A DNA stretch of 41,483 nucleotides from a virus, in the IMG/VR virus record IMGVR_UViG_3300036830_000163, positions 1-41,483 of that record; one strand, written 5' to 3'. Position 1 is the stretch's first letter. Every line of letters starts with the position of its first letter. Of the stretch, positions 1 through 41,483 are shown piece after piece. The notes beneath the pieces are model-generated. The model was not told the DNA's origin, ran no database searches, and worked only from the letters and a program-made list of their open reading frames with translations. Position numbers and translations under genes: made by a program.

Positions 1-269
1 TAATTTAACTTAATAGATGGGGGTGTGTCAAGTGGCGAATCCTCTCACCCGCCCGGTCTTTTTTATTTCTTTTTACCATGTCACACGCTCAAGTACGCTC
101 CAATTCGATAAACGATTGGCTACACATTCGCAGACGACCTGCAAGGCATTAGCAATTAAATTTTATAGACATCTATTATTTTATGCTTGACATGTTTCGA
201 TGGTAGCTGTTTTAATGGACACGTTCAATCAATCACGGGCCCAGCCCGTACCACTTGAAAGGTGCCTCA
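1..269. other. Left AT-rich non-coding region
   Basis: No ORF with coding character is seen here. The stretch is much more AT-rich than the gene body and contains a sigma70-like promoter (187-215). A GGGTG (21-25) / CACCC (46-50) inverted repeat is followed after 8 bases by a T run (59-64), a weak candidate for a terminator reading rightward. The block ATTAAATTTTATAG (about 153-166) recurs at about 5321-5334 and, less perfectly, near 26205. If the window is circular, this region joins 41025-41483 to make one non-coding segment of about 730 bp between divergent transcription units. Confidence 0.6.
187..215 (+). promoter_or_regulatory. Sigma70-like promoter for the rightward operon
   Basis: A perfect -35 TTGACA (187-192) is separated by 17 bases from a -10-like TTTTAA (210-215). 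It lies 55 bp upstream of the first start codon of the rightward operon (270), whose ribosome-binding site is GAAAGG. It is the only good promoter upstream of 270-1368. Confidence 0.55.
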
Positions 270-533
270 ATGCCAGACCTGTTCGGATTCTCCGCCCCTT
301 CGCAAATCATCCTTAGACTTCCCCGCCGCCCTCACTGAACGGTATCGCCCTCGCCTTATCTCTGATTTTGTCGGCCTAGACAAACCTAAGAAGCTATGCA
401 TCTCACTTCGGAACTAGCGCTGCGCTCCTACACCTTAGAGGCTGCTGTTGTCAACCGCTGGTCGGAAGGAGCAACACGTCAACTTGTTGATGATGTCCTG
501 AAAGTGGTTGACGATTCCCTTGAAAGCGAGTGA
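270..533 (+). pseudogene. Broken AAA+ ATPase (clamp-loader or MoxR style) remnant
   Basis: Three reading-frame pieces line up as one decayed ATPase. Frame 1 from ATG 270 gives MPDLFGFSAPS before running out of homology. The next frame (310-417) continues with LDFPAALTERYRPRLISDFV followed by GLDKPKK, the classic YRP...DF(V/I)G opening of replication-factor-C-like AAA+ ATPases. From 396 the first frame resumes with a 45-codon piece containing LALRSYTLEAAVVNRW and LVDDVLKVV, which reads like the C-terminal end of such a protein, and stops at 533. Walker A, Walker B and sensor regions are absent, so besides two frame changes a large internal deletion is implied. The stop overlaps the GTG of the next gene, as expected for the old gene end. 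Assembly error is the main alternative. Confidence 0.6.
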
Positions 534-724
534 TCTCGATGCCGCATCACGGTAAAAACACCCGCCTCCTCACCCTTGGACTGCGTCGCGCCACTCGCAT
601 CCCCGGAGGACGCGCGCAGCCCGCTCACCGCTTGCACTGCCCTTCGTGTAACGCTCAGTTTACATCCGACAGCGCCTATCGCGCTCACTGGAAGGAAAAA
701 CATGGAACCAGCCGAAGCCGTTAA
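530..724 (+). CDS. Small C2H2 zinc-finger protein
   Basis: This 64-aa basic protein has a textbook C2H2 finger near its C-terminus: C37-X2-C40-X12-H53-X4-H58, with an aromatic and hydrophobic spacing typical of the fold, followed by KEKHG. It could bind DNA or RNA. The likely start is GTG 530, which overlaps the stop of the ATPase remnant in a GTGA; ATG 539 is the alternative. The gene overlaps the next one by 23 nt. Its first 35 residues are Arg-rich with no recognised fold. C2H2 fingers are uncommon but known in phage and Actinobacteria/Acidobacteria small proteins. Confidence 0.6.
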   Translation: MISMPHHGKNTRLLTLGLRRATRIPGGRAQPAHRLHCPSCNAQFTSDSAYRAHWKEKHGTSRSR

Positions 725-962
725 AACCCTCGAATCGCTCGCCGCGAACGATACTTTCAGCAACGATCTCGCCCAGGCTTTCCTCATGGGCGCCACCGCC
801 ATCGAGTATTTCCAGTTGCCCGGTCCGGCGGTGCGTTTTGTCGCTGTCCGCACCCGCGTCATGCAGGGCGACCAGCACGTCTGTAGCGCCATCTCCCCCA
901 ACTTTGCCAAGCGGATCGCCCGCGCTTTGAACGCGATTCGCGCTAACCGGAGGGGACAATGA
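702..962 (+). CDS. Hypothetical protein, 86 aa
   Basis: The start at ATG 702 is chosen because GGAAGG lies 7 nt upstream; longer in-frame extensions overlap the zinc-finger gene. The protein is mixed alpha/beta in character (EAVKTLESLA, FLMGATAIEYF, AVRFVAVRTRV) and ends in a basic helix. No family is recognised. Its stop overlaps the next start in ATGA, so it is translationally coupled with its neighbours in the rightward operon. Confidence 0.6.
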   Translation: MEPAEAVKTLESLAANDTFSNDLAQAFLMGATAIEYFQLPGPAVRFVAVRTRVMQGDQHVCSAISPNFAKRIARALNAIRANRRGQ

Positions 963-1195
963 ACACCAAGAAAGCAGGCTACACGCCGACTAAAACCATA
1001 AAGCCATTGTGTGTAGTCTGCCATGAAAAACCAGCCCGCATCGGGAAAATTCACGGGTACCAAAAAGACCTGATTTGCTCGCAGAAGTGCGCCGTTAGCT
1101 ACTTCATGAACAAGGCTATGGACTTCACGCTGTGCAATGTTTGCGGTGAGTGGGACGAAGTGTGCGGTGGATGTGACGCCGGGGTGATCGAATGA
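959..1195 (+). CDS. Double zinc-knuckle protein
   Basis: This 78-aa protein carries two Cys clusters, C18/C21...C40/C44 and C59/C62...C69/C72, which would fold as two zinc ribbons. The first resembles the CxxC...CSxxC ribbons common in small phage proteins. It overlaps both neighbours by ATGA, so the operon is tightly coupled. No catalytic domain is visible; nucleic-acid or protein binding is the likely role. Confidence 0.65.
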   Translation: MNTKKAGYTPTKTIKPLCVVCHEKPARIGKIHGYQKDLICSQKCAVSYFMNKAMDFTLCNVCGEWDEVCGGCDAGVIE

Positions 1196-1368
1196 CCGTC
1201 GCCCTGCTCTTCGCCCTCTTCTCCATCTGCGTTTGGGGATTCATCGAACTGCGCCGGCGCAGGAACGCCGTGCCTAACCTGTCGGAGTTTCTCGCCGGCT
1301 GTCGCGCTCAACACATCGGCACCGGCCCCTTCGTGCCGCGCAGCCGCCTTCCGGGCAAGCCGCGCTGA
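1192..1368 (+). CDS. Small single-pass membrane protein
   Basis: This 58-aa ORF starts at ATG 1192 inside the upstream stop (ATGA). Residues 2-19 (TVALLFALFSICVWGFIE) form one hydrophobic helix followed by the positive patch LRRRR, predicting an N-out/C-in orientation. The C-terminal half is basic and rich in Pro and Gly. It is the last gene of the rightward operon. Function unknown; small membrane proteins in phage early operons often act in superinfection exclusion or host takeover, but nothing here shows that. Confidence 0.55.
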   Translation: MTVALLFALFSICVWGFIELRRRRNAVPNLSEFLAGCRAQHIGTGPFVPRSRLPGKPR

Positions 1369-1380
1369 GGCTCGCCGGAT

Positions 1381-1629
1381 TTACAGATACGCGCTTCCCA
1401 TCGCCCGGGCGCAGCGTGGCTGCTGCAACGCATGGGAAGCGCGCGCTTCCTCGCTATCGACCACCGGCCCCTTGCAACTGGCGCAGTAAAGCACCTCGTC
1501 GCCGGTGGGCACTGTAGCCATCTGCAAGCCGTCTTTACTGGGCGCCAGTTTGTACTTCTTGGGCTGCTGTTGCTGCAACTTCCGTCCGCAGCGGATCGCC
1601 GTCAACATCTTGCCTGTCTTCATTTTCAA
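1381..1629 (-). CDS. Hypothetical Cys-containing protein, 82 aa
   Basis: The N-terminus is very basic and Gln-rich (KMKTGKML, QQQQPKKYK). The C-terminal half has YCASCKGPVV and a later Cys near LQQPRC, which may be a single zinc site. It is the last gene of the leftward block. The start at 1629 overlaps the stop of 1626-1886 (ATGA). Function unknown. Confidence 0.55.
   Translation of the reverse strand: MKMKTGKMLTAIRCGRKLQQQQPKKYKLAPSKDGLQMATVPTGDEVLYCASCKGPVVDSEEARASHALQQPRCARAMGSAYL
1391..1442. repeat. 11-bp inverted repeat at the convergent junction
   Basis: GCGCTTCCCAT (1391-1401) is perfectly complementary to 1432-1442. The 30-nt interval contains two more palindromes, CGCCCGGGCG (1402-1411) and GCAGC/GCTGC (about 1412-1424), so the RNA could fold as a three-arm structure. 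It sits at the meeting point of the rightward operon (ends 1368) and the leftward block (ends 1381), inside the last codons of the leftward gene. A role as a bidirectional terminator or RNA end protector is plausible, but there is no U run. Confidence 0.5.
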
Positions 1630-1886
1630 TCCTCCCGCTTCACATACCCGCGCGTCACTCGCTGGCTGTGGATCTGCGCAAAGCCGCGGCGCAGCACGTT
1701 CGCCTGCGCTTCCAGCATGTCGGCGGCGTCCTCCGGAGATACCTTCACCTCTTTCGATATAGCCACCGCGTTTTCACCAATCGCGACTATCGCTAGCACC
1801 TTTCCATTAGCCCGCCGCCGCACCCAGTCGATAGCGTTGGCCACGTCTTCGGCGCCGTTGATCTCCCACTTGACTTTATCTTTCAT
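1626..1886 (-). CDS. Hypothetical protein, 86 aa
   Basis: This small, acidic, mostly helical protein has the segments GAEDVANAIDWVRRRANG and PEDAADMLEAQANVLR. No family is recognised. It is coupled by ATGA to the downstream gene. The start at 1886 has only a weak AAAG-type ribosome site. Confidence 0.55.
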   Translation of the reverse strand: MKDKVKWEINGAEDVANAIDWVRRRANGKVLAIVAIGENAVAISKEVKVSPEDAADMLEAQANVLRRGFAQIHSQRVTRGYVKRED

Positions 1887-1899
1887 CTTTAACTCAGTG

Positions 1900-2088
1900 T
1901 TATTCCAGTCGGCTATGCGAGAAAGTTATAATTCGCGATGGAAATCTGAATACGCGTAGCGGATGGATGGGGTAGGGGCCATTGTCCGAGCTAGGCATCG
2001 TCTTTTCCGCCTGAAACTCCCCAAGATATAATCTCTTGCGAAGGAGGCGCGCGAAATCCTGATCAATTTCTGCTTTGAATTTAGCCAT
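1900..2088 (-). CDS. Hypothetical protein, 62 aa
   Basis: The first 30 residues form a helical segment (AEIDQDFARLLRKRLYLGEF); the rest is rich in Pro and Arg. The alternative frame 1926-2159 overlaps and is less protein-like. The start abuts the left copy of the 34-bp repeat, so the ribosome site (AAGG) comes from the repeat. Moderate support only. Confidence 0.4.
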   Translation of the reverse strand: MAKFKAEIDQDFARLLRKRLYLGEFQAEKTMPSSDNGPYPIHPLRVFRFPSRIITFSHSRLE

Positions 2089-2121
2089 CCTTCACCATCC
2101 CATCTTCCATCACCACCCCCA
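2088..2121. repeat. 34-bp direct repeat, copy A
   Basis: Identical over 34 bp to 2315-2348 (227 bp apart). On the minus strand copy B encodes the last residues of the ATPase gene (VVMEDGMVKE); copy A still has the same reading potential but lies beyond the stop of 2123-2308. The pair exactly brackets the small ORF 2123-2308. Confidence 0.9.
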
Positions 2122-2122
2122 G

Positions 2123-2308
2123 TTAACTCAGCGAGTAAATCACAGGTTGGCTTGCCCAATGCTCCGGCGGATTGTACTCACCATCGGTTCTTCGTAGCAT
2201 CAATTGCATCATGATTTTCCCCGGCAAAAATGAGGTTTTAGATATGCAAAGATGAAACGATGGTGAGCGATATTCTTTGAAATCGGGGTGTTCCTTCAGT
2301 AACGCCAT
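2123..2308 (-). CDS. Inserted small ORF, 61 aa
   Basis: AT-richer than its neighbours and framed by the 34-bp repeat, this ORF encodes HPDFKEYRSPSFHLCI, MMQLMLRRTDGEY and PPEHWASQPV. It does not match a family I know. AAGGA lies 6 nt upstream of ATG 2308, two bases after the ATPase stop, so it is translated from the same message. It looks like a later addition between the ATPase gene and 1900-2088. Confidence 0.55.
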   Translation of the reverse strand: MALLKEHPDFKEYRSPSFHLCISKTSFLPGKIMMQLMLRRTDGEYNPPEHWASQPVIYSLS

Positions 2309-2310
2309 CG

Positions 2311-3624
2311 TTATTCCTTCACCATCCCATCTTCCATCACCACCCCCACCGTGCCGCTAGAATCGACCTTCGCCATCCAGATTTGAAAGTCGTTTTCCTC
2401 GGCCATCTGCGCCAGCATCGCCAGACTGTCATCGTCGAGCGCTTCGCCGTGCATGATGCGGATCACCCTTAACTTCGGGTTGGCCGCCATCGCAATCGCC
2501 GTGCTCACCCGGATCTGCTCCGCCTCGCCCAACTGCTCCAGCGGAATGCCCTGGAAGGTGACCGCATTGTCGGTCAGCGCCAGTCCCTCGATCGGCATCT
2601 GTGCCTTGGCCATCGCGGCAATCTTTTCTTCGGCGCGGGTTTCCATGCGCCGCGTCAACACGTCGGTCTCGCGCTGCTTCTCGCGCAACTGCTTACTCAC
2701 CCCATCGCGCCGCTCGCGCTTGTCGATCTCGCGGTTGGTGGCCTGCGCTTCCTGTAACTTCGCGGTTAGCGCCGCCACGTCCACCAGTTGCACCTCCGGA
2801 GCGGCCGCAAAATTCGCCATCGACTCCGCTGCTTTAACTGTAAGATTTTCGCTTGCTATTTCGCCAGCGAGAATGTCTTTTTTGACGGACTCCAATTGCT
2901 TTTCGAGTTTTATTAACTCCCGGCGCTGGGATGCCAGAAAAGTCTCATGTGAGCGATAATCGCGCTCCGCATTGTCCACCCGCGCCTTCAGCGCCTCGCG
3001 CTGCTTGAACTGCTCCTGCGCCTTGCGGTTTTCCTCGCCGGCCGCGTTCAGTTCCGCAATCACTGCCGCTTCGTCCAGCTTCTCTTTTGGCAGCGCCGGC
3101 AGCACCGTCATCGTCCCCAGTTGCGCTTCCAGGCGCCGCACCTCGCGGTTCACCTCGGTGCGCGCGGCATAGTCGGCATCGTGGGCCGCGTTCAGCGCAT
3201 CGACGTCAATCTCCACCTTGGCCACCTGGCGCAGCGTTTCCACCTGCTGCTGCGGCTTCATCCCCACAAACTCCAGCGGGTCGAAGCTCAACGCCCCCAG
3301 CAACTGGTCGAGCAGCGTCTGCGGCGAAGTCATGGGAGTGCCCTTGGCGTTCTCCACCTTCAGCGTATGCACGCCGTTCGGCGCAATCGTGCGCGTCACC
3401 GTAAACTCGCCCAGTTCCAGGCGGATGCGCGCCTTCTCCGCCCCTTTGCGCACCGGCTTCTCGGCAATGCCGCGCGAGCCCACCAGCGCCGCCCAGATGG
3501 CATCGAGCACGCTGCTCTTGCCCTGCCCGTTGCGCCCGGTAATCTGCACCACGCGCCCCTGCGGCGTGATTTCCACCACCCGCAGCCGCTTGTAATTTTC
3601 CGCGATTAATCCAATGATTTTCAT
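2311..3624 (-). CDS. SbcC/RecF-like ATP-binding coiled-coil protein
   Basis: This 437-aa ABC-type ATPase of the SMC/Rad50/RecF class has Walker A GRNGQGKSS at residues 30-38, preceded by the strand-loop typical of the family. The middle third (about 150-330) is a coiled coil with long Arg/Glu/Lys heptads. Near the C-terminus the signature-like LGEAEQIRVS is followed by the degenerate Walker B region RVIRIMHGEALDDDS. Phages encode such short Rad50-like proteins for replication or recombination, usually with a nuclease partner; no SbcD homologue is visible. ATG 3624 is preferred over ATG 3633 because it forms TGATG with the upstream stop and has AGGG at proper spacing. Confidence 0.8.
   Translation of the reverse strand: MKIIGLIAENYKRLRVVEITPQGRVVQITGRNGQGKSSVLDAIWAALVGSRGIAEKPVRKGAEKARIRLELGEFTVTRTIAPNGVHTLKVENAKGTPMTSPQTLLDQLLGALSFDPLEFVGMKPQQQVETLRQVAKVEIDVDALNAAHDADYAARTEVNREVRRLEAQLGTMTVLPALPKEKLDEAAVIAELNAAGEENRKAQEQFKQREALKARVDNAERDYRSHETFLASQRRELIKLEKQLESVKKDILAGEIASENLTVKAAESMANFAAAPEVQLVDVAALTAKLQEAQATNREIDKRERRDGVSKQLREKQRETDVLTRRMETRAEEKIAAMAKAQMPIEGLALTDNAVTFQGIPLEQLGEAEQIRVSTAIAMAANPKLRVIRIMHGEALDDDSLAMLAQMAEENDFQIWMAKVDSSGTVGVVMEDGMVKE
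2315..2348. repeat. 34-bp direct repeat, copy B
   Basis: Second copy of the 2088-2121 repeat; it encodes the last ten residues of the SbcC/RecF-like ATPase on the minus strand. Confidence 0.9.
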
Positions 3625-3842
3625 CAGATCCATCCCTTATGTTCGGCCAACTCCCTCAAGATTGCGCAGTGTTTGGAGTGATATTCGGAGTCCGCTAAGT
3701 GGTCGGTGGCTAACTTGATTTGCTCCGCAAAAGGCTGTAACTGTTTATAGGGGGTTTTGGCGATAGCGAACCTGATCGGGACTGTGAGGTTATGGGCCAG
3801 ACAGATTTGATCGGCCAAGTCATCGGAGTATTGTTTCATCAT
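3624..3842 (-). CDS. Hypothetical protein, 72 aa
   Basis: A small helical protein (DDLADQICLAHN, FAEQIKLATDHLADSEYHSKH) that ends in HKGWI. It starts with two tandem ATGs (3842 and 3839) behind the cassette ribosome site GAGGGCGAAAA. It is coupled to the ATPase by a TGATG junction. Function unknown. Confidence 0.6.
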   Translation of the reverse strand: MMKQYSDDLADQICLAHNLTVPIRFAIAKTPYKQLQPFAEQIKLATDHLADSEYHSKHCAILRELAEHKGWI

Positions 3843-3854
3843 TTTTCGCCCTCA
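3838..3854. repeat. 17-bp direct repeat, copy A
   Basis: ATCATTTTTCGCCCTCA is identical at 4018-4034. Each copy contains the start codon and GAGGGCGAA ribosome site of a minus-strand gene. The pair brackets the 56-aa ORF 3852-4022. Confidence 0.85.
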
Positions 3855-4022
3855 GTTCGGTTTTTTGAATTCTAAGATGAAGGAATCGCCGACATATAAG
3901 CGGGTGTCAATACAGCCTGCCATCTTAAAAACGGCGCAACCTCTGCCGCTTTCGAGGGCAATCACAATCTTGCTCTCTTTTGTATCAACCTCGACCTTAA
4001 AGTAAAGCTCGGCTTCAATCAT
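3852..4022 (-). CDS. Inserted small ORF, 56 aa
   Basis: The 56-aa product begins MIEAELYFKVEVDT and continues with SKIVIALESGRGCAVFKM and LYVGDSFILEF, a compact all-beta pattern. It uses the GAGGGCGAAAA ribosome cassette and its stop lies inside the cassette of the next gene. It is flanked by a perfect 17-bp repeat, so it was probably gained by duplication of the start region. Function unknown. Confidence 0.6.
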   Translation of the reverse strand: MIEAELYFKVEVDTKESKIVIALESGRGCAVFKMAGCIDTRLYVGDSFILEFKKPN

Positions 4023-4034
4023 TTTTCGCCCTCA
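4018..4034. repeat. 17-bp direct repeat, copy B
   Basis: Second copy of 3838-3854, 180 bp away, carrying the ribosome-binding cassette and start of 3852-4022. Confidence 0.85.
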
Positions 4035-4038
4035 TCTT

Positions 4039-4305
4039 TCATCCAGCATTGAAACTGGCACAACAAATAAAGCCTTCAGGGATCCCATCTTTGGCAGTCC
4101 CGATAAGTTTAACCTTGACCTGATCGGGATTTTCGGCCCAGGTATCGCTGACCTGGCCTATTGGCATCACCCAATTCCCATCTTGGAAGCGAAGACCGCC
4201 AGGATGAATTTCGCGTGCCGCATTCTCCGATGTCGCCGCCACCACTGCGGCATCGTAAGTGTCGCACTTGGAGTTGATCTCCTGAGTGATAAGCCACAGC
4301 TTCAT
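4039..4305 (-). CDS. Hypothetical protein, 88 aa
   Basis: The start at ATG 4305 is chosen because the cassette-like site GAAGGGCGAA directly precedes it; a much longer open frame upstream is a shadow of 4314-4571. The product (MKLWLITQEINS, YDAAVVAATSENAAREIHPG, WVMPIGQVSDTW) resembles short phage proteins with an alpha/beta sandwich that are seen next to accessory ORFs. It ends in CCASFNAG. Function unknown. Confidence 0.6.
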   Translation of the reverse strand: MKLWLITQEINSKCDTYDAAVVAATSENAAREIHPGGLRFQDGNWVMPIGQVSDTWAENPDQVKVKLIGTAKDGIPEGFICCASFNAG

Positions 4306-4313
4306 TTCGCCCT

Positions 4314-4571
4314 TCATCTTTCTTTCCTTTTGGAAACTTTCGAGAACAGCGGCCCCGCCGCCTGCAGCGGAATCGCCGCCACCCCGCGCCGCTCGGGATG
4401 GAGCACCCGAAACGCCTCCAGCGTATAGACCATGAAACTCGCCGACAGCAGCCGCCGATGCCGCGCACACAGGTCCATCGCCGCTTCCGTGGTCGCCCCC
4501 ATCACCATACAGGCGCGCCCCCCCTTGCCGCACGGCTGCCGCCGCACATCCCCCTCAGTCAGCCGCTTCAC
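4314..4571 (-). CDS. Hypothetical Cys/Arg-rich protein, 85 aa
   Basis: The reading frame is coherent (RRQPCGKGGRACMVMG, AAMDLCARHRRLLSASF) and the Cys/His spacing hints at a zinc site. The start is uncertain: GTG 4571 has no ribosome site, while a CTG 24 nt upstream has GGAG at 6 nt and would add KTPCQFV, including another Cys. Function unknown. Confidence 0.45.
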   Translation of the reverse strand: MKRLTEGDVRRQPCGKGGRACMVMGATTEAAMDLCARHRRLLSASFMVYTLEAFRVLHPERRGVAAIPLQAAGPLFSKVSKRKER

Positions 4572-4593
4572 GAACTGGCACGGAGTTTTCAGT

Positions 4594-4863
4594 TTAGTCT
4601 CCGATCTGAATCTGGTGACGGCACACGAAATGAGTACAGTCGGCGTTCGGGTTGATAGCTCGGGTAATTTCGTGCGCTACGGGCCAGATGAATTCACTAT
4701 CGCAATTCCAGCTAGACGGCCTTCTAATCGGCTTGTTCACGATCTGGATAGGCTTCCCGCGCCACTTAGGCCAATCGGCAGTGCGATACTCCATGGTCAC
4801 TTCATGGCGCGGCCATTCTTCGGCATCGGTCAGCAGCACGGTAACCATCAGCGGCTTCGCCAT
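4594..4863 (-). CDS. Hypothetical protein, 89 aa
   Basis: Start at ATG 4863, directly after GAGGGCGCG, a variant of the cassette ribosome site. The product begins MAKPLMVTVLLTDAEEWPRH and contains TMEYRTADWPKW; it is probably a small beta-rich protein with His/Cys near the end. The first ten bases of its start region, CATCGCGCCC (4861-4870), are repeated at 5063-5072 around the next gene. Confidence 0.55.
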   Translation of the reverse strand: MAKPLMVTVLLTDAEEWPRHEVTMEYRTADWPKWRGKPIQIVNKPIRRPSSWNCDSEFIWPVAHEITRAINPNADCTHFVCRHQIQIGD

Positions 4864-4870
4864 CGCGCCC

Positions 4871-5065
4871 TCACCCAATCTTCTTGATCGCAATTTCGAC
4901 TTCGACAACATCGTCGATGCGGACTTCCGGTTTTACGTCGCACTTCAGGACGAACCACCCGGCGATACAACTCGCAGCGCCTTTTTTGTCGAGAACAGCG
5001 CAATCGAGCTGATAGGCGCCCTCCCCTTTATTCTCGATTTTTGTGACCACCATCTTGAATGTCAT
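4871..5065 (-). CDS. Hypothetical protein, 64 aa
   Basis: ATG 5065 is preferred over TTG 5074 because GGAGG lies 8 nt upstream. The product is small and beta-rich (MTFKMVVTKIENKGEGAYQL, WFVLKCDV, DDVVEVEIAIKK). It sits behind the 5087-5116 promoter and starts the leftward small-ORF block. Function unknown. Confidence 0.55.
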   Translation of the reverse strand: MTFKMVVTKIENKGEGAYQLDCAVLDKKGAASCIAGWFVLKCDVKPEVRIDDVVEVEIAIKKIG

Positions 5066-5086
5066 CGCGCCCAACCTCCAAGCTAG

Positions 5087-5116
5087 ACACTAGCACCGCC
5101 TTAGCACCATTGTCAA
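5087..5116 (-). promoter_or_regulatory. Leftward promoter with two GGTGCTA half-sites
   Basis: On the minus strand TTGACA (5116-5111) is followed after 18 nt by TAGTGT (5092-5087). The spacer holds two direct GGTGCTA copies (complements at 5102-5108 and 5091-5097), the motif found at other promoter gaps of this genome. It precedes the leftward block starting at 5065. Confidence 0.5.
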
Positions 5117-5304
5117 GGCCAGAACTTACTTTTCTTTTTCGCGGCGCCACTCTTGCGCGCCGTGCTCAGCGCCACCGCAACCGCCTGCTTCTCGGCCCGC
5201 TTCTTGCCGAACTTCGCCGCCGTCTTCGCAAACGTCTTTCCCGTCGCAAACTCGCGGATGTTGTTGCTTACCGTCTTACGCGATTTTCCTGCTTTCAATG
5301 GCAT
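5113..5304 (-). CDS. Small Lys-rich protein, DUF6496-like
   Basis: A 63-aa highly basic protein with KAGKSRKTVSNNIREF at the N-terminus and EKQAVAVALSTARKSG near the end. These two blocks are the hallmarks of the short phage and plasmid proteins grouped as DUF6496, whose role is not known; the charge suggests nucleic-acid binding. ATG 5304 is chosen over TTG 5310 because GAGGTGA lies at 6 nt. It is separated from the lysis block by a terminator. Confidence 0.65.
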   Translation of the reverse strand: MPLKAGKSRKTVSNNIREFATGKTFAKTAAKFGKKRAEKQAVAVALSTARKSGAAKKKSKFWP

Positions 5305-5353
5305 CGTCAATCACCTCGAATTAAATTTTATAGTACTCCATATAATAAACAGA

Positions 5354-5379
5354 AACGCCCCACCTCGCGGCAGGGCGTT
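5354..5379 (-). terminator. Rho-independent terminator after the 159-aa gene
   Basis: AACGCCC (5354-5360) pairs with GGGCGTT (5373-5379) around a 12-nt loop. Read leftward the stem is followed by TTTCTGTTTATT. It lies 20 bp beyond the stop of 5399-5878 and so ends the lysis and tail-fibre transcript. Confidence 0.7.
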
Positions 5380-5398
5380 CCGGCTGGTTCGTCTTGTC

Positions 5399-5878
5399 TT
5401 ACGCCCCGGCAGTCGCCGTCGCTGCCGCCGGCGGTCCGGCATCGGCTTCGAGTTTCTTGATGTCGGCCACCACCGTGCTTTTCAGCTTCTGCACATCGAC
5501 TATCGTCTGGTGCAGCGCGGCAATCACGTCGGCGACGTTTTCTTTCTGGAAGTCGCCAATCAGCTTCTCCCCGGCAGCGACCACGGCGGCATCGCTCCCA
5601 ATGTTAATACCCTTGTTCGCCGCCGCCAGCGCCACCGCCGCGCCGAACCCCGCCAGGTCGGCCAGGAACACGCCACTGTCTTTGGCCACCGCAGTCACCA
5701 GGTTCTCGCCATCCTGAATCACCGCCAGCACTTCCGGCAATGAGTCCGCGGCCACCGCCTTGGCGTCCTCGGTCAGGGTAATGATCTTCGGCAACTCGGC
5801 AATCCCCTTGGCAACTTCTTCGGGAATGTACTCGATGCCATGTCCGATTTTCAGCAATACCGTCTCGAATTTGTTCAT
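5399..5878 (-). CDS. Ala-rich helical protein, 159 aa
   Basis: The N-terminus (MNKFETVLLKIGHGIEYIPE) is amphipathic. Residues 60-105 are Ala/Val-rich and only weakly hydrophobic, and the tail is Ala/Pro-rich. It starts behind AGGAG at ATG 5878, next to the endolysin gene. The position would fit a lysis-associated or virion protein, but no transmembrane helix is strong enough to call it a holin. Family not recognised. Confidence 0.55.
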   Translation of the reverse strand: MNKFETVLLKIGHGIEYIPEEVAKGIAELPKIITLTEDAKAVAADSLPEVLAVIQDGENLVTAVAKDSGVFLADLAGFGAAVALAAANKGINIGSDAAVVAAGEKLIGDFQKENVADVIAALHQTIVDVQKLKSTVVADIKKLEADAGPPAAATATAGA

Positions 5879-5920
5879 GCTGCTCCTTTTGGAATTTCGG
5901 AATCTTTTAATTTTGAAAGT

Positions 5921-6448
5921 TTACAACGGGCCCAGTTCTTTCCACACCGCCTGCATGCCACCGTCCTTGAACAGCTGCCGCGCCTCGTCATCGGGCGCGC
6001 CTTCCGGAAAGCGCCCATTGATCTGGAAGTGGGGCGCGTCAGGGAAAGTCCGCCAGGTCGATCCGCTCACCATTCCCAGCGAGATCCCGGCCTGCTCCAT
6101 GCGCTTCCACGCCGGATGCGCCGCGTTCCAGTCGGGATTGAAGGGCTGGTCGGGGGCAAACCGCGATGGGCAGCAATCGACCGCCAACCCAAAGTTGTGC
6201 CAGCTATGCCCGCCCGGGCAATTGGTCACCACTTTTGCGGCATCGATCACATCGCCGTGCGGCCCTTTAGCAATTAGCTTCGGGTCGCGCCCCTGCTCGT
6301 AGAGCGCCTGCTGCTGCTGCCACGAGCGCAGTCCATAGAGCACGCGCACCTCAATGCCTTCCGGCTCCAACATCGTCACCATCTGCCCGATCTTCGCCGC
6401 TAGTGGCGGATACACCGCTTGCAGCCGCGCCGCCGAAATCATGTCCAT
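5921..6448 (-). CDS. M15-family endolysin (D-Ala-D-Ala carboxypeptidase type)
   Basis: A 175-aa peptidoglycan hydrolase of the VanY/M15 zinc-peptidase family, which cleaves the peptide stem during host lysis. The zinc motif S82-W-H84-N-F-G-L-A-V-D91 matches SxHxxGxAxD, and the second histidine lies in PHFQ (H140) after D138. R41 (GLRS) is the conserved family arginine. No signal peptide or wall-binding domain is seen, so it needs a holin; 9126-9356 is the candidate. ATG 6448 forms TGATG with the stop of the upstream fibre gene and has AAGGAGG upstream. Confidence 0.9.
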   Translation of the reverse strand: MDMISAARLQAVYPPLAAKIGQMVTMLEPEGIEVRVLYGLRSWQQQQALYEQGRDPKLIAKGPHGDVIDAAKVVTNCPGGHSWHNFGLAVDCCPSRFAPDQPFNPDWNAAHPAWKRMEQAGISLGMVSGSTWRTFPDAPHFQINGRFPEGAPDDEARQLFKDGGMQAVWKELGPL

Positions 6449-7440
6449 CACCCTGCCCTCCTTCGCGTCGAGGCCAGCGAACGCGCCAGCCAACTCACCG
6501 CCGTCGCCGCCGCCACAATCATTCCCGCCACCGCGCCACTGAAGCTTAACGCCGCCGTTAGCGCCTGCTGGTAGAGAAACGAAGTCACTAGGTTGCCGCC
6601 CGGGGTCAACGATGCCGCCGTCAAATTCTTGTTGGCCAGCTTCACCAGCGCCGCCGCCGGAGCCAAACCCGCCGCCACTAAATTCTTTAACGTTGTCTTA
6701 ACCAAACTTCCCGCCGGAATCACGCCCGCCCCCACCAGCTGATGGAAAGTAGCTTCCGGGCCCAGCGCTCCGCCCGGCGTCAAGCCTCCCGCCAGCGATT
6801 GGAAGTAAGTAGTGCCGCCGCCGCTCGAAGTCCGCAACTCGAAGGCAATCGCCGCCAGGTTGGCGGTTCCCGAACTGAGCGCGGCTGCGCAGGTAATCGC
6901 CGCTGGCGAAGCCGAAGTATTGTCGCCCTGGCTGCCTTCGGCGCCACTCACTCCCGTCCGCTGGCGGAAAGTTCCCGTGGTAAACGATGCGCTCCAGGCA
7001 TTCGCGCCATCCGAGCCAAAGCCACAAACGATAAAGTTATTACTATCCTGCGTGGTCAGCGAAGTGGTCGCCAGCGAGCCCGCCGCGCTCGCTGTATTGG
7101 TGGTGTGATTGCCGAAGGCGACCACCCCTGAAAATTGATAGCTGAACTCATCCGCCGCCACCGGGCCGCCGCTGATCGCCGCCGTAAAACGCGTGCTGCC
7201 GCCCACTAGCGAAGCGATGTACCAGCATTCGACCGTCAAAGTGCCGGAGGTGACGCGCGCCACAAAGGTAGCCGTATCGCTCACCGTGGTGGTAATCCCG
7301 GAAACGGTGGCGCTGGCGCTGTGCAGCAGGACAAATATAATCAGCGCGTTCCCGACGGTATAGGTGACGGCGTTCGTCTGTAACGAAGAGGTGCTGCTGC
7401 TGCTTGCCGTTCCACCCACCGCAACTGGAGTAATCGCCAC
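6448..7440 (-). CDS. Tail fibre or appendage protein with C-terminal repeats
   Basis: A 330-aa Ser/Thr/Ala-rich beta-structured protein, start GTG 7440, four bases after the upstream stop. Residues 1-215 look like a virion appendage domain (repeated TT, GG and SS). Residues about 215-300 are built of imperfect units such as AGGLTPGGAL, AGVIPAGSLVKTTLKNL, AGLAPAAALVKLANKNL and ASLTPGGNLV, about 17-21 residues each. A hydrophobic C-terminal segment (GAVAGMIVAAATAVSWLA) follows. Probably part of the host-recognition apparatus; the overlap with the endolysin start ties it to the late operon. Confidence 0.6.
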   Translation of the reverse strand: MAITPVAVGGTASSSSTSSLQTNAVTYTVGNALIIFVLLHSASATVSGITTTVSDTATFVARVTSGTLTVECWYIASLVGGSTRFTAAISGGPVAADEFSYQFSGVVAFGNHTTNTASAAGSLATTSLTTQDSNNFIVCGFGSDGANAWSASFTTGTFRQRTGVSGAEGSQGDNTSASPAAITCAAALSSGTANLAAIAFELRTSSGGGTTYFQSLAGGLTPGGALGPEATFHQLVGAGVIPAGSLVKTTLKNLVAAGLAPAAALVKLANKNLTAASLTPGGNLVTSFLYQQALTAALSFSGAVAGMIVAAATAVSWLARSLASTRRRAG

Positions 7441-7444
7441 CCGC

Positions 7445-8017
7445 CTATCCGCCGGCGGTGATGGTCAGCTGGTAGGTGAACTGGATCGAGTCGGTCGAGC
7501 CCACGTTGATCGCCGAGAATACGCGCCGGTCCCACATCGTGCCTACCGTCGAGGCGCTGAACAATCCCCACTCCGTAATCGCCAGCGCCGAGCCGGGAGT
7601 AATGGTCGCCACCGATTTGTAGATGTTCGCGCTCGGGTTCGAGCCGGTGCCGGCCACGCGCGCCGAGCCCGCCGGCGTCACCAGCGCGGTCTGGCTGATC
7701 GATTCGGCGGTGGTTCCGGTGCCGCAATCGTGATACTGAAAAGCGTCGATGTGCGCCCCGCTCCCGGTCAGGAAGTCGGCCGCCATGTAGTTGACCCCTG
7801 CGGTCGTCACCACCCCCACCAGGAACATCCACAGCAGCGAGCGCACTAACCAGAACGTTACACCGGCGAGCAGCAGCAGCAGCGCCAGCGCCCACCAGCG
7901 GATCGGCAGGGGCAGGCGTTTCGAACCGAGATCGACCACTTCGCCCGCGGTGCCATTGGCATGAACCACCCGCGCTTCCAGATGCCCTGTCGCGCTGATC
8001 GAGTCCGCGAAATTCAT
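7445..8017 (-). CDS. Virion-associated membrane-anchored protein
   Basis: Residues 40-73 contain two hydrophobic helices (WWALALLLLLAGVTFWLV and LLWMFLVGVVTTAGV) after a short polar N-terminus. The rest is a beta-rich domain (DFLTGSGAHIDAFQYHDCG, ITEWGLFSASTVGTMWDRR, SIQFTYQLTI) of the type found in phage minor structural proteins. The combination of membrane helices and virion domain is unusual. It overlaps the next gene by ATGA. Confidence 0.55.
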   Translation of the reverse strand: MNFADSISATGHLEARVVHANGTAGEVVDLGSKRLPLPIRWWALALLLLLAGVTFWLVRSLLWMFLVGVVTTAGVNYMAADFLTGSGAHIDAFQYHDCGTGTTAESISQTALVTPAGSARVAGTGSNPSANIYKSVATITPGSALAITEWGLFSASTVGTMWDRRVFSAINVGSTDSIQFTYQLTITAGG

Positions 8018-8208
8018 ACACAGCCTTTCCGGTGCAGGAGCCTATGCAGCAGCCGCGCCCGCCAGCTCGTCGGGGTGCAGCGCCAGCCCACGTCCTTGCG
8101 CCCGCGGTGCGCCAGCCCATGCTGCAACTTCCATTGCAGCCAGCGGGTATGGAACCTGCGCTGGTGGAACTTGCGCGCGCCCGCCAGAAAATCCTGCTGT
8201 AACGTCAT
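8014..8208 (-). CDS. Small Arg/His-rich protein, 64 aa
   Basis: A strongly basic peptide (FHQRRFHTRWLQWKLQHGLAH; LLHRLLHRKGC) with many Trp residues. It is chosen over the alternative frame 8042-8299 because it starts three bases after the upstream stop and ends in an ATGA overlap with 7445-8017. Function unknown. Confidence 0.5.
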   Translation of the reverse strand: MTLQQDFLAGARKFHQRRFHTRWLQWKLQHGLAHRGRKDVGWRCTPTSWRARLLHRLLHRKGCV

Positions 8209-8210
8209 GG

Positions 8211-8798
8211 TTAGTTAACCGTCCGCGGCTTCTTTGCTTCATGCTCGCCGTCATGCTCAACCTCGAGCCCGCATTCCGGGAATGGGCAGCTCTTGGCACT
8301 TTTTGCCTTGGGCGCTTCCGGCTCGTTCGGCATCAGCACCAGTTGCGCCATCACGAACTGCGCCCACAGGCTAACGAAGATGTTATCGACCAGCCAGTGC
8401 CGCAGCGGCCGGTTGTCGTCGATCTTCACGGTCAGCGAAAACAGCAGGCAGGAATCGTCGCCGCGCTTGTCGTCGAGTTCCACCTGCAGGTCGGATAATT
8501 CCATCGATTGCAGGGCCAGCGAGCAGGAATCGGAATTCGGGAAGGCGAAAAACTCGAGGTTCACGCCTTCAATCGTCGGCATCAGGTCGATGTTGACGAT
8601 CTTGTTTTCCCGCGTCTCGATGGCCTCCCACGCGGTCTTGATTTCCGCCGTACTGTGGCGCACCGTCTCGACGTTCAGCGGCATCGCCATGTGCAGTTTG
8701 GCGATGCGGTTGCCGTCTTTGTCCTGGCGAATGTTTAATCGTTCGATTGCAACCTTCGCTCGGCCGCCCTCGGAAGCAAACAGTGTCTTGACACTCAT
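8211..8798 (-). CDS. Hypothetical protein, 195 aa
   Basis: It uses the cassette ribosome site (GAGGGCGAAAG before ATG 8798). The body is beta-rich with an immunoglobulin-like look (VNIDLMPTIEGVNLEFFAF, LLFSLTVKIDDNRPLRHWLV). The C-terminus carries CPFPECGLEVEHDGEHE, a possible single zinc site. It sits among tail genes and may be an assembly or virion protein; no family recognised. Confidence 0.6.
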   Translation of the reverse strand: MSVKTLFASEGGRAKVAIERLNIRQDKDGNRIAKLHMAMPLNVETVRHSTAEIKTAWEAIETRENKIVNIDLMPTIEGVNLEFFAFPNSDSCSLALQSMELSDLQVELDDKRGDDSCLLFSLTVKIDDNRPLRHWLVDNIFVSLWAQFVMAQLVLMPNEPEAPKAKSAKSCPFPECGLEVEHDGEHEAKKPRTVN

Positions 8799-8813
8799 CT
8801 TTCGCCCTCTTTT

Positions 8814-9122
8814 CTATTGGTTGAAGTAAACCAGAATCGTCCCACTCGAGATCTGTGACAGGTACCAGCCCGTCGCCTTGCTCCATTGCCGCTGCGGCTG
8901 GAAAGGATAGACCTGGCTTTGCAGCGCTACCTCGCAGGTGCCCTCCACCAGCACGTTGCCGCCGGCATCGAGAATCGAAAAGGTGTCGCCAATCGAGGCC
9001 GGCTTGTACCACTCGATCTTGCTGATGAACAGCGCATTGGGAGATTTCAGTCCCATCGCCGCCCAGTTGGCGTCGGCGGTATCGAGTTTCAGCGGGTTGA
9101 CGCCATTCACCACGTTTGCCAT
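8814..9122 (-). CDS. Conserved phage virion-type protein, 102 aa
   Basis: The product (ISKIEWYKPASIGDTFSILD, NVLVEGTCEVALQSQVYPF, GWYLSQISSGTILVYF) is an all-beta domain of a family widely found next to phage tail genes, where it is a small structural protein of unknown exact role. Start ATG 9122 is three bases after the upstream stop. Confidence 0.6.
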   Translation of the reverse strand: MANVVNGVNPLKLDTADANWAAMGLKSPNALFISKIEWYKPASIGDTFSILDAGGNVLVEGTCEVALQSQVYPFQPQRQWSKATGWYLSQISSGTILVYFNQ

Positions 9123-9125
9123 CGC

Positions 9126-9356
9126 TTATTTCCTGCCTTCCATCAGCCGCAGCACCAGGGTATGGGTCTCCTGCAATTCGCGGTCGAAATCGTTCATGCG
9201 CGCGGTCATCTGGCCATAGCTGAAGATGAAGCCGGCCACGTTCAACAGCAGCAATATCACGACCGAAAAGGCCCAGCGCTGCATCGTTCCTGCCGTAATG
9301 AACACGCCGCCTCGCTTCTCGCTGTCAGAGTTTTTAGGGGTCACGGTCGGGTTCAT
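9126..9356 (-). CDS. Probable holin or inner-membrane spanin
   Basis: 76 aa with a polar N-terminus, one strong transmembrane helix (about residues 27-47, WAFSVVILLLLNVAGFIF) and a helical charged C-terminus (MNDFDRELQETHTLVLRLME) likely to form a coiled coil in the periplasm or cytoplasm. This architecture fits a one-TM holin or an Rz-like i-spanin. It is the only short membrane protein near the endolysin. The assignment between holin and spanin cannot be settled from sequence. Confidence 0.5.
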   Translation of the reverse strand: MNPTVTPKNSDSEKRGGVFITAGTMQRWAFSVVILLLLNVAGFIFSYGQMTARMNDFDRELQETHTLVLRLMEGRK

Positions 9357-9389
9357 CTTGCGTCAACCTCGCCAACTGCGCAATAGAAA

Positions 9390-12287
9390 TCATTCATTCT
9401 GAAGATTCACCAGCACCGTCGCCCACGCGCCCGCGGTATTGCTCGCCGGCACCGCCGCGCCGACTACCGGAGTTTTCATCAGATAGCCGCTATTCAGTCC
9501 GCAAAAGCTGCCGCTGTTGGCGATGGTCGCTACCCCAAAGCTGCCGGTGCAGGTGGAAGTATTGATCGTCTGCTTGGTTTCAGTGCCGGTAAGCCCGCCG
9601 GCCACGGTCACGTACATGCCAAATCCAGCCGCTCCATCCGGCCACTTGGCGCCGGAGAGCACGCTCACCAGCGCCGAGCAGTTGATGGCTCCGGCGCCGC
9701 TGCTCCCGCTGATGGTGACTACCTGCTCTGCCCCGATGGTGGTCTCGCCGCCGGCGATATTGGCAATCGTTGCCGCCACCAGATAAGTGCCATCCGCCAT
9801 GCTGCCGCCGCTGCTTTGCGGGCTGCATGGCGGAGCCGGGGGAACGCCGATGACCGCAGCCGTTTGTAGTACCCTTCCCGCAATCCCATGCAACGCAGGC
9901 CGCGAACTCCCGGCATCGGTGCAAGCGCCGCCCTCTGTCGAACTATGCTGCACATAATCGCCGCTGGTGGTCGCGCCGTCGAAGGTGCATGGCACCTGGC
10001 CATGATCGGCAATGCTCGAGGTTCCCGAGGTGATCAGCGCGGCAATGCTCTGCTGCTGGTCGATGGGCGCGGCGATGCCGATTGCGCCCAAAGTGTCGCC
10101 GGTGCCGATGGTGATCGCCTTCCCGCCATTCAACTTCGCAATCAGCGTCGGGTAAGCGCCGGTCGAAGTGTCGTTGGCGACTCCGCTGGTGTAAGGCACG
10201 TTGCCGAGCGTCCAGAACTTGTTGTCAAGGCCGAGCGCGTTTCCGTCCGACCACGGCACCCCATTCGAGCCGGTCAGCGATTCGTAATCGCCGAACAGCA
10301 GCACCGGGTTAGGAAGCGAGGGGAATTGGCCGGAGGTCGCGTCGGTATTGACCAGATGAATTCGCGCCGCGCTGCCGGCGTTGGTGGCAAAGGAATTTCC
10401 GGCGAAGATAATGTTCGAACGCTTCAGTGAGCCTTCCACAATCGCCGGATAGCTCGATGTCGGGCCCTCCGAGTTGGGGAGGAAGGAAGCGGAGATCATC
10501 GCCTGCTGGATATTGTCGAGTAACAGCGGCGTTACCAGGCTCGAAGCCCCGGTTTCCGAGTCATACTGAAAATTCGAGATAGTCAGCAGGTTCGAGGGGC
10601 CGCCGCTCAACCCCTGGAACACCACCGGCGCAATCGCGTTGGCGTCCATGGTGACAAAGAAATCGCGCGCCGCGCTGTTGGCCGGGCCGAAAAACTGGTA
10701 AGGGCCGCCATTGAGCGAGAATTTTTCAAAGTGCGCGATGCCGGTGCCGTCGTAAAACGAATAGCGGTTATTGGCCGGCCCTCCGGCAAACCAGAAATCC
10801 TCAAAGCTGGAATCGAAGTTACACCCGCGCCCCACCATGATGCCGTTATCGTTCATAGCCACGCGGCCCACGCCGATATCGCGCAGCGTCACCCCGATGC
10901 CGGAATTGAAGTACTCATTCCCCAGGGTAAAGCCCACCCCGGTGATCTTGGTGGTCTGCGCTCCGCCCGGGCAAAAGTCGTTGCGGTGAATCGGGAAGTT
11001 CACCAGAATCGGCGCGCCCACCGCGGCATTGCCGCCCTGCGTCCACAGCGAATCGAATTGCGTCTGGAAAGTAAACTGCGCCAGCGTGTTCGCGTCCGGG
11101 GTGCCCCATTTGGTGGTGCGGGGAGTAAAGTTCGAGGTGTAACGGGCAGTGTTCGAGAGCCGGAAGTTGTCGAGGGTACCGTAAAAGCCGTACTGCTCGA
11201 AGGGGCCAGCCCCGCCGCAGCCATCGTATAAATCTGCCGCCGCATCGCAGCCCAGGTGTACCGATTCATACACCTTCTGCGTAATCGTCCCGCTCGCCGA
11301 AGCCGGAGTGCCCACCGAAGTCCCGGCAATGAACAGCCGCACCGTCGAACCATCGTAAGTCCCGGCAATATGGTAAGTCGTTCCGGACGACAGCACTGTG
11401 GCGCCGGAGGTAATCGTGTAAGTTGTGCCGGCAACGTTAAGCAGGAAATGAAGCTGGCCGCCCGAATCCATGTAAATGTCGTAGGCGCGGTGGAAAGTAT
11501 CGCCGGAACCGAGTTGTCCGGAAGACGAACTCAACTGCTGGCCGGTAATCGAAGTTGGCTTGAACCAGAATTCGACCGCGAATTGCGAGATCCCATTGAG
11601 CGCCGCGCACACCGGGCAATCGCTGATGTTGATAAAGGCATTATTCGAAGTCGCCGAGGTCTGTTGCAGGGCGCTCCCGCCGCCGGTCACCAAGGCGGTG
11701 CCATTGAAGTTCATCACTCCGCCGGTCACGTATTGCGTGGCCGTTCCCGTCACCGCCAGCCACGATCCAAACCAGCCGGAGCAGCCCGCTACCGTCCCAT
11801 TCGGCCCCCACAGCGAGGTTTCGCGGCCGCCTCCAATAACCGAGATGCCGGGGTTCTGAATGCTGATCGGCGAGGCGCAGCCCGCCGTCGAATATCCCGG
11901 CGGTACGTACAGCACCGCGCACTCTAATCCCGTCCCCGAAAGGCAGCTGGGCAGGGCCTCGGCATAGGCAATCATCGCCCGCCACGCCGCCGTGTCGTCC
12001 ACTGAAATCCCGCCTACCGTCGCTCCCCAGGAGCGCGGATTCAGGAACGAAACCGACGCCAGCCGCAGATCGATCACGCTGATCGAATTGGGATTGGTGT
12101 AGGTGTCGGTGCGCTTGTAGGTCGAGGGGATAATCACCCCGCCGGTGGTCCCGGCATCGCTGATCGCCGCCTGGATGCTCGCGAACTGGTCGGCCATGCG
12201 CATCCCGTTCAGGGTGCCGACGTTGGTGCGCGTGCCCTGGGCAAACGCCATCGCCGTCAGTAACAAAAACGTTAAGAGTTTCTTCAT
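9390..12287 (-). CDS. Tailspike with signal peptide, pectate-lyase fold and LamG domain
   Basis: A 965-aa protein. Residues 1-17 (MKKLLTFLLLTAMAFAQ) look like a Sec signal peptide with an AFA-Q cleavage site, which is odd for a virion protein assembled in the cytoplasm. A pectate-lyase-3-type N-terminal segment follows (NPRSWGATVGGISVDDTAAW). Residues about 230-385 form a LamG/concanavalin-like domain (VEFWFKP, LHFLLNVAGTTYTI, GTYDGSTVRLFIAG, LDNFRLSNTARY). The remainder is beta-helix-like with a beta-rich C-terminus. The fold suggests binding or cleavage of a surface polysaccharide. ATG 12287 is chosen because it forms TGATG with the upstream stop. Confidence 0.75.
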   Translation of the reverse strand: MKKLLTFLLLTAMAFAQGTRTNVGTLNGMRMADQFASIQAAISDAGTTGGVIIPSTYKRTDTYTNPNSISVIDLRLASVSFLNPRSWGATVGGISVDDTAAWRAMIAYAEALPSCLSGTGLECAVLYVPPGYSTAGCASPISIQNPGISVIGGGRETSLWGPNGTVAGCSGWFGSWLAVTGTATQYVTGGVMNFNGTALVTGGGSALQQTSATSNNAFINISDCPVCAALNGISQFAVEFWFKPTSITGQQLSSSSGQLGSGDTFHRAYDIYMDSGGQLHFLLNVAGTTYTITSGATVLSSGTTYHIAGTYDGSTVRLFIAGTSVGTPASASGTITQKVYESVHLGCDAAADLYDGCGGAGPFEQYGFYGTLDNFRLSNTARYTSNFTPRTTKWGTPDANTLAQFTFQTQFDSLWTQGGNAAVGAPILVNFPIHRNDFCPGGAQTTKITGVGFTLGNEYFNSGIGVTLRDIGVGRVAMNDNGIMVGRGCNFDSSFEDFWFAGGPANNRYSFYDGTGIAHFEKFSLNGGPYQFFGPANSAARDFFVTMDANAIAPVVFQGLSGGPSNLLTISNFQYDSETGASSLVTPLLLDNIQQAMISASFLPNSEGPTSSYPAIVEGSLKRSNIIFAGNSFATNAGSAARIHLVNTDATSGQFPSLPNPVLLFGDYESLTGSNGVPWSDGNALGLDNKFWTLGNVPYTSGVANDTSTGAYPTLIAKLNGGKAITIGTGDTLGAIGIAAPIDQQQSIAALITSGTSSIADHGQVPCTFDGATTSGDYVQHSSTEGGACTDAGSSRPALHGIAGRVLQTAAVIGVPPAPPCSPQSSGGSMADGTYLVAATIANIAGGETTIGAEQVVTISGSSGAGAINCSALVSVLSGAKWPDGAAGFGMYVTVAGGLTGTETKQTINTSTCTGSFGVATIANSGSFCGLNSGYLMKTPVVGAAVPASNTAGAWATVLVNLQNE

Positions 12288-13081
12288 CAGTAGTACACCG
12301 TCATCGGCCCCGTGGGGTAAAGGTTGTTGTCCGTGCGCATCACGAACATCTGCGAATTCACCGCGTTGGCGGTGCCATCGACCACCCCGGCGCCCTTCAC
12401 CGCCGTGGGCCACACGAAGCTGCGGCCGCCGGTCGCGTCCTGGGTGATAAAGAACTCCACCACATCGCCTGCGTTCATCCCCGCGAGCGAGGAACCTGTA
12501 ACATTTCCGGTAAGCGTGAGGTCGAAAATCACGTTGCCGCCGGGGTTGGTAAAGGTCGGGGTGGCGGAAAACGAAGTCGTTACATACTGGAACAGACCGC
12601 CGCCCGAAGGGGTAATCGTTCCCGTAACGATCAGGTTACCGTCGATGGTGATGTCGCCGTCGATTGTCTGTAGGCCGGTGGGGTTGGTCACCACCGCGTT
12701 CGGCGTGTACAGCGGAGTCGAGGGCGGCAGATAGGGCGCCAGGTTGCTCAGGTCGAGCGTGGCGGTGCCCGAGAACTGGTAAGCCGCCGCCTGAATCACA
12801 TTGCGCTTCGGGTCCAGCACCGAAATCACATAATAGGTGCCCCCGGGGGTAATCACGTCGTTCCCCCATAACGCTATCGTTAGCTCGGTGCCGAGATATT
12901 CGATGTCCTGCGACCAGCTGGCCACCTTGCCCATCACCCCAGTGCCGGGAATGCAGGGCAGGAAGCCCCCGAAGTTGGCCAGCCCGATGCGCACATAAGC
13001 CGGCTTCTCCGCCGAACCGATCTGCGCCCCGCTGTAATCCAGCAGGTTTACCGTCAATGTGATTTGCGGCGTCAGTGGCAT
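12287..13081 (-). CDS. Tail fibre protein
   Basis: A 264-aa beta-rich protein. The N-terminal part (ITLTVNLLDYSGAQIGSAEK, VRIGLANFGG) resembles fibre attachment domains; residues about 135-160 contain the TIDGDITIDGNLIVTGTI repeat typical of trimeric fibre shafts. A C-terminal knob-like domain (FDLTLTGNVTGSSL, VVEFFITQDATGGRSFVWP) is a common phage receptor-binding domain. It abuts the tailspike by TGATG, so the two are probably made together. Confidence 0.75.
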   Translation of the reverse strand: MPLTPQITLTVNLLDYSGAQIGSAEKPAYVRIGLANFGGFLPCIPGTGVMGKVASWSQDIEYLGTELTIALWGNDVITPGGTYYVISVLDPKRNVIQAAAYQFSGTATLDLSNLAPYLPPSTPLYTPNAVVTNPTGLQTIDGDITIDGNLIVTGTITPSGGGLFQYVTTSFSATPTFTNPGGNVIFDLTLTGNVTGSSLAGMNAGDVVEFFITQDATGGRSFVWPTAVKGAGVVDGTANAVNSQMFVMRTDNNLYPTGPMTVYY

Positions 13082-13087
13082 CGCTAT

Positions 13088-13234
13088 CTAGAAAAGGGAA
13101 CGCACTTCCTGAAGGATTTCCTCTGCCTCATGAAGTCGGCCTGCAGCATAATCGCTGGGATATTTCTTGAAATCGTTTTGTAATTTTTCGACATGTTGCC
13201 GCAGCCAATCTGACAATTCCGCTAATTTATCCAT
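13088..13234 (-). CDS. Small helical protein, 48 aa
   Basis: This short ORF starts at ATG 13234 behind the cassette site GGGGCGAAAG. It encodes an amphipathic helical peptide (MDKLAELSDWLRQHVEKLQN, RLHEAEEILQEVRSLF). It is AT-richer than the tail genes around it, like the other inserted small ORFs, but lacks flanking repeats. Confidence 0.6.
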   Translation of the reverse strand: MDKLAELSDWLRQHVEKLQNDFKKYPSDYAAGRLHEAEEILQEVRSLF

Positions 13235-13243
13235 CTTTCGCCC

Positions 13244-13681
13244 CTACTTAAAAAACGCGATCGGCCCCACCTGCGCAATGCGCGGATGATTCGCCTGGTC
13301 GCGCACGATGTTCTCCACAAACCACTGCCGCGGCGGCTGGTCGATGAACTGGAAAAACAGCGCATCCGCCACCACCAGCTTGGTGTCGTCGTTGCTGTTG
13401 CCCAGGTAAATATCGTCAATGTCGCGCACCAGCATCTGCAACAGCCGGTCCTGCACATCGAGTTTCGGCGCATTCTCCGCCAACTGGGGAGATAAATTAT
13501 TCCCCGCGAAATCGTTGGCGCTTATGAGCACGCTCTGCCAGCTGCCATCGCCCCAAGCCGCCTTCACCCGGTTGCGGACCACGTAGCAGACCGCCTTCAT
13601 GCAGTCGAGCGCGCCGGTATGCCGCGCTTTCGAATAAGCAAAAGCCGCCACCTGCGCCCGCTCGAACAGGGAAATCGTCAC
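13244..13681 (-). CDS. SleB-like hydrolase-fold protein, catalytic Glu not evident
   Basis: The first half, CMKAVCYVVRNRVKAAWGD with later VLISANDFAG, matches the layout of the SleB/hydrolase-2 lysozyme-like family (helix, VVxNRV, then strand-loop). That family carries a catalytic Glu just before this segment; here it is replaced by RHTGALD, so activity is doubtful. It could be a virion-bound wall protein that has become structural. Start is GTG 13681 overlapping the upstream stop (GTGA). Confidence 0.45.
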   Translation of the reverse strand: MTISLFERAQVAAFAYSKARHTGALDCMKAVCYVVRNRVKAAWGDGSWQSVLISANDFAGNNLSPQLAENAPKLDVQDRLLQMLVRDIDDIYLGNSNDDTKLVVADALFFQFIDQPPRQWFVENIVRDQANHPRIAQVGPIAFFK

Positions 13682-13923
13682 AGTTTCACCTTCAGTTTCG
13701 CCAGAAATTCCAGGTCGTTCGCACTCTTCGCCGCTTCCGGAATCACGTGGATGTTACACGCCTCAATCTGTGCCACCAGCAGCCAGCGCCGGAAAATCCA
13801 GTTGCCGGTGCGGCGAAAAAACCAATAGCGAACCAACCCGCTCACCGTGGTGTAATGCTGTACCCGGTCGGCATCAATCTCGGCCATCACCTGCAACTTA
13901 TTGTCGCGCACAATATAGCGCAT
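13678..13923 (-). CDS. Hypothetical protein, 81 aa
   Basis: Starts at ATG 13923 inside the stop of the upstream gene (TGATG); a longer in-frame extension reads through that gene and is rejected. The product is basic with Trp/Arg clusters (GLVRYWFFRRTGNWIFRRW) and a helical Lys-rich tail. No family recognised. Confidence 0.55.
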   Translation of the reverse strand: MRYIVRDNKLQVMAEIDADRVQHYTTVSGLVRYWFFRRTGNWIFRRWLLVAQIEACNIHVIPEAAKSANDLEFLAKLKVKL

Positions 13924-14750
13924 CAATTCACCACCCCACGCTCGTTGCGCCATTCCCACAACTGCTGCCGGTACCATGCCGAGGCAGCGCCCGTGCCCAG
14001 CGGAAACGCCTGGTGCGCTTCTTTCTCGCTGATTACTCCCAGCCGGACCATCGACAGCAACGCCGTCCTCCAGCCCAGATACTTCGCCGTCGTCGGCACC
14101 CCGTATGCGTCGAAGCGCATTATCATCCACTCCGTCGAGCACGGCCACTGCAGCGTGCCTACCTGCTCCAGGCCGCCGTTGCTGTCCGGTTGCCCGGGCA
14201 GCAGGATCAGCCGCTTCTGCGCCGGCGCCAGCAGCGCCACCCGCTTCAGGACGGCGTAATTGTTCAGCAGCACCCGCCGCTCCCCGATCACCCGGCACAG
14301 CCGGTCCATGAACTGGAACGGAGTCAGAATCAGCCCTACCCGCATCGCCTCGTTATCGCCGCCCAGCCAGCGTCCCTGCCCGTCCCACTGGTTGCCGCAA
14401 CTGGCCATCTGGTTCATCTCGAACAGCATCTGGCTCTTTTCCACCGCTTCCTGCGATGTCTTGGCCTCGCGCTGCTCCCGCGCCAGCCGCTCCAGCGCCG
14501 CCAGCACCCGCGGATGCTGCGCCAGCGCCAGCGAATCGCGCGTGGCCTGCATGTCGATGTCCAGCGGAGAGTCCAGCAGCTGCCCGCGATGCAGTCCCAC
14601 CGCCAGCACGTCGTCGTCATCCACCTGCGGCACAAACTGCCCGCTGCGGATCTCCTCCGCCGCCTTGGCCACTTCCTTGTCCGCCCAGCTTTCCTTGGGC
14701 GCACTCTGGTGCTCCAGCGGGATGTGGATTGCAGGGGCCTCGTTTTTCAT
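13923..14750 (-). CDS. Hypothetical virion-module protein, 275 aa
   Basis: N-terminal half is charged and helical (AALERLAREQREAKTSQEAVEKS), suggesting a coiled coil. C-terminal half (LLPGQPDSNGGLEQVGTL, PTTAKYLGWRTALLSMVRLG) has a conserved-looking Trp/Arg segment. It is in a coupled chain with both neighbours (ATGA at 14747, TGATG at 13923), so probably a structural or assembly protein. Family not recognised. Confidence 0.6.
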   Translation of the reverse strand: MKNEAPAIHIPLEHQSAPKESWADKEVAKAAEEIRSGQFVPQVDDDDVLAVGLHRGQLLDSPLDIDMQATRDSLALAQHPRVLAALERLAREQREAKTSQEAVEKSQMLFEMNQMASCGNQWDGQGRWLGGDNEAMRVGLILTPFQFMDRLCRVIGERRVLLNNYAVLKRVALLAPAQKRLILLPGQPDSNGGLEQVGTLQWPCSTEWMIMRFDAYGVPTTAKYLGWRTALLSMVRLGVISEKEAHQAFPLGTGAASAWYRQQLWEWRNERGVVN

Positions 14751-14932
14751 GCCTGCTTCCCCTCGAAATGCCGTTCAATTCCAGATCTCGACCGGCGAAA
14801 ATTCTTGGCAAAATGTTTAATCGCATCGACCAATTCGTCGTCGATCTTATCAAGATTGATTAGGTCGGCCGCTTCCAACTCTTCTACTAAAATATTCCCA
14901 TAAAATATTCTTAAAGACGCTGCCATCTTCAC
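14747..14932 (-). CDS. Small helical protein, 61 aa
   Basis: Start is GTG 14932, which overlaps the upstream stop and follows the cassette GAGGAGGGCGAACA; ATG 14926 is an alternative. The product is acidic then basic (LEAADLINLDKIDDELVDAI, HFAKNFRRSRSGIERHF). Function unknown. Confidence 0.55.
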   Translation of the reverse strand: MKMAASLRIFYGNILVEELEAADLINLDKIDDELVDAIKHFAKNFRRSRSGIERHFEGKQA

Positions 14933-14950
14933 TGTTCGCCCTCCTCTTTC
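14929..14950. repeat. 22-bp direct repeat, copy A
   Basis: TCACTGTTCGCCCTCCTCTTTC minus its last two bases is an 18-20 bp core repeated identically at 15090-15111 (22 bp in full). On the minus strand it encodes the final EEGEQ of two successive genes and at the same time supplies the next ribosome site. The pair brackets 14929-15090. Confidence 0.9.
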
Positions 14951-15090
14951 ATTTTGATCCCGCAATCGGCGCACCGCCAAACGTAACCGTTAAATACCGA
15001 CTTCGGATGATTGCACTCCGACTGCATGCGAGCGTAGCCACGGAAGAGGTTTAGGAATTGAAGGCTGGACGGTTTTTCCGCTGGAACCAT
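14929..15090 (-). CDS. Inserted zinc-ribbon protein, 53 aa
   Basis: Contains the Cys/His set C26-N-H28 ... C40-A-D-C43, likely one zinc ribbon. It starts at ATG 15090 overlapping the upstream stop and ends in the same EEGEQ stop as its upstream neighbour, because the 22-bp repeat encodes it. The ORF is therefore framed by a perfect repeat at its start and its end, indicating gain by duplication. Function unknown. Confidence 0.6.
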   Translation of the reverse strand: MVPAEKPSSLQFLNLFRGYARMQSECNHPKSVFNGYVWRCADCGIKMKEEGEQ

Positions 15091-15111
15091 CACTGTTCGC
15101 CCTCCTCTTTC
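15090..15111. repeat. 22-bp direct repeat, copy B
   Basis: Second copy of 14929-14950, 161 bp away; encodes the end of 15090-16988 and the ribosome site of 14929-15090. Confidence 0.9.
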
Positions 15112-16988
15112 TTCCCCGACTCCATGCGCTGAATCATCGTTCCCAGCATCGGCCCATAACGCTCCGGCCGCGCCCCACTGTCGATCGCGTAAGTCAGGTA
15201 GTTCCCGATCTTCGGATTGGCCGCCACCGCCCGCATCACCTTCTGCCAAGCCTGCCCTGCCGCAAACCCGCCCGCCGCGCCCACTTCCCAGGGCAACCCC
15301 GCCTGGTGCGCCACATAGCCGCCCAGCGCCGCCGTGCTCATGTGGGGAACCAGATAACGCACCACCGGTTCCACCGCCGCCCCAAACTTCGCCCGGTTGG
15401 CATTGGTGCGGTTCAACTCGGCAATCCGTTCCAGATTGTCCAGCCGCCCCGGCCCCAGTAGCGTGTCCAGTCCTTTCCGCCCCATCTGCCGCTGCAAGCG
15501 CTGCAAGCCACTCATCAGCCGGTTACCATCGAAACCGCGGTAGGCGTTCGCCCGGTTGCTCGATCCCGGCAAGCCGCTCCAGCTGGCGTCGAGCGTGTTG
15601 CCCACCTCGCGCAGCGCATAACTGCGGCGGAAGGCCATACGCGCCGCCTGAATCTCGGGGGCGCTCAGCTTGCCGTGGCTGTCGTCGATCATCTTCTCGA
15701 TGGCATCGCGCGCGTCAGTCACCCGCTGCGCTGCCGCCGTCCGGTCGGCCCCGGTCGCCTGCCAGTAGGATTTCTGCGCCTGTTTCAGTTTGTTGTTCGC
15801 ATCTTTGAAACCGCCCGTCACCTTATCCGCGCGCTGGTAAATCCCCTGCGCCTGCTCTTCCACCAGGTCGGCCGCCCCGGTAAAGTCATGCACGCGGTCT
15901 AACTGCTCGCCTACATTAATTTTAGGGGCTGTCTGAATTTCCTCGGAAGCGCCGGTCTTGAGTCGCTGGGCTTCCTTGGCCCAGTCCGACACCGATCCCT
16001 CCGGAAGGCTGGCCTTCGCCTGCTGGAAGAATTTATTGTCCGCGTCGGTCGCCGCCTGCGATCCCACCGTCTGCGGCTCCCGCGCGGTATTGATATCGTC
16101 GAGCGCCGGGCGCGCCGTCTCCTGCGCCGTCTCGCGATATACTTTTTGCCCCGCCGCCTGCTCCGGCGTGGGCTTAATGTCGGTCGCCCCGCGCGGCACC
16201 GGCACCTCCACCCCGCCAATCTTCTCTATCGCTGGAGTTACATAGCGCAGTCCCGCCTTGGCCAGCGCCGCCGCGCCCTCGATGCTGAAGCCGGTTACTC
16301 CGGCAATCTTTGCCGCCTCCGCCGCCGCGTCTTCATCCCCGCCAGTCTTCACGTAAGTCTGGCCGCCGGTAATCGCCGCCTGCTTGGCCGCCGAAACGCC
16401 CAGGTGCAGCAACTTGGCGATGCGCGGATACCTCTCCAGCATCTGCGCCAATTGCGCCGCGCCTTTCATTCCTTCCACGCCTTTGCCGGCCTTGCCCAGC
16501 ATTCCCAGCAACTCTTCGCCGCCAAAAAACTCCCCCACGTTCTCGCCGATATTGCCCACTGCCTGTCCCACGCCCTTGGTTTCGAGCAAGCCCTTGGTGC
16601 CCCCAAAGTCGCTCTCATCCACGTCGGCATAGCGGCCGCCAATCTTGTTCAACCCATGCCGGATGAGGTTGTCGAGCCCCAGCAGCGAGGTGCCCACGCC
16701 CTTGGCGGCGCCGATGGTGGTGTTAGGCAGGAATTGCGCCACATCGTCGATTGCCTGCGCCGCCGGATTGTCGGAAAGCCACTGCGCGGAATGTGACTGC
16801 GCCTGCACCATGTTCATGGTGTCAGAGATTTTCTGGTCGTACCCGGCGGGGTTGCCCGACGCGGAAGCGGGCACCGGGTTCCCCGATGCGTCCCAGGCGC
16901 TGGGCGCGCCAGCGCTCGGCGCCGCCGGCGGAGCCGCAGGCACCGGAGCGCCACTCGCATCCCACGCCGTTACTGGGGCAGTTGCCAT
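15090..16988 (-). CDS. Large internal virion / DNA-ejection-type protein
   Basis: 632 aa with two N-terminal AWDASG(A/N)PVPA repeats, a common lead-in of phage internal virion proteins. Residues about 85-270 are glycine-rich helices with weak hydrophobic stretches (KGVGTSLLGLDNLIRHGLN, GENVGEFFGGEELLGMLG) that could insert in membrane. The middle is a coiled-coil-rich acidic region and the C-terminus a helical basic domain. Short-tailed phages use such proteins to build the channel for DNA entry. ATG 16988 is preferred over GTG 17009, which reads into the upstream gene; neither has a strong ribosome site. Confidence 0.6.
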   Translation of the reverse strand: MATAPVTAWDASGAPVPAAPPAAPSAGAPSAWDASGNPVPASASGNPAGYDQKISDTMNMVQAQSHSAQWLSDNPAAQAIDDVAQFLPNTTIGAAKGVGTSLLGLDNLIRHGLNKIGGRYADVDESDFGGTKGLLETKGVGQAVGNIGENVGEFFGGEELLGMLGKAGKGVEGMKGAAQLAQMLERYPRIAKLLHLGVSAAKQAAITGGQTYVKTGGDEDAAAEAAKIAGVTGFSIEGAAALAKAGLRYVTPAIEKIGGVEVPVPRGATDIKPTPEQAAGQKVYRETAQETARPALDDINTAREPQTVGSQAATDADNKFFQQAKASLPEGSVSDWAKEAQRLKTGASEEIQTAPKINVGEQLDRVHDFTGAADLVEEQAQGIYQRADKVTGGFKDANNKLKQAQKSYWQATGADRTAAAQRVTDARDAIEKMIDDSHGKLSAPEIQAARMAFRRSYALREVGNTLDASWSGLPGSSNRANAYRGFDGNRLMSGLQRLQRQMGRKGLDTLLGPGRLDNLERIAELNRTNANRAKFGAAVEPVVRYLVPHMSTAALGGYVAHQAGLPWEVGAAGGFAAGQAWQKVMRAVAANPKIGNYLTYAIDSGARPERYGPMLGTMIQRMESGKKEEGEQ

Positions 16989-18832
16989 TGTTTTGCGTTC
17001 GGGTTCCACACCGCTTGCGCCGGCACCCCAGCCGGCCGCTGCGGAGCCGCCGCCTCGGTCTGCGCCTGCGGCGAATACGATTCTCCGTACCGTTGCTGGA
17101 TATAACGATTATTGCGCGCCATCTGCTGCTTCGCCCGCCCGAGAATTTCCTTGGCCGTCGCCGCCGCGCCCTTCAAGTTGCCGAGCGTGGCATCCTTGCC
17201 GAACTGGCCTTGAGCGGTTTTCAGCTTCAAATCGCTTTCGCCGCCGCCCAGCAGCGGATTGCCAATCAGCGTCCCCATTGCCGTCTGCGTATCGCTCAGC
17301 GCCTGATAGAAACGCTTCGCTGCATCGTTTCCCAGGGTGCGCTTCATCCATTGGCCGACGGTATTCACCGGGGCAGTGTCATCGTTCATCCCGGCTTTTT
17401 TGGCCAGATCGAGCACTTGATCGAGTTGGCCGGGGATGTCCGGCGTCCCCACCATGCGATCGATGCCGGTCAAAAACGCCTGCGTCTTAGGGGATTCCGC
17501 AAATTTCGCTTCCTGCCGAATCAGTTCCGGGCTATAAGGCAGCCCGAAATGCTGCCGTGAATAAGCATCGGCTCCGGCGGTATAGAAATCGGCGCCACGC
17601 TGTCCCTTTGAAGTGCGCAGGGGAATGTCTTTGCCGATCAGATAGGTGCCATTGGCCAGACCTTGTTTGATATTTTCATCAACTTTTGCCTGGTCAGCAT
17701 CTCCCGCCGCTCCGATTGCCCTGGTCTGCGCCGCATCGGCGTCGGCTTTCCCGGCCTCGGCGCGGGCTTTCACGGTATTGGCTTTAGCTTCGCCGGTCTG
17801 CGCCTTGCGCAACTCTTCCTGCGCGGCTTTATCCTTGACGTCGGCCTGGTCTTTGTTCCATTTATCGTACTTGGCCAGCGCCGCATTGTTGATGTCGTCC
17901 TGCTGCTTATGGGTGGTCGGCGAGGTCAGAGTGCGCGGCACCAGCCGCGGCGCATCGCCGGGCTTCTCCCCGGGCATGAAGTCCATCACCCGCGAGCCTT
18001 CCGGAACCAGCTGGTCGTTGATTCCCGGAGTGCGCAGGAAAACGTGGATCCCCTGCCGCTCGCCGTTCTCATCCAACTCCGGCACTAGATGGATATTGCC
18101 GCTATACACATTCTTCCAGAAGTCGGGGTCCTGCTGCTGCACCTTGGACAAGTCCAGCGGGTCTTTATAAGTGCCGAGGTCGGCGGAGCCCAAGGCGTGC
18201 TCGCGATCGATCTGCTCCTGTGAAAACCTGACATCTTCCTGGGTGGCCTGCACTTTCATGCGCGAGAGCGCGAATTCGCTGGCCGCCACGTCGTGCTGTA
18301 GCTTCACGCTGTTGAACTTGTCGAGCGTGGCCTGCCGTACTTGCTGCTGCTGGTCTTTGGTTTGCTGCGCGCGCCGGTCTTGGTCCTGCTGTCCGGCGTT
18401 AATCCCTGCCAGCGCCGCGTTGCCCGCGTTGCCGCGCCCGCGCCCCGCCGCCAACCCCGCCGCCGCGCCGTGGGCGACCGTCCCGGCAATGCGCAGCCAC
18501 TGCTGCCCCTTGGTCGGGTGCTCATGCTGGATGTATTTATTGCCGTCGTTGTCGGTATAGACCTTAGTCGAATCGGTCCCGGCAATGGCATCGCGGATCT
18601 GATCGACAATGCCCGCCAGGCCAGTCCGCCGCGAAGGCTGAATCACCACCGGCTGGTCGACCGCAGTAACCGCAGGCGTAACCGCCGGGGCACTAGAAGG
18701 CGTATTCGCGGCCGGAGCCGAGCCTACCTCCCCGCCGCCCGCGCCGCCTTGCTCGCCGGTAAAGTTCGGCGGAGCCGCCGGAGGCGGAAGGGGAGGAGTC
18801 GCGGTATCGGGAGTCGTTGTTGCCGGATCCAT
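16970..18832 (-). CDS. Large internal virion-type protein with Pro-rich N-terminus
   Basis: 620 aa. Residues 1-70 are Pro/Thr/Ala-rich and start MDPATTTPDTATPP; a Gly-rich segment (GTVAHGAAAGLAAGRGRG) follows. Residues about 140-220 and 310-380 are Gln/Lys/Glu-rich coiled coils. It shares style and position with 15090-16988, so the two are probably internal proteins ejected with the DNA. The N-terminal coding sequence is copied at the start of 18845-19204. No ribosome site is evident at ATG 18832. Confidence 0.6.
   Translation of the reverse strand: MDPATTTPDTATPPLPPPAAPPNFTGEQGGAGGGEVGSAPAANTPSSAPAVTPAVTAVDQPVVIQPSRRTGLAGIVDQIRDAIAGTDSTKVYTDNDGNKYIQHEHPTKGQQWLRIAGTVAHGAAAGLAAGRGRGNAGNAALAGINAGQQDQDRRAQQTKDQQQQVRQATLDKFNSVKLQHDVAASEFALSRMKVQATQEDVRFSQEQIDREHALGSADLGTYKDPLDLSKVQQQDPDFWKNVYSGNIHLVPELDENGERQGIHVFLRTPGINDQLVPEGSRVMDFMPGEKPGDAPRLVPRTLTSPTTHKQQDDINNAALAKYDKWNKDQADVKDKAAQEELRKAQTGEAKANTVKARAEAGKADADAAQTRAIGAAGDADQAKVDENIKQGLANGTYLIGKDIPLRTSKGQRGADFYTAGADAYSRQHFGLPYSPELIRQEAKFAESPKTQAFLTGIDRMVGTPDIPGQLDQVLDLAKKAGMNDDTAPVNTVGQWMKRTLGNDAAKRFYQALSDTQTAMGTLIGNPLLGGGESDLKLKTAQGQFGKDATLGNLKGAAATAKEILGRAKQQMARNNRYIQQRYGESYSPQAQTEAAAPQRPAGVPAQAVWNPNAKQWQLPQ
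18795..18832. repeat. Imperfect ~38-bp repeat, copy A
   Basis: The first codons of 16970-18832 are duplicated at about 19167-19204 with roughly five differences in 37 bases, together with the A-rich context before the ATG. The upstream copy also contains a tandem 15-bp expansion of the ACTCCCGATACTGCG unit (ATPDT repeats). Confidence 0.8.
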
Positions 18833-18844
18833 ATTTCTAAACTT

Positions 18845-19204
18845 TCAGCACCCTTTCACAATCTCGACTCGTCCAGGGGAGAAAAACCCTGTACGTCCAA
18901 CCTTCCCGGCGTGGTCGAAAACAGTCCATTTATTTACTAAATGTTCTATGATCCCGAAATTTCCATTGCCATCGCCGAGCAACTCGCATGGCCTTGTTTC
19001 TCGTAATTTACGCAGTTTGGCCAGCATGAACGAGGGAGCATCCGCCTCAGACTTGATCCCCGCTTGCGCGAATTTTGCAACAATCTCCGCGGGGACGTCC
19101 TCATCCCCAAGCCTATTGATTTCCCACCACGTCCCCTCTAAGGAGATGTCAGGAGTCGCAGTATCGGGAGTCGCAGTATCGGGAGTCGCAGTTGTCGAAT
19201 CCAT
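18845..19204 (-). CDS. Inserted protein, 119 aa, with borrowed N-terminus
   Basis: After a Thr/Pro tandem N-terminus (three ATPDT units, clearly homologous to the start of 16970-18832) the protein has a compact domain: LEGTWWEINRLGDEDVPAEI, FMLAKLRKLRETRPCELLG, NKWTVFDHAGKVGRTGFF. The domain reads like a small ligand- or protein-binding fold but I do not recognise it. The body is AT-richer than its neighbours. It seems to have been added between 19217-19819 and 16970-18832 with duplication of the latter's start. Confidence 0.6.
   Translation of the reverse strand: MDSTTATPDTATPDTATPDISLEGTWWEINRLGDEDVPAEIVAKFAQAGIKSEADAPSFMLAKLRKLRETRPCELLGDGNGNFGIIEHLVNKWTVFDHAGKVGRTGFFSPGRVEIVKGC
19167..19204. 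repeat. Imperfect ~38-bp repeat, copy B
   Basis: Start region of 18845-19204, similar to 18795-18832; see copy A. The repeat spans the ATG and about 12 codons. Confidence 0.8.
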
Positions 19205-19216
19205 AATTTATTCGTT

Positions 19217-19819
19217 TTAAGGATGGGGTCCAGCCACCGCTCCGCCAATCGCCCCAGCCGCCCCAATTGCCGCGTTGATCCAGCTATTATCTTCCTCGGC
19301 AATCTCATTTGCGGTGGTCGCCGCCGCTGTGCCTGCCCCGGTCGCGCCGCTTTCAAACGCCTCTGGATTGTACTGCCCGCTTACCGCCAGTTCGGCGTTG
19401 GTGGCCGACTCGAAATTCTGGTTGCCCTGCGCGTAATCCGACTGCTTGATCTGTAGCTCCTGGCCCGATTCCTGCTCCGCCGCCGAGCCCAGCAACTCAC
19501 CCTGCAACTCTTCCTGCGCCCCGGTACGCAGCGGGGTATCGCCGCTTTCCGCCGCCTGCTGCTCGTTCAGCACCTTCGAGGCATTGCGGTAGTTGGTGGC
19601 GGTGCCTTCGACCGCCTGCGCGTTCAAGGCTTCCAGTTCCTCCGGGGAATAGCCTTCCTGGTTTGGCCCCGCCGCCAGAATCGGGTCATAGACACTCTTC
19701 ACCGAAGCCAGCAGTCCCTGGTCTTCGCCAAAGGTTTCCGTCGCCTGCTGGGTGGCAGTCTGGTAGAAGGCCGCCTGCTCCCCTTCGAGTTGGGTCTGCT
19801 GACTACTCGCGCCGCACAT
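19217..19819 (-). CDS. Internal virion-type protein, 200 aa
   Basis: Opens MCGASSQQTQLEGEQAAFYQ and continues as a Gln/Ala/Glu-rich helix with TFGEDQGLLASVKSVYDPIL and AAGPNQEGYSPEE. This opening is typical of a small virion protein family found with internal virion genes in many environmental phages. The C-terminus is a Gly/Ala-rich possible membrane segment (INAAIGAAGAIGGAVAG). Likely part of the DNA-ejection set with the two larger neighbours. Confidence 0.65.
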   Translation of the reverse strand: MCGASSQQTQLEGEQAAFYQTATQQATETFGEDQGLLASVKSVYDPILAAGPNQEGYSPEELEALNAQAVEGTATNYRNASKVLNEQQAAESGDTPLRTGAQEELQGELLGSAAEQESGQELQIKQSDYAQGNQNFESATNAELAVSGQYNPEAFESGATGAGTAAATTANEIAEEDNSWINAAIGAAGAIGGAVAGPHP

Positions 19820-19823
19820 TTTT

Positions 19824-20345
19824 TTAGTTCCCGATCTTTTTCACCAGCCGTTCGCCACAGCCATTCTGCTGTCCCGCTGCCGTGAAGCCCAGCCGTTTTA
19901 CCGCAAACCGGACCAGCGCCGGATTTTTGCTGGTGAAGAATACCTCAGTTACCCGTCGCGACACCAGCGCTCTTTCTATCCACAGCAACCCCAGCCGCAA
20001 ACCGCGCATCACCCGCGCCCGCCGCACCGCCTCTTCCGCCCGCCCCGCCAGCGGCGGCGAGAACTGGATATGCAACTCCGCCGCATCCGGATTGGCCACC
20101 AGTTTGCCGCCGTGAGAGTCGGGCTTTACCGCATAGCACACCCGTGCCATCTTGAAGAAAAACAGCGCCCCCAGCCGGTCTTCGAGCAGGTAACACTCCA
20201 CCCCGGCGCCCTTTTCGAACCAGAAGGCATAGCCGGTCGAGTCGCGATGGTACGGATCGGCCAGCGTCCAGTCCCGCGCCATCACCGCATGCCGCAGCGG
20301 GTCGGCGGAGCGCAAGGTGAAACCGTTGAACATGAAGTTCGCCAT
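19824..20345 (-). CDS. GNAT acetyltransferase-like protein
   Basis: 173 aa with the layout of phage GNAT-fold proteins: FWFEKGAGVECYLLEDRLGA, ALFFFKMARVCYAV, then LGLLWIERALVSRRVTEVFF and the family ending TSKNPALVRFAVKRLGFTAA. The acetyl-CoA loop (R/Q-x-x-G-x-G/A) is not obvious. Proteins of this type are common between tail and internal virion genes in short-tailed phages; substrate unknown. Confidence 0.6.
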   Translation of the reverse strand: MANFMFNGFTLRSADPLRHAVMARDWTLADPYHRDSTGYAFWFEKGAGVECYLLEDRLGALFFFKMARVCYAVKPDSHGGKLVANPDAAELHIQFSPPLAGRAEEAVRRARVMRGLRLGLLWIERALVSRRVTEVFFTSKNPALVRFAVKRLGFTAAGQQNGCGERLVKKIGN

Positions 20346-20348
20346 GAC

Positions 20349-20645
20349 TTATAAAATCGGCCCGGTTGCGCGCGGATGGTAGAGGTGACTAATATCTTTA
20401 GTTTCAACCTTGTCCTCGCGAATCATCTCCCGCAACCCGACCGTGTCCACTTTCAATTGCTTCGCCACCCGCCAGAAAGTGTTGCGGTGCTGCTCCGCCT
20501 GCCGGGCGGCGCAGCTGATATTGCCACGGTTCGCGGCCAGGAATTGCACAATCAAGGCCGCCTTGAATGTGGCGATGGCTTCGTTCATGTCGTAGCCGCC
20601 CTCCACGCACGTTTTCGCCAAATTATCAAACGCCGGTTCCTGCAT
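20349..20645 (-). CDS. Fis-type helix-turn-helix protein
   Basis: 98 aa with an HTH matching the Fis C-terminal family: AALIVQFLAANRGNISCAAR, then QAEQHRNTFWRVAKQLKV. This domain binds DNA and occurs in phage late-gene regulators. ATG 20645 is behind the GAGGGCGAA cassette. It lies inside the late operon, so it may tune late or host transcription. Confidence 0.75.
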   Translation of the reverse strand: MQEPAFDNLAKTCVEGGYDMNEAIATFKAALIVQFLAANRGNISCAARQAEQHRNTFWRVAKQLKVDTVGLREMIREDKVETKDISHLYHPRATGPIL

Positions 20646-20675
20646 CTTCGCCCTCCAAATTTACGCTGGCGCGGA

Positions 20676-20909
20676 CTATACCACCGCAATCCGCCGCGTC
20701 GGAAAATTTCTCGTGCCCCCATAAAACTGCCGGGTAATGCCGTCCACGTCGGTCGAGATCGAGGGCAGCGAACTGATCATCACCTGACTGCGCCGCAGGT
20801 TGGGAGCCTCGATCGGCGGATGCTGGATCAAGGGCGCAGCCGCCGCCGCCGGCGCCGGACGGTAACGCTCTTTGTCCAGCACAATCGCGCTATTTCTCAG
20901 ACTGGGCAT
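20676..20909 (-). CDS. Hypothetical protein, 77 aa
   Basis: Start at ATG 20909 with GGAGG at 6 nt; the longer open frame upstream overlaps the next gene in another frame. Product: MPSLRNSAIVLDKERYRPAP, an Ala-rich linker, then SQVMISSLPSISTDVDGITR and an Arg-rich end. Probably a small virion component; not recognised. Confidence 0.55.
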   Translation of the reverse strand: MPSLRNSAIVLDKERYRPAPAAAAAPLIQHPPIEAPNLRRSQVMISSLPSISTDVDGITRQFYGGTRNFPTRRIAVV

Positions 20910-21165
20910 GGGGCACCTCCTTCGTCGGCACGTCCACCTCCGCCACTTCCGCCGACAGCGCCCCGCCGCAGGTGCAGCACTTGCCAATCGGGGACTCCGG
21001 CCCCGGCGGGTAGATATAGAACTTCGAACTGCCGTCGAGCAGCCCCGCCAGCATTTGCGCATACTCCAGGCCTAACGCCAGCGATACACGCAGGATCTTG
21101 CCATGCTTCAGCGGATGGTTCGCGCAGCGCACGGTGATGCGAATTTCTGTTTGCTTTTTCGCCAT
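20890..21165 (-). CDS. Small zinc-binding phage protein, 91 aa
   Basis: N-terminal beta-strand domain (KQTEIRITVRCANHPLKHGK, LRVSLALGLEYAQMLAGLLD) with a C-terminal CCTCGG. With C14 and H17 these could form a zinc site. ATG 21165 directly overlaps the upstream stop. Function unknown. Confidence 0.6.
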   Translation of the reverse strand: MAKKQTEIRITVRCANHPLKHGKILRVSLALGLEYAQMLAGLLDGSSKFYIYPPGPESPIGKCCTCGGALSAEVAEVDVPTKEVPHAQSEK

Positions 21166-21353
21166 CAGAATAACCCCATCTGTTTCGCCGGCGGCTTCTG
21201 CTCGCCCTTGGCGTCATGCTCTTTTTCGAGCCGCGTCATGCACTCCAGGCACGGCCCCTTGCGCCCACCGTCGATGCGGTGCGCCGTCTCTTTCCCGCAC
21301 TTGCCGCAGTGGAACGGCGCCTGCACCGTGTTCTTGGTGAAGTGGTGCGTCAT
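21165..21353 (-). CDS. Zinc-ribbon protein, 62 aa
   Basis: C16-X2-C19 ... C35-X2-C38 is a clean zinc ribbon (FHCGKCGKETAH, GPCLECMTRLEKEHD). Similar four-Cys peptides are common in phage late operons, where they may bind nucleic acid. It overlaps the upstream gene by 4 nt. Confidence 0.7.
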   Translation of the reverse strand: MTHHFTKNTVQAPFHCGKCGKETAHRIDGGRKGPCLECMTRLEKEHDAKGEQKPPAKQMGLF

Positions 21354-23839
21354 TGCTGTTTCCTTTCCGCGTGTTTCGCCCCGTAAATGCTAAATTTCAG
21401 CAACTCATCCGCCGTCGCCTGGGTGCCATAGTCGATCTTCAGCTGGAAGTTGTCGCACTTCGGCGTGATCGAATTCTGCAGCGCCACATAACGGTCGCTG
21501 TACAGGGTCTGCGATTCTTCCAACTCCGGCGGATCGGTGCCGGTAATCTCCAACTCATCGAACGGCACCGTCGCCGTTGCCGCAATTTCGCCCAGCAGCA
21601 GGCTCACCTTGGGGCGCGTGCCGCCATACGCCGTGCTCTTCAGCCCAATGTGCGCGATCTCGGCAATCTCGCCCGATTCGCACAACACCACATTGCCGCG
21701 CACGTCCCAGCTGGGGTAGGCCACCGCCGCCCCGCTCGCCCAGTCGGTATTCACCGTCAAATCGCGATACAAAATCGGGCCACTCGCGGCCGGGCCAATC
21801 AGCAGCTGAAACACTCCCGGCGAAGTCTCGACCGACTGCACCGCGCTGGTGCCGCCCACAATCGCGCGCCGCGGGCTCCATACGTAACCGCTCTCGGGGC
21901 TCGCAATCGGCGACAGCCGGAACCAGCCCACCGCGCCATCGGCCACGTAAATCGCGGTGTCCCCCGATCCCGCCTCATGCCAGGTCACAAACCCGGAACC
22001 GGGCGAATAGAGCGCCTGCGAAATCCCGCCGGTCGTCACCTTGGCGAACTGGTCGCCGATCGGGAAACCCTGCTCCACATACCCGGCACTCGGGTCGAAC
22101 GACACAAACTTGCCGGTCGAGGTGAACATGTAGAAGGTCGAGCCAATCACCTCCCCCTCGTCGTAACTCAGAATCCCCACCCGCGCCATGTAGATCGTCG
22201 GCGGCAGGAACGGGCTCGCCTGGGTGCCGCTGCCAAAAATGGCGTACACGTTCGCGGTGCCGAAAATAAACAGCGTCGGGCCCTGGTTGGTCACCCCCGA
22301 GTAGAGCCGGATGGGCTGCTCCTCGAAGGGCGCAAAGTTTAATGGCGGGAAAGCCGAATTGCCGTTCGCCCCCGCCGGTTGCACGTCCGGCCCCGCGCTC
22401 CACACCACCAGGTTGCCGCTGATGCCGAATACCCGCCCCAGGTGGTACACCGGCGCTACCATTCCCGCCGGTGGCGGGTCGGCTTCATGGTTCACCGGCG
22501 CCAGGCTGAAGGAATTCAACTGCGTATCGAGCGCCGCGTCTTCTATGGTCGCGGTTACATTGGGGAAGGGGGAATTGGGCAGTTCCAGTAAGGTGTCGTC
22601 GGGGCCGCCATCGACGGTGCGGAAGACGCGAATCTGGTTGACCTGCGGGTCTAACGAAGCGGTTACATCGACATCGACGTGGTCCACGTTAGAGAAATCG
22701 CCGGTTGAGAGCGACGGCGGCGAGGCGGTCGAGCAACTCTGGTCGGCCGAGTTGCCGTAGCACTGCACGTAAATCCAGCCGCCCTGCGAAGTAGTCAGCG
22801 TGCCGCTGCCGGTAGGGGTAACGCTCGGGCCGGCCATGCCGTAAATCGTAACTCTTACGTTACGAACGCTGTAAACTCCAGCCCCCCCGAAAGCTCCCGC
22901 CACCGCCGCGACCGCCACCCCGAAGGTCGCGGAATTGACGCTGGCCGCGTCCCAGGCAGTACCCCACAACTCCGCCGATCCGCCAAAACTTAAGGCCGCC
23001 GCCGCGGCTCCGGCGGTGCGCACGGTCAGCGCATAGCCTACCGGGGTGCCGTTTTTCAGTAACTGCACCTTGAAGATATCTCCCGCGCCCGGCGCGATGC
23101 TGTCGATGTCCACCTGAATGCCGGAGATTATTTCAGTCGCGCCCACCGCGAAAGGGTAGGCCGCGCACAAGACGCTCTGCGTAGTCCCGTCCGCGCCCGC
23201 GATGCTGGCGGTCGCATAGGAAGTCGGCGAAGCCACATTGCCGGGATTGGTCCAGGCCACGCCGGTGCCCCCGGCATTCGCGCCACTGCCCGCTATGCTC
23301 GGCCCAAAGGCATTTTCGCCGCTGCCCGTAGGCTGCCAGTTGGCCGTGCCCCAGCCCATCGCGCCGTTCAGGTACTTCACCAGGTCGAGGCCATCGGCAA
23401 TGTACATAATGCCGCTCAGGCCCACAAAACGCGCCTTGCCCGCGCCCGCGCTCTTGCTGAACACGGTAGTTTTGCCGCCCGCGCTGGCATCGTAGATGTT
23501 GCCGTCCTGGCAATCGGCGATGGTGCGGATGACTTCGGCGGCGCCCTGAATGTACTTGAAGGCAAAATAAGAATTCACCGGCCCGAAGGTGCTGGCGTTC
23601 CACACCGAAGATCCCGGCGCCCGCGCGTCGGTCAGCCGCGAGGTGATTTCCCGGTTCAGGCCATCGATCAGCGAATCGAAGCGGCTGGCGGAATAAAACT
23701 TGCCAACGATATAAGGGACATCGGCATCGCGCAGGGGCGAGCGCTGCGTCCACAACCCGGTCATGGCGCGGTCCATCGAAAGCGTAGCGTACTCGCTCGG
23801 CTCCGATACCGCCCCCGCCGCTGTCAACGGATTCGCCAT
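21350..23839 (-). CDS. Large tail/stabilisation protein
   Basis: 829 aa beta-rich protein with repeated Gly/Ser strands, the kind of architecture (propeller or stacked beta) found in the tail tubular B or stabilisation proteins of short-tailed phages. Recognisable segments: SEYATLSMDRAMTGLWTQRS, RVFRTVDGGPDDTLLELPN, FIFGTANVYAIFG, YMARVGILSYDEGEVIGSTF. The DNA-conduit tail is built by this protein plus the two adaptors at 25072-27202. ATG 23839 follows GTAGATC, which also precedes the start of 23862-24119. Confidence 0.6.
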   Translation of the reverse strand: MANPLTAAGAVSEPSEYATLSMDRAMTGLWTQRSPLRDADVPYIVGKFYSASRFDSLIDGLNREITSRLTDARAPGSSVWNASTFGPVNSYFAFKYIQGAAEVIRTIADCQDGNIYDASAGGKTTVFSKSAGAGKARFVGLSGIMYIADGLDLVKYLNGAMGWGTANWQPTGSGENAFGPSIAGSGANAGGTGVAWTNPGNVASPTSYATASIAGADGTTQSVLCAAYPFAVGATEIISGIQVDIDSIAPGAGDIFKVQLLKNGTPVGYALTVRTAGAAAAALSFGGSAELWGTAWDAASVNSATFGVAVAAVAGAFGGAGVYSVRNVRVTIYGMAGPSVTPTGSGTLTTSQGGWIYVQCYGNSADQSCSTASPPSLSTGDFSNVDHVDVDVTASLDPQVNQIRVFRTVDGGPDDTLLELPNSPFPNVTATIEDAALDTQLNSFSLAPVNHEADPPPAGMVAPVYHLGRVFGISGNLVVWSAGPDVQPAGANGNSAFPPLNFAPFEEQPIRLYSGVTNQGPTLFIFGTANVYAIFGSGTQASPFLPPTIYMARVGILSYDEGEVIGSTFYMFTSTGKFVSFDPSAGYVEQGFPIGDQFAKVTTGGISQALYSPGSGFVTWHEAGSGDTAIYVADGAVGWFRLSPIASPESGYVWSPRRAIVGGTSAVQSVETSPGVFQLLIGPAASGPILYRDLTVNTDWASGAAVAYPSWDVRGNVVLCESGEIAEIAHIGLKSTAYGGTRPKVSLLLGEIAATATVPFDELEITGTDPPELEESQTLYSDRYVALQNSITPKCDNFQLKIDYGTQATADELLKFSIYGAKHAERKQQ

Positions 23840-23861
23840 GATCTACCGCCCTTTCTGGGAC

Positions 23862-24119
23862 TCAAACTTGCTGTTCGAATAGGTGCCACACGAATCCGCC
23901 GTCGAAGGCCGTGCCGACATATTCCGAGAATTTCGGAATTTCATAACCAGTGCCGATCACGGAAAATGAGCGGCTCACTTTCTTGCGCGCCGGATCAACG
24001 ATTGCCCAAAAACACAGCACTCCGCCCTGCATTGCCACAGTTACAATCTTCGCTTCTTTCGAAATCAAGAATGTCCCGGTACCGCCTTCTCCGAGCAATG
24101 AATATTTCCAGATTTGCAT
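23862..24119 (-). CDS. Inserted small ORF, 85 aa
   Basis: Codes for an all-beta protein (IWKYSLLGEGGTGTFLISKE, VTVAMQGGVLCFWAIVDPAR, VSRSFSVIGTGYEIPKF) with a C-terminal FVWHLFEQQV. Its start region GTAGATCATG is repeated before the next gene (10-bp repeat at 23837-23846 and 24117-24126). AT-richer than the tail gene. Function unknown. Confidence 0.6.
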   Translation of the reverse strand: MQIWKYSLLGEGGTGTFLISKEAKIVTVAMQGGVLCFWAIVDPARKKVSRSFSVIGTGYEIPKFSEYVGTAFDGGFVWHLFEQQV

Positions 24120-24122
24120 GAT

Positions 24123-24299
24123 CTACTTCTCCTCCTGGGGAGTCTCAGTGGGGCGAGCGGTGCGATAATCTATCCACGCGAGTTCTCTCGTTTTCCCTAC
24201 TCCAAGACACGCCTCCCATTTATCGTCTCGGTCAACCCTCTGAAAGACGCCGAAGCCGCTTCCATCCTCCAAACGGCGACAATAAACTGAATGTTTCAT
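24123..24299 (-). CDS. Hypothetical protein, 58 aa
   Basis: Start at ATG 24299, overlapping the upstream stop (ATGA), with GAGGGG upstream; the longer frame is a shadow of 24296-25042. Product begins MKHSVYCRRLEDGSGFGVFQ and ends ARPTETPQEEK. Beta-rich, function unknown. Confidence 0.55.
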   Translation of the reverse strand: MKHSVYCRRLEDGSGFGVFQRVDRDDKWEACLGVGKTRELAWIDYRTARPTETPQEEK

Positions 24300-25042
24300 T
24301 GCCCCTCTCCGCTTGTATCGCGGATCGGACGTTTTTCGTGTAGCGAATCTCCGGTTACTTCTACTCCACATTTCATTTGCTCGCGTGCAATCCAGCCACG
24401 TGCGGCCCAAATACTTTCTCGACGACCGCCGCCAGCAAGCATGAATTGACCGTGTTTCTCCCACCAAATTCGGAACGGATGGTCGGTATCGTCGAATTCT
24501 TCGAATCGTGTAATCTCTGCTTTCTGTGGCTGTCCTTCAGGTAGGACGGCATCAGGCATCCCATCAATTAAGTAGCGAACCATTGCTTCAGCTTGCGTAG
24601 CGTCGAACAGGTTAGTTCCCACCGGCTCATGCTTCATCGGGTACGCCGTATGCTCGTTGAAGTTAGGCTTGAAGCTGATTCCAGCATCCGGATTGAAATT
24701 TTCAGGCAGCCTCCACTGAAGGAACCGAGCCACCATGTAGCTGATTTGTTTGTCGGTCATGTTTTTCTCCAATGGCGCTGGTTCGGGTAGGACGGGAGCG
24801 GACGGTGGAGCGGGAAGGGCAAGGATTTCGGCAACTTTAGCTGTGTATCGCCGGAACATCTCCCCATCCATTGATGGCATGAGTGTTTGGACGATTTCGT
24901 CGGCCTTCTTCTCATTCTGTTGCCGCCCTGCTTCTGCTAGGGAGACAAGATGAAGAGATTCGCCGAAAGTGAGCCACTGTCCGGCTTTAATCTTCGCCTT
25001 GATTTTCTGTAGGAACTCTACGTCAGTCTCAATTTTTTCCAT
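24296..25042 (-). CDS. Conserved phage accessory protein, 248 aa
   Basis: ATG 25042 is chosen because it follows the GAGGGCGAA cassette. N-terminal helical domain (DVEFLQKIKAKIKAGQWLTF, IVQTLMPSMDGEMFRRYTAK), a Pro-rich linker, then MTDKQISYMVARFLQWRLPE and NPDAGISFKP with YPMKHEPVGTNLFDATQAEA. This second block is a widely shared phage accessory domain of unknown function. The C-terminus FRIWWEKHGQFMLA...WAARGW resembles a second common phage module. So the gene is a two- or three-module accessory protein, AT-richer than its neighbours, downstream of the 25063-25091 promoter. Confidence 0.65.
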   Translation of the reverse strand: MEKIETDVEFLQKIKAKIKAGQWLTFGESLHLVSLAEAGRQQNEKKADEIVQTLMPSMDGEMFRRYTAKVAEILALPAPPSAPVLPEPAPLEKNMTDKQISYMVARFLQWRLPENFNPDAGISFKPNFNEHTAYPMKHEPVGTNLFDATQAEAMVRYLIDGMPDAVLPEGQPQKAEITRFEEFDDTDHPFRIWWEKHGQFMLAGGGRRESIWAARGWIAREQMKCGVEVTGDSLHEKRPIRDTSGEGQ

Positions 25043-25062
25043 TTCGCCCTCGCAATAGCACC

Positions 25063-25091
25063 ATAATAGCACTACTTGCCGCGTCCCGCAA
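25063..25091 (-). promoter_or_regulatory. Leftward promoter with GGTGCTA half-sites
   Basis: Minus-strand TTGCGG (25091-25086), 17 nt spacer, TATTAT (25068-25063) preceded by TGC (extended -10). Directly after it a second GGTGCTATT (complement at 25054-25062) is followed by the GAGGGCGAA ribosome cassette and ATG 25042. Overlaps the end of the adaptor gene 25072-25776. Confidence 0.5.
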
Positions 25092-25776
25092 TGCCCGCGT
25101 TCACCATCGCGGAACTGCGCGTCAGCGTCCCCGCCAGATTCATCCAGTTGCCGACAAAAATGTTGCGCTCCTGGTCGCTCAACCCATCCTGCGCCCCCAG
25201 CAGCCGGCTGATAAAGTACTGCTCGAAAATCGGGAAGCGGCTGTCATTCACCAGTAGGCTCGCCAGGCACAAAAACCCATACTGATAAACATACTCGAAC
25301 TCATCCGCCACCGGCCCCCAGGTCGCCGCCGGCGATGTCAGCAGCACCGCCTTTTTCTGGTAATCGCAATACACCGTGTAATCCTGGTCGGGAGTGTGGT
25401 CCAGCCGAAAGGTTATTCCGCCGGCATTGTCGTCGAACTCGACCGCCAGCTTAGTTGGACGCAACTTGTTGCCATCGACCGGCAACGCCACCGCGCCCTC
25501 CATCGGGTGGACGCCGCCACTCCCATCCTTCAGCCACTGCGTTTCCAGCCAGCCAAAATCGTTGAGCGTCTGCACGTAATCGGTTGAGGCATCAGTCACC
25601 GCGAAGCTGGCATTCACCCGGTTGAAGCGCCAGCGCATGGGGGGCCCCAGCATCGTCTGCAACACAATGTTCGCCGCCGTCAGCGCCGGTTCCATGTTGT
25701 TGATCAGCAAGGGCTGGTTCTTGATGAAGGAGGCGACAAAGTTAATCGAGTTTTGCAGCGTTAATGTGGTCGCCAT
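25072..25776 (-). CDS. Head-tail adaptor / tail connector paralogue 1
   Basis: 234 aa. TLTLQNSINFVASF at the N-terminus, MRWRFNRVNASF, DYVQTLNDFGWLETQ and DYQKKAVLLTSPAATWGPV match the same blocks in 26228-27202, so the two are paralogues. The fold and position next to the tail protein fit a head-tail connector (gp11-type) of short-tailed phages. Starts ATG 25776, ends at a GTGCTA site. Confidence 0.65.
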   Translation of the reverse strand: MATTLTLQNSINFVASFIKNQPLLINNMEPALTAANIVLQTMLGPPMRWRFNRVNASFAVTDASTDYVQTLNDFGWLETQWLKDGSGGVHPMEGAVALPVDGNKLRPTKLAVEFDDNAGGITFRLDHTPDQDYTVYCDYQKKAVLLTSPAATWGPVADEFEYVYQYGFLCLASLLVNDSRFPIFEQYFISRLLGAQDGLSDQERNIFVGNWMNLAGTLTRSSAMVNAGIAGRGK

Positions 25777-25779
25777 AGG

Positions 25780-26202
25780 CTATATTTCAACAAGCGATTG
25801 GAGCCAGTTTTCGACATCTTCAAGGGAAACCGTGATTAAGTTGGCCATCTTTACCATCAGGTCTGGCTCTCTCAGGCCTGGAATGTAAACAGCGGTTGGT
25901 TTCCCGGCGCCTACCGACCAACCCATTTCCATACTCGCTGAGGGTCCACAAGGCATCACCATCACAGTGGCGTCCGCCCACCTCAAAGCATCCATGTCGC
26001 GCTTAAATCCACGTTCGGCGCATTGATGGCTAAGCCCTTCCACGTAGCGACTCGGCGACCAACTAAGCCAAGAGACATCAACCTCTCGCCATGAAAATCC
26101 TTCGCCTCGAAAGTCGTAAACTTCATGCCCAATCTTTCGCAGCCTTGTTACAACCGCCTGCTGGAATTCATTGCGCCAAGAGCTTGCTACGTATATTTTC
26201 AT
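25780..26202 (-). CDS. Nucleoside 2-deoxyribosyltransferase-like protein
   Basis: 140 aa, same size as the family. N-terminal strand MKIYVASSWRN, GHEVYDFR, D70-D/A region DMDALRWADATVMVMPCGPS and the catalytic-Glu motif ASMEMGWSVGAGKPTAVY (E92). The family swaps nucleobases on deoxyribosides or hydrolyses them; phages use it in nucleotide salvage or base modification. It is an AT-richer insert between the two connector paralogues. No ribosome site is seen before ATG 26202; an AT-rich inverted repeat lies just upstream. Confidence 0.75.
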   Translation of the reverse strand: MKIYVASSWRNEFQQAVVTRLRKIGHEVYDFRGEGFSWREVDVSWLSWSPSRYVEGLSHQCAERGFKRDMDALRWADATVMVMPCGPSASMEMGWSVGAGKPTAVYIPGLREPDLMVKMANLITVSLEDVENWLQSLVEI

Positions 26203-26233
26203 TAAATTTTAAGCCACTCTATAAAATTTAGTA
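26203..26233. repeat. AT-rich inverted repeat between the adaptor and the transferase gene
   Basis: TAAATTTT pairs perfectly with AAAATTTA across about 12 bases. The same block CTATAAAATTTA appears at 5321-5334 and 153-166 in minus orientation. Could be a weak promoter or a regulatory AT element. Confidence 0.4.
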
Positions 26234-27202
26234 CGGTTGGCTTGGGTCTTGCGGGTTGCGCTGCCAGCCATAGACGTTCTCGACCGGCTGCGATACCGGC
26301 AGCAGCGCATAGGCGTCAGCCTCGCGGTCGCCCTGTTTCTTTACGTCGTCCATGCTCTTCAGCCACGCCATATGCGCATCCTCGAAGCGCGCCCGGTCGC
26401 CCGGATTAGGGCTGGCCTGCAGGCAGTACGCCTCAAAGCCGCGCTTGAAGTATTGCGAGTAGTCATTGGGGATGGGGTCAAGCGTGGTCTGCAAGGTCAG
26501 GAAGCGCACCGCCTGTTTCTGGTAATACGGAATCATCTTCCACACCGGCCCCGCCGCCCCCGGCAGGGGATTCACCCGGAAGCCCTGCGACTCTTCCGCC
26601 ACCACTGTCCAAGTCACGGTGCCATCGGTCACCGTCACCCCTTCGGCCGCATTCGCCGCCGCCAGCGGGGCCACGCTGCCAGTCGTCCCAAAGCCGGTCA
26701 CAATCAGCAGGTTGCCGTTCTGGTCGATCATGCTCATCAGCGGGTTCTGCACCACCAGCGCTGCCAGCAGCGGGGAATAAGTCACTCCCGGCCCCGGCCA
26801 GATGCCGTAGCTCAACTGGCTGTTATACATCCAGCAGATTTCCGATACCGGAGTCCACGGCGTTGAAGCCCGGCTCAACTGGCGGCGGCAGGTAATCCCC
26901 TTCAGGGGTTTGGGGATGGCGGTATTATTGATGTCCACCCGGTCGCAGTCTTCCAGCCACCCCAGGTTGGTAATCCCCAGCTGCGGATAGTCCTGCTGAA
27001 AGCTGTTGGTATAGAAAGGCGCGGCCGTGACCCGGTTCCACTTCCAGTTAAAGCGCTCGGCAACGAGGTCGGCCATCACGTCGCAGGCCAGTTCAAGCGC
27101 CAGCGCCGGACCATAGCTGCCGGTCACCTGAGTGGGGTTGGGAATGCCCTTGGCGACCACGTAATCGACCACGTTCTGCAAGGTGATCGTCGAATTTCCC
27201 AT
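26228..27202 (-). CDS. Head-tail adaptor / tail connector paralogue 2
   Basis: 324 aa, start ATG 27202 with AGGAGG at correct spacing; the longer frame (MLADICAAC) is rejected. TITLQNVVDYVVAKG, FNWKWNRVTAAPF, LGITNLGWLEDC and YYQKQAVRFLTLQTTLDPIP parallel paralogue 1. It carries an extra central Gly/Ala/Val domain (GTTGSVAPLAAANAAEGVTV) and a basic helical C-terminus. Probably the second connector or adaptor ring protein. Confidence 0.65.
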   Translation of the reverse strand: MGNSTITLQNVVDYVVAKGIPNPTQVTGSYGPALALELACDVMADLVAERFNWKWNRVTAAPFYTNSFQQDYPQLGITNLGWLEDCDRVDINNTAIPKPLKGITCRRQLSRASTPWTPVSEICWMYNSQLSYGIWPGPGVTYSPLLAALVVQNPLMSMIDQNGNLLIVTGFGTTGSVAPLAAANAAEGVTVTDGTVTWTVVAEESQGFRVNPLPGAAGPVWKMIPYYQKQAVRFLTLQTTLDPIPNDYSQYFKRGFEAYCLQASPNPGDRARFEDAHMAWLKSMDDVKKQGDREADAYALLPVSQPVENVYGWQRNPQDPSQPY

Positions 27203-27427
27203 CGCCAGCCTCCTAGACAACTTCAAGCTGCACGCGGCGCAGATGTCAGCCAACATCCGCGCCCGCGTGCTCGCCGTACACCCGCCGAGGGCGATCAGCG
27301 GATAGGCAACTCAGTACTGAATGACCCGCCAGTAGGATGGCTTGCCCGCTGGCTTCCGTTATCGAGCAGAGGTTCCGGCCCGACCGGTATCTATACGTTG
27401 CCTTGCCGAAGGCCACTCAGTAAAACG
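27203..27427. other. 225-bp non-coding structured region
   Basis: No protein gene is convincing. On the plus strand GGCGC-A-GATGT (27236-27246) pairs with ACATC-C-GCGCC (27253-27263), ten of eleven positions, around a 6-nt loop. Further weaker stems (TCGCC/GGCGA near 27275-27297; GCCAG/CTGGC near 27330-27353) and a partial direct repeat of ACTCAGTA (27309 and 27414) are present. Only a 57-codon GTG frame on the minus strand (about 27250-27420) is open and it lacks a ribosome site. Candidate structured RNA or DNA signal. Confidence 0.5.
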
Positions 27428-27826
27428 TTATAACCCGTCATGCTCGCGGATCCCGTGCTTGTCGAGCAGCGCCTCGAGGGTGGCGATGCGCGCTTCGAGT
27501 GGTGCGGTCAACTTCTCGCGCAATTGCTCGACCACCCATTCCGGAACCGGCGGGCGGTCTTCAGGGACAGCCTTACTTCCGGTTCTTGTCCCGGCTCGCA
27601 ATCCCGCCGAGTCCTCATAGTTCCCGCTGTTCTTAGGCCCATCTCCGCCTGCGCCTGTTTCGGCTCGCACGCCCCCGCTCAACCGACGACCCGCGGCTTG
27701 TATTGGCCCCAACTCATCGTCGGTATTCTCGAGATTGGCTTGCCGATCAATCGGCACCGCAACTGCCGCTCCCAACTGCCCCTGCAACGCGCCTGCTGGC
27801 TCTTTAACTTTTTCGTTATCGTCCAC
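27428..27826 (-). CDS. Hypothetical virion-region protein, 132 aa
   Basis: GTG 27826 is chosen because GGAGG lies 6 nt upstream; the longer TTG frame has none. Low-complexity N-terminal half (Gly/Ala/Glu, Arg), then VPEWVVEQLREKLTAPLEAR and ATLEALLDKHGIREHDG, a helical segment. Lies in the capsid module; function unknown. Confidence 0.5.
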   Translation of the reverse strand: MDDNEKVKEPAGALQGQLGAAVAVPIDRQANLENTDDELGPIQAAGRRLSGGVRAETGAGGDGPKNSGNYEDSAGLRAGTRTGSKAVPEDRPPVPEWVVEQLREKLTAPLEARIATLEALLDKHGIREHDGL

Positions 27827-27850
27827 TTTCCACCTCCGGAAAAATTTCAA

Positions 27851-28543
27851 TTAGTACACCACGCCATGGTCCCACTCGCTCCCGTTCCCATCCTGCCCCA
27901 GCAGCTTCAGGCAGCCATGCGGCGCGGCGTTGGTCGGCAAAATAAAACTGAAGGTCGTGCCCAGCGCCACCGGCGAGGGCGGCGCTAACGTTCCAGTTAC
28001 AACACAGCCGCCGCCGCGCGTGGTGTAGGGCGCGGTCGAGCCGCCATAATTCACCCACACCGCCATCGGCTTCAAGGTGGTAAAGCTGAGGTTAAGCTGG
28101 CCGGAAGAGTTGGCCGCGACCGTAATCCCGGCATAGGGATAATCGGCCTGCGATTGCCCCAGCTTCAGCGCCAGCGCCGCCTGTTGCGCAACTGCTTCGA
28201 TGGTGGTATTCGACGCGTTGATCTGGCCGCCCATGGTGCCGATGGTGCCCTGCTGCTGGTCGAGTTGCGTCTGCTCGGCCGTCTGCTGGGTGGTGAGCGC
28301 GGCCAGTTGCTGGTCGGTGTAAGCCTGGCTATCGGCTTCAAGGGTGGCAGTCTTGGTGAAGCTGTCAATGATCGAGGCTTGCAGCGCGGCTTTGTCGTTC
28401 GCGATCTGGTCGGAAGTTACCGGGGGCGCCGTCTGGCGGGCAAAAACTTTTTCTAGGTGGAATTTATTGCCCAGGTAGCACAAGCAGCCGCCCAGCAAGA
28501 TCAAATACACAGCCGCTTCGATAATGTCATTTTTATTCTTCAC
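27851..28543 (-). CDS. Virion protein with membrane helix and coiled coil
   Basis: 230 aa. Start GTG 28543 behind GAGGGCGAAACGAA. One hydrophobic helix (residues 10-27, AAVYLILLGGCLCYLG), a Gln/Thr/Ala-rich coiled coil (TDQQLAALTTQQTAEQTQLD), and a beta C-terminal domain (GITVAANSSGQLNLSFTTLK, TTFSFILPTNAAPHG). Probable minor virion or appendage protein. Confidence 0.6.
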   Translation of the reverse strand: MKNKNDIIEAAVYLILLGGCLCYLGNKFHLEKVFARQTAPPVTSDQIANDKAALQASIIDSFTKTATLEADSQAYTDQQLAALTTQQTAEQTQLDQQQGTIGTMGGQINASNTTIEAVAQQAALALKLGQSQADYPYAGITVAANSSGQLNLSFTTLKPMAVWVNYGGSTAPYTTRGGGCVVTGTLAPPSPVALGTTFSFILPTNAAPHGCLKLLGQDGNGSEWDHGVVY

Positions 28544-28753
28544 TTCGTTTCGCCCTCAGAAGCAGTAGTAGTTGCCGGTGGAAACTGTCGAAAGCCGCCT
28601 ATCTATCGAACTTTTACCATCTTACAACCTCCCGTCCTGTGCGTGGACTTGCGGAAATCAGGGGCAAGGCTGAGGAATTTCACCTTCCGGCATACCCTGC
28701 GGAAGTTTCTTCCTCAGCCTCCACCCCCGACTCACAACCTCTTCCACAGCTTT
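28544..28753. other. 210-bp gap with strong hairpin
   Basis: No well-supported gene. A 32-codon GTG frame and a 26-codon GTG frame on the minus strand are open but one or two frame changes would be needed to join them, so a decayed small ORF is possible. The region contains the hairpin 28668-28719 described separately. Confidence 0.5.
28668..28719. repeat. Two-tier hairpin (10 bp + 6 bp)
   Basis: GGCTGAGGAA (28668-28677) is perfectly complementary to TTCCTCAGCC (28710-28719). Inside it CTTCCG (28684-28689) pairs with CGGAAG (28700-28705). An internal loop of purines (GAAA / GUGAAA on the minus strand) separates the tiers. Probably an RNA structure of the leftward late message; a U run is absent. 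Confidence 0.7.
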
Positions 28754-29398
28754 TCAGTTAACGATCTCCACCGTCAACTGCCGCAACTGCGCGCTCGAAA
28801 TCGCCGAGTTCGCCGCAATCGTCACCGTCAGTGTTTCGGCGATGGTCAGGTCAATCGCGCTCGAAGCCGCCGTGCCGGTATCCAGATACATCGCCGCCGC
28901 CGCCGCCGGAGTGTTGGCGCTGATGTTGGCGATAACCTTCCCATGTCCCTCGAACTTGCCGCTGCTGCCGGTGGTGGTCACCGTCAAGGTGAACACGAAC
29001 TGCACCGGCATGTTGGTGCTGGCGGTCGAACTGAAGGCCGCCGCGGTAATCGTGCACAGCGTCACCGCTCCCAGCTTCACCGCAATCGTCATCGCCGGCG
29101 TGGTGGTGCCGGGAGTGGTGTAAATCAAAAAGCCGCAAATGCGCAGCGTACGCAGCAGCTTGTTGAGCGCCCCGGCGGGTATGCTCTTGCTGAGCAGGTT
29201 CTGCGCCGTGGTAATCGTGGTCAGCGCCGTCGGCGCCCCTTCCACCAGCAACGCCGACATCAGCGCCTGCGCCAGCCCCCCATTGCCCACCGCCTCGACA
29301 ATGTTGTTCTGGTTATCGAAGACCAGCGCCCCGATGTTGGTGTTGTCGCCATTCGCCGTCGCCGGCCCTTCGGTAATCTGCGCAAACGGTCCTGACAT
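28754..29398 (-). CDS. Virion/decoration protein, 214 aa
   Basis: Beta-rich protein (GDNTNIGALVFDNQNNIVEA, LTVTTTGSSGKFEGHGKV, AIDLTIAETLTVTIAANSA) with the Gly/Thr/Ala composition of head decoration or fibre proteins. Start ATG 29398 with GAGGATC context behind the operator/promoter cassette. Part of the capsid-module late message. Confidence 0.55.
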   Translation of the reverse strand: MSGPFAQITEGPATANGDNTNIGALVFDNQNNIVEAVGNGGLAQALMSALLVEGAPTALTTITTAQNLLSKSIPAGALNKLLRTLRICGFLIYTTPGTTTPAMTIAVKLGAVTLCTITAAAFSSTASTNMPVQFVFTLTVTTTGSSGKFEGHGKVIANISANTPAAAAAMYLDTGTAASSAIDLTIAETLTVTIAANSAISSAQLRQLTVEIVN

Positions 29399-29416
29399 GA
29401 TCCTCGCCTTCTCTCT

Positions 29417-29433
29417 GGTGCTATTCTAGCACC
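29417..29433. promoter_or_regulatory. GGTGCTA palindromic operator / promoter
   Basis: GGTGCTA-TTC-TAGCACC is a perfect 7-bp-arm palindrome. On the minus strand it contains an extended -10-like TGC-TAGAAT, and a TTGACA (29441-29436) sits immediately upstream, too close to be its -35. It lies in the gap before 28754-29398. The motif recurs at 5091-5108, 25054-25072, 40458-40464 and 41227-41262. Confidence 0.6.
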
Positions 29434-29445
29434 GCTGTCAAAATT

Positions 29446-29976
29446 TTACACCCGCTCCGGAATGAACGGTACGCCCTCTTCGTTCTTGAAGGCAAAGGTC
29501 GGCCCCATGATCACGTTGTCGGGGGCGCCCGCTTCCTCGCTCAACTTCAGCAGGTCATTAAATTTTTGGAGATCGGCCTTGTATTGCTTCGGGTCGGCCT
29601 TCCTCAACTTCTGCGTCGGCGGATACAATTTCATCCGGCAGCGCGAGCACTGTAACAGAATCGTTACACCGTCCGGCATCACCGCGCGCGTGATCAGCGA
29701 GAACGAATTGCTGCCGCCGCCGTGCAGGATGTTCTTCGGGTAGCCGCCCGATTTGTGGTAGCACTGCGCCACCATCGATTGCTCCGCCGCCGCAATCCCG
29801 GCCAGTTGCGCCTGCCGCATCTTGTTGTTGCGGTGGCGTTGCTCCTCGCGCTGCTCGTATTCCTCGTTCGAGCGCTTCGCCTGTGCCAGTTGCAGCCGCT
29901 TGGTCTGCAACTCCACTTCGAGAATTTCTTCCTGTACCGATTTGGTTACAACGTCGTTTTCCTGCGCTTTCGCCAT
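29446..29976 (-). CDS. Coiled-coil protein with zinc-like C-terminal part, 176 aa
   Basis: First 60 residues are a strong coiled coil (KRLQLAQAKRSNEEYEQREE). Then QCYHKSGGYPKNILHGG and LLQCSRCRMKLYPPTQ make a probable Cys/His zinc site. GGAGG precedes ATG 29976. It is encoded directly after the capsid gene and its terminator, so a head-associated role is likely. Confidence 0.55.
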   Translation of the reverse strand: MAKAQENDVVTKSVQEEILEVELQTKRLQLAQAKRSNEEYEQREEQRHRNNKMRQAQLAGIAAAEQSMVAQCYHKSGGYPKNILHGGGSNSFSLITRAVMPDGVTILLQCSRCRMKLYPPTQKLRKADPKQYKADLQKFNDLLKLSEEAGAPDNVIMGPTFAFKNEEGVPFIPERV

Positions 29977-30011
29977 CGCCTGAACCTCCGCCTTGAATCC
30001 TCGAAAGTTAC

Positions 30012-30041
30012 CTTCTGGGGTGTTGGTTTACACCCCAGAAG
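30012..30041 (-). terminator. 12-bp hairpin after the capsid gene
   Basis: CTTCTGGGGTGT (30012-30023) pairs perfectly with 30030-30041 around a 6-nt loop. It lies 20 bp beyond the end of the major capsid gene. Read leftward it is followed by GTAACTTTCG without a U run, so it may attenuate or stabilise rather than fully terminate, as in other phages that set the capsid-to-downstream ratio. Confidence 0.6.
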
Positions 30042-30060
30042 TAAAGCGCCTACTTTAAGT

Positions 30061-31287
30061 TTAAGTCGTCTGCGGCACCGCGTCGAAGCAGCGCGCGCGG
30101 CTGGTGGTGTCGGGTGGAACCCCGAAAGCCAGAATCGCGTTGTAGCTGGTGCCCGCGCCAATCAGTCCCGCCGGGTCGGCCTGGCTGCCCGGCTTGTACT
30201 CGCCGCGCCACAGTTTCATGTTCTTGTACTTGCCGTCGTCGATCTCCGTCCGGTCGGGCCGGTCCAGCTTGATCGCGATAATCGCGTCCTTGCCGGCCAG
30301 GTACGTCCGCACCGCCGTCGAGCTCCCGCCCTGATAGCTGGCGGTCTGTGTGCAGTTGGTCGAGGTCATCCAGCGGCAGCCGAACATGTCGAAGTAGCCC
30401 AGTTCGTCGCCGTCCGGTCCGTTCGGCAATTCTTCCAGCTTCATCATCCCTTCCGGGGTGTGTTTCAGGATATCGACAATCGAGTTGTTCGAATTGTCGA
30501 GCGCCATGATGTCGCCACCGAAGAAGGGGTGAATCTTGCCATAGTAGTAGCCGCCGCTCATGGCCAGCACGTTCTGCCCCATCAACGAGAACGGCGCCTG
30601 CTCGATCTGCTGCTTGGTCAGCTGGTAGTTGCCCATGGTCACGTCCTGGTTCCCCGTCTTCGAATCCAGCGTGCGCAGGTAATCGAAGTAGGCCATCACC
30701 AGGTCATCGACGGTCAGCGCCAGCCGATAAGCCATTTCCCGCTCGTAATTCATCAAGTCGTCGGAAATCGAGGTCACGAACGACTTGTCGGCAATGTTCA
30801 GGAAGTCGGCCCACTGGCCCAGCTGGTAGTCCTGGTAGTTGATGCTTACCGAGATCCCGCTGCCCACCGTGCCTTCCGTCGCCTGCGTGGTATTCGCCGG
30901 CAGCGGCTGGATCATGAAGTTGCGCCATACCTGTCCGGCCTTCATCGGCATGCTCTCGCGCGTGCACATGCGCAGCATCACCGTCTTGGCCTTCAGGTTC
31001 TCGATAAAGTTGCGATTGTAGTGGGTAGTCAGCGCCGCCTGTGGCGTGTTCCCGCTTAGCATCGAAGTCGGCGAAATGCCGTCGTTCAAAATCGACGCCA
31101 TCGCCTGCATCGATCCCGCGTGCATCAGTAACAACAGCGTTACACCGGCGGCCGCCCCGGCGCCCATGGCCAGGTCGAGCACCGGCTTGAGCACAAAGCG
31201 CGTCATCAGCGCCAGCTGCACCAGCGGCCAGAGCACGTAACTCACCAGCGTCAAAGAAATTTTCTGGATGCGGTTCCAATCCAACAT
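30061..31287 (-). CDS. Major capsid protein, N4-gp56 family-like
   Basis: 408 aa. The body matches the N4-gp56-type major capsid family: ALTTHYNRNFIENLKAKTVM, SMPMKAGQVWRNFMIQPLPA, NYQDYQLGQWADFLNIADKS. It forms the icosahedral shell. Odd: residues 9-28 (ISLTLVSYVLWPLVQLALM) and 33-55 (DLAMGAGAAAGVTLLLLMHA) are two hydrophobic helices ahead of the capsid domain. ATG 31287 is chosen since GGGAGAAG lies 6-9 nt upstream; a start at the later Met residues after residue 55 would remove the hydrophobic part but has no ribosome site I can see. Confidence 0.8.
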   Translation of the reverse strand: MLDWNRIQKISLTLVSYVLWPLVQLALMTRFVLKPVLDLAMGAGAAAGVTLLLLMHAGSMQAMASILNDGISPTSMLSGNTPQAALTTHYNRNFIENLKAKTVMLRMCTRESMPMKAGQVWRNFMIQPLPANTTQATEGTVGSGISVSINYQDYQLGQWADFLNIADKSFVTSISDDLMNYEREMAYRLALTVDDLVMAYFDYLRTLDSKTGNQDVTMGNYQLTKQQIEQAPFSLMGQNVLAMSGGYYYGKIHPFFGGDIMALDNSNNSIVDILKHTPEGMMKLEELPNGPDGDELGYFDMFGCRWMTSTNCTQTASYQGGSSTAVRTYLAGKDAIIAIKLDRPDRTEIDDGKYKNMKLWRGEYKPGSQADPAGLIGAGTSYNAILAFGVPPDTTSRARCFDAVPQTT

Positions 31288-31309
31288 CGAATCTTCTCCC
31301 GGCGCGCGC

Positions 31310-32119
31310 CTACGACGCGGCCTGTTGGGCATAGGCATTGACCAGTTCCTTGAATCCGGCTTCGGTTTCGAATTTCTCCCGAAAGACCTTGGAGTTCATG
31401 GCGTCAATCTCCGCCCGCGTGTACTTCGGCTTCGTTTTCGCCGGCGGCTGCACGGGCGCGCGCAAAGCGCTCGACCGGTAGCTGGTGGCGGCTCGTGGCC
31501 TCTCGACACGGTTCTCCGGATTTCCATCCGGGGCGCTGGGAGGGGTAATAGGTTCCGGGGCGCTGGCTTCGAACAGCATGTTCTGGGCCAGTAGTTCGGT
31601 AAAGCATTCATCGAGCACGGCGGCGGTGATGTTCGGGAAACCGGCCTTCATCGTCGCCCGGTCCAGCAGCATCCGCTGGTTGCGCTCGTCATCGGGAAAC
31701 TCCGGATGCCGCCGCTCCCATTCCTGGGCGAGGTTGGCCACCCGGCGCGTATCCCGGTTGAACTTTTCCTGGTCAAGGTCGAAGCCATTGACCTTCAGCA
31801 GCGTCTTCAGCGCCTCCGGCGCCTTGGCCGGGTTCGACAGGTCGGCCGTCGCCTGCATCTGCTCATCGGCGGTAACCGTTGTAACGCGAGCAGTAGCTAC
31901 CGCCCGCGTTACAGCCGGCGCTGCCGCGGTTGGGGGGGTGTTCCGTTGGCGCGAAATCGTTTGCTGGGCGGTTTCCGCCGTCCTGGCGACCTTTTCCAGC
32001 ACCTCGTCCTTGGTCCAGCCATAGGTGCGGATGGGGTTGGTGCCGTCCTCGGGGTCAATCACCAGGCAGAACTTGGTGCCGCGCCCGTCGATCTCTTTGT
32101 TGTCCCAGTAACGCGCCAT
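31310..32119 (-). CDS. Scaffold/capsid-assembly-like protein, 269 aa
   Basis: Acidic to basic helical protein with Pro/Ala-rich linkers: AETAQQTISRQRNTPPTAAA, DEQMQATADLSNPAKAPEAL, PAKTKPKYTRAEIDAM and a C-terminal FREKFETEAGFKELVNAYA. Encoded just upstream of the capsid gene and without a catalytic motif, this is the standard position and character of a scaffold. Start ATG 32119 directly abuts the stop of 32120-32590. Confidence 0.6.
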   Translation of the reverse strand: MARYWDNKEIDGRGTKFCLVIDPEDGTNPIRTYGWTKDEVLEKVARTAETAQQTISRQRNTPPTAAAPAVTRAVATARVTTVTADEQMQATADLSNPAKAPEALKTLLKVNGFDLDQEKFNRDTRRVANLAQEWERRHPEFPDDERNQRMLLDRATMKAGFPNITAAVLDECFTELLAQNMLFEASAPEPITPPSAPDGNPENRVERPRAATSYRSSALRAPVQPPAKTKPKYTRAEIDAMNSKVFREKFETEAGFKELVNAYAQQAAS

Positions 32120-32590
32120 TTAAGTTCGACTCGCTTTCAGCTTTCCCACTTCCTCGGCCGCCGCTTCCAGCAAATTCGTGCGCACCCGCTTGCCCATCGC
32201 CACGTACGCCCAGCCCTGCGCCAATCCATCGCGGTTCCCCAGCGGATCGTCCTCGCTGAGCAGCCTCATCGCCGTTTCCTGCCGCGCAATCAGGCGGTCC
32301 AGCACCCGCAACACCACCCGCCATCCCGGCTCAAACAGCAGCCGCCGCAGGTGCTCGCGGTCCACGTCGGTTAGATCGCGGACATCGGCAAAGGCCCCGC
32401 TCGAGATTGCCTGCTCCACCACCTGCTCAACTTCCGGCTCGCCCGCGGCCAGCGCCGCTAACGCTTCCGTTAGAGGCTCGTTGCGCAGGTACTTCGCAAA
32501 GTCCATCCCCGGCATTCGTGGTGGAACGGAGGCGCGGGGGTCCTGCTCCGCGCCTCCTTGGTTCTCCGCGTTGGGTACGTCACTCGTCAT
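32120..32590 (-). CDS. Hypothetical head-module protein, 156 aa
   Basis: Helical protein (MDFAKYLRNEPLTEALAALA, EPEVEQVVEQAISSGAFADV, VLRVLDRLIARQETAMRLLS). ATG 32590 follows the portal end at a distance of about 40 nt in the ancestral layout, before the 859-bp insertion between 32615 and 33474. No ribosome site is obvious at the start, which may be a result of the insertion. Not recognised. Confidence 0.55.
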   Translation of the reverse strand: MTSDVPNAENQGGAEQDPRASVPPRMPGMDFAKYLRNEPLTEALAALAAGEPEVEQVVEQAISSGAFADVRDLTDVDREHLRRLLFEPGWRVVLRVLDRLIARQETAMRLLSEDDPLGNRDGLAQGWAYVAMGKRVRTNLLEAAAEEVGKLKASRT

Positions 32591-32614
32591 CACAGGGGTG
32601 TTGATTATGGCGAA

Positions 32615-32633
32615 CCTTACCACTACTGCAACG
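32615..32633. repeat. 19-bp direct repeat, copy A
   Basis: CCTTACCACTACTGCAACG is identical at 33474-33492. On the minus strand it is the end of the portal gene (codons ...CG TTG CAG TAG) and downstream bases. The pair frames the plus-strand gene 32736-33467 with its promoter. Confidence 0.9.
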
Positions 32634-32637
32634 GGAG

Positions 32638-32667
32638 TTGCAACCAAAAACCTCAATATGATAGAAT
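32638..32667 (+). promoter_or_regulatory. Plus-strand promoter inside the inserted segment
   Basis: TTGCAA (32638-32643), 18-nt spacer, TAGAAT (32662-32667). It drives 32736-33467 rightward against the direction of all surrounding genes, so the inserted gene can be expressed on its own. Confidence 0.5.
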
Positions 32668-32683
32668 CTTTTTCTCAAATCCA

Positions 32684-32714
32684 ACCGACTTTAAGCAATG
32701 GGTTCTTAGTCGGT
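32684..32714 (+). promoter_or_regulatory. 5'-UTR hairpin of the inserted gene
   Basis: ACCGACT (32684-32690) pairs with AGTCGGT (32708-32714), with further AAG/CTT pairs inside. It lies between the promoter and the AAGGA ribosome site, so it could modulate translation or mRNA life of 32736-33467. Confidence 0.45.
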
Positions 32715-32735
32715 GAACCGTGAAAGGAATTTCTG

Positions 32736-33467
32736 ATGATGTATGGCAACCTCTTTGCAATCGCCGTTAAAGTCGGCGGGAAAATCCTGCGCGAATCGAG
32801 CGAAACTGTAACCCTTCCGTTTGGCTCTGAATATTCCATCCTGCTAAAAAATATCAACTCTGTGCGCGTTCAAGCCAAAGTCACTGTCAACGGCACCGAT
32901 GCCGCTGATGGTTGGATTGTGGTCGCACCGAATTCGTCTCTCGATTTTGAACGGTTTGTCAGCAATGGCAACTTTAATTCCGGGAATCGTTTCAAGTTTA
33001 TCGAGCGGACGGCAGAGATCGAGGCGCACCGGGGCATAGATTCAGATGATGGATTGGTGCGAGTCGAGTATAAATTCGAGGTCACAAGGCCAGCGGTTCG
33101 TTATTGCGACGTACCAATTCCGCGCCCATGCCCTTATCATCGCCCTCCGGTGCGCAAGCTGATGCATTCCGCTCGCTCGATGGGCCCGCAAGCTAGTGCA
33201 GGAATTTCGCAACAGCGGCGATTTAACGATGCTGGGATTACAGTCGCTGGCAGTAAGTCCAACCAGAAGTTCGTTGCAGTTGGTTGGTTTGAGACTGAAG
33301 CGCAAAGCTATGTCCTCGTTCTAAAGCTTCGCGGGGTCATCGCCGGAAAGCAGGTCCAATTCCCGATCACCGTCGACCACAAACCACAATGTTCGACTTG
33401 CGGTAAAACCAACAAAGCAGGAAATCAGTTCTGTTGCGGTTGTGGCGCAAGCCTGATTCTGTTTTGA
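32736..33467 (+). CDS. Inserted plus-strand zinc-ribbon protein
   Basis: 243 aa. The N-terminal ~110 residues form a beta-sandwich-like domain (MMYGNLFAIAVKVGGKILRE, TVTLPFGSEYSILLKNINSV, FVSNGNFNSGNRFKFIERT) of a family seen in other phages. A Pro-rich linker follows. Residues about 210-240 form a zinc ribbon (C219-X2-C222-X10-C233-X2-C236). AAGGA precedes ATG 32736. It is the only plus-strand gene in the late region, has its own promoter and hairpin, is AT-rich and is framed by a 19-bp repeat, all signs of recent insertion. Confidence 0.7.
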   Translation: MMYGNLFAIAVKVGGKILRESSETVTLPFGSEYSILLKNINSVRVQAKVTVNGTDAADGWIVVAPNSSLDFERFVSNGNFNSGNRFKFIERTAEIEAHRGIDSDDGLVRVEYKFEVTRPAVRYCDVPIPRPCPYHRPPVRKLMHSARSMGPQASAGISQQRRFNDAGITVAGSKSNQKFVAVGWFETEAQSYVLVLKLRGVIAGKQVQFPITVDHKPQCSTCGKTNKAGNQFCCGCGASLILF

Positions 33468-33473
33468 CAGTCG

Positions 33474-33492
33474 CCTTACCACTACTGCAACG
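33474..33492. repeat. 19-bp direct repeat, copy B
   Basis: Second copy of 32615-32633, containing the portal stop codon. 859 bp separate the copies. Confidence 0.9.
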
Positions 33493-35632
33493 TGTCGGGC
33501 AAGCCATTTTTCAGCGCATCCACGTCGGCGGCGCGTTCCACCAGTCCCGCCGCGCGCTCCAGCGGCACCCCATCGGCGGCGTGCTGCATTACCACCTCGG
33601 CCGCCTTGTTGCCCAGGTCTACCTGCCCTTGCGTCTGGATTTCCCGCAACTTGTTCGCTCCCTTGGCCTGCTCCTGCGCCACCACCGCCTTCACCCGTTG
33701 CATGCCCGGGTTCATCTGCCCCAGCATCTGCTTTTCCTCGGGAGTCAGGGGGCGGATAATGTCCGGCTGCTGCGTCAACTCCGCCACCTGCATGAACAGA
33801 TCGACGATCACCGCAAAGTCAATCGTCTCCCCGCGCTGGTGCAGGTATTCGAGCAGTTGCGGCTGCTGCACCATCTGCAGGAACAGCGGAATCAGCTGCT
33901 GGATGCCGGCCCGCGCCGCCAGTTTTGCCCCCGCCAGCACTTCCACTTCGAACTGCGCGTCCAGAAACTGGTCCTGCGCAATCGCCGATTCAATCACCGC
34001 CGCGTGCTTCTCCGAAAGCATCTCGCGAATTTCCTTGAGCGGCATCTTCAGCTTCACCATGCGCACCAGGAACTGGATCACCGGCACAATCACGCCCTCG
34101 GCCATGGCGTCAATCGGGTCGGCCACGTTCTGGTCGCTCGCCGCTCCCACCCGGTTTACCCCGGTCGCGGTGCGCGCCACGCTCGAGCCCGGGCCGCCAA
34201 TGTTGCCCTGCTGCATCTGCGGGCTGGCGCCGCTGATGTCCTCGCCGCTTTTCTGGGAATATTCCAGCATGCTCCAGGCGTCTTTCGGCACCTGCGGCAT
34301 TTCCATGAAGCCCACGCCCTTGCGCACGTCGTCGGAATCCACCTGCCAGAAGCCGCCCAGCCGCGCCAGCACGTTCTGCGTCGGCGAATTGATGCCGCGG
34401 CCCACCAGCAGCGGCGCGTTCATCGGGTAGGCAATCATCTTCAGGCATTCGTTGATCACGCCCTGGTTAATGCGCTGGTCGGCCCCGTTGATCTTGCCGA
34501 TGCCCATGCCATAGCCGGAATTGTCGATGTTCCACCAGTTGGCGGAAAAGTGCAGCAGGCTCTCGTAATCGTGCTCTTCATTGCGGATGGTCAGCATCCG
34601 CCCGTCATAGCACAGCACCGTCTTCACCGTGCGCATGTCCCACTGCTCCAGCAGCAGCAGCGGCTGCTCCAGCGGCGAAGCGTCGGTCTGCCGGTTACGC
34701 CCTTCGGCATGGGCCGCCATGCTGCCCTGCGAAGTCATGGTGTCCTCAACCGACGATCCGGTAGGCGCCGAGCCCGCCTGCCGATTGAAGAAAAATGCTT
34801 TCAGAATCTCTTCCTTGGGGATGTTCTGGTAGCAGTCGAGCTTGCGCATCTCCTGCAAGTCGGCGAAGTTCACATAATCAACATCGATGCAGTACCCCGC
34901 ACTCTCATCGGGAGCGTTCGGAGTACACCACTTCGGGTCAAACAGCGTCGTGCCGATGCGGCGATACTCGTAAAACGGCCAGCTTTCGGTGACTGTGGTT
35001 TCGACCGTCTCAAACTCGTCGCTCTCTTTGGTCGGAATCTCTTTCGGCGCCCCCATCGGCATTTCCGCCCTGATGGGCTGCTGCTTGCGCTTGCGCGTCT
35101 TTTTGGTGACGGTGCGCTCTTCCCATCCCGCCTTGCCGATCCCCGTCCCCTGCAACACCTGGCAATCGATCTGCAATCCGGCGTGGTACTTGAACTTCAT
35201 CCGCTTCAGCAACTTGCCGATCAGGTCGCTCCACGCATCCACCTCCACCTGCGTCGTCTTCCCGCTCGGTCGCAGAAAAAACGGATACTGCTCGGCAAAC
35301 AACCCGCGCTTCACCGCCCGCGCCAGCGTGGTCTTGAACTTTGCCACCAGAAAGCGCGGCACCCGCGTCGGCCGCCCTTGCTGCACCCGGATAAAGCGGT
35401 CCGGCGTCGGCGACTGGTAGAGGATGTCCGCTTCCTGCCAGTCCAGCAGCCACGCGTTATTTTCAACGTAGTTGCGCGCCTGCTGGTAGTTCTGCCACAC
35501 CAGCGTAGCCACCGCGTCGGCGGTATAAACCGGCGCGGCAACGTTGCCTTCGGCAGTCTCGACCTGCACAGCACGGATGGGCAGCGAGATATATTGACCA
35601 ACCGGCATCACCCCGGCAGTTTCTTCAGGCAT
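33482..35632 (-). CDS. Portal protein
   Basis: 716 aa, the right size and place (between terminase and scaffold) for the portal of a short-tailed phage. Recognisable segments: WLLDWQEADILYQSP, RPTRVPRFLVAKFKTTLARA, FKYHAGLQIDCQVLQGTGIG, WPFYEYRRIGTTLFDPKWC. A charged C-terminal coiled-coil part (VVAQEQAKGANKLREIQTQG) forms the barrel. Starts ATG 35632, with GAGG 6 nt upstream, overlapping the methyltransferase end by 8 nt. Confidence 0.75.
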   Translation of the reverse strand: MPEETAGVMPVGQYISLPIRAVQVETAEGNVAAPVYTADAVATLVWQNYQQARNYVENNAWLLDWQEADILYQSPTPDRFIRVQQGRPTRVPRFLVAKFKTTLARAVKRGLFAEQYPFFLRPSGKTTQVEVDAWSDLIGKLLKRMKFKYHAGLQIDCQVLQGTGIGKAGWEERTVTKKTRKRKQQPIRAEMPMGAPKEIPTKESDEFETVETTVTESWPFYEYRRIGTTLFDPKWCTPNAPDESAGYCIDVDYVNFADLQEMRKLDCYQNIPKEEILKAFFFNRQAGSAPTGSSVEDTMTSQGSMAAHAEGRNRQTDASPLEQPLLLLEQWDMRTVKTVLCYDGRMLTIRNEEHDYESLLHFSANWWNIDNSGYGMGIGKINGADQRINQGVINECLKMIAYPMNAPLLVGRGINSPTQNVLARLGGFWQVDSDDVRKGVGFMEMPQVPKDAWSMLEYSQKSGEDISGASPQMQQGNIGGPGSSVARTATGVNRVGAASDQNVADPIDAMAEGVIVPVIQFLVRMVKLKMPLKEIREMLSEKHAAVIESAIAQDQFLDAQFEVEVLAGAKLAARAGIQQLIPLFLQMVQQPQLLEYLHQRGETIDFAVIVDLFMQVAELTQQPDIIRPLTPEEKQMLGQMNPGMQRVKAVVAQEQAKGANKLREIQTQGQVDLGNKAAEVVMQHAADGVPLERAAGLVERAADVDALKNGLPDTLQ

Positions 35633-36347
35633 GCGCGACCTCGGGTAACTTATACGTTCTCGCGATGTGGCTGGCCAGCGTAAAGGGAATTTTGGCGATC
35701 ATGGCGGAAGCCGCCTTGCGGGCGGGCGTTCCACTGCTCGTTACTCGCGAAATCTTTCCCTCGCCAGCGAACCATTCCCGTCCTGAGCCGCGCTGCTTGA
35801 CCCCTTCCATCACCGCAACCGATTTAGCGTGCCCGTGAAAGTTCCTCGTCCCGTCCGCCCGATGTATAACGCCAGCTTTCATCACTGGCCTCCCGAACGT
35901 GATCGGCATCAGCGCCGGCACATCTCCCCACAGGTAGTAACTCCCAAAGTGCCACTTCGCCCGACCGACCCATTTCTGCGCGCCTCTGACGTTCTCTACG
36001 ATCAGCGGAATGTACCTTCCCGCCGCTTCCGAGGCTTCCCGCTGAATCCGAAAGCACGCCTCGAACAGAGTATTGTCCGGAGGCGGTAGAGCCTTGGCGC
36101 GCGCCCACGGCATAGCCCGGTAGCTGTACGCCTGACACGGCGGACTCGCCACAATCACCGCCGCGTTCCTGAACTGCGAGCCGTACAAGGTGGTCACGTC
36201 CTGCAACACCAGTTGCCCCGGATAGCCGCCGCTCCCGTAATCGTGCCGCTCAACGTCGAACCCAATCACGCGAAAGCCTTCTGCCAGCAGCCCTTCGGCC
36301 CAGCCGCCCAGCCCGCAGAACAGGTCGATTGCCAGGGAGTCAGCCAT
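35625..36347 (-). CDS. C5 cytosine-specific DNA methyltransferase
   Basis: 240 aa, short for the family but complete. Motif I DLFCGLGGWAEG (residues 8-19), motif IV with catalytic Cys71 (ASPPCQAYS), motif VI ENV (118-120), and a C-terminal stretch resembling motif X (SAMIAKIPFTLASHIA). The target-recognition region (about 130-200) is small. It methylates cytosine in DNA; orphan copies in phages protect against host restriction. Encoded between TerL and portal, overlapping both, so it belongs to the packaging operon. Confidence 0.9.
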   Translation of the reverse strand: MADSLAIDLFCGLGGWAEGLLAEGFRVIGFDVERHDYGSGGYPGQLVLQDVTTLYGSQFRNAAVIVASPPCQAYSYRAMPWARAKALPPPDNTLFEACFRIQREASEAAGRYIPLIVENVRGAQKWVGRAKWHFGSYYLWGDVPALMPITFGRPVMKAGVIHRADGTRNFHGHAKSVAVMEGVKQRGSGREWFAGEGKISRVTSSGTPARKAASAMIAKIPFTLASHIARTYKLPEVAHA

Positions 36348-38022
36348 CCAGCCCTCCCAGAATGTCGGTCAACCCGAACGTCTGTACCGCTTCCATCGCC
36401 ATGCGCTGCGCCGCTTCCGCCTGCTGCTGTTTCTCTTCGAGCTCATAGCCGCCGCCCGCGCCGCCAAACACAAACTGCGCGTAAATTTCATGCCGCCGCC
36501 GGATCTGCATTTCCCGCTCTTCCTCTTCCATCTCCGCCCGGAACAGGCTCATCGGCACTTTGGCCGCCATGCGGCTCAGGCAGTCCACCAGCCCGTTTTC
36601 TTCCACCAGCCCGAAATGTAGGAGTTGCCTCCTTAATTCCGCCGCCCGCCCAGTGCCCGTCGATATCCAGATGCGCCCCGCGCGCGCCTGCGGCTCCAGC
36701 GAGCGCATCCGCTCCATGCGGTCGGTATCGTCTTCCTGAAATTCCAGCCACTGCATCCGCAGGCTCCAGTTGCGCTGGGTCGCCTCGTTGCGGATGTGCG
36801 TTTCCATGTACTGCGTTCCCGGCAGGTCTTCCATCATCACCGTGTTGGTCTGGTGGCGTTTGGCTTCCTCGACAATCTTGTGTGCCAGCCGGCTCGGCGT
36901 GTACGTCCCGCCCCAGGCGTCGATCACATAGACCTTGCCCTCCCAGATGCGCGCCGCAATCCCCTCCGCCTTGTCCGCCATGTAGGGCTTGCCGGAATAG
37001 GGCAGCCGCCAGCAGATGAACGTCTCGCCCAGTCCCGGCACGCGCTCTTCCGCCACCAGCATCGACTGGTACAGTTTCTCATCGAACACCGCCACGCTGC
37101 CACCCTGCGGATCGTTCTGCTGCTGGCACATGAACGATTCGTAGTTCTCGAAAAACTTCTGCCGCAGGCTGCGGTAATCCATGTTCGCGAGGCCGGGGAA
37201 TTCGAGCACCACATCGTCCTCGTCGGGAAATTCCCCCGGCAATAAGCGCCGCCCGCTCTTCACCGTCAAACTGGCGCGCACCAGCACCGCCCATTGCTCC
37301 GGGTCCATCTTCTCAATCACGTGCCCGTACACATCGAAGGGATGGTAGCGTGTACCGCGAAGGTTAAGATAGCCGCCGTGCCGCAGCAGGTTCAGGTTGG
37401 TGTCGTAGGTGTCCTTCACCCGCTGCCGCGATTCGCTCGACGCGTGGATGCCGCTGTTGAGCGTGTCCGCCATATCGTCCGGGTTCAACACCCAGGGGTG
37501 CCAGCCCGATTGCGAACTCTCAGGCGAAGTATAGGCCAGCGTGGTGTCGATGTCTGTAACGTCATGGTTAGGCGTGTTCCACACCGGCTTGGGCTCTTTA
37601 TCGACTACCAGTTCCGGAAACGCCAGTTGCAGCAGCGAAGCCGCGCGCCCCTTCTCGCGCCAGAAATAAATCGCAATGCCCTTGGAGATCGCGGCCGCCA
37701 GCGGCTGGGTCGCCGATTCGTTGAGGATGGTAATGCTTTCCGGAAACGCCATCACCCACTGCAAGCTGTCCACGCGCCCGAGCGTGGTCTTGAAAGTGTG
37801 TCGCGGATCGAGGTGCAGGCGGCGCTTTTTGGGGTGTTGCGCCTCGATCGGCAATAGCGGATTTTTCGGGAAGTAGAGATCGACAGCGGGCTTGTGTAGG
37901 ACAGGGTCGAAGTTGCGGAAGCCCATCATCTCCGCCAGGAAAAAGTGGTCAGTAAAACAGCGATGGCGAATCTCATCGCGATATTCGCCATCCTGCTCCA
38001 ACTTGTCGGTGTCGAGAATCAT
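36340..38022 (-). CDS. Terminase large subunit (TerL)
   Basis: 560 aa. Walker A-like DPRHTFKTT at residues 72-80, then a Walker-type VMAFPESITILNES stretch, with the nuclease domain in the second half (KAEGIAARIWEGKVYVIDAW). Drives packaging and cuts DNA at genome ends. No small-terminase gene is recognised next to it. C-terminal tail is Gln/Glu-rich. Overlaps the methyltransferase by 8 nt. Confidence 0.8.
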   Translation of the reverse strand: MILDTDKLEQDGEYRDEIRHRCFTDHFFLAEMMGFRNFDPVLHKPAVDLYFPKNPLLPIEAQHPKKRRLHLDPRHTFKTTLGRVDSLQWVMAFPESITILNESATQPLAAAISKGIAIYFWREKGRAASLLQLAFPELVVDKEPKPVWNTPNHDVTDIDTTLAYTSPESSQSGWHPWVLNPDDMADTLNSGIHASSESRQRVKDTYDTNLNLLRHGGYLNLRGTRYHPFDVYGHVIEKMDPEQWAVLVRASLTVKSGRRLLPGEFPDEDDVVLEFPGLANMDYRSLRQKFFENYESFMCQQQNDPQGGSVAVFDEKLYQSMLVAEERVPGLGETFICWRLPYSGKPYMADKAEGIAARIWEGKVYVIDAWGGTYTPSRLAHKIVEEAKRHQTNTVMMEDLPGTQYMETHIRNEATQRNWSLRMQWLEFQEDDTDRMERMRSLEPQARAGRIWISTGTGRAAELRRQLLHFGLVEENGLVDCLSRMAAKVPMSLFRAEMEEEEREMQIRRRHEIYAQFVFGGAGGGYELEEKQQQAEAAQRMAMEAVQTFGLTDILGGLDG

Positions 38023-38194
38023 TCTAAAAATCTAATTCGATGACAGGACTCGATACCTGCTAGATGAACCACGTAGGTGCTTCCTCTAGTCTTGCTCCGG
38101 TCAACTCATCACTTAAGACTACCGCTCCGGCTGTGAGGCGTATGCACTAACTGTGAAGAGCGCGTGTCCTTCCACGCCGCATCGAAAACTTTTA
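38023..38194. other. 172-bp gap upstream of TerL
   Basis: No coding ORF. A GACAGGACTCGATACCTGC element (about 38044-38062) resembles a tRNA T-arm read on the minus strand, but acceptor and anticodon pairing fail, so no tRNA is called. Probably the leader of the TerL transcript. Confidence 0.5.
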
Positions 38195-38360
38195 TCAAAA
38201 CCACGGCTCTGCCGCTGGCGCCGCTTCCATCGTTTTCTCCAGCCGCGCGCCGATAGTTCCGAAACTGCGACTCCGATCATAAGATCGATCTTTGCTTTTT
38301 GTTCCGGAGTGAAAATTTGTCATAAGTAAGTTCATTTCCGAAGGCATCTACCACTTTCAA
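38195..38360 (-). pseudogene. Frameshifted small ORF with duplicated C-terminus
   Basis: Three adjacent frames give one coherent peptide: KVVDAFGNELTYDKF from TTG 38360 (overlapping the stop of 38357-38668), then FTPEQKAKIDLMIGVAVSEL, then RLEKTMEAAPAAEPWF to the stop at 38195-38197. Two frame changes break it. The last codons and 16 bp (38204-38219) are identical to the C-terminal region of 38357-38668 (38366-38381), so it looks like an inserted ORF that later decayed. Could also be a set of assembly indels. Confidence 0.55.
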
Positions 38361-38668
38361 ACCCCCGGCTCTGCCGCTGGCTCCACCCCCGCTTCCGGTT
38401 GCTCCTCGGGCGCGCCGCCTCCGGCAGCCCCGCCTTGCATCACCGGCCCCGCGTTGTCGTCCATGTGCGCGTGCAGGTCTTCCATGTTGCTGCTGGTGCC
38501 CGCAAACACCGGCGGATGCGAATGGTGGTCTTCCTTCTTGTCTTTATAGACGTGCTCATGGCCGGCGGTGCCGTCATGCGCGAAGGTGGTCACGATCTGG
38601 TGCAGGTGCTTCTTGGGCTTTTTGCCTTTATCTTTCGGCTCCGCCGCGTGCTCTTCTTTTTTCGCCAT
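38357..38668 (-). CDS. His-rich protein, 103 aa
   Basis: Lys-rich start (KEEHAAEPKDKGKKPKKHLH) then a His/Asp-rich part (GHEHVYKDKKEDHHSHPPV, NMEDLHAHMDDNAGPVMQGG) and an acidic Pro/Ala tail ending EPAAEPGV. A conserved phage family of unknown function; the histidines suggest metal binding. It precedes the TerL region and is followed by the duplicated pseudogene end. Confidence 0.6.
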   Translation of the reverse strand: MAKKEEHAAEPKDKGKKPKKHLHQIVTTFAHDGTAGHEHVYKDKKEDHHSHPPVFAGTSSNMEDLHAHMDDNAGPVMQGGAAGGGAPEEQPEAGVEPAAEPGV

Positions 38669-38692
38669 TGCTGTTCACTTCCTTTGAAAATG

Positions 38693-38717
38693 CTGGCCGG
38701 AATTTTCGTCCGGCCAG
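38693..38717 (-). terminator. Terminator of the 191-aa virion gene
   Basis: CTGGCCGGA (38693-38701) pairs perfectly with TCCGGCCAG (38709-38717) around a 7-nt loop; leftward the stem is followed by CATTTTC. It lies between the stop of 38755-39330 and the start of 38357-38668. Confidence 0.65.
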
Positions 38718-38754
38718 TCCGCGTTTCCTTTGCAAGGGGCAAAATTCGAAAGCT

Positions 38755-39330
38755 TTACGGGTTGTCGTAGATCGCGAACTCATGCACGCCGATCACCTGC
38801 GTGCCGCCAGTCCCGAAGGTGACACTGACCACGAAGTTGGTTACCGGGTTCGCGGTGCCGCTGATGCCGGTGGGAACGTTGGTGACGGCAGCTGCGGCGA
38901 CGATCACATTATTGCAGAAAAATTCCACCGTTCCAGTCAGTGTTCCGCTCACCGAGTCGTAAATCAGCCTCGCTTTGATCCAGAAATTCGTCTTGCCGCT
39001 GAACGCCGAGAGGGCTCCGCTCGACTTCAGCAAGGTGCCGGTGATGGCGGTGCCGTTGTATAACTTGAGCGTTACAGTGCTCGAAGTCCCCAGGTTGAAA
39101 TACCCGCTGACAAGAAGCAGGAAGGGAATCTGTTCGAGCACGCTGTTGGCCGGGATGGTCAACACCAGCGCCGTCCCCAGCGCCGGATTGTTGATTACCG
39201 TCTCCGCGGTCGAAGAGGAAACTGTCTGCACTGCCGGCAGCGGGCCTGCCGCTGCGCCTGGAGTGTTTGCCGCTACCGCCCCCGCCGTTCCCGGCGCTCC
39301 GCTCGGTCCATACAAACGAGTACCTGGCAT
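38755..39330 (-). CDS. Head decoration/fibre-type protein, 191 aa
   Basis: Collagen-like Gly/Pro/Ala start (RLYGPSGAPGTAGAVAANTP), then a beta-sandwich (SGYFNLGTSSTVTLKLYNG, SGKTNFWIKARLIYDSVS, VVSVTFGTGGTQVIGVHEF). This is the composition of phage head-fibre or decoration proteins. A short stem-loop (GCGGG/CCCGC, 39344-39357) lies just before its AAGGAG ribosome site. Confidence 0.6.
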   Translation of the reverse strand: MPGTRLYGPSGAPGTAGAVAANTPGAAAGPLPAVQTVSSSTAETVINNPALGTALVLTIPANSVLEQIPFLLLVSGYFNLGTSSTVTLKLYNGTAITGTLLKSSGALSAFSGKTNFWIKARLIYDSVSGTLTGTVEFFCNNVIVAAAAVTNVPTGISGTANPVTNFVVSVTFGTGGTQVIGVHEFAIYDNP

Positions 39331-39369
39331 ATCGTGTGTTTCTCCTTGCGCGGGGTAGCCCGCAAAATT

Positions 39370-39981
39370 TCAGGTGTTCGCGGGAAGTGTACTCCCGTCT
39401 CCCGCCTGCGCGTCAACTTTTTTATAGAGGAGTATCGAAATAATCGCGACCGCGCTGGCATCTTCAAGGTCGTTTCCCGGCGAACGATGTTCAATCAAAT
39501 AATTCATTGCGGAAATTAAAATATCTCTCCCTTCACGTTTCGGGCGCCCGCGCACGCTGCGCCGGTCGCCACGATCTTTCCGCCACTGCCGGAACTCCGC
39601 CCGCTCCTGCGGCGTCGAAGGGTGGTAGCAATTGGGACAGTGCCGTCGTAGAACGTTGTGCTTATTGAAAGCCTTGCGCACCACCTGGCATTCGCTGCTG
39701 CAAGTGTCTTTGCGGGCCCGCGCCCGCTTTTCTGGAAGTGGATTCCCGCAAATCACGCAAACCAACGGAAGATGTTCCAGTTCGTCGTAAGTGAGCGCTT
39801 TCTTTTCCGGTGTAACGATGTCGTTTGTATCTACCATCGCCGGATGAATGACAGCGTGATAATTGCAGTTGGGACAGGTGACCTCGTAAAAACCTTCGCC
39901 GTGGTTGTATGTCTGTACAGGCCGATGATCGGAACAAAGAGGATTAACATTTACGTTAGATACTGAGAAAATTGAACTCAC
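39370..39981 (-). CDS. Multi-zinc-cluster protein, 203 aa
   Basis: Start GTG 39981 is chosen because it overlaps the upstream stop (GTGA); ATG 40008 is the other option. Zinc pairs: CPNCNYH; CVICGNP...CSSEC; RHCPNCYHP. The CxxCGxxLP...R..CS.EC pattern is common to phage zinc proteins, some HNH nucleases. The basic segment FRQWRKDRGDRRSVRGRPKR may bind nucleic acid. No HNH motif is evident. Confidence 0.55.
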   Translation of the reverse strand: MSSIFSVSNVNVNPLCSDHRPVQTYNHGEGFYEVTCPNCNYHAVIHPAMVDTNDIVTPEKKALTYDELEHLPLVCVICGNPLPEKRARARKDTCSSECQVVRKAFNKHNVLRRHCPNCYHPSTPQERAEFRQWRKDRGDRRSVRGRPKREGRDILISAMNYLIEHRSPGNDLEDASAVAIISILLYKKVDAQAGDGSTLPANT

Positions 39982-40445
39982 CGCTGCACCCCCATCTTGC
40001 CAAACCATTCAATCAGGGAGTCGGCGGAGTCGGTGCAGAGCAGGTGAAAGGCGCCGGTGCGCTCCACCCAGTCGCGAAAATCTTTCTGCTCTTTCGTGAG
40101 CGAGCCACCGCCTGACTTACATTCCACCCATAACGGCACAGTTACAAAAGCGGCGTTGACGTCGGGCAGCACGTCCACCCGGGAATTCATCGGCACAATC
40201 GACGGCCCTCGCGGAATTGCGCGCACGATGTTAATGCGCGGCCACGCCAGCACGTCACACATCCCGCAGGTGTGCCGGATGCCGAAGTCGTCCACCCAAT
40301 CGCCCACGTACATTGGTCGCGTTCGACCGCCGGTGGCGACGGTAAAAACCCGCGACTGCTGGCGGATCACCCCAACGTTATAAATGGCGCATGTTTCAAG
40401 AACTGCGTTCACGACCGCGTTTGCCGCATCGACCACTCTTCCCAT
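39978..40445 (-). CDS. VRR-NUC / PD-(D/E)xK endonuclease
   Basis: 155 aa. D64 (MCDVLAW) and E108-x-K110 (WVECKSGGG) followed by SLTKEQKDF give the PD-(D/E)xK catalytic set of VRR-NUC nucleases, which act on branched or repair DNA and serve as phage resolvases. Ribosome site GAGGGCGAGAC before ATG 40445. It shares its control region with the divergent RHH gene. Confidence 0.75.
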   Translation of the reverse strand: MGRVVDAANAVVNAVLETCAIYNVGVIRQQSRVFTVATGGRTRPMYVGDWVDDFGIRHTCGMCDVLAWPRINIVRAIPRGPSIVPMNSRVDVLPDVNAAFVTVPLWVECKSGGGSLTKEQKDFRDWVERTGAFHLLCTDSADSLIEWFGKMGVQR

Positions 40446-40457
40446 GTCTCGCCCTCT

Positions 40458-40475
40458 GGTGCTATCTTAATACTA
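40458..40475 (+). promoter_or_regulatory. Extended -10 promoter, leaderless transcript
   Basis: GG-TGC-TATCTT (extended -10, 40458-40468) is followed by 6 nt and then ATG 40475, so transcription would begin at the start codon. The GGTGCTA half-site overlaps the promoter of the divergent VRR-NUC gene (minus-strand TAAGAT) and its ribosome cassette. Confidence 0.45.
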
Positions 40476-40678
40476 TGAGCATGAAAGATACAGTGAAATC
40501 ACCAAAAAAGAACGCCAGTAACTTCCGTTATCTAATCGCCAGTAACTTCCGATATGTCAGTTTGGAGCATCATGAACTTGTGAAGCGGGCCGCCGTTTTG
40601 GCTGGCCTGTCGGTAAATGCGTGGATTGTCGAGCGCACACTGGCGCAGGCCCGTAAAGAATTGAACGCCCTCAAATAG
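40475..40678 (+). CDS. Ribbon-helix-helix DNA-binding protein
   Basis: 67 aa. FRYVSLEHHELVKRAAVLAG then LSVNAWIVERTLAQARKELN is the ribbon-helix-helix pattern of Arc/CopG/DUF1778 repressors. The N-terminus has a tandem 8-residue repeat (ASNFRYLI/ASNFRYVS; 24-bp DNA repeat at 40512-40558). It has no ribosome site, consistent with leaderless translation. It is the only plus-strand gene in this module and overlaps 40671-41024 tail to tail by 8 nt. Candidate regulator of the GGTGCTA sites. Confidence 0.7.
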   Translation: MSMKDTVKSPKKNASNFRYLIASNFRYVSLEHHELVKRAAVLAGLSVNAWIVERTLAQARKELNALK

Positions 40679-41024
40679 GCTGCTTACGTTTTGGCCCCAG
40701 GTCGATCAGGATGTACTCATTGGGTAATTGCTGCCGCCTGCCGTTCGCTGAATTTTTATAGCGCTCTTTTATTTTAATTGCGCCTTTCTCCTGTAACTCC
40801 GCCAACCCTCGCTTGATGGTGTCTTCCGACACTGAAACCTTCTCCGCCAGTTTGCGAATCCCAATATCCCGACAGGTTGCGGCATCGCCGGCGGCGAAGT
40901 AGGCGAGTGCGTTGTAGGTGGCCAGCGCCTTCCAGGATGGGCGAATGGAGTCGAGGAGAGCCCGCTCGATCCAGAAAAACGGCAACCGCCGGATGTCTCT
41001 GACATTCACAATTTCAGATGGCAT
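40671..41024 (-). CDS. Winged-helix replication initiator-like protein
   Basis: 117 aa. The segment RPSWKALATYNALAYFA, IRKLAEKVSVSEDTIKRGLA, KGAIKIKERYKNSANGRRQQ and NEYILIDLG is the wHTH-36 domain found in replication initiators of phages and plasmids. No ribosome site is evident before ATG 41024. The iterons at 41220-41260 lie 200 bp upstream, in keeping with initiation or self-regulation. Confidence 0.7.
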   Translation of the reverse strand: MPSEIVNVRDIRRLPFFWIERALLDSIRPSWKALATYNALAYFAAGDAATCRDIGIRKLAEKVSVSEDTIKRGLAELQEKGAIKIKERYKNSANGRRQQLPNEYILIDLGPKRKQPI

Positions 41025-41219
41025 GAGTGGTGAGTTCGAGAGGAATTTAAGGCGCGACTAGAAACATCGGCAAGTGCCAACACTGGCAACCCTGTTGAAT
41101 GTGTGTGGAAAAACCTGTGAAAACAGTGGAAAAGCTCTTAAAAACGTCCACAACCGCCGGTAAGTGATTGAAAACAGGTTGGAGAACGTAAATGGTTGAA
41201 AAGGAAAGAGATCGTTGGA

Positions 41220-41260
41220 GGGGTGGGTGCTATTAGCGACCCGGGGTGGGTGCTATTAGC
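41220..41260 (+). repeat. Two 18-bp iterons with GTGCTA half-sites
   Basis: GGGGTGGGTGCTATTAGC at 41220-41237 and 41243-41260, period 23 bp (about two helical turns). The second copy extends into the palindrome GTGCTA-T-TAGCAC (41250-41262). Confidence 0.85.
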
Positions 41261-41377
41261 ACTACTAAGTACTTAGAACTTAAATCTTGTAAATGTGAAG
41301 AGATATCTGAGTAGTAGCAGGGGGCGGTTTTCCTCGACCTCCATCGTAACGACCGGATAAAAGGTAAAGATATATAC

Positions 41378-41393
41378 CACTATAAAAATAGTG
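41378..41393. repeat. AT-rich hairpin
   Basis: CACTAT (41378-41383) and ATAGTG (41388-41393) pair around AAAA. Lies in the most AT-rich stretch of the window. Confidence 0.7.
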
Positions 41394-41450
41394 TAATAAG
41401 GTTAAAATTGTGAATGTCAACAAACCACCAGTATCCGACTGAAAAGGTAT

Positions 41451-41479
41451 TTGACAAGTAAACCGCAGAACTGTTAAAT
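41451..41479 (+). promoter_or_regulatory. Outward promoter at the right end
   Basis: TTGACA (41451-41456), 17-nt spacer, TTAAAT (41474-41479). A transcript would start off the window end; on a circular molecule it would start at about position 3 and soon meet the hairpin and T run at 21-64. Confidence 0.55.
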
Positions 41480-41483
41480 TTAA

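Follow-up and report, generated by a model that had tools for sequence, protein, structure and literature searches.

The window analysed here is a 41,483-bp viral contig (soil phage) in which ORFs at several gene junctions are framed by direct repeats of the junction itself (Table 1). Exact direct repeats of at least 15 bp, spaced 40–1500 bp apart, number five, and all lie where an earlier note on this DNA had located them; the imperfect pair that it listed at 18795/19167 is also real (36 of 42 positions identical). Its weaker 10-bp pairs (23837/24117 and 4861/5063) were set aside as noise, because 37 repeats of at least 12 bp exist at like spacing in the window. The enrichment that the note had proposed to check was borne out: five repeats of at least 16 bp were observed where null models predict 0–0.22, and three of at least 19 bp were observed where every simulation gave none. 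The repeat at 14929/15090 can be extended to 29 identical positions of 33, and that near the terminase gene can be described either as an exact 16-bp pair (38204/38366) or as a longer pair with 25 matches in 28 (38195/38357). A further ∼170 bp, in which no clear gene is present, separates the 38195 repeat from the terminase gene. The five repeats differ from one another in sequence, a GAGGGCGAA core being common to only two of them. Scans for tRNA genes and against Rfam gave no matches.

Table 1. Repeat copies and the ORFs framed by them in the window
Feature	Position	Strand	Identity or remark
Repeat 1, in last codons of 440-aa ATPase gene (2311–3633), directly before stop	2315–2348	-	34/34 vs 2088–2121
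Inserted ORF, 61 aa, G+C 0.45	2123–2308	-	No relative in 55 contigs, Pfam, PHROGs
Repeat 1, second copy; GAAGGA start signal; last base is A of ORF 1900–2088 start codon	2088–2121	-	
Repeat 2, TGAGGGCGAAAAATGAT; supplies start signal and start codon to ORF 3852–4022	4018–4034	-	17/17
Inserted ORF, 56 aa, with its start and its stop within repeat copies	3852–4022	-	
Repeat 2, second copy; contains the ORF 3852–4022 stop, followed by the start signal and start codon of ORF 3624–3842	3838–3854	-	
Repeat 3; KEEGEQ C-terminal codons and stop of 639-aa gene; contains GAGGAGG	15090–15111	-	22/22
Inserted ORF, 52 aa, zinc-finger-like; final codons KEEGEQ-stop are the repeat, in frame	14929–15087	-	
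Repeat 3, second copy, preceding ORF 14747–14926	14929–14950	-	
Repeat 4, portal gene end including TAG stop	33474–33492	-	19/19; G002 and G006 have one copy
Inserted ORF of 243 aa on the opposite strand; C-terminus zinc-ribbon	32736–33467	+	
Repeat 4, second copy, upstream of gene 32120–32656	32615–32633	-	
Repeat 5, end of gene 38357–38668 (C-terminal codons with stop)	38357–38384	-	25/28; exact core 38366–38381
Inserted ORF, 50 aa; ends APAAEPWF-stop, cf. neighbour's EPAAEPGV-stop	38195–38347	-	
Repeat 5, second copy, at inserted ORF's end	38195–38222	-	
Repeat 6, imperfect, start of inserted ORF 18845–19204 (MDSTTATPDTATP)	19167–19208	-	36/42
Inserted ORF of 119 aa whose N-terminus copies that of downstream 620-aa gene	18845–19204	-	
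Repeat 6, start of 620-aa gene (MDPATTTPDTATP)	18795–18836	-	

The framed stretches have a G+C content of 0.44–0.52 compared with 0.62 for the backbone genes, in agreement with the earlier description of these ORFs as AT-richer. One correction concerns 32615/33474, where the framed ORF is 243 aa long and lies on the opposite strand. A moron, an extra ORF with its own promoter and terminator, would have both of these signals; for this ORF a promoter-like site (9/12) is present at positions 32638–32667, and no terminator-like site was detected. Its product is 34–37% identical, over 98–100%, to hypothetical proteins of phages XacN1, CM1 and RAS14. Backbone gene order is conserved across 55 related contigs and the framed ORFs are absent from all of them, which supports the view that they are additions. 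At three of the five loci the repeat is followed by an ORF (1900–2088, 3624–3842 and 14747–14926) that is itself accessory and without relatives. A donor for ORF 32736 was sought in IMG/VR without a match and in a phage collection, which gave distant homologs only; scans for donors of ORFs 14929 and 18845 found none. Scans with the 440-aa ATPase, the 620-aa protein, the portal and repeat 1 recovered no relative closer than ∼70% DNA identity, and a GTDB scan for a closer relative of the window likewise found none.

Four of the five window repeats include coding or stop sequence from the upstream gene over 16–34 bp, and several framed ORFs have hybrid ends: the upstream gene's end is echoed in ORFs 14929 and 38195, and ORF 18845 starts like the downstream gene. 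The extent of the upstream sequence argues against a mere resemblance between the ribosome sites and starts that flank any inserted gene on either side. Most short apparent duplications in T7-like phages are indeed of that kind (e.g. GGAGGTTGCNTATGAG), and such similarity is possible for the 17-bp case 3838/4018, whose GAGGGCGAA core occurs elsewhere. However, exact repeats of 16–34 bp are absent from T7-like phages, where repeats of at least 16 bp between nearby gene ends numbered 0/6588. Pure ribosome-site similarity was rejected for the longer repeats (34, 22 and 19 bp) and is very improbable as an account of the whole set.

As had been claimed, the layout recurs, with start signals and stops preserved. 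Relatives also contain ORFs framed by repeats, here of about 17–67 bp, and the ORF at a given junction can differ from relative to relative. Between the ends of genes one or two places apart, the family has exact repeats of at least 16 bp in 14/6160 cases, including some tandem duplications of whole genes, compared with 1/6944 for distant genes. Among the relatives' insertions, 5 of 26 clusters at dS ≥10 have a repeat, against 4% under the null; among looser insertion sites, 5 of 86 exceed the 99% null. Hybrid ends recur as well. The ORF at the terminase/portal junction ends LDG, as does the terminase, in G023 and G025, and starts MAEEL, as does the portal, in G017 and G023. ORF 28682–29092 of G016 shares its MSAK start with the next gene, and its LRNERVM end is like the LRNERGM of the previous one. 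A direct pair is provided by the gene upstream of g21350: its N-terminus is its own in G011 (KIVKADEIVIGQ...), and in G026 the same gene has the first 16 g21350 codons fused in frame (MPGPIESAGGIKEPTEVVVGQ...), a 49-bp repeat being present twice. G045 has a stack of terminase-end and portal-start copies, plus an ORF that fuses a portal start to a terminase tail. Repeats in G037, G038, G032 and G034 and the large repeats of G011 were set aside because they represent whole genes or repeat proteins duplicated in tandem, and those of G015, G022, G024 and G004, with no clear ORF framing at a gene junction, were left out of the support.

A mobile element or nuclease that inserts small ORFs and leaves target-site duplications would account for the repeat–ORF–repeat layout and for one clean copy at empty sites. 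Repeat lengths vary too widely for a fixed-length target duplication (16 to about 67 bp), and the inserts have no shared ends; on these grounds fixed target duplication by a mobile element was rejected. Neither transposon/MPME-type hallmark was found, that is, a fixed-length target duplication with terminal inverted repeats or an encoded recombinase or endonuclease: Pfam and PHROGs gave no match to a recombinase, transposase, integrase or homing endonuclease among the framed ORFs. Moreover, the ORFs terminate inside the repeats, which is unexpected of an intact element. We therefore disfavour such an element as quite improbable.

Comparison with relatives lacking the ORF, the check that the earlier note had put forward, revealed a site with one repeat copy for 32615/33474 in G002 and G006 and, likewise, for the relatives' own cases at the terminase/portal junction. 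A single copy is not proof of insertion, because deletion between repeats yields an identical site. Because no close relative of the window was found, an empty site can be demonstrated at the DNA level for one of the five strong cases; the other four junctions are too diverged for this comparison. The filled state could be the older one, with empty sites arising by deletion between the repeats and ORFs coming and going by homologous recombination at them, an alternative named by Pope et al. 2011 for Island3/Brujita (PMC3029335). In G017, G023 and G025 the terminase/portal ORF has diverged like its flanks (81–87% versus 82–90%), and the empty G015 and G018 group with filled genomes, as expected following loss. 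The terminase/portal tree is thus compatible with loss by deletion between repeats, but the trees are weakly resolved. In addition, loss leaves the origin of the locus-specific repeats unexplained, and the differing ORFs at one junction among relatives require gain. We regard loss from an older filled state as unlikely, although the repeats may also permit clean loss. That strain variants were joined during assembly is extremely improbable: every contig is a metagenomic or viral-survey assembly, but the same repeat–ORF–repeat is found, diverged, in three separate contigs (G017, G023 and G025), the hybrid ends are in frame and the repeats are located at gene ends.

The best explanation, to which we assign a probability of roughly two in three, is that break points offset from each other were joined at gene junctions by illegitimate recombination, whether non-homologous or through microhomology. 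Its basis is the repeats, the accessory status of the ORFs, one empty site for the window, the hybrid ends and the recurrence in relatives; the variable repeat length and the lack of a common sequence are further support. A phage molecule would be broken, or abandoned by the polymerase, at a point p1 just beyond the junction, and this end would be joined to new DNA, either foreign or an accessory gene from a sibling phage. The new DNA would then be joined to a second phage molecule of the same type at p2, upstream of p1, leaving the p2–p1 stretch on either side of it. Such a product could arise by capture of a fragment into the junction or by a misaligned crossover between two phages with different accessory genes at one junction. 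Offsets would be random, with products that lose sequence killing a neighbour and those that duplicate the junction sparing both; only the latter would survive, because genes abut or overlap and start signals sit in the end of the upstream gene. Junction gaps in empty relatives are typically −8 to +16 bp. The copied junction would provide the captured fragment with a start signal, start codon or stop, so that a fragment cut from its own ends could still be expressed. We infer both the molecular joining step and the action of selection as a filter.

Ordinary illegitimate recombination together with selection for intact neighbours would explain the layout, and a mechanism specific to junction duplication, as suggested by the earlier note, found no support. 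Repeat lengths vary, the cases share no sequence and have neither a transposase nor a terminal repeat, and an examination of the framed ORFs and insert ends found no dedicated machinery for junction duplication. Nor is junction duplication universal, a detectable repeat being present in a minority of the relatives' insertions. The many insertions without one may date from long ago, or they may carry a start signal of their own. T7-like junctions are similarly tight, yet have no such exact repeats, and so something may raise the rate in the window's family; a phage or host enzyme that increases the frequency of such joints is one candidate.

It is an old question how orphan genes come to lie between the tightly packed essential genes of phages without breaking them. 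Repeats from offset joints record both break points, and therefore event rates, offsets and microhomology could become measurable across many genomes. We tentatively raise the possibility that this is a frequent and reversible route of gene gain in the family, in which the copied junction makes an arbitrary fragment translated at once and recombination between the copies removes it cleanly. The hybrid ends are also a warning that an N- or C-terminal peptide common to neighbours does not mean whole-protein homology.

Illegitimate recombination plus selection is the general model for phage mosaicism (summarised in PMC3029335), and the cases described here share with it non-homologous joints near gene boundaries that are retained since genes stay intact. 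The usual footprint in that model is a substitution, whereas the cases here have a duplication that is left by the offset and can be measured. PeSL cassettes of T4-type phages (Arbiol 2010 and Comeau 2014, as cited in PMC4503421) also tie junction repeats to the shuffling of small ORFs. As outlined there, however, a PeSL is one cassette at many loci, whereas each repeat in the window copies its own junction, and we found no single promoter or stem-loop sequence common to many junctions. Early-region repeats in the relatives (CCCAGCACCGAAAGGA) resemble PeSLs more closely. In rice, break repair yields insertions flanked by tandem duplications (Vaughn and Bennetzen 2014, as cited in PMC6097286), again with new DNA between two copies of a target stretch of variable length; the rice case, as presented in that citation, reflects eukaryotic end joining. 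The closest parallels are in mycobacteriophages (Pope et al. 2011, PMC3029335). In Island3 the orphan gene 68 ends with 18 residues that are a copy, over ∼50 bp, of the upstream gene's end, and at genes 43–46 of LRRHood a 1.35-kb addition lies between 29-bp direct repeats at gene ends, of which relatives have one copy; both were read as recombination between pre-existing repeats. As in these phages, the added ORFs are framed by a repeat of a neighbour's end or start (five exact cases and one imperfect case), a single copy is present where the ORF is absent (32615/33474 and the relatives' terminase/portal junction), and an ORF terminus copies that of a neighbour (14929, 38195 and 18845; also in G016, G023, G025, G026 and G045). 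Unlike in Island3 and LRRHood, some ORFs take both start and end from neighbours, and five or six cases occur in one genome, with more in its relatives. The kind of arrangement is thus already known from single mycobacteriophage cases, and it is the recurrence that differs here.

At 41,483 bases, the window is a complete viral record of IMG/VR. It encodes a phage, and almost every one of its genes lies on the minus strand. When the portal protein was searched against an annotated phage collection, the sole match was Tunturi_3 (33% identity), a phage of the acidobacterium Tunturiibacter. Terminase searches yielded 55 related contigs (G-numbers; L-numbers are further contig handles), across which the backbone gene order is kept.

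Genes of the window and anatomy of the six repeat cases, read in the direction of transcription
Feature	Coordinates	Framed ORF	Description
Terminase large subunit	36340-38022		PHROG 38
Portal	33482-35632
Major head protein	30061-31338
SbcC-like ATPase	2311-3633
Endolysin-like protein
Case 1	2088/2315	2123-2308	Repeat is the final 11 codons of a 440-aa gene, stopping just short of its stop; ORF 1900-2088 starts directly after the second copy
Case 2	3838/4018	3852-4022	TGAGGGCGAAAAATGAT supplies the start of a 56-aa ORF, its terminating TGA, then the start of the next ORF
Case 3	14929/15090	14929-15087	Repeat is KEEGEQ-stop of a 639-aa gene; 52-aa ORF ends in identical codons, in frame
Case 4	32615/33474	32736-33467	Repeat is the portal end including stop; insert on opposite strand
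Case 5	38204/38366	38195-38347	End of 50-aa ORF resembles end of upstream neighbour
Case 6	18795/19167	18845-19204	Opening ~13 codons of the 119-aa ORF duplicate those of the next gene

An earlier note had described small, AT-rich ORFs framed by direct repeats of a gene junction. The five repeats it claimed (cases 1-5) are indeed exact, the framed ORFs are rich in AT, and the window holds no other direct repeats of at least 15 bp at 40-1500 bp spacing. For repeats of at least 16 bp, 5 were observed versus 0-0.22 expected under four null models. The imperfect pair of case 6 is likewise genuine (36/42); the 10-bp pairs at 23837/24117 and 4861/5063 proved to be at background level. In five of the six cases, no more than about 8 bases separate one edge of the repeat from the start or end of a gene, and the case 2 repeat straddles the start itself. 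Between a repeat copy of case 5 and the terminase gene lie ~170 bp (38023-38194) without a clear ORF, missing from G002 and G006, in which no tRNA or Rfam matches were found.

No relatives of the framed ORFs were found in the family contigs, and most have none in anything searched. Two accessory ORFs are exceptions: ORF 23862-24119, which is DUF7352/PHROG 3848 and is not surrounded by a significant repeat, and the case 4 ORF, whose product is resembled by hypothetical proteins of jumbo phages. Both show that such added ORFs can be real transferred genes. Accessory ORF 25780-26202 weakly matches nucleoside 2-deoxyribosyltransferases (E 0.001, below cut-off).

Empty sites were seen in G002 and G006, where the portal and the next gene almost abut with a diverged case 4 repeat present once, and where the two case 5 genes are 3 bp apart; the remaining window junctions are too diverged from the relatives for base-level comparison.

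The terminase/portal junction is an insertion hotspot with differing inserts in most relatives, and in the window it holds a cytosine-5 DNA methylase gene (35625-36347). In G017, G023 and G025, an ORF of ~64-67 aa at this junction is framed by a ~17-21 bp repeat that is single copy in G008, G015 and G018. This ORF terminates LDG-stop in G023 and G025, as terminase does, and begins MAEEL in G017 and G023, as portal does. In G016, a ~37-bp repeat spanning the junction surrounds a 136-aa ORF whose beginning resembles that of the next gene and whose end resembles that of the previous gene, and G045 carries stacked, diverged terminase-end and portal-start copies of 49-67 bp. The most telling joint is that of G026 compared with G011, which share a gene having its own N-terminus in G011 and a borrowed one in G026, fused in frame at a short CGAA common to both, a microhomology read from sequence that could be chance.

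The terminase large subunit gene is itself split by ~670-760 bp in L109 (4261-6681; G052), L107, L108, L110, L111, G026 and G055. In L109 the frame stays open over 807 aa. Hint and intein splicing domains match it weakly (E about 1e-5, short of the curated cut-offs), and the interruption is probably an intein adjoining the FMC motif.

We consider it fairly probable (roughly 0.65) that offset illegitimate joints, together with selection for intact neighbours, account for all features. Such joints would cover the variable repeat length, the location at gene ends, the hybrid ends, the stacking and the lack of a common sequence. For cases 1-3, in which accessory ORFs flank a repeat copy, the simplest reading would be that two phages bearing different ORFs at one junction underwent a misaligned crossover; fragment capture would better fit the junction-spanning repeats of G016 and of G017, G023 and G025. 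Loss of ORFs by recombination between repeat copies is likely to occur as well, because the terminase/portal ORF has diverged along with its flanks and filled and empty genomes group together in (weakly resolved) trees.

Insertion clusters were compared in pairs of relatives of at least 84% identity, counting duplications that scored 10 or more above a no-duplication model; 5/26 clusters showed such duplication versus a null rate of 4%. Among T7-like phages (71 clusters), many sites have weaker duplications, mainly similarity of ribosome site plus start. Exact repeats of at least 16 bp between ends of nearby genes numbered 14/6160 in the window's family, some being tandem gene duplications, versus 0/6588 in T7-like phages, whose gene calls were heuristic. 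The repeat-ORF-repeat layout is thus recurrent in this family but not universal.

Other repeated elements lie towards the genome ends. The first ~2 kb of G008, G009, G015, G018, G021-G023 and G025 contain a recurring element before early ORFs, ending CCCAGCACCGAAAGGA or CCCCACACCGAAAGGA and carrying a short inverted repeat (e.g. TGGGC...GCCCA), which may be a PeSL-like or common leader element. The last ~1 kb of G009, G015, G017, G018, G020, G023 and G025, at the other end from the early genes, has at least 4 copies of a ~20-bp iteron-like element (e.g. CGCTGAAACGGTACCCCC), possibly an origin or regulator array. Near its right end, where relatives have these arrays, the window has tandem-like pairs at 41220-41260 (18 bp twice, 23 bp apart) and 40513-40555 (19 bp twice, 24 bp apart).

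The layout of the window's cases is the same as that of Island3 gene 68 and LRRHood genes 43-46 in mycobacteriophages, for which both gain and loss were considered (Pope et al. 2011, PMC3029335). Given these earlier cases, the window finding is a recurring, more elaborate example of a kind already described.
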